Notes under the pieces: model-generated
The model's input: only the letters and a program-made list of their open reading frames with translations
Databases searched by the model: none
Told to the model about the DNA's origin: nothing
In this document: in pieces, positions 1 to 49,247 of the stretch
Layout of the letters: the number at the start of each line of letters is the position of its first letter
Position numbering within the stretch: position 1 is the first letter of the stretch
Translations under genes and position numbers: made by a program
Source: a virus
Direction: 5' to 3' (one strand)
IMG/VR virus record: IMGVR_UViG_3300048104_000068
Location: 1-49,247 of that record
DNA: 49,247 nucleotides

Positions 1-84
1 TCCAATTACATCGTTCTCAGAGACAAGATTCGAGCTTGTGATGAACAGGCCGAGGAATTGAAGAGAAAACAAAACAATGATTGA
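1..84 (+). CDS. C-terminal end of a truncated gene
   Basis: Frame 1 is open from the first base to a TGA at 82-84 and gives 27 charged residues (ends EELKRKQNND). The start codon is outside the window. The next gene begins at 77 inside it (ATG..TGA overlap), the same translational coupling used by the following genes, which supports a real gene end. It is not in frame with the long gene open at the window's right end, so it belongs to another, unseen structural-block gene. Function unknown. Confidence 0.55.
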   Translation, partial: SNYIVLRDKIRACDEQAEELKRKQNND

Positions 85-2032
85 TCCTACAAATGCAAAA
101 GGCCTAGTCGGCAACCCAAACGCAGTACCTCCCGGGACAGCAGGAGTTAAACCCTCTATGCCTGTTCAACAAACGAATGGGAACGACCGTGTGAGTATGG
201 TGATGCCCGGTGGCCCGGGTGACGGCCCTTCGGGAGGCCCTCAAGATGCGGTAGATAATGGGGACGCAAATACCCCGGCCGGTAACTTTGTAGTAGCCAA
301 TTCATCCGTTGCAAATAACGCAGACTATGTTGGCGGCACTAACGTCACTGATATGACTACGGACATTGCTAATAACACTAGTGGGTTCATTGATGATCAA
401 GGCGCTAATTTATCTGATCAAGTACCAGACATTGATGCTAACGCAGAAGGTACTAACTTAGACGGTAGTAACTACGGCATGGATGCAGATGGTCTAAATC
501 AATCTGCTTCTACTGGTGCTGTAGACACAGCTTCTGACGTTACTAAGCCTAATGAAGCAAGTGGGTATGACGCGGCAACTACAGCGGATCAAGTAGCGAA
601 TAACCTAGCTGATGCCGCTACGATGGAAACAAACGAAGATGCTATCGTAGACCCTGAAGGCATTGTCCTTGATCAACAAGGATTAGCAACAGGCGTTAAC
701 GAAGATGGATCTATTAACGAGACAGGCCTAGCTCTTAACTCGTTTGCACACCAGAACATCAGTAACGTAATTGATACTAGTACAGTGGCTGGTAAATTAC
801 TTGCTCAGTCTCTCGGTGAAGGTAATTACTTAGATTCCAAGGCCACAGTAAAAGGCCAATTAGAAATTCTAACCGGGGAGTTTGTAGACCCGGTAACAGG
901 TGAGCCCAAGATACCTACATGGGCCGCTGGTATTGCGCGTAACGTATCGCGCTCTATAGCATTTAAAGGCATTACAGGTACGGCCGCAACCGGTGCATTA
1001 GCACAGGCTATGATCGAGGCAACTCTGCCTATAGCTCAAGCGGACAGTCAGTTCTATCAAACACTGACAGTAAAGAATTTAGATAACAAACAGCAGATGA
1101 TCATTAACAAGGCTAACGTCTTGTCGAAGATGGAATTAGCTAACTTAGATGTTCGTACATCCTTGGCGGTAAACAACGCTAAGACGTTTATGCAGTACGA
1201 CATGGCTAACCTAGCTAACGAACAGCAGACTGCGATCATTAACTCACAGTCTATGGTTCAATCTATTCTAGAAGATGCAAACCAGACAAACGTAGCTCGT
1301 CGCTTTAACTCTGAACAACAGAATGACATGGACAAGTTTTACGATAATCTCGGCGCACAGATAGACATGTATAATACTGGGCAAGTTAACCAGATGTCTA
1401 TGTTTAACGCCGGTGAACAAAACGACATGAAGCAGTTTAATGCTCAGTTGGAAAATGGTCGTGAACAATTCTATTTAGATATGCAGTATCAGGTAGATGC
1501 GGCGAACGCACAATGGCGACAGACTGTAACTTTAACCGAAACAGAGATGGAGTTTAACGCGGCCGCTACGGACGTTAAGAATATCCTCAACCTAAGCTCT
1601 GAAGTAATGAATCAACTATGGGATCGTACAGACTCCCTATTGGATTATGCGTGGAGAGAAGGTGAGAACGCTCTAGACCGCGAAGTAAACCTTGAGTTGG
1701 CTAAAATGCAATTAGAGGCGGCCAGACTACAAGCTAAAGCCACGAAGAAGAGCGGATTATTTGGTGCAATAGGTAGCGCAATAGGAACGGCGGCGGGTAT
1801 ATATATGGCTTCGGATCAGCGTATGAAAACCAACATAGTAGAAAAGGCCGAGTTGGATAACGGAGTTAAGATATATCAGTGGGAGTGGACAGACGAGGCC
1901 AAACGAAACGGGCTAGGTAATGATCCTACTATCGGTGTCGTAGCTCAACAAGTTATGACGATCAAACCAGAAAACGTCTACGAAGATGACATGGGTAACT
2001 TGAAAGTGGACTACAGAGGTATTGAGCAATGA
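77..2032 (+). CDS. Virion structural protein with C-terminal S74-like domain
   Basis: 651 residues. Residues 1 to about 230 are low-complexity and rich in Asn, Asp, Gly and Ala, probably disordered. About 230-560 is helical with many Gln/Asn and repeated 'FN.EQQNDM' and 'FNAGEQNDM'-like segments. A glycine-zipper stretch (GAIGSAIGTAAGIYMA) follows, then about 73 residues resembling the start of the peptidase S74 intramolecular chaperone: SDQRMKTNI with the Ser579/Lys584 pair, GVVAQQV and a final VDYRGIEQ. S74 domains usually continue into a long helix, and this one stops before it. Neighbouring genes suggest an internal virion or tail-associated protein. The fold call is from motif similarity; the exact virion role is inferred. 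Confidence 0.7.
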   Translation: MIDPTNAKGLVGNPNAVPPGTAGVKPSMPVQQTNGNDRVSMVMPGGPGDGPSGGPQDAVDNGDANTPAGNFVVANSSVANNADYVGGTNVTDMTTDIANNTSGFIDDQGANLSDQVPDIDANAEGTNLDGSNYGMDADGLNQSASTGAVDTASDVTKPNEASGYDAATTADQVANNLADAATMETNEDAIVDPEGIVLDQQGLATGVNEDGSINETGLALNSFAHQNISNVIDTSTVAGKLLAQSLGEGNYLDSKATVKGQLEILTGEFVDPVTGEPKIPTWAAGIARNVSRSIAFKGITGTAATGALAQAMIEATLPIAQADSQFYQTLTVKNLDNKQQMIINKANVLSKMELANLDVRTSLAVNNAKTFMQYDMANLANEQQTAIINSQSMVQSILEDANQTNVARRFNSEQQNDMDKFYDNLGAQIDMYNTGQVNQMSMFNAGEQNDMKQFNAQLENGREQFYLDMQYQVDAANAQWRQTVTLTETEMEFNAAATDVKNILNLSSEVMNQLWDRTDSLLDYAWREGENALDREVNLELAKMQLEAARLQAKATKKSGLFGAIGSAIGTAAGIYMASDQRMKTNIVEKAELDNGVKIYQWEWTDEAKRNGLGNDPTIGVVAQQVMTIKPENVYEDDMGNLKVDYRGIEQ

Positions 2033-2205
2033 CATTTGAAGAAGCAATAATTAAATCGGTCAAAGCCTATTTGAATGGCGAGATGCCTACAGAATTAATG
2101 GGCACATCTAAAGAGACCAAATACACCCCCGAATATTTTGATGAGTTAGAAGAAGAGCTTATGAAAGAACCGGCTAAAGAAAAAGAGGTAGAAGATGAAG
2201 AGTAG
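2029..2205 (+). CDS. Small acidic hypothetical protein
   Basis: 58 residues (MTFEEAIIKSV...VEDEE). Its ATG overlaps the TGA of the previous gene (ATGA), and the next gene starts at 2195 inside it, so it sits in a chain of coupled genes. That arrangement is the main reason to accept such a short gene. The N-terminal half looks like an amphipathic helix and the C-terminal third is almost entirely Glu/Lys. No recognised family. A small structural or assembly factor is possible from context only. Confidence 0.6.
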   Translation: MTFEEAIIKSVKAYLNGEMPTELMGTSKETKYTPEYFDELEEELMKEPAKEKEVEDEE

Positions 2206-2728
2206 TCCTCAAACCCCTAACGCTCCAATACCCGGAGCTAATTATACCAGTGATACAAGAAACTACCCTTGGCATAGGCCACCGGATATTACGGATATGG
2301 ACAAAGCCATTGAGTACGTCACCAAAGATTTAAACGATGGCCCCGATGGATTTAGGTATATGTCTATGTTGGGTGCGGGAGTACCTGTAACGATGGTTAC
2401 TGACTTTATTGTCACTAAAGGTATAGGCCGGGGCAAGTGGGCTCCTGATCTAGGTATCTTAGTCGCAGGGCCAATTGCCCGTCTTCTTATGATTATGGCT
2501 AAAACTTACGACATTGAGTACGAAATAGCCGCTGAAGAAGATATCTCTATAACAAGTTCAAAAACATTAAGAGAACTTAGTGGGGAAACAAAACTGAAAC
2601 CGGTTGTGCAAGAGGAAGAACCTGAAGAAGAACCCCAAGGGTTCATGTCAGCGGCCCCCGAAGAGGAGCAAAACTCAATGTTAGGATATGATTCAGAAGA
2701 AACTATGGAGGAACTAGAAGATGAGTAG
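2195..2728 (+). CDS. Hypothetical virion-block protein
   Basis: 177 residues. A Pro/Asn-rich start (PNAPIPGANYTSDTRNYPWHRPPD) is followed by a compact central region around residues 30-115 with a hydrophobic segment (LGILVAGPIARLLMIMA), then an acidic Glu-rich tail. I do not recognise a named domain. The gene overlaps both neighbours and lies in the structural operon, so a minor virion or assembly protein is likely. The hydrophobic segment is short and interrupted, so I do not call it a membrane span. Confidence 0.65.
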   Translation: MKSSPQTPNAPIPGANYTSDTRNYPWHRPPDITDMDKAIEYVTKDLNDGPDGFRYMSMLGAGVPVTMVTDFIVTKGIGRGKWAPDLGILVAGPIARLLMIMAKTYDIEYEIAAEEDISITSSKTLRELSGETKLKPVVQEEEPEEEPQGFMSAAPEEEQNSMLGYDSEETMEELEDE

Positions 2729-5153
2729 TTATGGGCCTTCAGCCGGTGCTTCTTTTGCCGCTGGGTTTGCCGAGGGTTTTGCCAATACATATGGGCAAGC
2801 TATGGCACAAAAGCGTAAAGAAGATTCCGACCTCGTTAAATTTAACATGCAAAACTTTGTTAACGAAAAAGAAAAATTTAAAGCGGCGGAACTAGCTGAT
2901 GCTAAAAAAGTAGACGTTGCCAAGAAATTCGCTATAGCAAACGGGCTTCCTGATGATGCTTGGGGCAACTTATATAATGACCTAAGTATGGGCATTACCC
3001 CCAACCAAGTTCAAGCAAAAATTGATAGTGGAAGTTATACTAAGATAAGCACATCTACGAATAACGTAGTTACTACAGAAGCAGAGTTGCCAAGTGTAGA
3101 TGCTCGTACATCTAATCAAACTGATGCCTTACTTGAAACTAATACGGAAAGACAAGATCAACCGGCAGACGTTAAAGTCCCCGGCGAGAACTTATTCCAG
3201 AAAGTGTCCGGTGGATTCTCTGAGTTGTTTAATAAAGAGAAACGTCAAGAAAAACGTGAAGAGAGAATACTGCAATCGACTTTAGAGAAACTAGACATAT
3301 CTCAGTCTGAGTACGACAGGATTCTAAATGGTTACACGTCCGTAGCCCCAGAAATATCTTATGTGTACTCCGCTAAGAAAGATCCGTCTAAAGCTCCAAA
3401 GTGGCAATCTTTAGCAAACGTAACTAAAGACAACTATGTTGCGTTCGCGGCTGAAGCTAGGGCTAATGATGATGAGGATCAGGCTATAGCTATTGAATCC
3501 GTTGGTAAGTCCATAGGAAGTGCAAACCCTGATTACGCTGACTTCTCCAGCATGACTAAGACTAATGCCGCTGGTAGACTACTTGCCGCTCAGAGTGCAA
3601 ACAAACCTCTTATTGCACAGAAGATTGAAACATGGATGGAGACTAACGTCGATCCTGATAGTGGGCCTAAATACAAAGATTATGCGTCTATGACAGTTAG
3701 TAATTCACGAGGGCGTTTAGTCGCGGCTAGACGTATTGGTGATGCTGACGCCGTCGAAGAAATTACTAATTACATCCTAGAAAAAGACCAAGCATTCCCC
3801 GACAAGATTGATGAAGAGTGGATTACTTCTCAGTACACCAAATTTGCTATTGCGGCAAATAGGCCGAATGCTTCTGAAGAGGATAAGTTAGCATTCCAGA
3901 ACTTTAAAGAATTAGAACTTCCGGCGTATATGGAAGCGTACAAACTAGTTAATCCTCAAGATGACGCCCTTACATTTGAGCAAGCGTGGACTAAGTATTA
4001 CTCCTTAAAGAATGACTCAGAGTCAGACCCTGATGAAGTAACTCAAGCACTTGCTGTTGCTAACGGCGCAATCATCGGTATGTCCATACAAGAAAACGTC
4101 AAAGAGAACGGCGGTAAGCCAGTATCCTTAGTTAAGATTGGCGAGAACGGTACGGCAGAATTTGTAACGTCAGCCACACCTCAGTTCACTGGGGATGGGA
4201 AGACTACCTACATTGACGGCTACGGCGCATCAGTAGGAGACGGGTACCGTCTAGTAACACCGGACGAAGATGAAGCTAGGGAGAAGGTAGTAAATGCTAT
4301 CAGTACCCGAGTTAAAGCCTACGATGCTAACTTTGTAACTGCTACAGGCGCTATGCGTTTGTATGGCGAACTAGCAGAAATGGTTATAGAAGATGATCGT
4401 GTGCTATTTGCTACATCTGGCACAGCAAAAACCGCGTCTAACGCCCTCAAAGAAATTAAGAATGGTTTAAGTCTGATCGGAAGTGTATTCGACGCCAACC
4501 AAAATGGGGATCTCCCAGAAGAGATTACACCAGAAATGGTCGAAAGACGCCTACAACAGCAAGGTATCTTACAGCAAGGGCAGACACTCGAACAAGCGGC
4601 GGGTATAGACACTCTTACTTTAGGAGATAATGTTGAAGATCTAGCGAAGAAGAAGGCGGCGTTTAATGCCAAGTTAATCTTGATGGCATTCCGTGCTGGT
4701 GGCCTAGAAGGTCAGACAGGTATGGCTATGTCGAACAAAGACTTCGAGCGTTTGAAAGACGTAGTTAATGCTTCTAAGGACGGTCAGACATTTGTTACGG
4801 AGCTAGGCAAGTATGTGCAGGGGCGTATAGATACTCTGCAAGATGATGCAAGCCTACTTCAAAATGACCGTGGTCGAGTGAACTTCGAGAATAGATACGG
4901 ATATGACCCTTACTCAGGAAATAGCCCGGTTAAAGAATGGAGTAGTCTAACTGAAGAGGGCGCAGAAATTGATCCACGTCTACAGAAAGGTTTCGACATA
5001 CTCGCCGGAAACTATGAGTTTGGTGCAAAGAAACCAGAAGTAGTAGTACCTACGATCTCTACAATGGATGAGTACGAACTCTTACCTGTAGGAACCAAAT
5101 ATCAATTCCTTGACCCTGATGGTAAGTTGCAAACTTCAACTAAGAGAAAATAA
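2721..5153 (+). CDS. Large internal virion protein
   Basis: 810 residues, starting inside the previous gene. The N-terminus is small-residue rich with a repeated 'GASFAAGFAEGFANT' pattern typical of proteins at the start of podovirus internal/tail modules. The rest is mostly helical, and two similar segments around residues 270-330 ('DYADFSSMTKTNAAGRLLAAQ' and 'KYKDYASMTVSNSRGRLVAA', each about 20 residues) look like an internal duplication. No lysozyme or transglycosylase motif is visible. Its place between virion genes and its size fit an internal core or ejection protein analogous to T7 gp15/gp16. Role inferred from position and size only. Confidence 0.7.
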   Translation: MSSYGPSAGASFAAGFAEGFANTYGQAMAQKRKEDSDLVKFNMQNFVNEKEKFKAAELADAKKVDVAKKFAIANGLPDDAWGNLYNDLSMGITPNQVQAKIDSGSYTKISTSTNNVVTTEAELPSVDARTSNQTDALLETNTERQDQPADVKVPGENLFQKVSGGFSELFNKEKRQEKREERILQSTLEKLDISQSEYDRILNGYTSVAPEISYVYSAKKDPSKAPKWQSLANVTKDNYVAFAAEARANDDEDQAIAIESVGKSIGSANPDYADFSSMTKTNAAGRLLAAQSANKPLIAQKIETWMETNVDPDSGPKYKDYASMTVSNSRGRLVAARRIGDADAVEEITNYILEKDQAFPDKIDEEWITSQYTKFAIAANRPNASEEDKLAFQNFKELELPAYMEAYKLVNPQDDALTFEQAWTKYYSLKNDSESDPDEVTQALAVANGAIIGMSIQENVKENGGKPVSLVKIGENGTAEFVTSATPQFTGDGKTTYIDGYGASVGDGYRLVTPDEDEAREKVVNAISTRVKAYDANFVTATGAMRLYGELAEMVIEDDRVLFATSGTAKTASNALKEIKNGLSLIGSVFDANQNGDLPEEITPEMVERRLQQQGILQQGQTLEQAAGIDTLTLGDNVEDLAKKKAAFNAKLILMAFRAGGLEGQTGMAMSNKDFERLKDVVNASKDGQTFVTELGKYVQGRIDTLQDDASLLQNDRGRVNFENRYGYDPYSGNSPVKEWSSLTEEGAEIDPRLQKGFDILAGNYEFGAKKPEVVVPTISTMDEYELLPVGTKYQFLDPDGKLQTSTKRK

Positions 5154-8100
5154 TGTCAGAAACCTTAAATCAATTCGGGGATCCAATTGACCAAGTAGAA
5201 CTTAGTCCTTTTGGTGATCCTATAGAAACTACACCCGCGCCTACGAAAACTGCTGAACTCCCCACCGAAGACAATCCATTTCAGATTGTCGATAAGATGG
5301 TGTCCGAAAACTTATTTGGTGAACCCGTAGAATTACCCGCCCCTACTAGTAGCATGTACAGTGACGTAGAAGGTGGGGCATTTAGTTTTAGCGACAGAGC
5401 CGCAGTTGAAAAGAAGATCAATGACCGATACGAAATGTACCGTAAGCACCCGGACGCATCTATGGATTTTGCCGGTAACCTTACATACAAAGGCGACATT
5501 GTCCCCACACCAAACGTAGGATTCTTTACCGGGGATGGTGGAGTAGGGATAGATTCAAAAGTTGGGTATGGTCTTAAACGTGCGGGTAAAAACGTACTAG
5601 AGTTAGGTGGCGCTGGGTTAGAAAAATTACGAGATGTCGTACAAGAAAATATTGGTGCTGTTCAGGTATTTGATACCGAAGGAAACTTCTCCCCTGACTT
5701 CTTGAGCCCAACAGAACTGGATCAATACTACACTGAAAACCCGGAAGCGGGTGTCTTTGGTGGAAGAGATCTAGGCGCAGTAGAATATATTCAAGATAAC
5801 GTATCTGATATAAACACAGATGATAGTTTAGGCGACACGCTTATCACAGAAGGTGCTGGTATTTTAACTGGTGGTGGTGCCGGGGTAAAAGCTATTTCAT
5901 GGTTACCTAAACTAGCTCAGACTAAGTTTGTAGGCAACTTCGCTAAAATGCTGGGCTTTGAGATAGGCGCGGCCAGTACCATGAGTTCGGATGTCCAGAC
6001 ATTAGCAGTAGGTGAAAATTCCTTACTTAATGATGTATTTGGGGGCGCAGTAACTGAAGCTATGCCCTTTATGGCGGGTATGGAAATAAACCCGGACGAT
6101 CCTGAGTACCAACAAGTATTAGACAAACGATTTAACATCCTAGCAGACGCCATAGCTATAATGGGGCCAGCGGAAACTGCTGTTCGAGGTATAACAGCCG
6201 CCGCCGCATTCTCATGGTCTATGACCGGTGGGCAGATATTTAAAGCACTCAAGCCTAACACAGCGCAGGAAATGGTTGTCCGAGATATCCTTGATGAGTT
6301 TGCGGGAGTTACAGGCGACCCGGTTAAGGACAAAGAAGCTAGGGAACGTATTCTCAAGCTGGTCGAAGAGAACAAAGAAGTATTCATCAACATACCAGAA
6401 GAGATGGGGGGCGATATCAAGTACACCGCCGACACTATGTCTTCAATTATGAGAGCCCTTGAGAATGACGATACTGAAGCGGCACGAAAGCTCTACACAA
6501 CCGCGCAGGGCTTACTCAAGAAGCAAGTACAACAAGGACGGGGCTCACCTGAGCTAATAGAAAAGGTAAGTACTCCGGGCAGAGAATTAGAAAACGTAAC
6601 TAACCAGACTGAAGAGGTATTAGGTGGTACAGACGCTATCAATATGTCTAGCGACGGGTTTGCTAGTGCGGGACAAAAGGTTATTGATGATGCTGAAGGC
6701 GTAGTAACTAATCTACAGACACAGTTAGATGAAGTTAATAATCAAGTAGGCACATTGCTACGAGAAGATCCTACGTTCGGTGAGAAGATTAAGCAGATCG
6801 AGAATATCGTACAGTTTGATATCTACGCTGGCCGTAACCAAGCCGCTGACGGTATCGTTACAAACCTACGCCGTGCGTATGAGACGATGACAGATCAAAA
6901 GAATAGCCTATACACTGCTATTAAAGGTGGGGAGATTAATCCGAATGGATTGATTGAGGTATTACAAGATTTACAACCGGGCCAGATTAGTGCGGCCAAA
7001 GAACAACTAAAGCCAAACAGCATATTCGGCAGACTACTCGACGAAGTGCAACTATCTACAAAGATGGTTGATGGTAAGCCTGTACAAGAAACCGCTGAAG
7101 AAATGCAAACGCGGGTGCTTAAATTTATCAATGATGAAGGGCTAGACTTCCAGACGTTGTACCGTGAGGTACGACCAGCCGTAGCACAGAATGCTTCTGA
7201 CATGTTTGCTCAAGGTAACAACGCCGCAGGGCGAGTTCTTAGAGAGTTTGTATCGTATATCGATACGAAGGCAGTCGATGATCTTATCGAGTTTGGTGAC
7301 GATGAAGTAGCTGAAGCCGCAGTAGCCGCTAAAGAATACTACACAAAGAGTTACGCGCCTTATTGGAGAGATGGCCTAGCATTAGAAGAAGTAGGTAACA
7401 TCCACACACAAACGGTAGGCAGAACTAGTAAAGATATGATCGAAGAAGGGGTAGAGATACAAGGGCCTAAGTTTGCACAAGAATCCAGACAGCAAGTAGT
7501 CGGTGCGCTCAGTGACACTAACCGTGAAGCTGGCACACAGATTATTAATCTATTGGATAAAGAAGGAAACGCTGGTGTTGTAACCGATTATATTATCGGA
7601 GATATCATGGGCAAATTGTCCGGCCGTATTGGTGGTTCAACTAAGATACCAGATATCGATACAGCCGACATTATAGAGTCTTTGTCAAACTACGGTACTC
7701 TAGTTCGAGAGAACTTCCCGGATCAAGCAAAGCGTATTGATACGCTGTTAGGTAATCTAAGAAACTCAAGCCTGACTAGAGAACAACTAGAAGCACAGAT
7801 TAAGTCGGCAACAGACGCCGCCACAGCCGCTAAAGAAAGAATTTACGGTGACGAATTAGCCGCGTTCTTCCAGCCTAATGGTAAAGCTAAGATTAATGGG
7901 TTTAAGGCATTTGAGAAGATCTTAAATGATCCTCAGTCTATGCGAAAGGTACCCGGTACAGAGCAGTTTGAAGGCCCACTAGCAGATTTAATCCAGACAG
8001 CCAAAGAGTCCGGCAATCCTGTATTACTAGAAGGTATGCAAGTTGCTTACGCACGTCATTTTAGAAAGAAATTCCTAGCCGCTACCCAAGAGTTAGGTGG

Positions 8101-8701
8101 TAACAGGATGCTCAAGACTGGGGTAGATACCGCTGTCCGTGACGAGCTAGATAATGTCTTACTTTATGGTGAGGCAGTGTTCGGGGACAAACCCGCTCTT
8201 ATAAATGGCCTAAAGGTATTACTTAATGAGACTGGGATAATTACCCGGGCTAAAGGTGCCAAGTCTATCGGCGCAGGATCCGATACTTACGCTAATATTC
8301 TACAGGCCGGTGCTAAACAGGCACTTGATAAGTCTGTTACATTGACCCTCGGTGTTCTTAGTAGACTAGGCGCACGAGTTAGAGCCGCTGGTACAGGATT
8401 GATTACCAACGCGGTTAATAAAAACGGTGTTGCCCGTGTAACTGACATTATGTTTGCTGACCCGGATTTATTCTTAGAAGTAGCTCGTAAGGTAGTAGAC
8501 AAAGACGGTAACGTCTCATCAACTGCCGCAGAGATAATGAAGACGTATGCTCTCCGTGTAGGCATCTACAACGAAGACAACGAGCCCAGTGACGCAGAGA
8601 TGTTGGAACTGCTTATAGATACGGAACGTATGTTTAGAGAAGGCAGGGATGCCGTTCAACAGACAGGCGAAGCCCTAATTGAAGGCGCTACTAATAAATA
8701 A
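5153..8701 (+). CDS. Very large internal virion (ejection-type) protein
   Basis: 1182 residues. The ATG overlaps the previous stop (TAATG), so translation is coupled. The first 90 residues repeat a short 'FGDPI/FGEPV' motif (QFGDPIDQVELSPFGDPIE, later LFGEPVELP) like a linear targeting or packing peptide. Gly/Ala-rich hydrophobic patches occur near residues 225-270 and 320-350, and long helices fill the rest. No enzymatic domain is recognisable. It is the last gene of the rightward block, followed at once by the convergent tRNA and terminator. By analogy with podoviruses, the longest gene at the end of the virion block is the DNA-ejection core protein. That role is inferred. Confidence 0.7.
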   Translation: MSETLNQFGDPIDQVELSPFGDPIETTPAPTKTAELPTEDNPFQIVDKMVSENLFGEPVELPAPTSSMYSDVEGGAFSFSDRAAVEKKINDRYEMYRKHPDASMDFAGNLTYKGDIVPTPNVGFFTGDGGVGIDSKVGYGLKRAGKNVLELGGAGLEKLRDVVQENIGAVQVFDTEGNFSPDFLSPTELDQYYTENPEAGVFGGRDLGAVEYIQDNVSDINTDDSLGDTLITEGAGILTGGGAGVKAISWLPKLAQTKFVGNFAKMLGFEIGAASTMSSDVQTLAVGENSLLNDVFGGAVTEAMPFMAGMEINPDDPEYQQVLDKRFNILADAIAIMGPAETAVRGITAAAAFSWSMTGGQIFKALKPNTAQEMVVRDILDEFAGVTGDPVKDKEARERILKLVEENKEVFINIPEEMGGDIKYTADTMSSIMRALENDDTEAARKLYTTAQGLLKKQVQQGRGSPELIEKVSTPGRELENVTNQTEEVLGGTDAINMSSDGFASAGQKVIDDAEGVVTNLQTQLDEVNNQVGTLLREDPTFGEKIKQIENIVQFDIYAGRNQAADGIVTNLRRAYETMTDQKNSLYTAIKGGEINPNGLIEVLQDLQPGQISAAKEQLKPNSIFGRLLDEVQLSTKMVDGKPVQETAEEMQTRVLKFINDEGLDFQTLYREVRPAVAQNASDMFAQGNNAAGRVLREFVSYIDTKAVDDLIEFGDDEVAEAAVAAKEYYTKSYAPYWRDGLALEEVGNIHTQTVGRTSKDMIEEGVEIQGPKFAQESRQQVVGALSDTNREAGTQIINLLDKEGNAGVVTDYIIGDIMGKLSGRIGGSTKIPDIDTADIIESLSNYGTLVRENFPDQAKRIDTLLGNLRNSSLTREQLEAQIKSATDAATAAKERIYGDELAAFFQPNGKAKINGFKAFEKILNDPQSMRKVPGTEQFEGPLADLIQTAKESGNPVLLEGMQVAYARHFRKKFLAATQELGGNRMLKTGVDTAVRDELDNVLLYGEAVFGDKPALINGLKVLLNETGIITRAKGAKSIGAGSDTYANILQAGAKQALDKSVTLTLGVLSRLGARVRAAGTGLITNAVNKNGVARVTDIMFADPDLFLEVARKVVDKDGNVSSTAAEIMKTYALRVGIYNEDNEPSDAEMLELLIDTERMFREGRDAVQQTGEALIEGATNK

Positions 8702-8702
8702 C

Positions 8703-8779
8703 TGGCGCGCTTGGGAAGACTCGAACTCCCGGCCTTTCGGTTCGTAGCCGAACGCTCTATCCAACTGAGCTACAAGCGC
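8703..8779 (-). tRNA. tRNA-Arg (anticodon ACG)
   Basis: Reading the minus strand gives a complete 77-base cloverleaf: acceptor GCGCTTG paired with CAAGCGC, a D-arm with GCTC/GAGC, an anticodon stem TTCGG/CCGAA with loop CTACGAA (anticodon ACG), a T-arm with GGGAG/CTTCC around TTCGAGT, and an encoded CCA. It should read CGU and, after host A34-to-inosine editing, CGC/CGA. It lies just beyond the terminator of the leftward early operon, so it is expressed by read-through or its own promoter. It is intact and far from the integrase, so it is not the attachment site. Confidence 0.95.
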
Positions 8780-8783
8780 ATAT

Positions 8784-8829
8784 AAAAAAGCCCCCATCTT
8801 GAGCCCGTTGGTTAGACGGAGATGAGGGC
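8784..8829 (-). terminator. Rho-independent terminator of the leftward early operon
   Basis: On the minus strand, GCCCTCATCT and AGATGGGGGC form a 10-base stem (8820-8829 with 8790-8799, one G.T pair), followed by six U (8784-8789). It ends transcription arriving from the leftward genes just before the tRNA. There is no T-run on the opposite side, so it acts on the minus strand. Confidence 0.85.
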
Positions 8830-8861
8830 AAAGTCCACTACAAAAGGACTATGAAAAAGTG

Positions 8862-9140
8862 TTACGATTCAGAAGCCTCAGTGTCAACATCAGATGCTGG
8901 GGCTTCTTCCGTTTGGGGCTGGGCCGCTTGCTTCTCGAACAATCCTAATTCAAAGATTGAACGGTTAAGTGTCCAGTGCATGAACGGGATATTACTAACG
9001 GAACTAGACATGAATAAGTGACCGTCTTTGTTGAACCCGGTAACAATGCAACTATCAAACTTCCCTTTGAGAGAATCCAATAGTTCATCGGTTGAAAGTG
9101 GTTGTTGTGCATTTGGGTCAATGCTTTCTGCCTCTGGCAT
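8862..9140 (-). CDS. Small conserved-type phage protein, function unknown
   Basis: 92 residues. The central part ('CIVTGFNKDGHLFMSSSVSN' then 'MHWTLNRSIFEL') resembles a small phage protein family with a 'G.DKDG..YFASS...LW.LE' core, common beside replication genes in marine and T7-like phages; function is not known. The C-terminus is Glu/Ala-rich and acidic. It is the last protein gene before the terminator at 8784-8829, separated from mazG by 9 bases, so it is co-transcribed with it. Confidence 0.6.
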   Translation of the reverse strand: MPEAESIDPNAQQPLSTDELLDSLKGKFDSCIVTGFNKDGHLFMSSSVSNIPFMHWTLNRSIFELGLFEKQAAQPQTEEAPASDVDTEASES

Positions 9141-9149
9141 AATATACTC

Positions 9150-9452
9150 CTATTTATCTTTTACAAATTTACCGTCAACCATTTTACCGGTGCGGCGTTT
9201 AATTACGTCGTATGCGGCTTGCACACACTCTTCCATCGTGAAGTTCCATGCCTCGGCTTGCATGGTTAAGGTAACAAAGATATCACCAATTGCATCCTGC
9301 ACTTCGTCTACATCATGCTCGTAAATAGCTTGACGTAACTCGGCTACTTCCTCTTCAGTTTTCTCAAGCTGAGAGAGAGGTTCCGCGTAAGGTAAGATAC
9401 CTTTTTCAATTCCCCATTCGAGAATTTGATCGTTAAGAGTGTCTAAACTCAT
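9150..9452 (-). CDS. mazG: MazG-like nucleotide pyrophosphohydrolase
   Basis: 100 residues, one MazG-type all-alpha NTP pyrophosphatase domain. The metal-binding pattern is visible as 'EKTEEEVAELRQAI' and 'DEVQDAIGDIFVTL' (ExxE...ExxD arrangement). MazG enzymes hydrolyse (d)NTPs to NMP plus pyrophosphate. Phage versions have been proposed to clean nucleotide pools or to alter host stringent-response signals, though substrates vary. It has its own promoter at 9477-9505 and a good Shine-Dalgarno (AAAAGGA). It fits the adjoining ribonucleotide reductase and dNMP kinase genes. Confidence 0.85.
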   Translation of the reverse strand: MSLDTLNDQILEWGIEKGILPYAEPLSQLEKTEEEVAELRQAIYEHDVDEVQDAIGDIFVTLTMQAEAWNFTMEECVQAAYDVIKRRTGKMVDGKFVKDK

Positions 9453-9476
9453 ACATGTTCCTTTTCGATTTAGTTA

Positions 9477-9505
9477 ATATTACTACAAAGAGATAACTAA
9501 GTAAA
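9477..9505 (-). promoter_or_regulatory. Promoter for mazG with operator-like repeat
   Basis: The minus strand shows TTTACT, a 17-base spacer and TAATAT, starting about 18 bases before the expected transcription start. An inverted repeat TAACTA-N6-TAGTTA occupies 9494-9511 and covers the -35 box. The same repeat occurs at 20963-20980 upstream of the primase promoter, so a repressor could act on both. Confidence 0.6.
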
Positions 9506-9517
9506 TAGTTAGGGGCG

Positions 9518-9703
9518 TTATCTACTCTGTAGCTTTTTAAGGTTTAAGAAGAAACCGGAGTCAAACCCGCGCTTCCACTCCTTGTGGAGGAAAGAAGTTT
9601 CCTTATAAGGGCTGTCGAATATACCCCGATAAAACGCCTTCTGTCCCATATCAAACGCCACTTCCAGTGGCTTTTTTTTGGCCTGTCGTTTCTGATGCGA
9701 CAT
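9518..9703 (-). CDS. Ribosome modulation factor-like (Rmf/CrpP-type) small protein
   Basis: 61 residues, basic. Residues 15-50 carry the Rmf pattern: 'AFDMGQKAFYRG', then 'SPYKE', then 'EWKRGFDSG'. Compare E. coli Rmf, where G..A...G, CPYQ and W..GW are conserved. Rmf binds the 30S subunit and makes inactive 100S ribosomes. Short phage and plasmid relatives exist, mostly uncharacterised. The gene sits 12 bases after nrdB with a good AGGAG site and ends before the mazG promoter, so it is made with the reductase genes. A role in redirecting host ribosomes is inferred. Confidence 0.65.
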   Translation of the reverse strand: MSHQKRQAKKKPLEVAFDMGQKAFYRGIFDSPYKETSFLHKEWKRGFDSGFFLNLKKLQSR

Positions 9704-9715
9704 AGGTCAAAACTC

Positions 9716-10693
9716 CTATGATACCGCTCCCCATACCTCTGCCCAATCGCCAGAGAGTGCCCCTTTTGCGTAGTCCACAACTTTGTTTTCAAAGAAGTTA
9801 GTGTGTGTGACACCAAGCATTCCATCTACCCAAGGCAACGGGTTAGTCTTCACTTTGAAGATACCCTTCATGCCCAGCGCGATTAAACGTCTGTCACAAA
9901 TATATCGGATATACTGCTTAACCTCGATAGGGGTCAGGCCCTCCATCTGGTTCACGCCGAACGCTAGGCCGATAAACTTATCCTCTAGCTCAACCATCTT
10001 TTCAGCGGTGGTGTATATCATCTTTTTAGTTTCATCATTCCAAAGGGTACGGTTCTCTTGAACGTAGGTGCGGAACAACTTAATCATGCTCTCAGTGTGC
10101 AGGGTTTCGTCAGCGATAGACCATGCAATGATCTGTCCCATACCCTTCATTTTACCGTGCCTAGCAAAGTTCAGTAGCATCACGAATGAGCTAAACAACT
10201 GCATACCTTCAGTAAATGCACTAAACCCGGCAATCTGTGCGGGTAGGTTCTCGTCCTTCTGTAGCTCTTGGAAGAAGTCGTGCTTCTCTACCATCTCTTC
10301 GTACTCAAGAAACTCGTTGTACGTTGACTCAGGCATACCCAAGGTTTCGATGAGGTGGCTGTAGGCGGCAACATGGATAGCTTCCCGGGCGGCAAACGAC
10401 GATAGCATCATCCTTACTTCAGGCTGTGGGAAGTGCGGTAGGTAGTTGTTCACATACGCGCCCGACACATCTATGTCGCCCTGAGTAAAGAAGCGGAAGA
10501 TCTTCGTAAGGAAGTCCTTCTCTCCATCGTTTAATCTGTGACGCCAGTCCTTGGTGTCTTCCAGCATTGGTACTTCTGTCCACAACCAGTGCATTTGCTC
10601 ACTGGCCTGAAACGCATCATAAGCCCACGGGTAATTAAATGGCTTATAGTAATCTCTTGTGTCCGTTAATTTTGGTTTTCTTTTTGGCATCAT
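9716..10693 (-). CDS. nrdB: Class I ribonucleotide reductase, small subunit
   Basis: 325 residues, full length for phage NrdB. The di-iron ligands are all present: Asp73 (or 75) in TQGDID, Glu104 and His107 in REAIH, Glu162 in FTEGMQ, Glu196 and His199 in DETLH. Tyr111, four residues after His107, matches the radical-bearing tyrosine (E. coli Tyr122). It supplies the radical to NrdA for making dNDPs. The start overlaps the preceding 71-residue gene by 4 bases (ATGA), giving an nrdA - small gene - nrdB operon. Confidence 0.97.
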   Translation of the reverse strand: MMPKRKPKLTDTRDYYKPFNYPWAYDAFQASEQMHWLWTEVPMLEDTKDWRHRLNDGEKDFLTKIFRFFTQGDIDVSGAYVNNYLPHFPQPEVRMMLSSFAAREAIHVAAYSHLIETLGMPESTYNEFLEYEEMVEKHDFFQELQKDENLPAQIAGFSAFTEGMQLFSSFVMLLNFARHGKMKGMGQIIAWSIADETLHTESMIKLFRTYVQENRTLWNDETKKMIYTTAEKMVELEDKFIGLAFGVNQMEGLTPIEVKQYIRYICDRRLIALGMKGIFKVKTNPLPWVDGMLGVTHTNFFENKVVDYAKGALSGDWAEVWGAVS

Positions 10694-10905
10694 TTCCCCC
10701 TCGACTTAAAATCTTTCTGGAAGCGTTCTAGCTTCTCAGCGGCCGCACAGTATTTTTCTACTAGGCCATCCATAGTCTCAATGACGTCCGGGTGTTCCGC
10801 GACGCCTACAGATCGCCCCATATAAATCTCAATATTGGCTTTTGCCGCCAACTTTTCAGCCTCAAATTTCTTAATTAGGGCTGTATAAATAAAATCACTT
10901 TCCAT
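10690..10905 (-). CDS. Small hypothetical protein between nrdA and nrdB
   Basis: 71 residues, helical and charged (MESDFIYTALIKKFEAEK...ERFQKDFKSRGK), with no Cys pair, so it is not a glutaredoxin. It lies 2 bases after nrdA and overlaps nrdB by 4 bases, so it is fully embedded in the reductase operon. Such position suggests an accessory to reductase function or regulation, but that is inference; I do not recognise the family. Confidence 0.7.
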   Translation of the reverse strand: MESDFIYTALIKKFEAEKLAAKANIEIYMGRSVGVAEHPDVIETMDGLVEKYCAAAEKLERFQKDFKSRGK

Positions 10906-10907
10906 GT

Positions 10908-12686
10908 TTATCCCTCACATGCGAGACAGACATCACCATCAGCTACCGCTGTCAGATCAATCTCGTCTTCAATTCTGTTACGTTGAATCTGCATACCGAC
11001 GCGATCAGCTTTACGGAGCTTATCAGAACGGCAGTAGTACAGGCTTTTAAGACCGTTCTTCCATGCTAAGAAATGAGTGGCGTGAAGATACTTCACATTT
11101 ACATCCGGGCGGAAAAATAAGTTTAGACTCTGGCCTTGATCAGTATGTTTCTGTCTGTCAGAGGCTAGATCTATCAGCCAAAGCTGGTCAATCTCATTGG
11201 CTGTTTTGAACACGTCTTTCATATCTTGGGGTATATCTAGGTGCTGAACAGATCCGTCCTGCGCTGTGATACTAGCCCACGTCTTCTGCGTGTTTAGACC
11301 AAGTTCTTCTAGTTTAGTTTCAAGGAACTTGTTTCTTTGTATATACGCACCCGACATTGTATCTTGGCGAAATACGTTGGCTCGGTAAGGTTCAATGCTA
11401 GGGCTAGTGTTACCCATAATAATAGAGCTAGAGGCATTAGGCGCAATAGCCGTCCAGTGACTAAATCTACGCTCGACACCCGCCTGTTGAGCATCGTAGC
11501 ATGGCCCACGGGACTCAAATAACTGTCTGTCGCCTCGCTTACATTCTTTCTCAATGTGACGGTAAATCTCACGATTAGTTACCTTAGTCATGACGCCCTC
11601 TAAAGGCATGTCACGCTTCTGAAAGTAAGCATGTAGACCAAGGGTACCAATACCGATAGATCGTTCTCTAGACGCGGATAGAGCGGCTCTGGAGACGGTC
11701 TTAGGTGCATGTTCTATAAAGTGATCCAGCACGTTATCCAACATCTCCATGATGTCCGGGATAAACTTACGCTCAGACTTCCATTCGTCGTAGTACTCGA
11801 TATTCAGGCTGGACAAACAGCAGACCGCAGTCCGATCCATAGACGTAGGCAAGAAGATCTCAGTACATAGGTTACTACCATTGATTTTCAAACCTTGGCT
11901 CTTTAACCATTCAGGCAGATCATCGTTAGCATTATCTATAAACACCAAGTAGGGCTCACCTGTCTGGGTACGCATCTCTAGCAACTTAATCCATAGTGCC
12001 TTAGCCGATACTGTTTCGACTACTTCACCGTTGTTAGGGCTCACTAGATCCCATGAGTCATCAAAGTCCTCATCACGCATCGACTGCTCAATAAGGTTCA
12101 TGAAGTCATTCGTAATGTTCACGCCGTGGTGTAGGTTAAGTGTACGGAAGTTCTGGTCACCTGTAGGCTTACGCATCTCAACAAACGCCGTAATGTCCGG
12201 GTGGTTTATATCTAGGAATGCCGCATAACTACCGCGACGGGTACGTCCCTGTCGGTAGGCCAGTGAGCTTGCGTCATAGACTTTCAGGTGAGGCATTACT
12301 CCAACTGATTTATCGTCAGAGCCACGGATACCCACATGGATACCAACACCGCCGCCTAGCATAGACAGCCAATTTACTTCGGATAGAGTATCTACTAATC
12401 CTTCTGCGCTATCGTCGAGGTACGACAAGAAGCAACTGATGGGCATACCCCTTTTGCTCCGGCCGTAGCTGAGGATTGGCGTGGACAACGACAGCCAGTG
12501 TTTACTGGTGTATTCGTAGAGGCGCTGGGCGTGATCGGGGTTGGATCCGAATTGCTCACAGACGTAGGCAAATCTTTCTTGTGGGCTACTTTCGTCTTCG
12601 CGCATGTAGCTTTCGCGTAGTCTTGTGAGTCCGAGGTCATCAAATAATCCATCTCTTTCTAAGTCAATATTAACTTTATTTTTCAT
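10908..12686 (-). CDS. nrdA: Class I ribonucleotide reductase, large subunit
   Basis: 592 residues, shorter than E. coli NrdA (about 760) because the N-terminal ATP-cone is missing, so the overall-activity allosteric switch is probably lost. Catalytic residues are visible: Cys85 (PISCFLS) and Cys289/290 for the active-site disulfide, Cys274 with Glu276 (SNLCTEI) for thiyl chemistry, Tyr550-Tyr551 for radical transfer, and Cys587/Cys590 in the C-terminal VCLACEG for re-reduction. It forms dNDPs with NrdB. It overlaps the kinase gene upstream by 11 bases. Confidence 0.97.
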   Translation of the reverse strand: MKNKVNIDLERDGLFDDLGLTRLRESYMREDESSPQERFAYVCEQFGSNPDHAQRLYEYTSKHWLSLSTPILSYGRSKRGMPISCFLSYLDDSAEGLVDTLSEVNWLSMLGGGVGIHVGIRGSDDKSVGVMPHLKVYDASSLAYRQGRTRRGSYAAFLDINHPDITAFVEMRKPTGDQNFRTLNLHHGVNITNDFMNLIEQSMRDEDFDDSWDLVSPNNGEVVETVSAKALWIKLLEMRTQTGEPYLVFIDNANDDLPEWLKSQGLKINGSNLCTEIFLPTSMDRTAVCCLSSLNIEYYDEWKSERKFIPDIMEMLDNVLDHFIEHAPKTVSRAALSASRERSIGIGTLGLHAYFQKRDMPLEGVMTKVTNREIYRHIEKECKRGDRQLFESRGPCYDAQQAGVERRFSHWTAIAPNASSSIIMGNTSPSIEPYRANVFRQDTMSGAYIQRNKFLETKLEELGLNTQKTWASITAQDGSVQHLDIPQDMKDVFKTANEIDQLWLIDLASDRQKHTDQGQSLNLFFRPDVNVKYLHATHFLAWKNGLKSLYYCRSDKLRKADRVGMQIQRNRIEDEIDLTAVADGDVCLACEG

Positions 12687-13236
12687 TTTTATTCCTAATA
12701 TCTTTCTGCAATCGCGCCCAACCTTCCACGTTGGTAAGCACTTCAGAGATGGGTAGGGTGTTGTCTATCCAGACATCGCAGTCCGCCGAGCTAACCGAAG
12801 TTTCGGAAGCGTGTTCATCTTCACCTTCATAGACAGAAACTCGTTCTACCCACGCTACCACTCCGCCGTTCTCGCGGATTGCTTTTATTTCATTTGGGAA
12901 ACGAACATCATCAACCACAACAATACCGGTCTCTTTATTCGCCTTGGCAACAAGCATATCTACCCAGATATTCTCGTGCAGTAAGTTACGGCCCCACTCA
13001 GTTCCGAGTGTTTGCATGGCGTATCTTGGGGTCTTACCATTCAACATGTCACAGGCTACTTCTTTAAGGTCTCCGTTTATCTGGCCCTCGTTAAAGCCCA
13101 TCACACGCATCATGTCTTTAAGAGTGTCGGCAAAGCGGATGATCTTTGCTCCCCGGCTGTCTCTCATGTTCTTGGCTACATAGGATTTCCCGGAGCCTTT
13201 CTTTCCACACAGGCCGATAAATAGATCACTCATCAT
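12676..13236 (-). CDS. Deoxynucleoside monophosphate kinase
   Basis: 186 residues. A P-loop GKKGSGKS (residues 11-18) opens the protein, followed by features of the phage dNMP kinase family: 'FADTLKDMM', 'MQTLGTEWGR', 'DDVRFPNEI'. These enzymes phosphorylate dNMPs, including those from degraded host DNA, to dNDPs, feeding the replication pool with NrdA/B. Two ATGs occur at the start (13236 and 13233). The gene overlaps both neighbours by 4 to 11 bases, so it is in the same operon. Confidence 0.9.
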   Translation of the reverse strand: MMSDLFIGLCGKKGSGKSYVAKNMRDSRGAKIIRFADTLKDMMRVMGFNEGQINGDLKEVACDMLNGKTPRYAMQTLGTEWGRNLLHENIWVDMLVAKANKETGIVVVDDVRFPNEIKAIRENGGVVAWVERVSVYEGEDEHASETSVSSADCDVWIDNTLPISEVLTNVEGWARLQKDIRNKNEK

Positions 13237-13577
13237 TCGTCGCCTTGTGGTTTGTACTTGCTTATGTCGATGACTTTTGATGAAGACTCCAGCTTGCCTA
13301 GAAGTTCCTCGTCCGCAGTAAAGATAATCTCGTTCTCTGCTACTGGCTTGATACTTTCATCAAACCCGGACACATTACGGACTATCTCACCTATGGCGAT
13401 AATCTCTTCATCTTGACTACTCATCAGGCCGAAGATCCCAGCTACTAGGTTCTTAAATAAATCCTGTACTTCTGGATCCATATTGTCGGGGAACTCCCAA
13501 CCAAACCTAAAATCTATCCCTTCGCTAGTTTCATTCGGGACGAGTTCTATAAATGCTCCTATAAACTTATCCGTCAT
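13233..13577 (-). CDS. Hypothetical protein in the replication operon
   Basis: 114 residues, acidic (MTDKFIGAFIELVPNETSEG...ISKYKPQGDE). The central 'EVQDLFKNLVAGIFGLMSSQDEE' segment looks helical. I see no catalytic or DNA-binding motif and do not recognise a family. It is coupled by ATGA overlaps to the resolvase gene upstream and the dNMP kinase gene downstream, so it is a real member of the replication block. Confidence 0.65.
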   Translation of the reverse strand: MTDKFIGAFIELVPNETSEGIDFRFGWEFPDNMDPEVQDLFKNLVAGIFGLMSSQDEEIIAIGEIVRNVSGFDESIKPVAENEIIFTADEELLGKLESSSKVIDISKYKPQGDE

Positions 13578-14026
13578 TTTGTTTCTCGAAGTTTGTTAAG
13601 TAAATTTAATGAACGCTTTTTAGGTTTTTCTTTAAGCCATTCACCCGGGATTTCTTTCGCCGCGAACATAAACCCATTCTTCTCACACCAGTCAGCGTAG
13701 CTAGTCTTGCTACCCTTACGGAGCTTGCCTCTAGGGTTGTTGAATACAAAGCGAAGGTCTAACGCCTCGCCGTACTCGTCACGGATGTATATGTGTTTTT
13801 TTCTATCTTCAGGAGTGAAGCGTCCTTTGCTCTCAATTACGATACCGTTAGGTAAAACGTAGTCGGGAGTGTAGTGACGGCCCTGCACCGGGACAGTAAA
13901 AGGAATGCGGAAAGGTTCATACTCAGCCCTTACTCCAGCCTCTTTAAGCTGTAGGCCTATATCTTCTTCCAGACCAGACCGGTACCCATTGGCGATAGCT
14001 CTACGGCGTATGTTTCTAAAGGTCAT
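13574..14026 (-). CDS. T7 endonuclease I-like Holliday-junction resolvase
   Basis: 150 residues when started at the ATG at 14026, which has a GGAG site 7 bases upstream; an ATG 15 bases earlier lacks this. With this start the catalytic residues fall at Glu20 (SGLEED), Glu35 (AEYEP), Asp55 (YTPDYVLPNG), Glu65 and Lys67 (IESKG), the same numbers as in T7 gp3. Length also equals T7 (149). It cleaves branched DNA, resolving replication intermediates and helping degrade host DNA. The C-terminal 'ADWCEKNGFMFAAKEIP' matches the family. The start lies inside the upstream nuclease gene. Confidence 0.95.
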   Translation of the reverse strand: MTFRNIRRRAIANGYRSGLEEDIGLQLKEAGVRAEYEPFRIPFTVPVQGRHYTPDYVLPNGIVIESKGRFTPEDRKKHIYIRDEYGEALDLRFVFNNPRGKLRKGSKTSYADWCEKNGFMFAAKEIPGEWLKEKPKKRSLNLLNKLRETK

Positions 14027-14882
14027 CGTCATACTCCGCATACCAGTGGTAGCGAGGATTTTGAGCCTTGCTGTGAGTTTGGGGGCGGTACTTCGCGTCC
14101 GGCCAACAGGCGTTTGTGTAGTTACAGAACGTACAGTTAATAGCCAGCCTTTTGTTGGGGGTTAGTTGCTTACGGAAGTACTCGTCTTGTGGTTCAAAGC
14201 ATTTTTCAAAAGGTGCATCTGTTGCTATCAATTCCACATTAGACGCGATCTTATTCCGGATCCCACGCTTATCTGCGTCAGTGAACTCAGCGTCTACAAC
14301 CTTGATCTCACCGGTGGATTTATTAACAACAAGCCAACCGCCGGGTTCTTTACCGGAGGCATCACTGTATCCCAATAACTGAGGTACATAGCCGAACGCA
14401 TCGTCCTTAGCTACGCCTTCCCAGCCCTGACTCCATTTGTTGTCATAGGCCCAAGGACTAGAGGACTTAGTATCGTAGACCTTATCGTCTATCTCAACGT
14501 CGTTCTCACCGAGGATAGTGGTATCGCCCACATCAAGCTGTACCTTATCCTTACCCCCAGTAATATTTACTCGGGCTAGTTTAAGATATAACTCAACCAA
14601 TACCTCAGTCGCATCGCCCAGCATAAAGCGGACAATGTTGTTGTAGGGGTTCTTGGATTTAGGAGTGCCAGCCTTCTCCTGTTGGAGTTGGCAAGAGGGG
14701 CGTCCCACATTCGACATACGAATGCGGAACTCCTCTTCACGCGGCTTTAGTTGTTTGCGGAGAGTGTCTTTAAACATCTCCCCGGCTTCGTCTATCCAGC
14801 TTTCTTCATACTCTACAACCTCTCCGTTAGAGAGCTTATCAAGTACCATATGAAGTTGGTGTTCAAGAATGTTTAGAGACAT
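14016..14882 (-). CDS. PD-(D/E)XK nuclease, probable exonuclease
   Basis: 288 residues. The core motif is visible as 'ENDVEIDDKVYDTKSSSPWAYD' (Asp...Asp-x-Lys around residues 131-141) with a preceding 'GDATEVLVELYL' helix carrying the conserved Glu. A C-terminal cluster CTFCNYTNAC resembles the Cys group of Cas4/AddB-type nucleases and could hold an Fe-S cluster or zinc. Such phage proteins are usually annotated as exonucleases in recombination or host DNA degradation, in the way T7 gp6 works. It is preceded by an inverted repeat (GTACCT...AGGTAC) in the 29-base gap to the SSB-like gene. Confidence 0.8.
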   Translation of the reverse strand: MSLNILEHQLHMVLDKLSNGEVVEYEESWIDEAGEMFKDTLRKQLKPREEEFRIRMSNVGRPSCQLQQEKAGTPKSKNPYNNIVRFMLGDATEVLVELYLKLARVNITGGKDKVQLDVGDTTILGENDVEIDDKVYDTKSSSPWAYDNKWSQGWEGVAKDDAFGYVPQLLGYSDASGKEPGGWLVVNKSTGEIKVVDAEFTDADKRGIRNKIASNVELIATDAPFEKCFEPQDEYFRKQLTPNKRLAINCTFCNYTNACWPDAKYRPQTHSKAQNPRYHWYAEYDDDL

Positions 14883-14911
14883 AAAGTACCTCGTTTAAAG
14901 TTAAGGTACGA

Positions 14912-15766
14912 TTACGCTTCGTCGGCTAAATCATCTTCCAAGTCACTAGATATATTATCGAGGGCATCAATAGCATCATCAGATAGCTGGCTGTTACGCA
15001 GAGCTTTCTCATGAGACGCTTGAATCTTTTCGTTCTCGTTCTTCACCATGTCATGCATTACTTTGACTGTCTCAAAGATCTGCTCATCCATTGGAAGCGC
15101 GTTAACAAGGTCGGGGTCAAATTTCATTACCCACCAAATGTTACCGCCAGAGCCTTTAGTCTTAGTGGCACCCACCTTGACTGTGTACTCATGCATCTTA
15201 CGGCCCCGAGGTAATTTCTTCAGGAACTCATCTTCAAACGGGTTAAAGTTAGATCCTTTCAGCATGACAATTACAGGCTGGTTCTCGACAGTTACTGTGT
15301 CACCATCTGCATTCTTACCTTCGTAAGACACTAGGCCACGCACTTGACGGAAGCATTTGATATCACTGTAACGCTTCTGATCTTCCTTAGACATTTCACG
15401 CAATACGTTACTGGTAGGTTTACCACAACGTGTAGTGCCGTTCATGTCCCGGGCTTCTTGGCGTAGCATTGGGATCATCAAGGTTTTGTTCTTAACCTTG
15501 TTCTCTTCAGGGTCGTACTGAATCCATTGGAACAGTTGGCTAAGTGGACGAAAGTTCACCGTTTTGGAGAAAACAGGGTCATCATTTGTACCTTTCACAA
15601 AGAATTGACCACGGGGAAGTGACTGACCTTGGTCGTTCTCTTCTTGGTAGTTAATCTTTAATTCGGGTAGACGATCAGAAGAAGCGTCACCGCTACCACC
15701 ACCCATGCCCATAGCGGCGGCAAGTTCCAATTGTTCACTTTTGCTAATAGTTGCAAGTTCATTCAT
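14912..15766 (-). CDS. Probable single-stranded DNA-binding protein
   Basis: 284 residues. A Gly-rich N-terminus precedes a beta-rich region (about 45-225) without enzymatic motifs, and the protein ends in an acidic tail (DNISSDLEDDLADEA), a feature of SSB-like proteins that use the tail to recruit partners, as in T7 gp2.5. It lies between the polymerase and nuclease genes, where podoviruses place SSB. A Cys pair (TTRCGK and IKCFRQ) is present, purpose unclear. The call rests on the tail and position. It has its own promoter at 15815-15843 and an SD GGAG. Confidence 0.65.
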   Translation of the reverse strand: MNELATISKSEQLELAAAMGMGGGSGDASSDRLPELKINYQEENDQGQSLPRGQFFVKGTNDDPVFSKTVNFRPLSQLFQWIQYDPEENKVKNKTLMIPMLRQEARDMNGTTRCGKPTSNVLREMSKEDQKRYSDIKCFRQVRGLVSYEGKNADGDTVTVENQPVIVMLKGSNFNPFEDEFLKKLPRGRKMHEYTVKVGATKTKGSGGNIWWVMKFDPDLVNALPMDEQIFETVKVMHDMVKNENEKIQASHEKALRNSQLSDDAIDALDNISSDLEDDLADEA

Positions 15767-15814
15767 AAATTTCTCCAGTAGTTACCTTTATTAGGTATTT
15801 TGTTAAGGACTTAC

Positions 15815-15843
15815 AATGTACCTTAGTTAAGGTAACTAGTCAA
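15815..15843 (-). promoter_or_regulatory. Promoter for the SSB - nuclease - nucleotide operon
   Basis: The minus strand shows TTGACT, 17 bases, TACATT. The -35 box overlaps the last codons of the polymerase gene. The spacer contains TAGTTA-N3-TAACTA on the + strand (15824-15838), the half-sites also found at other promoters here. About 42 bases of leader precede the SSB gene. Confidence 0.6.
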
Positions 15844-17962
15844 TATCCAATTCAACTTGTTCCATCCAATTTGGGCCTTGTGTGATCTCGATATCGAGGG
15901 GGAGCGAAAGCTCATAATCATAGCGTTCTTTGACCTCTTCGGCTAAACCGCCCATAGCCCACTTCAGGGCCTCTATCACTTGCGCGTCTTCATCCGGGTG
16001 AACGTCAACGACAATTGAATCATGAACCGTCAAGATCAATCTTGATTTAAAATCTTCCTTGATAAATCTTTGGTGGGCCCGGACACATGACATCACAACT
16101 AAGTCGGCAGTAGCGAACGATTGGCAGGGGTAGTTAACTACGGCAGTAGCATTAGTTATCCTACCGTTTCCTAGCCTCCGAGCGTTAGGGAAGTAGAACT
16201 CACGGCCGCTTGGTATACGAACGAGACCGTCTTTCAGCACACCATCCATTAGCTTACGGTGCCACAGTGCTAGGCCCTTGTAGATGTTGAAGTACTCTTT
16301 GAAGTAGGCTTGGATGTGTGGGGGCTCATTAGCACCCATCCCGCCATACAACGGCGCGAACGTATACGCCTTAGCCGCTTGTCTCATGGTCTTATTAACA
16401 TCATCTACTGAGCATTGATTAATAATGGCGGCGGTCTGTTTGTGTACGTCAAACCCATCAAGTATCTGCTCGATGACAGTAGGACACTGAGATAGTTCCC
16501 CGGCTACTCTAAACTCTAGCCCAGAGAAGTCAGCTTCCATAATCGTGCCGCCATCAAACCTAGAGTGTACGGCTTTCCGTACGGGAAACTTAGAACCCTT
16601 TGGAATGTTCTGGAAGTTTGGGTTAGAAGAGGACAGTCTGCCTGTACGAGTTATGCATTGGTTAAACTGCGCGTGGAGTATTCCATCTGCCCGGGTAGAT
16701 CCTTCGATGTTCTTAATAAACGAGTCTAGGTAAGTAGAGATAGCGTTTAGTCTAGAGGTCTTGGTAAGGAACTCTATTGCCTTTAAGTTGTCCTTTGCCT
16801 CGGCCTGAGCAATCAACTTCTTGATCGTTAACTTATCTGTTTTAAACCCGTTGATGCTGGCGTCGGTAGCTTGGGTAGGCACTAGCTTGAGCCCTGCCAC
16901 TTGCCCTGTCTCAGTTAAAGTATAGCCCCGCCCATCACAATGAGTACACTTGGATAGGTTCTTGTACGGCTCACCATTTACCTTAATCTTCTGTAGCCTA
17001 CCTTTGCCTTCACAAACATCACAGTGATTGGCTATGGTCTTCATTACCCGGCGAGTAGACTTGCGGACTGTGTTAGCAAACTTACTGGCATTCATGCGAG
17101 GGGGTGGTAATGGTTTACCCCGGGCATTGACGCCTATGTTGAATGCGTTCTTATGGTAGTTCCTATCCTTTACTGTGCGCGAATAAACAACGGCAGTCAT
17201 ATCTACACCACTGTTCAGATTGATAGGCGTGTCACCCATCACGTCAGCAACGATGGCATCTAGATCTTTCTCTATCTGTACCTTCTCTGCTTCATACTGT
17301 ATTTTTACTGCACCCAGAGTATCGGTATCTATTGCAATACCGTTGCGCTCTAGCTCCACCAAAAATAGCAACATCTCATTCATTAGAGTAAAGGTTGGTA
17401 GTAGGCCGACGTTCGACTCTTTTAGAAGATCTTTTTGTTGGGCTTGGTAGATCTCCGCAGTAGATAGCACATCGGCATCTGCGTACTCTATGACCGTAGC
17501 CAAGGGCATGGCCTCAAACCCGGTACCTGACTTAAACAAATCATCTACTAGGTCGGACTTCTTACGGGTGACATCCCGGCGTTCGGCTGTAGCTTTGAGT
17601 GATAGCTCTTGACGTTGTCCTCGTGCGAGGATGTACTCACCAATCATCGTGTCGTACACTGTTTTTGGTGTACTGAAACCTGACTCATATAAGTAGGACA
17701 CGTCAAATTTAGCATTATGGCATACAATTAATTCAGCCCGTTTAAGGTCTGCCTTCATCGGCTCACTGCTATCGGCGTTCAGGCCGTGTTGCTCATTATG
17801 ATTAAATATAGCCCGACGCGCTGGGCCTAGTTCTCCGTCTTCAATCATTCTCCAATGAGAAGAGACGATCTTATTCTTTGGATGGTATGGGCTGTTGTCC
17901 TTACTTTTATCCTCACCAAATTGAACCGTTGTTTCTAAGTCCAATACAATTACTACACTCAC
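15836..17962 (-). CDS. polA: DNA polymerase A with inserted DnaJ-type zinc finger
   Basis: 708 residues. 3'-5' exonuclease domain: Asp8/Glu10 (LDLETT), Asn83-Asp87 (HNAKFD), Asp162/Asp164 (EYADAD). Between exonuclease and polymerase, residues 314-346 hold two CxxCxGxG units (CDVCEGKG and CTHCDGRG) as in the DnaJ central zinc finger; this insertion is known from HMO-2011-type phages. Polymerase motif A Asp478 (ADFSGLEFR); motif B Arg527, Lys531, Phe535 (equivalent to E. coli Phe762) and YGG; motif C VHDSIVVD with Asp648, where the usual HDE is HDS. No 5'-nuclease domain. A replicative enzyme; the role of the zinc finger is unknown, perhaps processivity or protein contact. Confidence 0.97.
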   Translation of the reverse strand: MSVVIVLDLETTVQFGEDKSKDNSPYHPKNKIVSSHWRMIEDGELGPARRAIFNHNEQHGLNADSSEPMKADLKRAELIVCHNAKFDVSYLYESGFSTPKTVYDTMIGEYILARGQRQELSLKATAERRDVTRKKSDLVDDLFKSGTGFEAMPLATVIEYADADVLSTAEIYQAQQKDLLKESNVGLLPTFTLMNEMLLFLVELERNGIAIDTDTLGAVKIQYEAEKVQIEKDLDAIVADVMGDTPINLNSGVDMTAVVYSRTVKDRNYHKNAFNIGVNARGKPLPPPRMNASKFANTVRKSTRRVMKTIANHCDVCEGKGRLQKIKVNGEPYKNLSKCTHCDGRGYTLTETGQVAGLKLVPTQATDASINGFKTDKLTIKKLIAQAEAKDNLKAIEFLTKTSRLNAISTYLDSFIKNIEGSTRADGILHAQFNQCITRTGRLSSSNPNFQNIPKGSKFPVRKAVHSRFDGGTIMEADFSGLEFRVAGELSQCPTVIEQILDGFDVHKQTAAIINQCSVDDVNKTMRQAAKAYTFAPLYGGMGANEPPHIQAYFKEYFNIYKGLALWHRKLMDGVLKDGLVRIPSGREFYFPNARRLGNGRITNATAVVNYPCQSFATADLVVMSCVRAHQRFIKEDFKSRLILTVHDSIVVDVHPDEDAQVIEALKWAMGGLAEEVKERYDYELSLPLDIEITQGPNWMEQVELDID

Positions 17963-17963
17963 A

Positions 17964-18476
17964 TTATTCCCCTTTAAATTTAGTTTCCATTAATCGTTTC
18001 CACAGGGTTTCAATCGGGAACAACTCATCGTGTTCCATCTTCAGTCTGTCGCCATATCCGAAATTAACGGGGCTACATTCTTTCTTGAACGTCCTGCGAT
18101 CTATCCATCCGTTGATCCGCATTACATTTGGATCTTCGGTTCTCCCTACCAACACAGCTATCTGGGCCCGGAACTTCGGTATCTGATCGAATACCAATGG
18201 GCCAAACTCTGCGTTAGTAAACTTCACATCAATCGAGCTATCCCCACACCAAAGATCTACGCCGCCGTCTGTCAGCACGTTGATGGTTGGGGGTTCCAGA
18301 GCGAATAACCGGGCCACGGCAAACTCTGCCTTGAACCCATAGATGTTTGCTTCAGTACGACTTTGATTGTCGTTCTCTAATCTTGGCTTAAAGCCCTGCA
18401 TTTCACAGAGCTTAACCGTATCTGCACCCATTAGCTTACTGCTATGGGCGTCCTGCTTGGATAGTGTTACCAGCAT
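17964..18476 (-). CDS. PD-(D/E)XK endonuclease-like protein
   Basis: 170 residues from the ATG at 18476, chosen because GGAG lies upstream and it begins 2 bases after the helicase stop; a longer reading would run 58 bases into the helicase gene. The sequence 'GVDLWCGDSSIDVKFTN' gives the Asp...Asp-x-Lys core of PD-(D/E)XK nucleases, preceded by 'GFKAEFAVARLFAL' with a candidate helix Glu. The rest is unlike known phage nucleases. It is directly followed by polA. Endonuclease or recombination function is inferred from the motif; substrate unknown. Confidence 0.6.
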   Translation of the reverse strand: MLVTLSKQDAHSSKLMGADTVKLCEMQGFKPRLENDNQSRTEANIYGFKAEFAVARLFALEPPTINVLTDGGVDLWCGDSSIDVKFTNAEFGPLVFDQIPKFRAQIAVLVGRTEDPNVMRINGWIDRRTFKKECSPVNFGYGDRLKMEHDELFPIETLWKRLMETKFKGE

Positions 18477-18478
18477 AT

Positions 18479-19702
18479 CTACTCCACATACCGGGAGATC
18501 TCCGGCTGTATGTTGCAAATTACTGTGCCATGCCAACCACTCAGCTTATTCTTACTGACGGTTAGGTAACGTGAGGTATCGGGCTCGGAGTCATCAACGT
18601 CTCCAGCTTCATGCTTACCGATACCAATACATAAATCTAGCTCGGCCATCTTGCCGATCTTACTGCCTTCCATATCGAAGCCCGATAAACGAGTTCGTCC
18701 TTTGGCATCATTACTGGCTTGGCTAACCGCAAGAAGGGCACAGTCAAATTTCTTCGCGGTCTCACGCAATCGACGATACAACTCACGCAGACGTTCATGC
18801 CCTGCGTTAAAGTTACCGCCAATGTTTACTTTATCTGCTTGGTCAATGATCAGGATGTCAGGCTGTTCTTTCTCGACGTAGGCTTCTATCTTAGCCAAGT
18901 CCCAGTCCTGTATCTCGTTCATGTCAAACAGATCTTCAATGTCGTTAAACTTACGTCTGGCTTTCATAGGGTCAGCAATTACTTGCTCCCGGGTAACGCC
19001 AGCGTGTGCTTGGATGGCACGGAGCATGGTACGCCCAGTGTCTTCTTCGTTACCGAGGTAGATAACCTTAGCACCTTGTTCACAGAACCCACCGGGGCCC
19101 GTGCAAATGGACACTAGGAATGCCGTTTTACCTGTTTCTGGTAACGCGAACACGCACCCAAACTCCCGGGCACCTATCCCGTACACATGTCTAGATAACG
19201 TGGATATATTAAACTCCCAGCGGTTATCGTCAGTAACACCCGCTAATAGCTCATGTATGTCTTTGGTCGTAGGCTCACCGAAGTCAGTAGGCATGAAGCC
19301 TTCCTTCGATTGATCAAGCAGTTGGTGTAGTCTTTCCATCCCGGTTGTATTGCCGTCAGCTACTTCGATACCAAGGTTGGCTATTCGAGTTCCGATGCGG
19401 CGTTGCCATAGGCCTTGTATGACCTCAGCTACTACAGGCGGGGAAAGTGGGTCTATCGTATGAATTAGATCCACTATACCAGCAAATGCTTCTTGGTCAG
19501 ACCGAGTAGCTACCGGGTTCTGGTTTTGCCACAATGCCATGATATCGGCAGGGATTAGATCGTGTTGATGCTTTTCGTGGGCTTGAGAGATAGTGACGTA
19601 GGCGTCTTGGATCTCATCCTCGAATAGATTCTTAGATAGGTTTGCTTTGTTTTCGTTATAAAAGTCGAATGATAATAGTGATTTAAGTATTCTTATGTCC
19701 AT
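18479..19702 (-). CDS. Replicative DNA helicase, DnaB/T7 gp4 helicase type
   Basis: 407 residues. The C-terminal RecA-like motor has Walker A 'ALPETGKT' (first Gly replaced by Ala, as in DnaB 'ARPSMGKT'), Walker B 'ILIIDQADK', 'LLAVSQASN' (H3/sensor) and an arginine-rich 'RTRLSGFDMEGS' region. The N-terminal 150 residues are helical, like a DnaB N-terminal domain, with no primase zinc finger. The primase is a separate gene at 20045. It unwinds the fork ahead of polymerase. No Shine-Dalgarno is evident; the start at 19702 lies just beyond an AT-rich regulatory segment. Confidence 0.9.
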   Translation of the reverse strand: MDIRILKSLLSFDFYNENKANLSKNLFEDEIQDAYVTISQAHEKHQHDLIPADIMALWQNQNPVATRSDQEAFAGIVDLIHTIDPLSPPVVAEVIQGLWQRRIGTRIANLGIEVADGNTTGMERLHQLLDQSKEGFMPTDFGEPTTKDIHELLAGVTDDNRWEFNISTLSRHVYGIGAREFGCVFALPETGKTAFLVSICTGPGGFCEQGAKVIYLGNEEDTGRTMLRAIQAHAGVTREQVIADPMKARRKFNDIEDLFDMNEIQDWDLAKIEAYVEKEQPDILIIDQADKVNIGGNFNAGHERLRELYRRLRETAKKFDCALLAVSQASNDAKGRTRLSGFDMEGSKIGKMAELDLCIGIGKHEAGDVDDSEPDTSRYLTVSKNKLSGWHGTVICNIQPEISRYVE

Positions 19703-19703
19703 A

Positions 19704-19743
19704 GCTATCGCATAGTTAAGTTATAGTTGAGCTACACGATAGC
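19704..19743 (-). promoter_or_regulatory. Inverted repeat and -10-like box before the helicase gene
   Basis: GCTATCG (19704-19710) and CGATAGC (19737-19743) form a 7-base inverted repeat around AT-rich DNA holding TAGTTA at 19713-19718. The minus strand has TATAAC at 19720-19725, like two other -10 boxes in the window, but no convincing -35. Because a terminator lies just upstream, a promoter is needed here for the helicase operon. Weak individual evidence. Confidence 0.4.
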
Positions 19744-19755
19744 ATGGAGAAGAAA

Positions 19756-19785
19756 TAAAAAAAAGCCCCATCTTTCGACAGGGCT
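19756..19785 (-). terminator. Rho-independent terminator after the primase operon
   Basis: On the minus strand AGCCCTGTC, a GAAA tetraloop and GATGGGGCT (two wobble pairs) are followed by eight U (19757-19764). It separates the primase transcript from the helicase-polymerase transcript. Confidence 0.88.
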
Positions 19786-19808
19786 CAACAAATAATGAAT
19801 ACTTTAAA

Positions 19809-20012
19809 TTAACTAGAACGTAATTTCATCTTTTTTATGTCGGGCCTGTTATCGCCTCGACGCTCTTTGATATCTACTTCTGAATGAACTACTCTGGGGT
19901 TTCCCTTGACCAGTTCTCGCACAGCATTCTCCAGAGCTTCTTGCTCTACCGCCGCTTGCTTGTACCCATCAGGTAGATCGTAATCTATTACGACAATTCC
20001 TCTGCACTTCAT
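19809..20012 (-). CDS. Small hypothetical protein linked to primase
   Basis: 67 residues (MKCRGIVVIDYDLPDGYKQA...KKMKLRSS), alpha/beta pattern with an initial beta strand then a long helix and 'VHSEVDIKERRGDNRPD'. Proteins of this look accompany primase/helicase genes in marine podoviruses, but the function is not known to me. It is 32 bases after primase and directly before the terminator, so it shares the primase mRNA. Confidence 0.65.
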   Translation of the reverse strand: MKCRGIVVIDYDLPDGYKQAAVEQEALENAVRELVKGNPRVVHSEVDIKERRGDNRPDIKKMKLRSS

Positions 20013-20044
20013 TGTGGTTTTTTCCCTCCATAAACTGACCGTAC

Positions 20045-20863
20045 CTATAGTCCCGGACTTTCTATTACACTAGCAATCTCTTTGCTCCGGCAATACTTCA
20101 GGTCTTTGTTTATGAACCGAACCGTACATTCTACAAGCCCTTGTAATTGCCGTAATAACTTTATAGCTTTACCTTTAGCGTCATTGTCAAGGCAAATAAT
20201 GATTTTATCGTATGATTTAAGGGTTTGTTTCTGTTTTGTACTCAAATTAGTACCTAAAATAGCTATTCCAGTGTACATTTCAGTAGACGAAACAGCACAG
20301 GCTGATGGTGCATCTTCTACGATTACGCCTATCTTTGAACTACCTACAGTTAACACGCCTGTAGTATCTCCGTATGACATCCACTTAGGAGTAGCACCAC
20401 TAAGAGATCTACCGACAGCACCTTTGTTGTCATTCATCAGGAACAGGCACCGGTTATCCGCCGGGGCATATAGGATCTTAATTAGTCCTTGTTGATAGGC
20501 CGAGGTACATCCGTTCTCATCAAGATAATTCATGACAAATGTATGGTTCTTCGGCTGAGATAACATGTCAGGTAATGGGCGTGTAGTTAGACCACGTTCT
20601 TTGATCTCACGTCTTATGTAATCGCTGGTAGATTCTTTCGGTATACCAACCCGGTTCTTGATCAGGGATAAAGACATGCCTTTACGGTAAGCGCCCTTGA
20701 TCGAGCAGGATGCTTTATAACAATTCCAGAGAAGTGTGCCGTCTTTATTCGTGATACTGAATTTCTTTTTACCGTGACAAAATGGGCAGTCGATGGTTTT
20801 CGATTCACCTTCGCTGATTCTTATCGCTTTCAGTATTTCGATTTGTTCGTGCCGGTTATACAT
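20045..20863 (-). CDS. DNA primase (zinc finger plus TOPRIM)
   Basis: 272 residues. An N-terminal zinc finger has Cys26, Cys29, Cys48 and Cys53 (CPFCHG...WNCYKASC) as in T7 gp4 primase. The TOPRIM core has Glu183 (IVEDAPSA) and Asp226/Asp228 (CLDNDAKG) binding catalytic metals. It makes RNA primers for lagging-strand synthesis and must work with the separate helicase. The mRNA start has a strong AAGGGGGAA site next to the ATG; the + strand RNA candidate at 22680-22790 is complementary to it over 12 bases. Promoter at 20918-20946. Confidence 0.92.
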   Translation of the reverse strand: MYNRHEQIEILKAIRISEGESKTIDCPFCHGKKKFSITNKDGTLLWNCYKASCSIKGAYRKGMSLSLIKNRVGIPKESTSDYIRREIKERGLTTRPLPDMLSQPKNHTFVMNYLDENGCTSAYQQGLIKILYAPADNRCLFLMNDNKGAVGRSLSGATPKWMSYGDTTGVLTVGSSKIGVIVEDAPSACAVSSTEMYTGIAILGTNLSTKQKQTLKSYDKIIICLDNDAKGKAIKLLRQLQGLVECTVRFINKDLKYCRSKEIASVIESPGL

Positions 20864-20917
20864 ATTTCCCCCTTAAAACGAGTATTAGGGGTAGCTCGGC
20901 CCCGGAGCGGCCTCGCT

Positions 20918-20946
20918 TTTTTAACATGGTTTTAAGCATCCGTCAA
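20918..20946 (-). promoter_or_regulatory. Primase promoter with upstream palindromes
   Basis: The minus strand has TTGACG, 17 bases, TAAAAA. Immediately upstream lie a perfect 14-base palindrome TAAACTATAGTTTA (20951-20964) and TAACTA-N6-TAGTTA (20963-20980). The 16 bases 20961-20976 recur at 24144-24159. These look like operator sites for a DNA-binding regulator controlling replication. Confidence 0.6.
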
Positions 20947-20950
20947 CAAC

Positions 20951-20980
20951 TAAACTATAGTTTAACTATTACATTAGTTA
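20951..20980. promoter_or_regulatory. Operator-like palindromes between primase promoter and attP
   Basis: Two overlapping dyads: TAAACTATAGTTTA (perfect, 14 bases) and TAACTA-N6-TAGTTA (18 bases). The second is identical in arm and spacing to 9494-9511. They lie 5 bases upstream of the primase -35 box and about 55 bases from the attP core, so they could bind either a repressor or the integrase/excisionase. Confidence 0.55.
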
Positions 20981-21033
20981 TGAGCTTAACCATATTAACC
21001 CCTGTAACCCATTGATTTTATTAAGTTTCCACC

Positions 21034-21074
21034 TAACCTGAAGGTCGTAGGTTCAAATCCTACTCCCGCAACCA
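21034..21074 (+). other. attP: Putative phage attachment site (attP core), 3' half of tRNA-fMet
   Basis: Forty-one bases match the 3' half of bacterial initiator tRNA-fMet: TAACCTGAAGGTC (end of anticodon loop, anticodon stem and variable loop), a T-arm GTAGG-TTCAAAT-CCTAC and acceptor TCCCGCA followed by ACCA. The 5' half is absent, so it cannot be a functional tRNA. Phages that integrate into tRNA genes carry exactly such 3' fragments near their integrase; the integrase gene here is about 400 bases away. Integration would restore a full tRNA-fMet in the host. Confidence 0.88.
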
Positions 21075-21077
21075 AAG

Positions 21078-21323
21078 TTAGTCTAAGTCATTGTTTGCTA
21101 AGTGATTTAAAGCGTCAGTAACAATGTCAGTGGAGTGGAGTGATCGTTTTTGGTCACTTTTCCATTCGCCACTAACCACTACACTAGTTGCTACATCAGT
21201 TATTTCCATATTGCATGACGTGCATTTCACCGAATCAGGTTCATTTGGGTAAACCACTCCGCGAGTATGCCGCCCACAAAAATCACATACAATTAGCTCT
21301 GGGTAATGAGGTACTCCATTCAT
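21078..21323 (-). CDS. Small zinc-ribbon protein A between integrase and attP
   Basis: 81 residues. Two Cys pairs, CDFC (residues 13-16) and CTSC (34-37), 17 residues apart, indicate a zinc ribbon; the remainder is 'VATSVVVSGEWKSDQKR' and a short helix. Its end is only 3 bases from the attP core. It overlaps the preceding small gene by 4 bases (ATGA), forming an operon after integrase. Function unknown; a recombination-directionality or regulatory role is possible from position only. Confidence 0.65.
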   Translation of the reverse strand: MNGVPHYPELIVCDFCGRHTRGVVYPNEPDSVKCTSCNMEITDVATSVVVSGEWKSDQKRSLHSTDIVTDALNHLANNDLD

Positions 21324-21484
21324 AAATACCCCCTCTTTTTCATCTCCATGATCTTACACGCCGCACAAAAGTAGTGGGTTGTATTTGACTTGGAGTCTGT
21401 TAGCCATCGTGTGCGCTCTACGACTACCGCCGGAGCTTCTTTGCACACGTCACAGTTACGCCTTTCCTTTTTCTTTAATGTCAT
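21320..21484 (-). CDS. Small zinc-ribbon protein B after integrase
   Basis: 54 residues, basic (MTLKKKERRNCDVCKEAP...FCAACKIMEMKKRGYL). CDVC and CAAC pairs about 30 residues apart suggest one zinc site. The ATG overlaps the integrase stop (ATGA) and its own stop overlaps the next gene, so the three are co-translated. It is too basic and short for an enzyme; nucleic-acid binding is plausible. Family not recognised. Confidence 0.65.
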   Translation of the reverse strand: MTLKKKERRNCDVCKEAPAVVVERTRWLTDSKSNTTHYFCAACKIMEMKKRGYL

Positions 21485-22566
21485 GATGCGAACCTCTTGT
21501 TGATTGCTGACGTTGCCAGCTTCATTGTTGGTCTGACATAGGTCGCTAGAATCTCACGCGACTGATGTCCCGTTACTGCTCTCAGTTCATCTTCAGTACA
21601 CCCAGCCTCAGCCATCTCAGTTGCACCTGTTCGGCGGAGATCACGAAGCTGTAGATGTGTGGGTATGCCCGATTGTTTCCTAACCCGGGCGAAGTATTTG
21701 ACCAGTAGATCTTTGCTGTATGGTTTGCCTGTAGTCTCACAGATAGCGATACAGCCTATTCTTTCTAAATCTAAGGGATCGTATTGGTGGTGTTCTTTTA
21801 ATCGCTCTATCAATCTAGGAGAAGCGGCTACACCCATTATGGTCTTGGTCTTCTCTTGGATGTAGGCAAACTGTTCATCATGATAATTAGCCCACGTTAA
21901 CTGTCGCATGTCCCCGGGCCTTGCACATAGGTCATAAGCCAGCAAAGTGATCGTACCAATAGACGGGTAACCCATTTTATCGGCTGTCTCGATCAGTTTG
22001 GATACTTGCTCAGGCTCCCAGAGTACCTTTCGGGTAGCCAAGCCGGGTATTTTCATGTTGCTGAACGGATTTGCGGGCACTTTGTCGTGTCTAAAGCCTA
22101 CGTTGTACACTTTTCGCAGTACTTTCACTACATGAGACGCCCTGTGGTCACTATATTCCTGTTGAATCATGGTAAATAGCTTATCTGCCTGAGTTGCAGT
22201 GATGTTTTTAGCTTTTACCTGACCAAATGATAACTTTGCCGCGTCTAGTTGCATCTCCGTGGCCGTTCGTAGCTGTAAATCATAGAAAGTTTTACTGTTA
22301 TCAGCTAATTTTAACCACTCCTGAGTAGTTTTATAGAAATTTATGAGCCCTTCAACGCTTTCATCATCTACTTTGATCGTTCCTTCGTTCTTTCTGCGGT
22401 GCAAACTGAATTCGAGTGCCACTTGCTGGCAATACTTTACTGCATCCCGTTTGTTTGGGAACCGTTGGTACCCTAAGTTAAGTGCATCCCGTACACCTCG
22501 GGACGGATTAAATGCATAAAACACTGATCCGTCTGCTTTTTTCCTTTCTTCTAAATATTTTGTCAT
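21481..22566 (-). CDS. int: Tyrosine integrase/recombinase
   Basis: 361 residues from the ATG at 22566, which has AAGGG 7 bases upstream and lies about 28 bases after the predicted transcription start; a reading starting at 22629 would begin inside the -35 box. The N-terminal part resembles arm-binding plus SAM-like core-binding domains. Catalytic residues: Arg216 (CARPGDMRQL), a beta-hairpin Lys (QEKTKT), Arg311 within LRDLRRT (where the usual His is Arg308), His334 (TGHQS) and nucleophile Tyr343 (ATYVRP). It would integrate the phage at host tRNA-fMet using the attP core at 21034-21074. Confidence 0.95.
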   Translation of the reverse strand: MTKYLEERKKADGSVFYAFNPSRGVRDALNLGYQRFPNKRDAVKYCQQVALEFSLHRRKNEGTIKVDDESVEGLINFYKTTQEWLKLADNSKTFYDLQLRTATEMQLDAAKLSFGQVKAKNITATQADKLFTMIQQEYSDHRASHVVKVLRKVYNVGFRHDKVPANPFSNMKIPGLATRKVLWEPEQVSKLIETADKMGYPSIGTITLLAYDLCARPGDMRQLTWANYHDEQFAYIQEKTKTIMGVAASPRLIERLKEHHQYDPLDLERIGCIAICETTGKPYSKDLLVKYFARVRKQSGIPTHLQLRDLRRTGATEMAEAGCTEDELRAVTGHQSREILATYVRPTMKLATSAINKRFAS

Positions 22567-22600
22567 CCTTATACCCTTATTAGTTATGAGTTCGAGTAAT

Positions 22601-22629
22601 ACGATAACTAAAAAAAACTGGCGCGTCAA
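22601..22629 (-). promoter_or_regulatory. Integrase promoter
   Basis: Minus strand TTGACG, 17 bases, TATCGT. The -35 region TTGACGCGCCAGT is repeated at the promoter of the gene at 22811-23068. TAACTA (22605-22610) overlaps the -10/spacer, and TAGTTA within ATTAGTTATGAG (22579-22590) lies near the transcription start; the latter 12 bases also occur at 20973-20984 beside attP. Confidence 0.65.
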
Positions 22630-22644
22630 CTATGGGTATTATTG

Positions 22645-22673
22645 TTGACGTACTAAGGGCATTGTAGTAGTCT
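22645..22673 (+). promoter_or_regulatory. Promoter of the candidate small RNA
   Basis: Plus strand TTGACG, 17 bases, TAGTCT, with expected start near 22680. It is back-to-back with the integrase promoter (-35 boxes 15 bases apart), so one regulator could affect both. Confidence 0.55.
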
Positions 22674-22679
22674 TAGAGG

Positions 22680-22790
22680 TGTTAGGAGTACTCCTCCCGC
22701 TCTTAACGACTGCGAGGTGCCAATTCCCCCTTAAACTGGCACCACTAAGGCCCCGGAATATCCTTTTTTGGACGTTCCGGGGCTTTTTTT
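22680..22790 (+). ncRNA. Candidate phage small regulatory RNA
   Basis: About 110 bases between a + strand promoter and a strong terminator contain no reading frame and no gene on either strand. Predicted structure: hairpin AGGAG/TACTCCT region (22684-22695), hairpin GGTGCCA/TGGCACC (22716-22743) with a 14-base loop containing TTCCCCCTTAAA, then the terminator. That loop is complementary over 12 bases to the primase Shine-Dalgarno region (20866-20877) and over 8 bases to the nrdB one. This is the layout of a trans-acting sRNA that blocks ribosome binding. The promoter, structure and complementarity are seen; activity is inferred. Confidence 0.6.
22750..22790 (+). terminator. Rho-independent terminator of the small RNA
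   Basis: GCCCCGGAA (22750-22758) pairs with TTCCGGGGC (22775-22783), followed by seven T. No coding gene precedes it on the + strand for several kilobases, so its RNA substrate is the short transcript from 22680. Confidence 0.9.
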
Positions 22791-22810
22791 ATGTCTTTTT
22801 GATATTGCTG

Positions 22811-23068
22811 TTAGTCTTCGACTAATTTTAGATCGGGTATAGTACAGTCGGGGCATACTGTTACCACTGCGTCGGGGTTTTCTCCCGCACGACTTGCTTT
22901 GATTACTACTTTGGTTTGATTTAACTCAAGAAAATCTGCTCGATGTCCTTGTTCAGCTATTTCTATAGCATCATATAGATTAGCAATTCCTAGCCATGCC
23001 TCATCTATTGTCATTTCATACCCTAGCGGAGGTGTCTCTTTGTTTAATACTCGCTTTCGATTGGGCAT
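22811..23068 (-). CDS. Hypothetical protein upstream of integrase
   Basis: 85 residues from the ATG at 23068, which has AAAGGAG 6 bases upstream; an ATG 15 bases earlier would overlap that site. The protein has a basic start (MPNRKRVLNKE), a helical middle (DEAWLGIANLYDAIEIAEQG) and a C-terminal CPDC followed by acidic residues. No helix-turn-helix is obvious. It has its own promoter with the same TTGACGCGCCAGT block as integrase. The position suggests a lysogeny or regulatory gene, but I do not recognise the family. Confidence 0.6.
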   Translation of the reverse strand: MPNRKRVLNKETPPLGYEMTIDEAWLGIANLYDAIEIAEQGHRADFLELNQTKVVIKASRAGENPDAVVTVCPDCTIPDLKLVED

Positions 23069-23095
23069 CCGTTCTCCTTTCATAAGAGTCTCAAC

Positions 23096-23123
23096 AAGAT
23101 AATAAAAAAGACTGGCGCGTCAA
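23096..23123 (-). promoter_or_regulatory. Promoter for the gene at 22811-23068
   Basis: Minus strand TTGACG, 16 bases, TATCTT. The first 13 bases, TTGACGCGCCAGT, and the following T-run are the same as in the integrase promoter 490 bases away, suggesting that both respond to the same factor. Confidence 0.6.
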
Positions 23124-23242
23124 GACTAAAATACAGTTACGCAATTATTCCCGCATTAATCATACCCATATGTGTATATATATAGGGGTACAGCAAAAAA
23201 ATAAAAAAATAATTGGGCCGGTTTAGCTGTGCCCTTTGTTGC

Positions 23243-23270
23243 TTGCTAACTGGGGGCGCTTGTATATAAT
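23243..23270 (+). promoter_or_regulatory. Promoter of the cargo cassette
   Basis: TTGCTA, 16 bases, TATAAT (perfect -10). The leader ends with CACTACAAAAGGAAAC before the ATG; the same ACTACAAAAGG block precedes the DUF932 gene. Confidence 0.7.
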
Positions 23271-23327
23271 CGGGGTATGGGTTCGCTGTGGTGGCGGCCC
23301 TTTAACACTACAAAAGGAAACTAAAAA

Positions 23328-24044
23328 ATGAATAAACATTTAAATTTATTAGACACTGGGAACGGTAACACCAAAATTGCAAAAACTAACCGGGGCGGAT
23401 TGTATCGGGTCGCTAGTCTCTCATTAATGCCGGATCGGATACTTTGCCCCGGTAGTAAGGCCGCCGGATGTTTCGAGGGCTGTTTAAAATCGTCGGGCCG
23501 TGGCCGGTTCGATAATGTGGCGGCCGGTAGACAATGGCGCTCGGATTTATGGCACCAAGACCAAGACCAGTTTTTATATAGGCTAACCCGGGAATTAAAA
23601 AACTTTTCTCTACTATGCCAAAAAAACGGCATAACCCCGGCGGCCCGATTAAATACAATCTCAGATATTGCTTTTGAGCGGTTCGGGATCCCGGAACTAT
23701 TCCCCGAGATATATTTTTATGACTACACCAAAAGGGCGGCCCGGTTAAATAATACGCCGGACAATTATCGCCTTATGTTTAGTTACTCGGGCCGGGCTCA
23801 ATATGCCAACCAAGTGCAAATAGCACTCGGGGCCGGGGTACCTATTGCCGCCGTTTTCCGGGATCAATTCCCGGCCGAGTTTTTAGGCCGCCCGGTTATC
23901 GATGGGGATAAGTCAGACCTTATTAATAGTAAGGCCGGGCCGGTTATCATCGGATTAAAGGCGAAGGGCTCATTAGCTAAGGCGGATAAATCGGGCTTTG
24001 TTATCGACGCCGAGAGAATCCCGGCCCTAGTGGTGGCGGCGTGA
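23328..24044 (+). CDS. GP88-family protein (uncharacterised phage/plasmid family)
   Basis: 238 residues. It matches the pattern of the family named after mycobacteriophage gene 88: 'LLDTGNGNTKIAK' start, a Cys group CPGSKAAGCFEGCLKSSGRG (Cys at about 45, 53, 57), 'AARLNTISDIAFERFG' and 'FYDYTKR'. The Cys cluster could bind a metal; no activity is established. The gene has its own promoter, a good AAAGGA site, and noticeably GC-rich codons full of CCGG/GGCC, unlike the early and late blocks. It is the first gene of the cargo cassette. Confidence 0.75.
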   Translation: MNKHLNLLDTGNGNTKIAKTNRGGLYRVASLSLMPDRILCPGSKAAGCFEGCLKSSGRGRFDNVAAGRQWRSDLWHQDQDQFLYRLTRELKNFSLLCQKNGITPAARLNTISDIAFERFGIPELFPEIYFYDYTKRAARLNNTPDNYRLMFSYSGRAQYANQVQIALGAGVPIAAVFRDQFPAEFLGRPVIDGDKSDLINSKAGPVIIGLKAKGSLAKADKSGFVIDAERIPALVVAA

Positions 24045-24148
24045 AAAAAGAAAAATACCCGCTCGGCACTTTGCGGCCGCTTTATACTGTAATAGGCTTT
24101 TGCGTTTTTTGGTGGTGGGTTTTGTCATGGGCCGCCGGTACGCTTTAA
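24041..24148 (+). CDS. 35-residue Trp-rich membrane peptide
   Basis: A GTG start overlaps the GP88 stop (GTGA), giving VKKEKYPLGTLRP followed by a hydrophobic span with FWWWVLSW and ending AAGTL. A basic N-terminus then one transmembrane helix suggests an inner-membrane peptide with its N-terminus inside. Length and composition resemble small phage or toxin-antitoxin membrane peptides. Translational coupling and the fit to an otherwise tight gap are the evidence for its reality. Confidence 0.5.
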   Translation: MKKEKYPLGTLRPLYTVIGFCVFWWWVLSWAAGTL

Positions 24149-24168
24149 CTATTACATTAATAACGCCC

Positions 24169-24196
24169 TTTACTCGGGCCGAGTTAAGTGTATAAT
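24169..24196 (+). promoter_or_regulatory. Promoter of the DUF932 gene
   Basis: TTTACT, 16 bases, TATAAT. Nine bases upstream of the -35, at 24144-24159, is TTTAACTATTACATTA, identical to 20961-20976 beside the primase promoter, carrying the TAACTA half-site. Confidence 0.7.
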
Positions 24197-24249
24197 CAAA
24201 CAATCGGCCGGGGTGGTCTCGGCCGTTTAACTACAAAAGGTAAAATATT

Positions 24250-25152
24250 ATGAACATACAAAACATAACACCACTACACCGCGCCGAGTTTCCGGCGTTA
24301 ACTTCAACCACTGACTTTAACGCGGTAGCCGAGCCGGTCTATATGGCGAACCACGAAACCGGCACCGCTCAGAAAATAGACCTCGGCCAAGTTATACGCC
24401 GAGACGATACCGGGGCGGCCCTCGGCCTAGTCGGTAACCGGTACGGCATCGCACAAAATGCCGGGCTCTATGAAATGCTAACTAATGCGGCCCGGGAAAC
24501 TTTACCGGCTAACGCTTTGCGCGGCCTAGAATTAAAAGAGGTTAGCAGTTACGGCGGCGCATATACTCGTTTCGAGTTAGCATTTCCGGCGATGAAAGTC
24601 GGCATTAAACAGCGTAACAGCGAGACCGAGTTAAAATTTCGGGTGGGCATTTCTAACACTTTCGACGGTAACGGCTCGGTGCGAGTATTCGCCGGGGCTT
24701 ATGATCAAGTTTGTGAAAATGGTATGTGCATCGGCGAACTAGTCAAACAGTTAGCGAGACACACCGCCGGATTTACCCCGGGCAAGTTTTCCGAGTTTAT
24801 TAGCCGGGAGATGGAATTATATTTAGTAAGGGCCCGAGACTTTCAACGCTGGGCAAATACTGAAATAAACCAAGACACCGCCGAAAATGTACTTAACGCG
24901 GCCGGGCTATCGGAACGCCGCACCGCTACTATGCTGGATCAATTCGCGCTAGAATCCGCCAGCCGTGGCGCTAGTGTTTGGGCCTTATATTCCGCGCTTA
25001 CTTTTTACGCTTCGCACAATAGCCAGCGTTTCGGCGTTAGAAACTCCGGCAATATAGACAACGCCGGGGCCACGTTAGAACAACGCGAACGCGAGGTTTC
25101 AAAAATCATCGGCTCTAATGCATGGGCGGAACTTGTGAAGGTGGCGGCGTGA
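24250..25152 (+). CDS. DUF932 family phage/plasmid-like protein
   Basis: 300 residues. Features of the DUF932 family: 'VIRRDDTGAALGLVGNRYGIAQN' (the 'VVGdrY.pvqN' element), 'ELKEVSSYGGAYTRFELAFP', 'FRVGISNTFDGNGSVRVFAGAYDQVCENGMCIG', and a C-terminal helical part. The family is widespread on plasmids and phages and has no settled biochemical function. It has its own promoter and an AAAAGG site, and GC-rich codons like its neighbours. Its stop overlaps the next gene. Confidence 0.8.
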   Translation: MNIQNITPLHRAEFPALTSTTDFNAVAEPVYMANHETGTAQKIDLGQVIRRDDTGAALGLVGNRYGIAQNAGLYEMLTNAARETLPANALRGLELKEVSSYGGAYTRFELAFPAMKVGIKQRNSETELKFRVGISNTFDGNGSVRVFAGAYDQVCENGMCIGELVKQLARHTAGFTPGKFSEFISREMELYLVRARDFQRWANTEINQDTAENVLNAAGLSERRTATMLDQFALESASRGASVWALYSALTFYASHNSQRFGVRNSGNIDNAGATLEQREREVSKIIGSNAWAELVKVAA

Positions 25153-25352
25153 TGGGCCGCCTAGCCTATATCCTAACCGGGGCGGCGTTTATCGTCGCGC
25201 TCGGCATGGTGGGCCGCGCTGACTTTAACGATGAGATCCGCGAGGCGGTTTATTATTGCGATATGGTAGCCGCCGGGCATTGGCCCGATTATGAGCCCGG
25301 CACCGATTGCGACAAGGTACGCGCCACGGCCGCCGAGTATCTCAGCGACTAA
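25152..25352 (+). CDS. Small membrane-anchored or exported protein
   Basis: 66 residues starting at the ATG overlapping the DUF932 stop (TGATG). MGRLAYILTGAAFIVALGMV is one membrane span or uncleaved signal; the following 45 residues ('NDEIREAVYYCDMVAAGHWPDY..GTDCD') have two Cys that could form a disulfide outside the cytoplasm. I do not recognise a named family. Last gene of the cassette, 28 bases before its terminator. Confidence 0.6.
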   Translation: MGRLAYILTGAAFIVALGMVGRADFNDEIREAVYYCDMVAAGHWPDYEPGTDCDKVRATAAEYLSD

Positions 25353-25380
25353 CCCGGCCCGATAAAGTAACCGAAACCAG

Positions 25381-25406
25381 CCCCGGCATTGTCCGGGGTT
25401 TTTTTT
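25381..25406 (+). terminator. Rho-independent terminator of the cargo cassette
   Basis: CCCCGG, loop CATTGT, CCGGGG, then eight T. It closes the GP88 - DUF932 unit and isolates it from the late block. Confidence 0.92.
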
Positions 25407-25943
25407 GCCTATCATTTACCCGGGCCAATATAAGGCCGATACAGCGACGCCAGCCCGAGGCCATAGGGTAGCACCACCCGGCAACCGTTCGGGGCTTAGG
25501 CGGTACTGTGGGCGGATAACATGCACCGGGCCGCCCCGCCCTCGGCCGTGGTGCGTTCGTCAATAGGCCGCGCCGGTCAATCGGGCCGGGTATAGCCAGC
25601 GCCTAGCGTTACGTTATGAGCCCGGGCCGTGCAATCGCCAGCAATGCCGGGGCTTTACTCGGGCCAGTGGTCGCGGCTGTGGTCAAACCAGCGAGAACCT
25701 AGCAACGGCGGGGCCTAGCGGGGGGGGCGACTGCCACCGGGGGGGGTACCCGTTACCGTATACAACTACGACCGAATTTGGAAAAATAGGTATTGTCAAC
25801 AAGATCGAGACCCCTACGGACTCCATTTGTAAACATAGTAGGTTTTCGTGTCGATATTTGGGGGTTTTGTGTACACGTTCTGTCAACACGCAATAATATG
25901 CGCCTATTAGTGTTATAATTATGCATTTAATTGCGCCAAACTA
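25407..25943. other. Gene desert between cargo cassette and late block
   Basis: No convincing gene on either strand; open frames here are short and reflect GC-rich composition. 25407-25750 is GC-rich with many GGCC/CCGG/CCCGGG sites and ends in two runs of eight G (25720-25727 and 25739-25746) next to GGCGGGG, a potential G-quadruplex. From about 25750 the DNA becomes AT-rich with TTGTCAACA/CTGTCAACA segments and then the late promoter. It could hold a replication origin, a terminal or packaging signal, or be the remnant of the cassette's donor. Confidence 0.5.
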
Positions 25944-25972
25944 TTGACTTAACTAAGGTAATTTAATATTAT
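25944..25972 (+). promoter_or_regulatory. Late-block promoter, near-consensus sigma70 type
   Basis: TTGACT, 17 bases, TATTAT. The spacer contains TAACTA followed by AGGTAA; the related ACTAAGGTA block is in the SSB promoter. Expected start near 25979, about 45 bases before the first late gene. Confidence 0.8.
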
Positions 25973-26023
25973 TGGGTATGACTTTAGCAATTGTTGGAGT
26001 ATTTTCCTTAAATGGACTAAATT

Positions 26024-26344
26024 ATGAGCTTACCTAGCGATACTGCGACGCTCGAATTACCGTTACTAGTCGAAAACGACCTAGAAGTGGACAACGACGG
26101 ACGTATGTTCGTAGTTAGTTACATATTCCCTGACGAGAGTGATGAATCTGTCGAGATACGAGTAGATTTTGAGCAGATCATCGATAATTTGATCGATTTC
26201 TACCGTGAAGACCAAGGTGCGGCCGGATATAACCAGCTTTACCTTATTGCACATGAACTTGACCGTCATTCTCACAATCTTCGTGATATTGCTGGCCTGA
26301 TGGAAGGCAAGTTACACAACGAAGATCTATTTGATGAATTCTAA
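26024..26344 (+). CDS. Hypothetical acidic protein, first gene of the rightward block
   Basis: 106 residues, acidic throughout (about a quarter Asp/Glu), with a beta-rich first half ('GRMFVVSYIFPDESDESVEIRVDFE') and helical second half. No motif recognised. As the first gene after the strongest promoter it may be an early-expressed host-takeover or regulatory protein, or a DNA mimic given its charge; all of this is inference. Its end overlaps the next gene. Confidence 0.65.
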   Translation: MSLPSDTATLELPLLVENDLEVDNDGRMFVVSYIFPDESDESVEIRVDFEQIIDNLIDFYREDQGAAGYNQLYLIAHELDRHSHNLRDIAGLMEGKLHNEDLFDEF

Positions 26345-26768
26345 ACCCCTATTTAACCCTAACCTCATGGATCCTCTGGATGCGACCCAAGTTGGCCGTA
26401 TTGGAGAGCATTTAGTTGCCGCTGTAGTGGCCGGTTATGGCTACGAGGTACATCACACGGCCGGAAGTGGTTACGACTTGCTCGTAATGCTCCCGAAGGA
26501 TGCTGGTGTAATTCGCGTAGACGTTAAAACGAAAAAAGCCGCGACAGGTGCGCGGCTCTATAGTATTAGAAAGGGTAAGACCACCACGTTCCGTGAATAT
26601 GAAGCGGGTGACTGCGATATATTTGCGTTGGTCTGCTTAGAAGATATGTCCGTAACCTTTGAGAAGTGTGCAGACTACGATGGTAAGAACTCCATCTATC
26701 TTAATCGTCTAATACACCGGGATACTTGTCCTCACACTGCATGGCAGGAATGTGTAAGCTATGGGTAA
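26334..26768 (+). CDS. PD-(D/E)XK nuclease-like protein
   Basis: 144 residues from ATG 26334 (a TTG 3 bases earlier is possible). 'VGRIGEHLVAAVVAGYGYEVHHTAGSGYDLLV' followed by 'IRVDVKTKKA' gives the Glu, Asp and D-x-K residues of a small PD-(D/E)XK nuclease of the type found in archaeal resolvases and homing-type nucleases. A C-terminal Cys/His set (HRDTCPHTAWQEC) could bind zinc. Near packaging genes it might trim or resolve DNA; substrate unknown. Confidence 0.7.
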   Translation: MNSKPLFNPNLMDPLDATQVGRIGEHLVAAVVAGYGYEVHHTAGSGYDLLVMLPKDAGVIRVDVKTKKAATGARLYSIRKGKTTTFREYEAGDCDIFALVCLEDMSVTFEKCADYDGKNSIYLNRLIHRDTCPHTAWQECVSYG

Positions 26769-26886
26769 GGGATCTAAGCAACGCCCTACCGATCATAAGA
26801 AGTACTCTTCTAACTACGATGCTATCTTTGGTAACAAACCTAAGAAAGATCCTAAGAAGAAGCCTCCCTCTGGTACTACTAAATAG
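26761..26886 (+). CDS. 41-residue basic protein
   Basis: MGKGSKQRPTDHKKYSSNYD followed by AIFGNKPKKDPKKKPPSG. Starts within the previous gene's last codons. The GKGSKQRPTD...YD.IF layout is one I associate with a short protein found repeatedly in marine podoviruses; function unknown. The charge suggests nucleic-acid binding or a packing role. Confidence 0.65.
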   Translation: MGKGSKQRPTDHKKYSSNYDAIFGNKPKKDPKKKPPSGTTK

Positions 26887-26987
26887 TATATGTACCGCCC
26901 GGCGAACGCCTGAACATTTTAGCATGAATTTGCTCATCCGTCAATACTCCGCCCCTATTAATTACCTTAACTACGTTATTTCAGGTG

Positions 26988-27016
26988 TTGCAATTAAATC
27001 GTAGTAGTGTTATAAC
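26988..27016 (+). promoter_or_regulatory. Second late-block promoter
   Basis: TTGCAA, 17 bases, TATAAC. TAACTA lies at 26968-26973 just upstream. The start would be near 27023, leaving only about 10 bases of leader before the ATG at 27033. The -10 TATAAC is shared with the capsid promoter. Confidence 0.65.
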
Positions 27017-27032
27017 AAATACCAGACTCAAC

Positions 27033-27311
27033 ATGTCTCTCCCCAAAAACTCAATCAACTTAATTTACATACGAGCCGCGATAGAAGCGGCTACTGGCGT
27101 CCGTTTAACTTTAAAGGATGTCAGGAGGTACCTTTTAGAAGAGGGCCTGATCACGCCGAAACAAGCGCGAGACGAGGCTACTATTTTTAGAGGCTACAAA
27201 GAATTTTATGAGCAGGACTACACCGATTACCGGGACGATAGCCTCTCGACTAAAGAACTAAATTTTGATGATGAGGCCAATCGGCGCAAGATAAAGTTTG
27301 GGGACGAATAA
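27033..27311 (+). CDS. Hypothetical small protein, possible DNA-binding
   Basis: 92 residues from ATG 27033; a frame extending upstream to 26985 would include the promoter, so the shorter start is chosen. 'INLIYIRAAIEAATGVRLTLKDVRRYLLEEGLITPKQA' looks like a short winged or helical domain ('L.DVRRYL.EEGLI') as in small regulators; the C-terminus is acidic. No strong Shine-Dalgarno: it may be read from a very short leader. Function inferred only loosely. Confidence 0.6.
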   Translation: MSLPKNSINLIYIRAAIEAATGVRLTLKDVRRYLLEEGLITPKQARDEATIFRGYKEFYEQDYTDYRDDSLSTKELNFDDEANRRKIKFGDE

Positions 27312-27329
27312 TTACTTAGGGAGCTAAAA

Positions 27330-27644
27330 GTGAAATACGCAAATTGTGGGGCCTCTGTTAAATCCAGTGGCAAAGTCAAAAAAATGAACTCAGGTGGTTT
27401 CATGAAGATCGGTGATGGTCTTCAGAAGCTCGACGTGAATAAAGACGCTGACAAAGTAAAAGCAAGCCGTGGGAAAGCCGTAAAGAAGAAGAAGCCTAAG
27501 ATGGCTTATAGCTCTGGTGGCATGGCGCAAAAAAAGCGCGAAGATAAGCTCGAAAAAGAAGATAAGAAGGGCGAAAAGAAATACAAGCGTGGGGAGTTAG
27601 TAGAGGCATCTTACGGTAAGTCTGTTCGCAAAAAGAAGAAGTAG
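27330..27644 (+). CDS. Lysine-rich basic protein
   Basis: 104 residues with GTG start after a GGAG site. About a third Lys, with repeated 'KVKKM', 'KAVKKKK' and 'SVRKKKK' segments and 'YSSGGM', otherwise low complexity. A DNA- or RNA-binding or DNA-condensing protein is likely from composition. It is part of a run of three small basic genes before the packaging genes. Confidence 0.65.
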   Translation: MKYANCGASVKSSGKVKKMNSGGFMKIGDGLQKLDVNKDADKVKASRGKAVKKKKPKMAYSSGGMAQKKREDKLEKEDKKGEKKYKRGELVEASYGKSVRKKKK

Positions 27645-27646
27645 TC

Positions 27647-27895
27647 ATGGCTACTAAGCGCGTAGATAAATCCAAGATGGCTTGCAACAAGCCTAGACGT
27701 ACCTCGGGCGGTAGTAAGAAGTTCGTGGTTAAAGCCTGTCAGGATGGCAAAGAAAAGGTCATTCGATTTGGCGACCCGGATATGAAGATCCGTAAGTCTA
27801 ACCCGAAAGCTCGTAAGTCTTTCCGTGCGCGTCACAAGTGTGAAACGGCGAAAGACAAGATGACGGCTAGATATTGGTCTTGCAAGAAATGGTAG
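27647..27895 (+). CDS. Small basic Cys-containing protein
   Basis: 82 residues. 'KVIRFGDPDMKIRKSNPKARKSFRARHKCETAKDKMTARYWSCKKW' is a well-conserved pattern among podoviruses: basic, with Cys at about 13, 31, 66 and 79 that could bind zinc together with His65. Function unknown. Its stop overlaps the start of the next gene. Confidence 0.7.
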   Translation: MATKRVDKSKMACNKPRRTSGGSKKFVVKACQDGKEKVIRFGDPDMKIRKSNPKARKSFRARHKCETAKDKMTARYWSCKKW

Positions 27896-28260
27896 AGGTT
27901 AATGACTCTACGGCTATTACCATCCCTATCCGTAATTTAATAGCAATGATCATAGCAACGTCAGTTGCGACGATGGCGTATTTTTCCGTACAGGAAAGAC
28001 TAAACGTATTAGAACACAGTCTAGATAAAAGCCAGATGGAGATATCGCAGAACAATGAGTTCCGTATCAAATGGCCTAGAGGTGAGCTTGGTAGCTTACC
28101 GGCTGACGCTAGACAGGATATGTTAATTGAGGGTGTAGAGCGGGACGTAGAAGATCTCCGCCAAATACAAGATCAAGTACAAGCCCTTACTATTCGTTTA
28201 GGAACAATTGAAGCACTTCGTACTGCCGAAGGCATACCACAACAGGCACAAAATGACTGA
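27889..28260 (+). CDS. Membrane protein with coiled coil, candidate lysis (spanin/holin-like) gene
   Basis: 123 residues from ATG 27889 (the earlier ATG lies within the preceding gene). One transmembrane helix near residues 12-33 (IRNLIAMIIATSVATMAYFSV) is followed by two helical segments likely to form a coiled coil, the layout of i-spanins. In T7 the holin and Rz genes flank TerS, and this gene directly precedes TerS. No other lysis gene is recognisable in the window. The assignment is by topology and position only. Confidence 0.5.
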   Translation: MVEVNDSTAITIPIRNLIAMIIATSVATMAYFSVQERLNVLEHSLDKSQMEISQNNEFRIKWPRGELGSLPADARQDMLIEGVERDVEDLRQIQDQVQALTIRLGTIEALRTAEGIPQQAQND

Positions 28261-28645
28261 CAAAAAAGAATTAACTAAAATGCAAGAAGCCTTCCTAGAA
28301 GCTCTCTGTGGTGATGCGCGGGGTAACATTCGTGAAGCTATGACTTCGGCTGGCTACTCGCATAATACTCGCATCAATGAGGTCGTTGGCCCATTGCGTG
28401 ACGAGATAGTAGACCGTGCTAGTATGGTTTTGGCGATGAATGCGCCGAAGGCTACTTTTAGCATGGTGGACGTATTAAATGACCCGGGTGCTATGGGGGC
28501 AAGAAATGCGGTGGCGGCGGCTACTCAGATTCTTGATAGAACCGGTCTAGTAAAGAAAGAACAGATAGAGATTAAAGGGCCAGAAGGGGGCGTATTTATT
28601 TTACCACCGAAACAGGTGTCCCCAACCGATGACGAAGACGAATAA
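28253..28645 (+). CDS. terS: Terminase small subunit
   Basis: 130 residues from ATG 28253, overlapping the preceding stop. N-terminal 'MQEAFLEALCGDARGNIREAMTSAGYSHNTRINEVVGPLRDEI' is the helix-turn-helix used to recognise packaging DNA; the middle holds an oligomerisation helix pair and the C-terminus ('GPEGGVFILPPKQVSPTDDEDE') is typical of TerS. It recruits TerL to the concatemer. Overlaps terL by 17 bases. Confidence 0.88.
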   Translation: MTDKKELTKMQEAFLEALCGDARGNIREAMTSAGYSHNTRINEVVGPLRDEIVDRASMVLAMNAPKATFSMVDVLNDPGAMGARNAVAAATQILDRTGLVKKEQIEIKGPEGGVFILPPKQVSPTDDEDE

Positions 28646-30515
28646 TTGGCCTGATAAGAAACGACCTAATAAAACATCTAAGATACCCTACGGGTACCAA
28701 GTAAGCGAAGATGATGTTTTACTAGCCGTTCCAGATTGGAATCTAATTGGCTTTATTGAAAAGGCGATGGACTTCCTTGATGATGGCAACTCCTACCGTG
28801 AGGCCGCTAGGTGGCTGAGTGAGAACTCAGGGCACGAAGTATCTCACCAAGGTTTAGCCAATATATGGAAACGGAATAGGGGCGATAAGAACCCTCGTGT
28901 TAAACAGCTTGCCCAGCGCAAGCGCAAAAACGCACCAAAGACTAAAGAAGAGCGGGAGTTACGCGATCTTAAAAAGCGTGAAGCGGCGACTAAACGAAGT
29001 CTTACCGTTACTAAGAAAAAGATTGATGCGATAAGTGGACAGGAAGAAGCCACCCCAGTCGCACCCACAACACAGCAGTTTAGCGATACACTCGACTTTA
29101 CTGCCAAGCCAAAAGAACAAAAGGTTATCTTCTCACCCAACCCGGGGCCGCAAACAGAATTTCTCGCGGCATCGGAAAGAGAAGTTTTATACGGCGGAGC
29201 GGCCGGTGGAGGTAAAAGTATAGGACTGCTTGCAGATCCGATGCGATACTTCTCAAACGCTAACTTCAACGGACTGATCCTTAGACGTACAAATGACGAA
29301 CTAAGGGAACTAATATGGAAGTCCCAAGAAATGTACGTCGCGGCATTCCCCGGCGCAAAGTGGCAGGAAAAAAAGTCACAGTGGGTATTCCCTAGCGGAG
29401 CTAGATTATGGATGACCTACCTAGAGAGAGAAGATGATGTATTACGTTACCAAGGCCAAGCGTTCAGTTACATTGGCTTTGACGAGCTTACGCAACATTC
29501 TACGCCGTTTGCATGGAATTATATGCGATCACGTCTTAGAACCACTGACCCCAGCTTACCGATATTTATGCGAGCTACTACGAACCCGGGTGGCCCCGGC
29601 CATTCGTGGGTTAAGCAGATGTTTGTGGATCCGAGCCCGGCTGGCGTTTCGTTCTCTGCGAAAGACTTGGAGACGGGCGAGACACTAACCTACCCGGAAG
29701 GTCACGACAAAGCAGGACAAGCTCTTTTTGATAGACGATTCATACCGGCCACTCTTAAAGATAACCCGTACTTGCATTCGGAAGGTTCCTACGAGGCTAA
29801 CCTTCTATCGCTACCTGAGATGCAAAGAAGGCAACTTCTGGAAGGCGATTGGGCCGTCGCAGACGGCGCGGCATTTTCGGAGTTTAGGCCAAATACGCAC
29901 ATAGTAGATCCGTTTGAAATACCGCACGAGTGGCGTAGATTTAGATCTTGTGATTATGGCTACTCCTCCTACTCAGCCGTACACTGGTTCGCTATAGACC
30001 CAGCATACGAAACTCTCATAGTTTACCGAGAGTTATACGTTAGTAAGCACACTGGTAAAGATTTAGCTAAAGCTGTACTAGAGCTTGAAGTAGGTGAACA
30101 AATAAGTTATGGTATACTAGATTCTTCATGCTGGCATAATAGAGGGCAGATTGGCCCGTCCATAGCAGAAGAAATGATTTCGATGGGATGCCGATGGCGA
30201 CCATCAGACAGAAGTGCGGGAGCCCGAGTAGCGGGTAAGAACCGACTTCATGAACTACTCAAATATGACGAAGAAGCAGAAACCCCCGGCATCGTATTTT
30301 TTAATAACTGCCGCCAGATTATTGCAGATCTTCCCGTCATTCCCAGCGACCCCAAGGGTGGGGACGATATTGACGTGAGATACCGCAGTGACCACACCTA
30401 TGACTCCGTGCGTTATGGCGTCATGTCTCGGCCACGAGCCGCATCCCCGTTTGATGATTGGGGTCAAAAAAATACTCAGACTTGGAGACCCGCGAGTCGT
30501 AAATTTGGATACTAA
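28629..30515 (+). CDS. terL: Terminase large subunit with N-terminal extension
   Basis: 628 residues. ATPase: Walker A GGAAGGGKS (189-197), Walker B YIGFDE (281-286), coupling motif ATTNPGG (316-322). RNase H-like nuclease: Asp442 (CDYGY), Asp498 (GILDSS) and a distal Asp in 'RSDHTYDSVRYG'. The first 150 residues are extra; 43-83 ('AMDFLDDGNSYREAARWLS' then 'VSHQGLANIWKR') looks like a recombinase-type helix-turn-helix, followed by a Lys/Arg-rich linker. It packages and cuts DNA at the portal. The extension may aid DNA recognition (inference). Confidence 0.96.
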   Translation: MTKTNNWPDKKRPNKTSKIPYGYQVSEDDVLLAVPDWNLIGFIEKAMDFLDDGNSYREAARWLSENSGHEVSHQGLANIWKRNRGDKNPRVKQLAQRKRKNAPKTKEERELRDLKKREAATKRSLTVTKKKIDAISGQEEATPVAPTTQQFSDTLDFTAKPKEQKVIFSPNPGPQTEFLAASEREVLYGGAAGGGKSIGLLADPMRYFSNANFNGLILRRTNDELRELIWKSQEMYVAAFPGAKWQEKKSQWVFPSGARLWMTYLEREDDVLRYQGQAFSYIGFDELTQHSTPFAWNYMRSRLRTTDPSLPIFMRATTNPGGPGHSWVKQMFVDPSPAGVSFSAKDLETGETLTYPEGHDKAGQALFDRRFIPATLKDNPYLHSEGSYEANLLSLPEMQRRQLLEGDWAVADGAAFSEFRPNTHIVDPFEIPHEWRRFRSCDYGYSSYSAVHWFAIDPAYETLIVYRELYVSKHTGKDLAKAVLELEVGEQISYGILDSSCWHNRGQIGPSIAEEMISMGCRWRPSDRSAGARVAGKNRLHELLKYDEEAETPGIVFFNNCRQIIADLPVIPSDPKGGDDIDVRYRSDHTYDSVRYGVMSRPRAASPFDDWGQKNTQTWRPASRKFGY

Positions 30516-30519
30516 ATAA

Positions 30520-32637
30520 ATGGCAATTGTAGACCGACCAGAAGATATAAATTTAGAAGAAGCCGCAATCGGATTGGAAGATGGTACTCCCGAGGACAAT
30601 GCGTCTCTGGGCGGATTAATTGGATGGATCGAAGGAAGGTATAACCGATCAAACGATGCGAGGCAGTCGGATGAAACAAGATGGCTTACTTCTTATAGGA
30701 ATTACCGTGGCCTATATGGCCCAGACGTTCAGTTCACGGAGCAGGAAAAGAGTCAGGCGTTTATCAAGATCACTAAGACCAAAGTTCTTGCGGCCTATGC
30801 TCAAATTGTCGATGTACTTTTTGCAGGGAGTAAGTTTCCTATTGGCATTGAGCCTAGTTACAAGCCTCTGGGCGTTAGTGGCCCTATGCACTTTGATCCA
30901 AAGGAAGTTACTGAGGATAAATTAAACGAGCTTACTGGGGGTAGCGGATCTAAGAACCCCACTATTGCACGACCAGAATTATTAAAACGCTCCGGGCCAT
31001 ACCAAGACCAACTTGGCCGCGTAGAAGATAAATTACGAGAAGGCCCCGGCAAAACACCTACGGCTCTAACTTTTGAGCCAGCAAAAGAAGCCTCTAGAAA
31101 AATGGAAAAGACTATCCATGATCAGCTAGAGGAGTCCGAAGCAAACAAACATTTACGTTCCGTTGCTTTTGAGATGTCGCTGTTTGGTACAGGCATTTTA
31201 AAAGGCCCATTCGCGTTACAGAAAGAGTATCCGAATTGGAATGACGAAGGCGTTTATGACCCAGTTTTTAGGACTATTCCTAAAGTCGAAGCTGTGAGTA
31301 TTTGGAATTTTTACCCAGATCCAGACGCACGGAATATGACAGAAGCGGAGTACATTATTGAACGTCACCGCTTAAATCGCTCTCAACTGAGAGCCCTTAA
31401 AAAACGTCCTTTCTTTAGGCAAGAGGCAATTGATGAGGCGATTGATTTCGGCCCGAATTACACTCCCCACTATTGGGAGGACTCCTTAGAAGATAGTGAT
31501 ATGTCTTCGTCTATTGAACGCTATGAAGTACTTGAGTACTGGGGTGTTGTAGACGCTGAGATAGCCGAAGAGGCTGAACTAGATTTACCAGATGAAGTGG
31601 CAGACCAAGACGAAGTGCAGATCAACGCATGGGTTTGTAACGGCCAAGTCATCCGTCTAGTAATTAATCCATTTACTCCAACCCGTATTCCTTACCACGC
31701 AGTACCCTACGAGCTTAATCCATATAGCTTCTTTGGTATTGGTCTGGCAGAGAACATGGAAGATACACAAGAGATCATGAATGGTTTCATGCGTCTTGCT
31801 GTAGATAACGCCGCTTTGTCATCTAACCTCTTAATTGAGATTGATGAAACAAACCTAGTACCGGGACAAGACATGTCAGTTTATCCGGGCAAGGTGTTTA
31901 GGCGTCAGGCGGGTGCGCCGGGACAAGCCATCTTTGGTACGAAGTTCCCGAACGTAACCGGTGAATGTATACAAGTTTTTGATAAGGCACGACAGTTAGC
32001 GGATGAAGCTACTGGTATGCCTTCCTTTGCTCACGGTAGTACAGGCGTTATGGGTGTTGGTAGAACAGCATCTGGAATGTCTATGCTTATGGGCGCGGCG
32101 GCACAGAACATTAAGGCCGTTGTACGCAATGTTGATGACTACTTATTGGCTCCTCTCGGCCGATCTTTATTCAGTTTCAACATGCAGTTTAATTTCGATA
32201 AATCTATTAGAGGGGATCTCGATGTCGTAGCCAAAGGCACAGAAAGCCTAATGCGAAACGAGGTACGTTCTCAACGCCTGTTGCAGTTTATGCAGATGAC
32301 AGGAAACCCTAGTATGGCTCCATTCGTTAAGTATGATTACATACTACGAGAGCTTGCCGCGAGTATGGATCTGGATGAGGACAAGGTTCTTAACGATCCA
32401 AGAGAAGCGGCGATCCAAGCTGAGATGATGGCGGCGGTAGCGGCGTTGATGCCACAGCAACCACCCCAACAACAGCAACAAGGGGCACCTAGTCCCGAAG
32501 ACCCAACCGGTAATGGTGGCGGGAACATAGCTCCCGGTAATGCACCAGAACCCGGCGCTCCCGGATTTACGGGAGAAGGCGGAGGAGCGAACGGTGGAAC
32601 TCCACCCCCAGCACCACCTGAAGGTCAGCCACAGTAA
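30520..32637 (+). CDS. Portal protein
   Basis: 705 residues. Podovirus portal features: 'QAFIKITKTKVLAAYAQIVDVLF' early, the wing region with 'VSIWNFYPDPDARNM', 'IPYHAVPYELNPYSFFGIGLAENMEDTQEIMNGFMR' and 'ATGMPSFAHG' in the clip/crown, ending in a disordered Gln/Pro/Gly-rich tail (QQPPQQQQQGAPSPEDP). It forms the dodecameric DNA channel and binds TerL and the tail adaptor. It is directly between terL and the small genes preceding the scaffold, as usual. Confidence 0.93.
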   Translation: MAIVDRPEDINLEEAAIGLEDGTPEDNASLGGLIGWIEGRYNRSNDARQSDETRWLTSYRNYRGLYGPDVQFTEQEKSQAFIKITKTKVLAAYAQIVDVLFAGSKFPIGIEPSYKPLGVSGPMHFDPKEVTEDKLNELTGGSGSKNPTIARPELLKRSGPYQDQLGRVEDKLREGPGKTPTALTFEPAKEASRKMEKTIHDQLEESEANKHLRSVAFEMSLFGTGILKGPFALQKEYPNWNDEGVYDPVFRTIPKVEAVSIWNFYPDPDARNMTEAEYIIERHRLNRSQLRALKKRPFFRQEAIDEAIDFGPNYTPHYWEDSLEDSDMSSSIERYEVLEYWGVVDAEIAEEAELDLPDEVADQDEVQINAWVCNGQVIRLVINPFTPTRIPYHAVPYELNPYSFFGIGLAENMEDTQEIMNGFMRLAVDNAALSSNLLIEIDETNLVPGQDMSVYPGKVFRRQAGAPGQAIFGTKFPNVTGECIQVFDKARQLADEATGMPSFAHGSTGVMGVGRTASGMSMLMGAAAQNIKAVVRNVDDYLLAPLGRSLFSFNMQFNFDKSIRGDLDVVAKGTESLMRNEVRSQRLLQFMQMTGNPSMAPFVKYDYILRELAASMDLDEDKVLNDPREAAIQAEMMAAVAALMPQQPPQQQQQGAPSPEDPTGNGGGNIAPGNAPEPGAPGFTGEGGGANGGTPPPAPPEGQPQ

Positions 32638-32852
32638 TGGAAAAAGTCTTAGCGAAGAAAATATTACCTCTAGTCAATGACGTAGAGAAGTACCCGTTAT
32701 TACAAGACTATGTAGATACTCGTATCGAGACGATGCGTAATTTTTTAGAGAATACAAAAGAACACGAAAAGATACTGGAAGTACAGGGCGCAATTGCAGA
32801 GTTGCGAAGGTTCCAGACACTGCGTGATCAAGCTCTGGAGGGAGCCAAATAA
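32637..32852 (+). CDS. Small coiled-coil protein after the portal
   Basis: 71 residues, nearly all helix with heptads (LPLVNDVEKYPLLQDYVDTRIETM... LRRFQTLRDQALE). ATG overlaps the portal stop (TAATGG). A gene of this size follows the portal in many marine podoviruses; role unknown, perhaps scaffold or portal assembly. Confidence 0.7.
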   Translation: MEKVLAKKILPLVNDVEKYPLLQDYVDTRIETMRNFLENTKEHEKILEVQGAIAELRRFQTLRDQALEGAK

Positions 32853-33406
32853 TGCATAATTACGAAGAAGATATGATGATGGGCGGATGCGGAGATCCAA
32901 TGTGCCCCGAGTGTGGCGGTATGATGGTAGGCATGGATGATGTGTCAGGAAACCCAATTCCTCCGGGGTCTAACGAGATGAATGTCCGTGATGATATTCC
33001 AGCAGTTTTAAGCGACGGTGAGTACGTCGTTCCAGCGGACGTTGTTCGCTATCATGGTTTAAAGACTTTTATGTCGCTACGCGACGAAGCTAAATTTGGC
33101 CTAATGGCTATGTACGCCGAGGGTCAGATCCAAGAAATCGAAGAAGAAGAACAAGAGATGATAACTTGTCCTGAGTGTGATGGCGAAGGCTGTGAACACT
33201 GTGACGGGCTAGGGTACCACTACGCTGATGAAGAAGATTACGAAACAGAAGAAGAAGAGTATGAGACCGAAGAAGGTAACGTAATCGAAGAAGCAAAATC
33301 AGAAATAGAAGAAGAAACAATGGAAGTCGAAGAGGATGAAGAAGACTCTTCAGACGGCAAAAATACTTATCGTCCCAGCGTAAAGATCGCTTTGATGAAA
33401 AGGTAA
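32852..33406 (+). CDS. Acidic protein with DnaJ-like CxxCxGxG motifs
   Basis: 184 residues. A Met/Cys-rich start (CGDPMCPECGG), then 'NVRDDIPAVLSDGEYVVPADVVRYHGLKTF' (a stretch seen in small podovirus head proteins), then at 106-121 CPECDGEGCEHCDGLG: two consecutive CxxCxGxG-like units as in DnaJ, and an acidic tail of mostly Glu/Asp. The DNA polymerase of this phage carries the same kind of zinc motif. Likely a head assembly factor by position; zinc binding is inferred from the Cys pattern. Confidence 0.65.
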   Translation: MHNYEEDMMMGGCGDPMCPECGGMMVGMDDVSGNPIPPGSNEMNVRDDIPAVLSDGEYVVPADVVRYHGLKTFMSLRDEAKFGLMAMYAEGQIQEIEEEEQEMITCPECDGEGCEHCDGLGYHYADEEDYETEEEEYETEEGNVIEEAKSEIEEETMEVEEDEEDSSDGKNTYRPSVKIALMKR

Positions 33407-33409
33407 TTT

Positions 33410-33450
33410 GCGGCACGGGCTACCCGCATAAACCACTAGCTTCGGCTAGT
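33410..33450 (+). promoter_or_regulatory. Two hairpins before the scaffold gene
   Basis: CGGG-CTA-CCCG (33416-33426) and a perfect ACTAGC-TTCG-GCTAGT hairpin (33435-33450) with a stable UUCG tetraloop. There is no U-run, so this is not an ordinary terminator; an RNA-processing or stability element controlling scaffold and capsid dosage is plausible. Confidence 0.55.
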
Positions 33451-33479
33451 CTACTTTAACGGCCCCCAACGGAGACTAT

Positions 33480-34262
33480 ATGGCTAAGTACAGAAACGCC
33501 TATCGGGATGAAACCGATCAGGCGACAGAAGAGGTGCAAGCGGCACCTACAAAAAGCGCACCAACACCACCCCCAGCAAATGCTGATGAAGAAAGTTTTA
33601 AGAAACGCTACGGTGACCTTCGCCGTCATATGCAACAGCAAATGGCGCAACGTGACCAAGAGATTAGTCAGATGCAAGCGCAACTTAGTGATGCGACACG
33701 CGGACAGATTAAATTCCCTAAGTCTGAAGAAGAAGTCGAGGCGTGGTCTGCTAAGTACCCGGATGTTGCTAAGATTATCGACACAATCGCTCAGAAGCGA
33801 ATTAAAGAAGTCTATGACGAAGCAAAGGTAGAAATTCGAGATATTAAGAAGCAACAAGATAGTGTCAAAGCTGAAAAAGCTATGATGGAGCTACATAAGT
33901 TGCATCCTGATTTTGATAAGATCCGGGCCCAGAAAGGATTTCACGATTGGGTAGCTGAACAACCAAAGTATATTCAGGATTCCCTCTATCGTAACAACCA
34001 AGATGCCAAGGCGGCGGCCAGAGCAATTGATCTCTACAAGTCCGACAAAGGTATCCGAAGAGTAAGAACTAAGAACTCCAGTGCCGCCGCTCAGGCCATT
34101 GGAAGAAGTGGAGTAGCCGCGCCAACTAGCGGTAAGTCCATGTTCACAGAAAGTCAGGTACAGAACATGAGTTCGGCTGAGTATGAAAAAAACGAAGCTA
34201 AAATCATGGAATCAATCAGTAAAGGGCTGTTTGAATACGATGTAACTGGTGGAGCGCGTTAA
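33480..34262 (+). CDS. Scaffolding protein
   Basis: 260 residues, highly charged, mostly helical. Pro/Ala-rich N-terminal segment, then a long coiled-coil with Gln/Lys ('MQQQMAQRDQEISQMQAQLSD', 'KIIDTIAQKRIKEVYDEAK'), and a basic C-terminal part ending 'SISKGLFEYDVTGGAR'. This matches podovirus scaffold proteins that shape the procapsid and leave it; position just before the capsid gene agrees. SD GGAG 8 bases upstream. Confidence 0.88.
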   Translation: MAKYRNAYRDETDQATEEVQAAPTKSAPTPPPANADEESFKKRYGDLRRHMQQQMAQRDQEISQMQAQLSDATRGQIKFPKSEEEVEAWSAKYPDVAKIIDTIAQKRIKEVYDEAKVEIRDIKKQQDSVKAEKAMMELHKLHPDFDKIRAQKGFHDWVAEQPKYIQDSLYRNNQDAKAAARAIDLYKSDKGIRRVRTKNSSAAAQAIGRSGVAAPTSGKSMFTESQVQNMSSAEYEKNEAKIMESISKGLFEYDVTGGAR

Positions 34263-34267
34263 ACCAC

Positions 34268-34297
34268 TTGCTAATACCTTAGTTAGTGTGGTATAAC
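34268..34297 (+). promoter_or_regulatory. Capsid gene promoter
   Basis: TTGCTA, 18 bases, TATAAC, with TAGTTA (34280-34285) inside the spacer. Same -10 as the promoter at 26988-27016. It gives the capsid gene its own transcript, ended by the terminator at 35630-35665. Confidence 0.6.
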
Positions 34298-34303
34298 AAC
34301 CTT

Positions 34304-34552
34304 AACAAACGGAGCCGAAAACTATGTATTTCTGAAGTCTAACTTTAGTTATACATACTTTCCTACCTCATCCTTCCCTTAAATTTCAGAAGAACACTCT
34401 AAAGTTACCTAAGTATCTTTGGCCCTTCACTCGAAGATACCCAAAAGAACTTAGCCCTTAATGAAGTATTCCCTTCTGTTTCGTTCAGGCACTAGTGGCT
34501 TCGCCACAAAATTTTAGTGCTGATTTAACTTAACATCTATAGGAGATGCATT
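34304..34552 (+). promoter_or_regulatory. Structured 250-base leader of the capsid mRNA
   Basis: No gene of useful length. A CGGAG site precedes a mini-frame ATG-TAT-TTC-TGA (34324-34335). Pairings seen: TTCTGAA (34330-34336) with TTCAGAA (34385-34391); TAACTTTAG (34340-34348) with CTAAAGTTA (34399-34407), which cross like a pseudoknot; GTATCTT/AAGATAC (34413-34440); and GCACTA/TAGTGC (34489-34520) enclosing GTGGC/GCCAC. The true capsid site AGGAG is at 34541-34545. A control or stabilising element is likely. Confidence 0.6.
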
Positions 34553-35623
34553 ATGGCTTTTCAAAAGGCTTCGGGCTATACCAACCTACCTAATGGTAAT
34601 TTTAGTCCTGTAATTTATTCACAAAAGGTTCAAAAATCTTTTAGGAATACATCAGTGGTGGAGGACATCACAAACACCGATTATATGGGTGAAATCGCTT
34701 CTTACGGCGATAGCGTCAAGATAATCAAAGAACCAGAAATCACAGTTTCTGATTATGCCCGTGGCACAGCAGTTGCGGCGCAGGATCTTAGCGATGCTGA
34801 TTTCTCACTGATCATCGATCAGGCGAACTACTACATGTTCAAGATCGACGATATCGAAGCCGCACACAGCCATGTTAATTTCATGGACTTAGCGACTGAC
34901 CGCGCCGCATTCAAACTACGCGACACTTACGACCAAGAAGTATTAGGTTACTTATCTGGTTTTGAGAAGAGTGGTGGTAACTGGATTGCTCGTACAGCCG
35001 CTAACGGTACTAAGGCTGATTCAGCCGCTGGTGCTGATGAACTGTTGCTTGCTAACAAGTTAGACATCACTGATTTCGGTGGTTCTGATCTTGGTGGTTC
35101 AGCAGATGCGGATACTCACGCTTTAACTTCAATCCCTCTAGCCGCTGGTGGCGGTGCTGGTGGTATCACTAGCCCTCTAGCAGTTCTTAACAGAATGGCT
35201 CGTAAAATGGATGAAGCTAACGTGGACTCAGCAGATCGTTGGTTCGTTGCAGACCCAGTGTTCTATGAGTTGCTAATGGACGAAGACTCTAAGTTCATCA
35301 ACTCTGACTTTGGCGGTGGCGAAGAGCTTCGCAATGGTCGTGTTGGTAACGGTCTTATCCGTGGCTTTAAAGTGTACAAGTCTAACAACTTGCCATACTT
35401 CGGAACAGGCGCAGGAACTTCTGCATCAGTCGGTTCAGAAGAGAACTTTGGTGTAGTTGTGGCTGGACACCAGTCTTGCGTAGCTACTGCACAGCAGTTG
35501 GCTAAGACTGAAAGCTACCGTGATACAGGTTCATTCGCTGATATCGTTCGTGGTATGCAATTGTATGGTCGTAAGATCCTTCGTCCTGAAGGTCTAATGA
35601 CTGCGCATTACAACTTAGCGTAA
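34553..35623 (+). CDS. Major capsid protein
   Basis: 356 residues. Typical podovirus HK97-fold capsid length and layout: N-arm 'PVIYSQKVQKSFRNTSVVEDITNTDYMGEIASYGDSVKI', E-loop-like 'DLSDADFSLIIDQANYYMFKIDDIEAAHS', 'RAAFKLRDTYDQEVLGYL', and 'DRWFVADPVFYELLMDED' near the A-domain. It has a strong AGGAG site, its own promoter and a terminator, consistent with the highest expression in the genome. Confidence 0.95.
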   Translation: MAFQKASGYTNLPNGNFSPVIYSQKVQKSFRNTSVVEDITNTDYMGEIASYGDSVKIIKEPEITVSDYARGTAVAAQDLSDADFSLIIDQANYYMFKIDDIEAAHSHVNFMDLATDRAAFKLRDTYDQEVLGYLSGFEKSGGNWIARTAANGTKADSAAGADELLLANKLDITDFGGSDLGGSADADTHALTSIPLAAGGGAGGITSPLAVLNRMARKMDEANVDSADRWFVADPVFYELLMDEDSKFINSDFGGGEELRNGRVGNGLIRGFKVYKSNNLPYFGTGAGTSASVGSEENFGVVVAGHQSCVATAQQLAKTESYRDTGSFADIVRGMQLYGRKILRPEGLMTAHYNLA

Positions 35624-35629
35624 CCGATT

Positions 35630-35665
35630 AAGGGGTAGCCTTCCTAGGAGGGTTGCCCCTTTTTT
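35630..35665 (+). terminator. Rho-independent terminator after the capsid gene
   Basis: A long stem from AAGGGG to CCCCTT, extended by GCCTTCC/GGAGGGT pairs around a TA loop, followed by a run of T. It allows separate control of capsid and tail genes. Confidence 0.92.
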
Positions 35666-35690
35666 ATATAAATTTAGAGTAATTTGACCA

Positions 35691-36413
35691 ATGCCATCTA
35701 CTTATCTTGACCTCACTAACAAACTGCTTCGTAAGATTAACGAAGTAGAAATATCTGAGGCAGACTTCTCCAACACGCGAGGTGTGCAAACCCTTGCTAA
35801 GGATGCTATTGCAGATGCTATTGGTCAGATTAACCAAGCTGAATACGAGTGGCCCTTTAACGCCGCTCAACACACACAAGTTTTATTAGTAGGTCAGGAA
35901 GAGTATTCTTGGCCCGAGTATTTTAAAGTTGTTGATTGGAATAGTTTTCAGATCCAGAAGAATGAATCCCTAGGTGTCGAACACAAGATGCTAGAGTTTA
36001 TGGATCGTGATGTTTATTACAAAAAGTACAAGAGTGATGATGATAACGCGGGTGTTATCGGAGTGCGTTGCCCGGAGTTTGTGGCACCCTCTCACGGTAA
36101 TGGGTACATTGTAAGCCCCTCCCCAGACAAGCAATATAACGTCCAGTTTAAGTACTACATGAATAACGTAGGCTTAACTAATTTCTCTGATCAAACTCGA
36201 ATTCCAAATTCATATGATAACGTGATTATCGATGGTGCTTTGTACTACATGTACATGTTCCGGGATAACCCAGAAGCCGCTGGCGTATCTATACAGGTTT
36301 TCCAGCAAGGCATTAAAAACATGCAGGGTATTTTCATTAACAAATACGAGCGAGTTTACGACACACGGGTTTCTAGAAATTCTAAAATGAGCCCTGAATA
36401 CATAGGTCTCTAA
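35691..36413 (+). CDS. Tail adaptor / tail tubular protein A (T7 gp11-like)
   Basis: 240 residues. 'YLDLTNKLLRKINEVEI' opening, 'AKDAIADAIGQINQAEYEWPFN' and 'IPNSYDNVIIDGALYYMYMFRDNPEAA' are features of the gp11/gp4-type adaptor that joins portal to nozzle. It ends 1 base before the nozzle gene, so the two are made together. Size is close to T7 gp11. Confidence 0.85.
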   Translation: MPSTYLDLTNKLLRKINEVEISEADFSNTRGVQTLAKDAIADAIGQINQAEYEWPFNAAQHTQVLLVGQEEYSWPEYFKVVDWNSFQIQKNESLGVEHKMLEFMDRDVYYKKYKSDDDNAGVIGVRCPEFVAPSHGNGYIVSPSPDKQYNVQFKYYMNNVGLTNFSDQTRIPNSYDNVIIDGALYYMYMFRDNPEAAGVSIQVFQQGIKNMQGIFINKYERVYDTRVSRNSKMSPEYIGL

Positions 36414-36414
36414 A

Positions 36415-38262
36415 ATGGCAGATCGCGTACAGTCCTATAAAGTCATTTGTGGCGGTGGTCTTAATAGTAACGAAAATCATCTTGATTTGAGTGAAAACAG
36501 CCCCGGTGCCGCAACAAGATTGGTTAACTACGAAGTTAGTCTATTTGGTGGGTATCGTAGGATAGAAGGTTTTACCCCTTATAATCCAAACGCTAATCAT
36601 CAAGAAGTAGATCCAGTAAATACCGAAGGTAAGATTCTATCCGTATCTATCCATAAAGATGATAACTTAGATACTGATATTGTTATCGTATCTAGGAAGG
36701 TTAAGAAGTTTACCTATACAGCGACAGAGGGACAAACTGTTTTCTCTGGCGCGGACTCAAACTCTAGAACACTAGCTAATAACAACACGTCTAATACGAT
36801 TGTTAAGCAGACAAGAAACGGTACAACTACCACACTTTCTGGATACAGCCACGATGCTACTAGCGTAACGCTTTCATCGGGTGCTACAGTTGGGGACATA
36901 ATCGAGGTAGATACTAACGAATATAAGTTCTACCGATATGTACCTTACGCGGCGTGGTCGGCATACAACACTGGAATAGTTCACAAGTTCAAAGATGGTG
37001 TTCGACAGGTTAAGAAACTACGCCACATTAGCTTTAACTTTGGGGATGGTAACAAGATTTGTTTTGTAGATGGTGTTAATAACGCTGTCGTTTTTGACGG
37101 GATTAACTGGAAAGCCATTAGCCCTAATAACTCAGGGGGTGCATCAAGTCCCGGCGGAGCAAGCGCCTTAGCACGACCTGAACTAGTAGACGCTTTTGAG
37201 AACCATTTGTTCTTTGGTGGTGACAGAGTAGCTCAAGCAACAATTGCTTATTCGGCTCCCCTAGATCCATTGACGTTCACCGCCGCCGCTGGCGCTGGGC
37301 AGTTAGCAATCGGTTTTGACGTAGTACAGTTTAAGCCTTTCCGTGGTGACTTATTTGTTTTCGGTACCAACGGTATTAAGAAAGTTTCCCCCGACGTAAC
37401 AGCCGGGTTTGTTCTAGACCAGATCACAACCAACGTAGGTTGTATTGCAAGAGATTCGGTGTTGGAGTTAGGGGGTGATCTTGTCTTTCTAGCACCTGAT
37501 GGGTTACGACCGGTAGCTGGTACAAGTAGAATTGGTGACGTTGAATTAGAGACTATCTCTAAACCAATACAGCAACTTCTTACCGCTCTACCGCAGGATT
37601 ATGATCTAGAAACACTCAACGGAGTAGTCATCCGAAGTAAGTCTCAATTGAGATACTTTGTTGGAGATGACGATATATTCACTCAAGACAGCTTCGGTAT
37701 CATCGGCGGTCTTAGGTCAGCAGACCAACGACTAGGATGGGAGTTTGGTGAATTAGTTGGTATCCGGGCGAGTTGTTGTGACTCCGCTTATGTAGGATCC
37801 AGCGAACTGATTTTACACGGAGACTATAACGGGAAAGTCTACCAGCAGGAAAAGACTAACCAGTTCGACGGCCAAGATATCCTAGCCGTGTACGCAACCC
37901 CGTTTTTTGATTACGGCGACACCGAGGTCAAAAAGACCATGCGTAAAGCCAATACATTTATTCGTGCTGAAGGCCCACTAACTCTGAACATGGCTGTGAC
38001 TTACGATTGGGAAGACCCCAATACAGCAAAGCCTAGTTCCTATTCACAAGAATCGTCGGGCGCACCAGTACGATATAAAGGGAAAAACATTAATTATGCC
38101 GGTACAAATATTAACTATGGGGGCACAGAAAAGCCCATCATTACAACTAGCCTACAGGGCTCAGGGTACGCTACTCAGCTTACCTTCGTTACTTTGGGGA
38201 ATTTTAACCCTTACAGCATCCAAGGTATTGTTTTTGAATTTAGCATCGCAGGGAGACGTTAA
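36415..38262 (+). CDS. Tail nozzle protein (P22 gp10 / T7 gp12-like)
   Basis: 615 residues. The start 'KVICGGGLNSNENHLDLSENSPGAATRLVNYEVSLFGGYRRIEGF' and the beta-propeller-like 'HLFFGGDRVAQATIAYSAPLDPLTF' are found in podovirus nozzle/stabilisation proteins. Residues 98-170 hold an extra beta module ('FTYTATEGQTVFSGADS ... VTLSSGATVGDIIEV') resembling the one in the tail fibre encoded downstream. It forms the tail tube tip and carries fibres. Confidence 0.85.
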   Translation: MADRVQSYKVICGGGLNSNENHLDLSENSPGAATRLVNYEVSLFGGYRRIEGFTPYNPNANHQEVDPVNTEGKILSVSIHKDDNLDTDIVIVSRKVKKFTYTATEGQTVFSGADSNSRTLANNNTSNTIVKQTRNGTTTTLSGYSHDATSVTLSSGATVGDIIEVDTNEYKFYRYVPYAAWSAYNTGIVHKFKDGVRQVKKLRHISFNFGDGNKICFVDGVNNAVVFDGINWKAISPNNSGGASSPGGASALARPELVDAFENHLFFGGDRVAQATIAYSAPLDPLTFTAAAGAGQLAIGFDVVQFKPFRGDLFVFGTNGIKKVSPDVTAGFVLDQITTNVGCIARDSVLELGGDLVFLAPDGLRPVAGTSRIGDVELETISKPIQQLLTALPQDYDLETLNGVVIRSKSQLRYFVGDDDIFTQDSFGIIGGLRSADQRLGWEFGELVGIRASCCDSAYVGSSELILHGDYNGKVYQQEKTNQFDGQDILAVYATPFFDYGDTEVKKTMRKANTFIRAEGPLTLNMAVTYDWEDPNTAKPSSYSQESSGAPVRYKGKNINYAGTNINYGGTEKPIITTSLQGSGYATQLTFVTLGNFNPYSIQGIVFEFSIAGRR

Positions 38263-41200
38263 TGGCTGGATATACTAGACAATCAGTCGCGGACATAATC
38301 AACGGTGCTAATATTACTGCACCGCCACTTAATGCAGAATTTAACCAGATTCTAGCCGCTTTTAATTCATCAACAGGACACTCACACGATGGCTCAACAG
38401 GGAATGCACCAAAGATACCGCTTACTACCTCCGTATCTGGTTATCTTCCTGTGGTTCACGGTGGTGTTGGCGGACGTAACAACACGACTGCCACGTCCGA
38501 CCCAACAGCAACCAATGATAACACTGAGGGCTACGCTCCCGGCTCGTTGTGGATCAACGCCTCCACTGGCTATACACACCTATGTTTATACAACACGACG
38601 AACAATGCTAACTGGGTAACACTAGTTGCCGCTAGTTTCGGCACAGGTATCATTGCACCGAAAGTCACGAATACCGTAGACATCGGTACAGCCACATTAC
38701 AGTTTAAAGATGTTTATGTAGATGGAGTCGGTTATATCGATGACATCAATGCAGAGACTATGTCCAGCACAGGTAATACTGATGTTGGCGGCGATCTTGC
38801 TGTTACAGGTAATACAACCGTAGGTGGTACTCTAGGCGTAACAGGTCTAAGTACTCTAGCTTCACTGGGCGTAACTACTACTCTTACAGTAGGTGGTAGC
38901 GTAGGTATTACTGGCAACACAATTATGTCTGGTAACCTCACGGTTAACGGCAATACTACAATTGGTAATGCGGCCTCTGACACTGTAACAGTTACAGCAG
39001 ACGTAGCATCTCACCTTATTCCTTCAGCAGACTCTACTTACGATCTCGGTGCTACCGGGTCTGAGTGGCGTAATCTGTATATCGATGGAACTGCGAAGAT
39101 TGACGCTCTTGAAGCGGATACCGCAGATATCGATGGTGGTAGCGTAGACGGCACTACAGTTGGTGCGGGTACACCCGCGTCTGGTAGTTTTGCTGGGCTT
39201 ACAGCTACAGGTACAGTTAACTTATCTGGTGCTACAGTATCTAATCTAGGTGCAGTAACTACAGCCGACATCAACGGCGGTACAGTAGACGGTGTTACTT
39301 TAGGTACCAACAGCGCAGTAACAGAAGCACAGATCGACAATATCAATATTAATGGTAACACTATTACTACGACTAATAGTAATGGAGATTTATTTATTAG
39401 TCAGAATGGCTCCGGTGCTACCATTCTTGCAAAAGTTGACATCAACAGTGGTGCTATCGACGGTACTACTATCGGTAGTTCTTCAGCTTCTAGTGGTGCA
39501 TTCACAACAGTTTCAACATCGGGCCAAGCAACGCTTGCTACAGTAGACATTAACGGCGGTGTAATCGACGGTACGGCTATAGGAAGCACGACTGAGGCTT
39601 CTGGTGCCTTCACTACACTAACGTCCTCTGGCGGCATTACAGGCTCTTTATCGGGCAATGTAACTGGTAACGTCACAGGTAATGTTACAGGCAACGTAAC
39701 CGGAGATCTTACTGGAGATGTAACGGGCGACGTTACAGGTAATATCACAGCTAGTTCTGGCCTATCTACGTTCAACAACGTGGTCGTTAACGGTACTGCA
39801 AACTTTACAAACACAGCACTTACTAATGTTGTTGATCCTACTAATGCACAAGATGCGGCTACTAAGAATTACGTTGATACAAACGACGCACTAAAAGTCA
39901 CTAAAGCCGGTGACGGTATGACAGGCAACCTGACTATGTCGGGCGGCGCAAAAGTCACGGGATTGCCAACACCAACGGCTAACTCAGACGCGGCTACTAA
40001 AGGTTATGTAGATACTGAGGTAGCAAACCTTGTAGACTCAGCCCCCGGCGCACTCGACACATTAAACGAGCTTGCGGATGCGTTAGGCGACGATCCAAAC
40101 TTCAGTGCAACAATTTCAGCCGAGATTGCGACTAAGCTACCGAAAGCCGGTGGCACTATGACTGGCGCAATCGCAATGAGTACCAATAAGCTCACGGGCG
40201 TGGGTAATCCTACAGCGGCTCAAGATGCGGCTACTAAGAGTTATGTAGATACTAATGACGCTCTTAAACTTAACCTAACTGGTGGCACCATGTCGGGTGC
40301 TATTGCTATGGGCTCTAACAAAGTTACTGGCGTAACAGATCCTACAGCTAACCAAGACGCTTCTACTAAAGCCTACACTGACGCCCAGCGCGATACTCGA
40401 CTAGCTACCGCTGGCGGTACAATGACTGGTAATATCAGCATTGGAACTAACAAAATTACGACATCAGCAGATCCTGTTAACGCAGATGATCTAGCTAGAA
40501 AAAGCTATGTAGACACGATCCACGGATCCGCAGTAGCGGCCGCAACATCGGCTACCAATAGTGCGAACAGCGCAACAGCGAGTGCAAACTCGGCCTCAGC
40601 CGCTTCTACCAGCGAAACTAATGCCGCCAACAGCGCCGCTTCATCTGCCGCTTCTTACGATCTATTCGACGATAGATTCCTTGGAGCTAAGTCTAGCGCA
40701 CCAACTACAGACAATGACGGCGGATCTCTCGTTGTAGGTACTTTGTATTTCGATACAACTGCACAGATCATGAAGGTCTACGGATCTTCTGGATGGCAAT
40801 CCGCCGGTTCAGCAGTCAACGGTACATCTGAGCGTTACAAGTATACAGCCACAAATAACCAAACTACGTTCAGTGGTGCGGACGATAACACTAACAGCCT
40901 TGGCTACGACGCCGGGTTCCTTGACGTATTCTTGTCAGGTATCCGTCTCGTTAACGGTGTAGACTTCACTGCGACTTCAGGAACTAGCATTCAGTTAGCT
41001 TCTGGTGCGGCTACAGGCGATATCTTAGAAGTTGTAACTTACGGCACCTTCGTTCTGTCTAATCAGTCTTTGACTGACATGACTGACGTTAACACAGGTG
41101 GGGTAAGTACGAATGATCTTCTAGCTTATAACGGCACTAACTTTGTACCTACATCTAACCCTACACTTGCTAATATATCTAGCTCTGGAGACTTAACACT

Positions 41201-43109
41201 AGACGTTGCTGGAGAAATTATTCTTGATGCTGACGCCACAGGAGTTGTTCAATTTGCAGACTCAGGGAATGAGTTTGGTAGAATTTATGGCTCTAACAAT
41301 AATTTAAATATTAAGTCTACTATTTCTAATGAAGACATGCTGTTTATCGGCAACGACGGCGGTACTCCTGTAACAGCCCTCACGCTTGATATGTCTAATG
41401 CAGGTACGGCTACTTTTAATAATGAAATAAATTCTAATGGAAATATAAACATTAATGGTGATTTTCTTAATTTAACAAACGCATTTAGAATCCGTAGTGT
41501 ATCTGGTCAAACTGGACAAATAGGTTTTAATAGAGACCCAGCAGGAGGTGCAAATCTTGGTGAAAGTTCATTAGCAAGATTTCAAATTAACGGGCCATTT
41601 AGTGGAAGCAATTTCTTAGATTTTCAAGCATATCATAGTAATGGTAATTATCAGGGAGGAATGCGACTTGAGGCAGGAGCTTTAGTTACAGTTCCTACTG
41701 CTGGAGCACACGCAGTATTTAACGAAAATGGAGTAAACGCTGATTTTAGAGTTGAATCTGATGGTAATAGCCATATGCTGTTTGTTGATGGTGGTAGTAA
41801 CCATGTAAACATCGGCACTGCCGTTCAACCACAAGGCGGCGCGTTACTGCAAGTTAGACGAAATGCGGCGGCGATTGAATGGGGGCATGGAAATTCTTCA
41901 GCGGGTTTTTTCGGCACATTAGGTGCCTACGGTAACAACGGTCATCCTTACCTTGGCTTTAGTACCGAGGCAGACGTTGTAAACCTAAATACTTTTGCAA
42001 CGTATGGCGCTAAAGGTAGCATCATAAAAGGCGATACGTCAGGAAACCTTATATTTGCTCAAGTAACAAACGCCAATGCCACAGGCCAAACGCCTATTGA
42101 AGTAGCTAAAATCTCTCCAACTGAGTTTATTATCAACGACGACAGCTATGATCGTGACTTCCGCGTTGAGAGTAACGATTATACCCACGCTTTCTTTGTA
42201 GATGGTGGCACTAATAACCTAGGTATTGGGACAACAACATCATGGCCTTTAAATGGTGGTGGTAGTGGATCAGCTGGTTCAGGTCAAGAAATTGACATGC
42301 AATACGACGCCACAATATGGGCGGGTAGTGCATATTGGGCCGGTGGATTAAAGACTGGCACATGTTTCTGGTCAGACGCTTCTGGAGATCACTATAAACG
42401 GTCTAGTCGTTACGCAACAATGCAATTCCATAATTCACAGGCGGGGGCGCAAAGATTCTACACTGCGGACAGTGGTACAAACGGCAATATTATTTCGTGG
42501 AAAAGCCAGCTTGAGTTAAACAGAACCGACACAGTATTTAACGAAGACGGTCTTGATAGAGACTTCCGCGTTGAGTCAAGTAACAACAGCAACGCGGTGT
42601 TTGTAAACGCAGGGACTGACTCCGTTCACTTTGGAACTTCCGGTAATTTTGGCGGATCCAGAATGAACGTCGAACACCCAACTGATTGTTTTGGGTTGAA
42701 CTTAGGGCCGAATGCTTCAGGACAACGCTTTTTACTTTACTTCAACTATAACGGAACCCCCATTGGGTCGGTCAAAGGGGAATCTACCGGCGTCACTTAC
42801 AGCACCACCTCCGACCGTCGACTAAAGAAAGATATCGAAACCATCACTGACGGCACAGACAAGCTGATGGCGATGAACCCTGTCACGCACGGCTGGAAAG
42901 CTGACCCAGAGGCAGACACAGTTCACGGCTTCATTGCTCAAGAGATGCTGGACATCGTTCCAGAAGCTGTCTCGGGCGATCCTGAAGGCGAAGAGATGAT
43001 GTCAATGGATTACGGGCGTATTACCCCGGTAATAGTAGCGGCTCTACAGGAAGCTAATAAAAAGATTATGGAATTAGAAAATAGAATAAACGAATTGGAG
43101 GGTAAATAG
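38262..43109 (+). CDS. Tail fibre with S74 intramolecular chaperone
   Basis: 1615 residues. N-terminal virion-binding part with 'LNAEFNQILAAFNSSTGHSHDG'; residues 60-550 beta-helical repeats ('VDINGG.IDGTTIG', GNVT tandem repeats, 'DPTNAQDAATKNYVD' units); residues about 855-930 a beta module ('YKYTATNNQTTFSGADD ... LASGAATGDILEV'); then repeated 'VFNE.G...DFRVES' modules; C-terminal S74 domain from Ser1517 (SDRRLKKDI; Ser1517/Lys1522 dyad) ending in a coiled coil. The S74 part assists trimer folding and then cleaves itself off. It likely recognises the host cell surface. Confidence 0.93.
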   Translation: MAGYTRQSVADIINGANITAPPLNAEFNQILAAFNSSTGHSHDGSTGNAPKIPLTTSVSGYLPVVHGGVGGRNNTTATSDPTATNDNTEGYAPGSLWINASTGYTHLCLYNTTNNANWVTLVAASFGTGIIAPKVTNTVDIGTATLQFKDVYVDGVGYIDDINAETMSSTGNTDVGGDLAVTGNTTVGGTLGVTGLSTLASLGVTTTLTVGGSVGITGNTIMSGNLTVNGNTTIGNAASDTVTVTADVASHLIPSADSTYDLGATGSEWRNLYIDGTAKIDALEADTADIDGGSVDGTTVGAGTPASGSFAGLTATGTVNLSGATVSNLGAVTTADINGGTVDGVTLGTNSAVTEAQIDNININGNTITTTNSNGDLFISQNGSGATILAKVDINSGAIDGTTIGSSSASSGAFTTVSTSGQATLATVDINGGVIDGTAIGSTTEASGAFTTLTSSGGITGSLSGNVTGNVTGNVTGNVTGDLTGDVTGDVTGNITASSGLSTFNNVVVNGTANFTNTALTNVVDPTNAQDAATKNYVDTNDALKVTKAGDGMTGNLTMSGGAKVTGLPTPTANSDAATKGYVDTEVANLVDSAPGALDTLNELADALGDDPNFSATISAEIATKLPKAGGTMTGAIAMSTNKLTGVGNPTAAQDAATKSYVDTNDALKLNLTGGTMSGAIAMGSNKVTGVTDPTANQDASTKAYTDAQRDTRLATAGGTMTGNISIGTNKITTSADPVNADDLARKSYVDTIHGSAVAAATSATNSANSATASANSASAASTSETNAANSAASSAASYDLFDDRFLGAKSSAPTTDNDGGSLVVGTLYFDTTAQIMKVYGSSGWQSAGSAVNGTSERYKYTATNNQTTFSGADDNTNSLGYDAGFLDVFLSGIRLVNGVDFTATSGTSIQLASGAATGDILEVVTYGTFVLSNQSLTDMTDVNTGGVSTNDLLAYNGTNFVPTSNPTLANISSSGDLTLDVAGEIILDADATGVVQFADSGNEFGRIYGSNNNLNIKSTISNEDMLFIGNDGGTPVTALTLDMSNAGTATFNNEINSNGNININGDFLNLTNAFRIRSVSGQTGQIGFNRDPAGGANLGESSLARFQINGPFSGSNFLDFQAYHSNGNYQGGMRLEAGALVTVPTAGAHAVFNENGVNADFRVESDGNSHMLFVDGGSNHVNIGTAVQPQGGALLQVRRNAAAIEWGHGNSSAGFFGTLGAYGNNGHPYLGFSTEADVVNLNTFATYGAKGSIIKGDTSGNLIFAQVTNANATGQTPIEVAKISPTEFIINDDSYDRDFRVESNDYTHAFFVDGGTNNLGIGTTTSWPLNGGGSGSAGSGQEIDMQYDATIWAGSAYWAGGLKTGTCFWSDASGDHYKRSSRYATMQFHNSQAGAQRFYTADSGTNGNIISWKSQLELNRTDTVFNEDGLDRDFRVESSNNSNAVFVNAGTDSVHFGTSGNFGGSRMNVEHPTDCFGLNLGPNASGQRFLLYFNYNGTPIGSVKGESTGVTYSTTSDRRLKKDIETITDGTDKLMAMNPVTHGWKADPEADTVHGFIAQEMLDIVPEAVSGDPEGEEMMSMDYGRITPVIVAALQEANKKIMELENRINELEGK
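39654..39749 (+). repeat. Tandem repeat: eight 12-base units in the tail fibre gene
   Basis: Eight consecutive four-residue units Gly-(Asn/Asp)-(Val/Leu/Ile)-Thr. The codons differ between copies (GTA, GTC, GTT and so on), so the DNA repeat is imperfect while the protein repeat is near-perfect. Confidence 0.85.
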
Positions 43110-43586
43110 ATGAGCCTGTATATGAATAAAGGAGGGTTGTACACTTCAGAACCTTTAAGGACTTACAGCACTAATGGAAGCCACTCAGGGCAACGAGAGT
43201 GCCTTGGTTTTTTTGGTGCAACGGGCGGCAATTCTTACATCCATGTAAAAACAAATGCTTCTGGAAACGCCGAGAGAATGCACAAGTTTGAGTATGACGG
43301 TTACACCTATTCAGACTTGAATGTTCATAACTCCGTAACCCTTTACACCTACGCCCCGCAAAACGTCCCTTACACAGCTAGTTTTGTGAACTGGGGGGAA
43401 ACTACAGGAGGTATTGTAAACGCTTATTACTCAAGTGATGCTGAGGAATACTTAGTACTCGTCCTCCAGACCAGCGGTCACTACACAGGCGGGTTTTTAT
43501 ATCATCAATCGGGCAGGTCACACACAGACTTTGAAACCGACATATTAGCGCACTCCAGTAGCGCCAATACTACGGGAGTTTATTAA
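43110..43586 (+). CDS. Hypothetical fibre-associated protein
   Basis: 158 residues, Gly/Ser/Tyr-rich and beta-type ('GQRECLGFFGATGGNSYIHVKT', 'VPYTASFVNWGETTGGIVNAYYSS'), no helical coiled coil. Starts directly after the fibre stop and its TAA overlaps the following ATG, so it is coupled on both sides. Its composition suggests an extracellular virion protein, perhaps a fibre tip or accessory. Not recognised by name. Confidence 0.6.
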   Translation: MSLYMNKGGLYTSEPLRTYSTNGSHSGQRECLGFFGATGGNSYIHVKTNASGNAERMHKFEYDGYTYSDLNVHNSVTLYTYAPQNVPYTASFVNWGETTGGIVNAYYSSDAEEYLVLVLQTSGHYTGGFLYHQSGRSHTDFETDILAHSSSANTTGVY

Positions 43587-43906
43587 TGACAGATTTTATA
43601 AGAACCGAGCGCGAAGACGGCACAATAGAGTATGTCAATCCTCGATACGACGAGCTAGTCGCGGCAACCAGAGCGGATCTTGAGAACGTAGTTCCGGTAA
43701 TCATCCCTGATGAGCAGATCGCGGAGGATAATCTGAGGATGCTTCGTAAACTCAGGAATCAAAAAATAGCCGAAACCGACTGGTGGGCAAACTCAGACCT
43801 AACAATGACGCAAGCACAGACAGATTATCGTCAGGCTTTGCGTGATATAACAAATACTTACTCGTCATATTTAGACGTTGTTTGGCCGGACAAACCGGAA
43901 AATTAA
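43586..43906 (+). CDS. Phage tail assembly chaperone-like protein
   Basis: 106 residues. 'LRKLRNQKIAETDWWANSDLTMTQAQTDYRQALRDIT' is the core of the small tail assembly chaperone (Phage_tail_APC) domain found after fibre genes in many phages. It likely helps fold the fibre proteins flanking it. Coupled to the gene upstream. Confidence 0.8.
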   Translation: MTDFIRTEREDGTIEYVNPRYDELVAATRADLENVVPVIIPDEQIAEDNLRMLRKLRNQKIAETDWWANSDLTMTQAQTDYRQALRDITNTYSSYLDVVWPDKPEN

Positions 43907-43921
43907 ACTTAGGAGAAAATT

Positions 43922-44242
43922 ATGTCGATTACAATCGATTGGAAAGTAAATGACGTTGAATCTGTAATCGCAGATGGTGGCGTCACAAATGTTAAATGGC
44001 AGTGTTCTGCTACAGATGGCGAACAAGCCTACGCAGTAAATGGTGGCGAAGCTATACTAGAGCCTGATGTAACATCATCAGATTTTATTAGCTACGACGA
44101 TCTTACTGAAAGCGTAGTAATGGGCTGGGTAAAAGACAGCTTAGGCGAAGAAGAAGTAGCCAGTATTGAAGAAGTGCTAACCGCAAAGGTAACAGCACAG
44201 ATGACTCCAGTTAAACAAACTGGATTGCCTTGGAGCGAGTAA
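43922..44242 (+). CDS. Hypothetical small protein of the fibre cluster
   Basis: 106 residues. 'MSITIDWKVNDVESVIADGGVTNVKWQCSATDGEQ' is beta-rich and the C-terminal half is helical ('EEVLTAKVTAQM'). Small proteins of this look are found beside fibre genes in marine cyanophages and pelagiphages; function unknown. SD AGGAG. The gene at 46224 starts with the similar 'MSIQWDV', so the two may be distant relatives. Confidence 0.65.
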   Translation: MSITIDWKVNDVESVIADGGVTNVKWQCSATDGEQAYAVNGGEAILEPDVTSSDFISYDDLTESVVMGWVKDSLGEEEVASIEEVLTAKVTAQMTPVKQTGLPWSE

Positions 44243-44245
44243 ACA

Positions 44246-46213
44246 ATGAGTAAAGCCAGAGATATTGCAGATTTAGATTTCAATAGCCCCGATATTGATG
44301 GTGGTAATATCGATGGCGCAGTCATTGGTGGAACGACTCCGGCGGCTGGTACTTTTAGTTCTGCGGTAGTGAACGGGGTTAGTACTTTAAACACTAGCTC
44401 TACAGTTTTCGCCAACTTAAATTATCAAGGCGCTACAAAGGGTTCTATTGGCACTGACGGGATTAATATAAAACATGTAGCGAGTGCTAACATGTATTTC
44501 CATGTTAACGGGCAGGATCGTATGTTGCTCGGTGGCAATGGTGATATTAATATTTACGACTCTTCCAGTAATGCAAAGATCTTTTGGGATGCGTCCGCAT
44601 CTCGTTTAGGTATAAACAACACTTCTCCTAATAGTTTTTCAATTGGGGATTTAGTTATAGGGGACGGTTCAAGTGCCCCCGGCGTCACGCTATATTCGGC
44701 AAATACAGCAGAAGGTATTATTAGGTTTGCGGATGGCACTTCTGGTAACGAACAGTACCGTGGTCAGATAAAATATAACCACGCGGAAGACAGCTTAAAC
44801 TTTCATGCCAACGCGGCATCAAGTAGTGCTGAGAATTTAATTTTAAAGGCTAGCGAAGCTGTTTTTAATGAGGGTGGTACCGACACAGACTTCCGCGTTG
44901 AGTCTGACGCTAACACTCACGGACTGTTCCTAAGAGGGTCTGATGGAGCAGTCGGAATCTCTACAACTCCTAATGCTTGGGAAACTGGTACTGGTGGTAG
45001 ACAACCTATTCAAGTTGGGTTTGGTTCTATATCAGGGCGTTTGAATGATTTACACACTGAATTTAGTAACAACGCTTACGCTGTTGGTACAGGTAATAGC
45101 CCCCAATGGGCAGGAATGACTCGTTGGAGTAAAAATCAAGTTGCTCTTGGTAGTGGCGGACAGATTTTATTTAATACATCTCCTACAGCAAGTGAAAGTG
45201 CTTTTAATAGTAGTCCTAATTTTTCTTGGACTAATATGCTAACACTTTCACAAACAGGTGCTGTCTTCAATGAAGATTCAACTGCTGAACAAGACTTTAG
45301 AGTTGAGTCTACTAGCAACGCTAATATGCTGTTTGTGGACGCAGGGAATAACAGCGTAGGTATAGGTACCACAGCATCCGTAGACGAAACATTAACTGTA
45401 CAGGGAGAGATTAGAGCATCAGGCAATGACGGGGCAGTAAGAGTAGACTCAGGCTCTGGCGGGTATTATTTAAATCTAACTCAAACTTACGCTCACCCGT
45501 ATTCCAATAGCTACATACAATCTGTAGCGGGTAGTTCTTACCACGGAAGATTAATTTTTGAAGGTAATACTAACGACGGAAGCATGGAAGAGTTCCTTCG
45601 CATGTCCACAGCCGAAGGCGTTATCTTTAATGAAAATGGTATTGATAAAGACTTCCGCGTTGAGTCGGTCGGGAAAAATCATGCTCTGTTTGTAAATGGA
45701 GGAACGGGGGCAGTATCGGTAGAGTCTAGTCTTGCGGTAATGTCATCAGTTAATACTCAAGGTAAGATAAACGTATCAGGCACACTCAACAACAACATAA
45801 GAACCTACGCCCAACATGATGAAATTTATGTGTATGGGCAATTAATTGGATCCGGTGGCGTAAATACTAAAGTTGTTACATTGAGTTTTGAGACTAATCA
45901 CCTCAGAGCGTTGACTTTAGAAATGGAAAGCTCAGGGCATAAATATAATAATGGGGGGGATTTTTGGCACACTCGGCATGTGTACACTTGTATGAGTGAA
46001 GGGGAAAGCACTAGACTAAATGGTCGTATGTCTAATTTAGAGTTTCAAAATGGAACTAATAGAATGACAACCGCTCTCAACAAAGTTTCAGGGTCTAATT
46101 TGTGGCAAGCTGTCATTACTTTTAGTGGCGAGTATCAGGGTAATTTTCATTTTAGAATGATGGGGTTCGGGGCCGTACACGCACCTACTTCAATATCATA
46201 TACACAGACATAA
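44246..46213 (+). CDS. Second tail fibre-like protein
   Basis: 655 residues. The N-terminus 'LDFNSPDIDGGNIDGAVIGGTTPAAGTFSS' matches repeat units of the main fibre. Three 'FNE.G...DFRVES..N...LFV..G' modules follow. The C-terminal 150 residues form a distinct beta domain ('TYAQHDEIYVYGQLIGSGG ... FHFRMMGFGAVHAPTSISYTQT'), with no S74 chaperone. It probably forms an alternative or accessory receptor-binding fibre. Confidence 0.82.
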   Translation: MSKARDIADLDFNSPDIDGGNIDGAVIGGTTPAAGTFSSAVVNGVSTLNTSSTVFANLNYQGATKGSIGTDGINIKHVASANMYFHVNGQDRMLLGGNGDINIYDSSSNAKIFWDASASRLGINNTSPNSFSIGDLVIGDGSSAPGVTLYSANTAEGIIRFADGTSGNEQYRGQIKYNHAEDSLNFHANAASSSAENLILKASEAVFNEGGTDTDFRVESDANTHGLFLRGSDGAVGISTTPNAWETGTGGRQPIQVGFGSISGRLNDLHTEFSNNAYAVGTGNSPQWAGMTRWSKNQVALGSGGQILFNTSPTASESAFNSSPNFSWTNMLTLSQTGAVFNEDSTAEQDFRVESTSNANMLFVDAGNNSVGIGTTASVDETLTVQGEIRASGNDGAVRVDSGSGGYYLNLTQTYAHPYSNSYIQSVAGSSYHGRLIFEGNTNDGSMEEFLRMSTAEGVIFNENGIDKDFRVESVGKNHALFVNGGTGAVSVESSLAVMSSVNTQGKINVSGTLNNNIRTYAQHDEIYVYGQLIGSGGVNTKVVTLSFETNHLRALTLEMESSGHKYNNGGDFWHTRHVYTCMSEGESTRLNGRMSNLEFQNGTNRMTTALNKVSGSNLWQAVITFSGEYQGNFHFRMMGFGAVHAPTSISYTQT

Positions 46214-46223
46214 GGAGAATAAT

Positions 46224-46469
46224 ATGAGCATACAGTGGGATGTAATAACAAAAACATTTAATTCTTCAAATAGTTTAGAAAAAGTAGAATTCGATGTATC
46301 TCTATCGGGTAAACACCGTTCAAGAGAATTTGAGTTTCAGGGACTAGGGTTATTTAATCCCTCTGCAACAGATGAAGAAATTTTAGATTATATAAAAGAA
46401 AACATGGGTCTCGGGCAAAAAGAAGCTCTGGAGGTGGGGTTAACCGCCGAAGCTAATCTAGCTGAGTAA
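46224..46469 (+). CDS. Small hypothetical protein after second fibre
   Basis: 81 residues (MSIQWDVITKTFNSSNSLEK... LTAEANLAE), strand-rich first half, helical end. SD AAGGAG. Starts like the 43922 gene product. It lies just before the promoter at 46506 and ends the fibre transcript as far as can be seen. Function unknown. Confidence 0.6.
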   Translation: MSIQWDVITKTFNSSNSLEKVEFDVSLSGKHRSREFEFQGLGLFNPSATDEEILDYIKENMGLGQKEALEVGLTAEANLAE

Positions 46470-46505
46470 CAGCTAAGAACTTGGATGTATAAGTAGAGAA
46501 TTACC

Positions 46506-46535
46506 TTGCTCAGTACACCCATTCTGGTGTATAAT
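46506..46535 (+). promoter_or_regulatory. Promoter before the GNAT gene
   Basis: TTGCTC, 18 bases, TATAAT (perfect -10). The inverted repeat TACACC-N6-GGTGTA in the spacer may be an operator; it differs from the TAACTA motif of the other promoters. A TAGATAG/CTATCTA hairpin follows in the leader (about 46543-46574). Confidence 0.65.
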
Positions 46536-46594
46536 ACTGCTTAGATAGTTGTTTTATTTTAGTACTCTATCTATGCTAACCCTCCGGTAAATTC

Positions 46595-47059
46595 ATGTCC
46601 TATCAAGTCCGCCTTCCTAAAATGGAAGATTACGATCAAATCAACGATTTAGGTCGTTGGTTTCAAGAAAACAGTATATACGCTAACTGCGAGTGGTCAC
46701 CTAAGAAGTGCCACGTCATGCTAGTAAATTGCGTAGAAAAGCAAAATCCTTTCTTTCTAAGAGTCGTTGAAAAAGACGATGAGATAGTAGGTTTCTTCCT
46801 TGGCAATATCACAGAATATTTCTTCTCAACAAAGAAGATAGCCAATGAATTAGTCGTGGTTTTTAAAGAAGACCACAGAGAACAAATAGCAAGACCAATA
46901 ATCAAGATGTTACTAGATTTCGAGGGATGGGCGAAGAAACATGGAGCCCATGAAATATGTTTGGGAATAGTTTCTGGTATCGCGGGTTCAGGGTACGCAA
47001 AACTATTAACAAGATGCGGCTTAGAAGAAGTCGGTCAAATTTATAAAAAAGAGGTGTAA
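46595..47059 (+). CDS. GNAT-family acetyltransferase-like protein
   Basis: 154 residues. 'LPKMEDYDQINDLGRWF' then 'FLRVVEKDDEIVGFFLGNITEYFF' (strands 2-4 of GNAT) and 'LVVVFKEDHREQIARPIIKMLLDFEGWAKKHGAHEICLG' (motif A region). Such genes occur within virion blocks of many podoviruses. A classical acetyl-CoA loop (Q/RxxGxG/A) is not clear, so activity is uncertain. Overlaps no gene; 2 bases before the next. Confidence 0.75.
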   Translation: MSYQVRLPKMEDYDQINDLGRWFQENSIYANCEWSPKKCHVMLVNCVEKQNPFFLRVVEKDDEIVGFFLGNITEYFFSTKKIANELVVVFKEDHREQIARPIIKMLLDFEGWAKKHGAHEICLGIVSGIAGSGYAKLLTRCGLEEVGQIYKKEV

Positions 47060-47061
47060 TT

Positions 47062-49247
47062 ATGTGTGGAGGCGGTGGATCAACAACCAATGTCACGGAA
47101 ACAGGATTAGGTGATACTCAGTATGACAACCTAACGGCTGGGCAACAGACCATTCGAGATGATATTTCCTATTTGGGAGATGAGGCGGAAACACGGTATG
47201 ACAGTACCACTACCCGTCTTGGAGAGATGGCTGACGCCACTGAAGGTCGTTTCGATGATGTAGACAACAGCCTAGAATTTATAGGGCGTACCACCGAAGG
47301 TGGGTTTGCCGACGTATTATCCGGGCAAGATGATCTCGCTACTAGCGTTGATACTCGTCTGACACAGACTGATGACAACATGGCTACCGGCTTTGAGAAC
47401 CTTACCAACACAGTTGATACAGGTGTAGGCACAGTTACCGGCGCGATAGATACTCGTACTGGTGAGATCCAAGATAATATCAATACACAATTCGATAACA
47501 CGAACACAAACATGGATACTGGGTTCAGCAACCTCACTGACACAGTAAACACAAATGACGCTGTTCTGTTAGACGCTACGAATACAGGCTTCTCTAACAC
47601 TAACGAAAATATTGATAACCTAGGCACTACTCTAGGGGATCAACTTACAGAAACATCTAGCAATGTCCTAACCGGGCAAGATGCTATTTCTGCATTGATT
47701 GAGAAGTACGGCGGCGACGCGGCTACTTACTATCAAGACTTGGCAAGAGGCCAAACAGCAATTCAAGAAAATCAAGGTACTATGCAGACAGCTTTCGATG
47801 GCTATCTACAAGACTTTGGTGATTACACTACCCTAGCCAACCAAACTCGTACTGACCTCGGCAACACTGTCGTAGGTGGTTTTGAGACTATGGGACAGGT
47901 TCTAGGCAACCAAGCACAAGCTAACGAAGCTGGGTTCTCTAGTGTAGGCGATCAGGTAGCTGGAGTATCCAGTGATGTAGCTGACGTAACTTCCGATGTC
48001 GCATCAGCGGCCGGGGATTCACAGACTAACTTTGGCGATATCGCCGCTTCTATCTCAGGAGTAGGCACAGACGTACAGGGCGTAGGAACAGCCGTAGGAG
48101 ACGCGGCTAGTGCGTCAGATACTAACTTTGGATCTATTGCTACGGATATTGCTTCCGGGTTTACTGACCAGAGTGCTGAAGGCGTACAACGTAAGCAGAG
48201 CTTTGTAGATACACTAACTTCTGTACAAGACATTCTACAGGCCGATACTGGCGCGTTAGACGCAACAGTAAAAGCTAACTACCAGAGCGTAGTAAGTTCA
48301 TTCGATGACCAAGGTAACTTAATTACTGATACGGTAACGGCTGAAGGTACAACAATTACACGAGCCCTATCCGAGCAAGGTGATCTATTTATCGCTGAGT
48401 TTGATGCAAACGGACAGCGTATTGCACAACAAACATTAGACCTTAACTCATTACTCAACAACGTAAGCACGTTCGAGACTAACATGCAGGAGCAGTTCAC
48501 AGGTATCTTCGGAGACTCTGAACTAGCGGCAGAAAGCCGACAGTCTATCCTCGATGCATTCACCATCACAGATGGATTGATTGGCGATGTTGGTGCGGGT
48601 GTAACATCCGAGCTTACTAGCAACTTCGATCTTCTTAACAATGCATTCGATGCACAAGGTAACTTCTTGGCAGACTCTATCGACGAGAATGGCAATACAA
48701 TTACTCGTACCTTGGATGAGAACGGAACACTTATCACGAAGAGCTTTGACTCAACTAACACTCTTATTGATGAGACTTCGCTCAATATCGGAGATATCTC
48801 TAGCCAGCTTAACAACATGCAAGTTGGTCTTGGTGATCAGCTAAGTACAGCATTCACTAGCCTTGCAAGTGGTAATGCAGATGCTAACGCTAATATCGTA
48901 AATATCCTCGGTACTGTAGGTACTCAGATTGGAAACGTAGGTTCTGGACTGTCCAGCGAACTAAGTAATAACTTAGACACGTTAACTGCATCCTTCGATG
49001 CACAGGGCAACTTGATCCGTGATGATATCGGCGCGAACGGTGAGACAATTACAAGAGAGTTAGATGCTCAAGGTAACTTAATCACTACAGCGATTGGAGT
49101 TAACGGTGAGGTTCTAAGCCAGACTTCAATAGATATCGCACAAGTAGCAACTGACCTTAATGGGGTTCAGGTAGGTCTTGGAGATCAACTAACTTCCGCA
49201 TTTGCTTCTCTATCCGGGGATAATGCTACGGCTAACGCCGCTCTAGC
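47062..49247 (+). CDS. Long repetitive virion protein (3' end outside window)
   Basis: At least 728 residues, open to the window's right end. Starts MCGGGGSTTNVTETG, as in small internal/tail proteins of marine podoviruses. The middle (60-470) is low-complexity 'D..TNF/GFSNL.DTV' helical repeats with Thr/Asn/Asp. From about residue 420 'FDDQGNLI..TVTAEGTTITRALSEQGDLF'-type units recur; the pair 'QVGLGDQLSTAFTSL' and 'QVGLGDQLTSAFASL' is about 116 residues apart. Likely an elongated virion or injection protein; role inferred. SD AGAGGTG upstream. Confidence 0.7.
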   Translation, partial: MCGGGGSTTNVTETGLGDTQYDNLTAGQQTIRDDISYLGDEAETRYDSTTTRLGEMADATEGRFDDVDNSLEFIGRTTEGGFADVLSGQDDLATSVDTRLTQTDDNMATGFENLTNTVDTGVGTVTGAIDTRTGEIQDNINTQFDNTNTNMDTGFSNLTDTVNTNDAVLLDATNTGFSNTNENIDNLGTTLGDQLTETSSNVLTGQDAISALIEKYGGDAATYYQDLARGQTAIQENQGTMQTAFDGYLQDFGDYTTLANQTRTDLGNTVVGGFETMGQVLGNQAQANEAGFSSVGDQVAGVSSDVADVTSDVASAAGDSQTNFGDIAASISGVGTDVQGVGTAVGDAASASDTNFGSIATDIASGFTDQSAEGVQRKQSFVDTLTSVQDILQADTGALDATVKANYQSVVSSFDDQGNLITDTVTAEGTTITRALSEQGDLFIAEFDANGQRIAQQTLDLNSLLNNVSTFETNMQEQFTGIFGDSELAAESRQSILDAFTITDGLIGDVGAGVTSELTSNFDLLNNAFDAQGNFLADSIDENGNTITRTLDENGTLITKSFDSTNTLIDETSLNIGDISSQLNNMQVGLGDQLSTAFTSLASGNADANANIVNILGTVGTQIGNVGSGLSSELSNNLDTLTASFDAQGNLIRDDIGANGETITRELDAQGNLITTAIGVNGEVLSQTSIDIAQVATDLNGVQVGLGDQLTSAFASLSGDNATANAAL

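Follow-up and report, generated by a model that had tools for sequence, protein, structure and literature searches.

Dispersed palindromic sites at the promoters of an HMO-2011-type marine podovirus, possible operators of a single phage regulator

Podoviruses of the HMO-2011 type rank with the most abundant known marine viruses, and temperate members exist among them. In the temperate phage phiC31, conserved inverted repeats (CIRs) are bound by the c-gene repressor, one palindromic operator being repeated at many intergenic promoters. Cluster A mycobacteriophages such as L5, Bxb1 and Trixie carry operators and stoperators recognised by a Rep repressor (PMC6550527, PMC9283540), so many dispersed sites serve one regulator, and the motifs of related phages resemble one another without being the same and diverge with the phage. 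Within the HMO-2011 type, CRP-3 integrates at a tRNA-Met gene, and lysogeny therefore exists in the group (PMC6918029); the word "repressor" is absent from PMC9038755 and PMC6918029, as is "promoter" from the main text of PMC9038755.

The DNA analysed here (the window) is the whole 49,247-nt stretch of IMGVR_UViG_3300048104_000068, an HMO-2011-type podovirus with an integrase and a marine Roseobacter-type phage. Its family A DNA polymerase (15836-17962; PF00476, PF01612) contains an inserted partial DnaJ CxxCxGxG domain (weak PF00684); identity to group members is 40-61%, and syntenic genes stand in the order typical of the group. The attP core (21034-21076, plus strand), a landmark outside the operator set, corresponds to a host tRNA gene's 3' end, and all its 43 bp match loci on plasmids of the Roseobacter group (100% identity).

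The same palindromic site occurs at many intergenic promoters of the window, and by analogy the set appears to be, in kind, of the dispersed-operator type already known from phiC31 and cluster A mycobacteriophages. The likeness to phiC31 is one of kind, a palindromic operator repeated at many intergenic promoters; host phylum and phage type differ, and no c-like repressor gene was recognised in the window. Cluster A stoperators are 13-bp asymmetric sequences that follow the direction of transcription and for the most part lie at a distance from promoters, whereas the window's sites are palindromic (TACNTTA-RY-TAANGTA) and the strong ones lie at promoters; the cluster A repressor gene is known, while none was recognised here. 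CRP-3, CRP-235 and CRP-212, of the same phage group as the window, are HMO-2011-type phages with an integrase and their own versions of the operator.

A hexamer and its palindrome at the promoters of the window

The hexamer TAACTA/TAGTTA occurs 50 times in the window against 39.3 expected, a weak overall excess (at least 50 in 3 of 100 shuffles). Its 2.9 kb of noncoding DNA hold 16 copies against 4.1 expected (0 of 2000 shuffles), the highest noncoding over-representation among 1320 canonical hexamers, and the coding DNA holds 33 against 35, the chance level that the first-pass annotation had supposed. That annotation had listed nine promoters carrying the hexamer; all its coordinates check and the hexamer is present at every one. 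Eight (9477, 15815, 20918, 22601, 24169, 25944, 26988 and 34268) are -35/-10 pairs with 16-18 bp spacers and a box pattern retained in relatives. No ordinary pair was seen at 19704, where an extended -10 (TGCTATCGT type) directly after a terminator, with the hexamer in the leader, is more likely. Five more hexamers lie in 5' leaders (9471, 15779, 22581, 24228, 34346), four of these no more than about 30 bases from a start codon; they are more poorly conserved, and some leader hexamers may be unrelated to operators.

The 18-base dyad TAACTA-N6-TAGTTA is found exactly twice, at 9494-9511 and 20963-20980 as proposed (0.00 expected), and the reversed arms described at 15824-15838 are likewise present, sharing bases with a perfect 7-2-7 inverted repeat (TACCTTAGTTAAGGTA, 15819-15834). 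A 16-bp palindrome centred on the hexamer, TACNTTA-RY-TAANGTA, is nevertheless a better description of the repeating unit; the dyad, which had been taken for the operator, combines adjacent centres spaced by 12 bp. The motif was learned by expectation maximisation from random seeds with each promoter left out in turn, and the left-out promoters scored above shuffles in eight of eight cases (p 0.000-0.022). Two of the eight trainings at first converged on a GC-rich optimum, and all eight were rerun with a GC limit; when the ssb-like promoter was the one omitted, the search reached a dyad with a different centre. The power of the search derives from the relatives, which are not independent: in the window alone the GC-rich cargo dominated the palindrome search, and with the cargo masked it did no better than shuffles. 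Sites of at least 10 bits number 8 in 2.9 kb of noncoding DNA and 5 in 46.3 kb of coding DNA.

Five of the eight promoters have the putative operator within or across their -35/-10 region. The highest-scoring site of the window (17.2 bits) is the perfect repeat at 15819-15834, in the spacer of the minus-strand promoter (15815-15843, TTGACT-17-TACATT) of the 14912-15766 operon, which runs from an ssb-like gene to nrd genes and retains a TTGAC and TAnnnT pattern in most relatives. The minus-strand mazG promoter (9477-9505; -35 TTTACT, 17-bp spacer, -10 TAATAT; boxes kept in L029, L015, L025 and L022) has two TA-RY-TA centres 12 bp apart (TAACTAAGTAAATAGTTAGGGGC, 9494-9516, including the exact dyad), which cover its -35 box, as the first reading had it (leave-one-gene-out p=0.001 over relatives). 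At the promoter of gene 26024 (25944-25972, plus strand, TTGACT-17-TATTAT), TGACTTAACTAAGGTA (25945-25960, 14.1 bits) overlaps the -35, with a leave-one-out p of 0.000 also obtained from the window genome alone; at the major capsid protein promoter (34268-34297, plus strand, TTGCTA-18-TATAAC, retained in G001 and G003), TACCTTAGTTAGTGTG (34275-34290, 11.9 bits, p=0.009) occupies the spacer. The integrase promoter (22601-22629, minus strand, TTGACG-17-TATCGT) has an operator-like site over its -10 (22600-22615; p=0.022, the weakest of the eight).

Three sites lie just upstream. That of the primase promoter (20918-20946, minus strand, TTGACG-17-TAAAAA, retained in relatives to 64-67% identity) comprises TAACTATTACATTAGTTA plus flank (20963-20985, p=0.000), its best 16-mer (20970-20985) being centred at about -66. 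Upstream of the DUF932 promoter (24169-24196, plus strand, TTTACT-16-TATAAT), TAACTATTACATTAATAA... (24146-24168, p=0.002) has its best 16-mer at 24153-24168, centred at about -42, and ACATTA/ACCTTA is retained in relatives. Between the late-operon promoter of gene 27033 (26988-27016, plus strand, TTGCAA-17-TATAAC) and a leftward promoter lies TACCTTAACTACGTTA (26963-26978, 14.5 bits) at about -52, again with a leave-one-out p of 0.000, likewise from the window genome alone. An operator-like site in the helicase leader (TCGCATAGTTAAGTTA, 19708-19723, 10.6 bits) retains its hexamer in close relatives.

Conservation and changing arms among relatives

Absence from the same promoters in related phages would have told against a common operator; the hexamer is present in 74 of 125 non-redundant orthologous upstream regions against 21.8 expected. 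Within the window's own subgroup, 21 hexamers fall between -35 and -10 in 63 promoter-like sites (1.8 in spacer shuffles, 0 of 500 reaching the count), and hexamer density is 13.8/kb in promoter-like sites versus 2.4/kb in other noncoding DNA. By shuffling, the window's motif is also enriched in genomes outside the training set (CRP-3, 7 vs 1.1; CRP-235, 9 vs 1.5). Outgroup HMO-2011-type phages have 2 hexamers in 32 promoter-like sites, with no concentration, and six outgroup genomes have 0-2 motif sites against 0.5-1.1 expected. With the matrix learned for the window, enrichment is slight or absent in CRP-212, CRP-738 and G002, and CRP-1, CRP-603 and HTVC033P, of the same phage group, are without signal.

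Sister phages retain the TA-NN-TA centre with different arms, even on one host strain, as expected for a regulator family with diverging specificity. A clade at 67% identity has GACACTA-RY-TAGTGTC (log-likelihood 112 vs about 24 in shuffles), CRP-3 has GCACTTA-RY-TAAGTGC (in the form GCACTTAACTAAGTGC), and CRP-212 has GACACCTA-RY-TAAGTGTC. CRP-3, CRP-212, CRP-235 and CRP-207 share the host strain FZCC0040 and their motifs differ, which favours a phage-encoded protein.

What may act at the sites

We think it somewhat probable (about 0.6) that a single dimeric DNA-binding protein, encoded by the phage, acts through dispersed operators marked by the hexamers and represses the promoters together, and the near-universal presence of these operators at promoters points to a single phage protein co-ordinating replication, integration and late genes. 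Such a dimer would bind TACNTTA-RY-TAANGTA and probably acts as a repressor: the promoters resemble ordinary host-polymerase promoters, and occlusion of host polymerase where the site lies in or over -35/-10 is therefore the simplest action. Early, cargo, integrase and late promoters would then be shut off together by a lysogeny or timing repressor. The first-pass annotation had likewise proposed one regulator for these genes, and a common cis-element, enriched by placement and conserved in relatives, is indeed found at replication, nucleotide, cargo, integrase and late promoters; since it lies upstream of the promoter at primase, DUF932 and 27033, it should not be read simply as an operator covering each promoter.

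Those upstream sites fit an activator as well as a repressor, and the regulator may activate or modulate there. That the protein is wholly an early or middle/late phage activator, bringing host RNA polymerase to promoters whose -10 boxes are imperfect, we consider unlikely: the distances of about -42, -52 and -66 are classic for activators, several -10 boxes are weak (TACATT at the ssb-like operon, TATCGT at int) and the late capsid promoter is among the targets, but the ssb-like, capsid, mazG, 26024 and int sites overlap the -35, spacer or -10 at normal 16-18 bp spacing, where a dimer on the DNA would ordinarily stand in the way of polymerase. It is decidedly less likely that the dyad at 20963-20980 is an integrase arm-type or excisionase site unrelated to the others; it does lie 54 bp from the attP core, with GGTTA-like repeats in between, yet its core matches the motif learned from other promoters, and the core CATAACTA[AG]TGT stays beside the primase promoter in most relatives to 64-67% identity.

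A host transcription factor coupling phage expression to host physiology would account for a regulator gene that is not recognised in the phage. Phages of one host strain (CRP-3, CRP-235, CRP-212, CRP-207) nevertheless have different arms or no motif, and neither host motif checked fits, the CtrA type TTAA-N7-TTAA giving 3 sites against 1.81 expected (one of the three at a listed promoter) and NrdR boxes, with 3 mismatches allowed, 2 against 5.46 (neither at a promoter), so that we hold this explanation to be very unlikely. Least credible of all is an enrichment that arises from the base composition of promoters and leaders (TTGACTA, TATAACTA, A/T-rich leaders ahead of ribosome sites) with no dedicated binding protein. 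Several hexamers do sit in leaders beside ribosome-binding sites, in the window and in CRP-212 and CRP-3, and some overlap -10 boxes; composition would not, however, let the palindrome predict left-out promoters or place 21 hexamers in spacers where shuffles place 1.8, and outgroup phages with the same kind of promoter lack the signal.

Candidate regulator genes and implications for the phage group

As the first reading had found no recognisable repressor, so Pfam and PHROGs scans of the window's proteins gave no DNA-binding regulator domain, and HTH_3 (lambda-like CI) is not among the families listed for the scanned proteins of this record, which may miss about 4-6 kb of the late region. Three genes had been put forward. 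The candidacy of 22811 is weakened because its product is acidic and has recognisable homologues in the closest relatives alone; 26024 and 27033 have a distribution limited to the motif-bearing subgroup, and neither has a significant DNA-binding match. Gene 26024 (26024-26344, plus strand) encodes an acidic 106-aa protein (pI 4.1) and is a candidate by co-occurrence only, as is 19809-20012 (minus strand), a basic, strongly conserved 67-aa protein (pI 8.9) restricted to the same subgroup. The 92-aa product of 27033 (27033-27311, plus strand) has a predicted three-helix N-terminus (model mean pLDDT 67) and a weak HTH_33 match (E=0.055); against PDB folds its model gave no match below E about 0.7-0.77. 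The 19809 model, one helix between extended segments, had no match to PDB folds, and profile searches of both proteins against PDB sequences found nothing.

Gene 27033 tends to accompany hexamer enrichment across phages, which is suggestive only: CRP-345, HMO-2011 and CRP-207 show a 2.0-2.8-fold hexamer excess without a clear homologue, and the gene is present in G002 and CRP-738 with little excess. A MerR-like role for 27033 is unsupported, its helix region being nearly invariant while the operator arms change, and promoter spacers being 16-18 bp, not 19-20. CRP-3 gp56 and CRP-212 gp55, which look helix-turn-helix-like by eye, and CRP-3 gp59, which looks winged-helix-like, have no counterpart in the window.

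We entertain, tentatively and as rather doubtful, the idea that the regulator comes from an undescribed DNA-binding family, a small protein with no recognised domain (19809, 26024 or 27033 by co-occurrence, or another) that would govern lysogeny and the lytic programme of the whole subgroup, with clade-specific arms as immunity types. The operator consensus with its clade-specific arms offers a bait for fishing out the regulator and opens the way to direct tests of lysogeny and superinfection immunity in HMO-2011-type phages, while arm type may allow uncultured relatives to be sorted into immunity types from sequence alone. If the regulator does belong to such a family, a small protein would control both lysogeny and the lytic programme in a subgroup of these abundant marine podoviruses.

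Hexamer enrichment and the proposed operator unit

Over the whole window the hexamer TAACTA/TAGTTA is only slightly over-represented (50 occurrences vs 39.3 expected), and the excess is confined wholly to noncoding DNA, where it occurs 16 times vs 4.1 expected (0 of 2000 shuffles as high) and ranks first among 1320 hexamers; coding DNA holds 33 vs 35 expected. The intergenic enrichment that the first-pass annotation proposed to test was thus borne out, as was its repeated dyad TAACTA-N6-TAGTTA, with both exact 18-base copies present and 0.00 expected by chance.

A motif search over 42 upstream regions, free of any symmetry constraint, gave in its best run (from a random seed) the symmetric C[CA]TTA[AG][CT]TAA[GT]G, and a palindromic search gave TACNTTA-RY-TAANGTA. 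When genes were left out one at a time, with p the fraction among 1000 shuffles as computed across the relatives as a set, the motif trained on the other genes beat shuffles in all eight cases (mazG, 0.001; ssb-like, 0.004; primase, 0.000; int, 0.022; DUF932, 0.002; 26024, 0.000; 27033, 0.000; capsid, 0.009; numerals denote genes by start coordinate). The window sequence alone was individually significant only at 26024, 27033 and capsid, and leaving out the ssb-like promoter made the search converge on a dyad with a different centre. Sites of at least 10 bits, scored with a matrix partly trained on the window, number 8 in 2.9 kb of noncoding and 5 in 46.3 kb of coding DNA. The motif is palindromic and its best site (15819-15834) is a perfect repeat, so the hexamer is the centre of the putative operator. 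The 18-base dyads of the first-pass annotation, at 9494 and 20963, are each two neighbouring centres of TACNTTA-RY-TAANGTA, 12 bp apart.

Promoters and conservation among relatives

Polymerase domain make-up (15836-17962, family A with a DnaJ-type insert) and identities to Roseobacter phages CRP-3 (61%), CRP-235 (59%) and CRP-212 (55%) and to HMO-2011 (40%) place this 49,247-base IMG/VR virus record, by sequence, among the HMO-2011-type podoviruses. Eight of the nine promoters named in the first-pass annotation have -35/-10 pairs exactly where it put them, with boxes conserved among relatives; the ninth, at 19704, resembles instead a promoter of the extended -10 type whose leader holds the hexamer.

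Relatives comprised 80 related contigs retrieved with the polymerase, isolate genomes and long contigs. The hexamer occurs in 74 of 125 orthologous upstream regions of eight genes (<88% mutual identity) vs 21.8 expected, these regions being homologous and not 125 independent events. Across 63 promoter-like sites in nine genomes of the motif-bearing subgroup, 21 hexamers fall between -35 and -10 (13.8/kb vs 2.4/kb in remaining noncoding DNA), where spacer shuffles give 1.8 (0 of 500 as high); six outgroup genomes, from other HMO-2011-type phages, have 2 in 32 such sites, with 0.9 expected. The hexamer signal is thus shared with related phages of the subgroup. Taken over all noncoding DNA of a genome, the hexamer exceeds expectation 2.0- to 4.4-fold in the window phage and those closest to it and 2.3- to 3.6-fold in CRP-3, CRP-235 and CRP-212, with no excess in CRP-1, HTVC033P and CRP-603 (0.7-1.1); since CRP-345, HMO-2011 and CRP-207 are intermediate (2.0-2.8), the boundary of the hexamer-bearing group is not sharp.

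Features neighbouring the putative operators

Copies of TAACTA at 9471, 15779, 22581 and 24228 lie in 5' leaders near ribosome-binding sites and might form an element of their own that acts in translation; a CTAACT(T)GGAG leader recurs in CRP-212 and CRP-3. Similar GC-rich, hairpin-like leaders (23260-23327 and 24200-24249) belong to the cargo genes GP88 and DUF932, with TTTAAC...ACTACAAAAGG after each; the arrangement is conserved among relatives, and common translational control is possible. A conserved leftward promoter (26915-26943, minus strand; TTGACGGATGAGC...TGCTAAAAT), very like that of primase and with equivalents in many relatives, G002 among them, is oriented to transcribe the end of gene 26331 in antisense and could yield a small antisense RNA. 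A near-identical 21-bp repeat of ACTGGCGCGTCAA type (22609-22629 and 23103-23123) puts one -35 region 5' of both the integrase and gene 22811. The 671 bp at 25353-26023 are noncoding, had no Rfam match, and correspond in position to annotation gaps of ~750-860 bp in CRP-3, CRP-235, CRP-212 and CRP-738. On the minus strand, 8862-9140 encodes a CRP-3 gp19 homologue (44% identity), and the plus-strand ORF that overlaps it, 8851-9021, is unlikely to be the true gene.

Near the integrase (21481-22566), 43 of 43 bases at 21034-21076 match loci on Roseobacter-group plasmids and read as a tRNA gene 3' end, marking attP; CRP-3 has its integration site in the 3' terminus of a tRNA-Met gene (PMC6918029). 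Three GGTTA-type repeats ~10-11 bp apart (20985-21013), between attP core and primase operator, are candidate integrase arm-type sites.

The putative regulator and its regulon

We favour, at a probability of about 0.6, a phage-encoded dimeric regulator that is chiefly a repressor. The site overlaps -35, spacer or -10 at five promoters (ssb-like, 15815; capsid, 34268; mazG, 9477; 26024, 25944; int, 22601), which suggests that the bound protein would repress by occlusion; these overlaps make the main rival, a regulator acting by activation, unlikely, although its case draws on the sites centred at about -42 (DUF932, 24169), -52 (27033, 26988) and -66 (primase, 20918), positions that would fit activation, looping or dual control.

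That the chiefly repressing protein is phage-encoded is favoured by the arms, which differ or are absent among phages with the same recorded host, FZCC0040 (CRP-3, CRP-235, CRP-212 and CRP-207). The pattern is GCACTTA-RY-TAAGTGC in CRP-3 (4 copies in noncoding and 0 in coding DNA, 0.2 expected) and GACACCTA-RY-TAAGTGTC in CRP-212 (4 copies in noncoding and 3 in coding DNA, 0.2 expected), each count being descriptive, with the pattern read off the same genome; no motif arms were found in CRP-207. The same search in a clade of 67% polymerase identity gave GACACTA-RY-TAGTGTC (log-likelihood 112 vs ~24 in shuffles).

Only in the motif-bearing subgroup are the genes 19809, 26024, 27033, 2029 and some small late genes present. 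Of the candidates named earlier, 26024 and 27033 are therefore subgroup-restricted, while 22811 fares less well, its acidic product having recognisable homologues in close relatives only. The 26024 product is acidic (pI 4.1); that of 27033 shows weak winged-helix similarity (E 0.055), a three-helix structure model with no PDB relatives, and a conserved helix that stays constant while operator arms vary. The basic 19809 product is likewise disfavoured as a specificity-changing regulator because its C-terminus is almost invariant. Comparison with CRP-3 indicates that ~4-6 kb of tail region is absent from the record, so the regulator gene may sit there. The integrase is preceded by a small protein in most of these phages, and 22811-23083, CRP-3 gp01, CRP-212 gp01 and 1814-2026 of the relative L047 are similar by eye (..LGNALLDAAE..).

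Neither PMC9038755 nor PMC6918029 mentions a repressor in HMO-2011-type phages. Cluster A mycobacteriophages likewise have a dispersed-operator regulon with motifs that drift between related phages (PMC6550527). Unlike their stoperators, the window-phage sites are palindromic and placed at promoters, which rules out a stoperator system. By analogy, the present system would be, in kind, a dispersed-operator phage regulon, as in phiC31.
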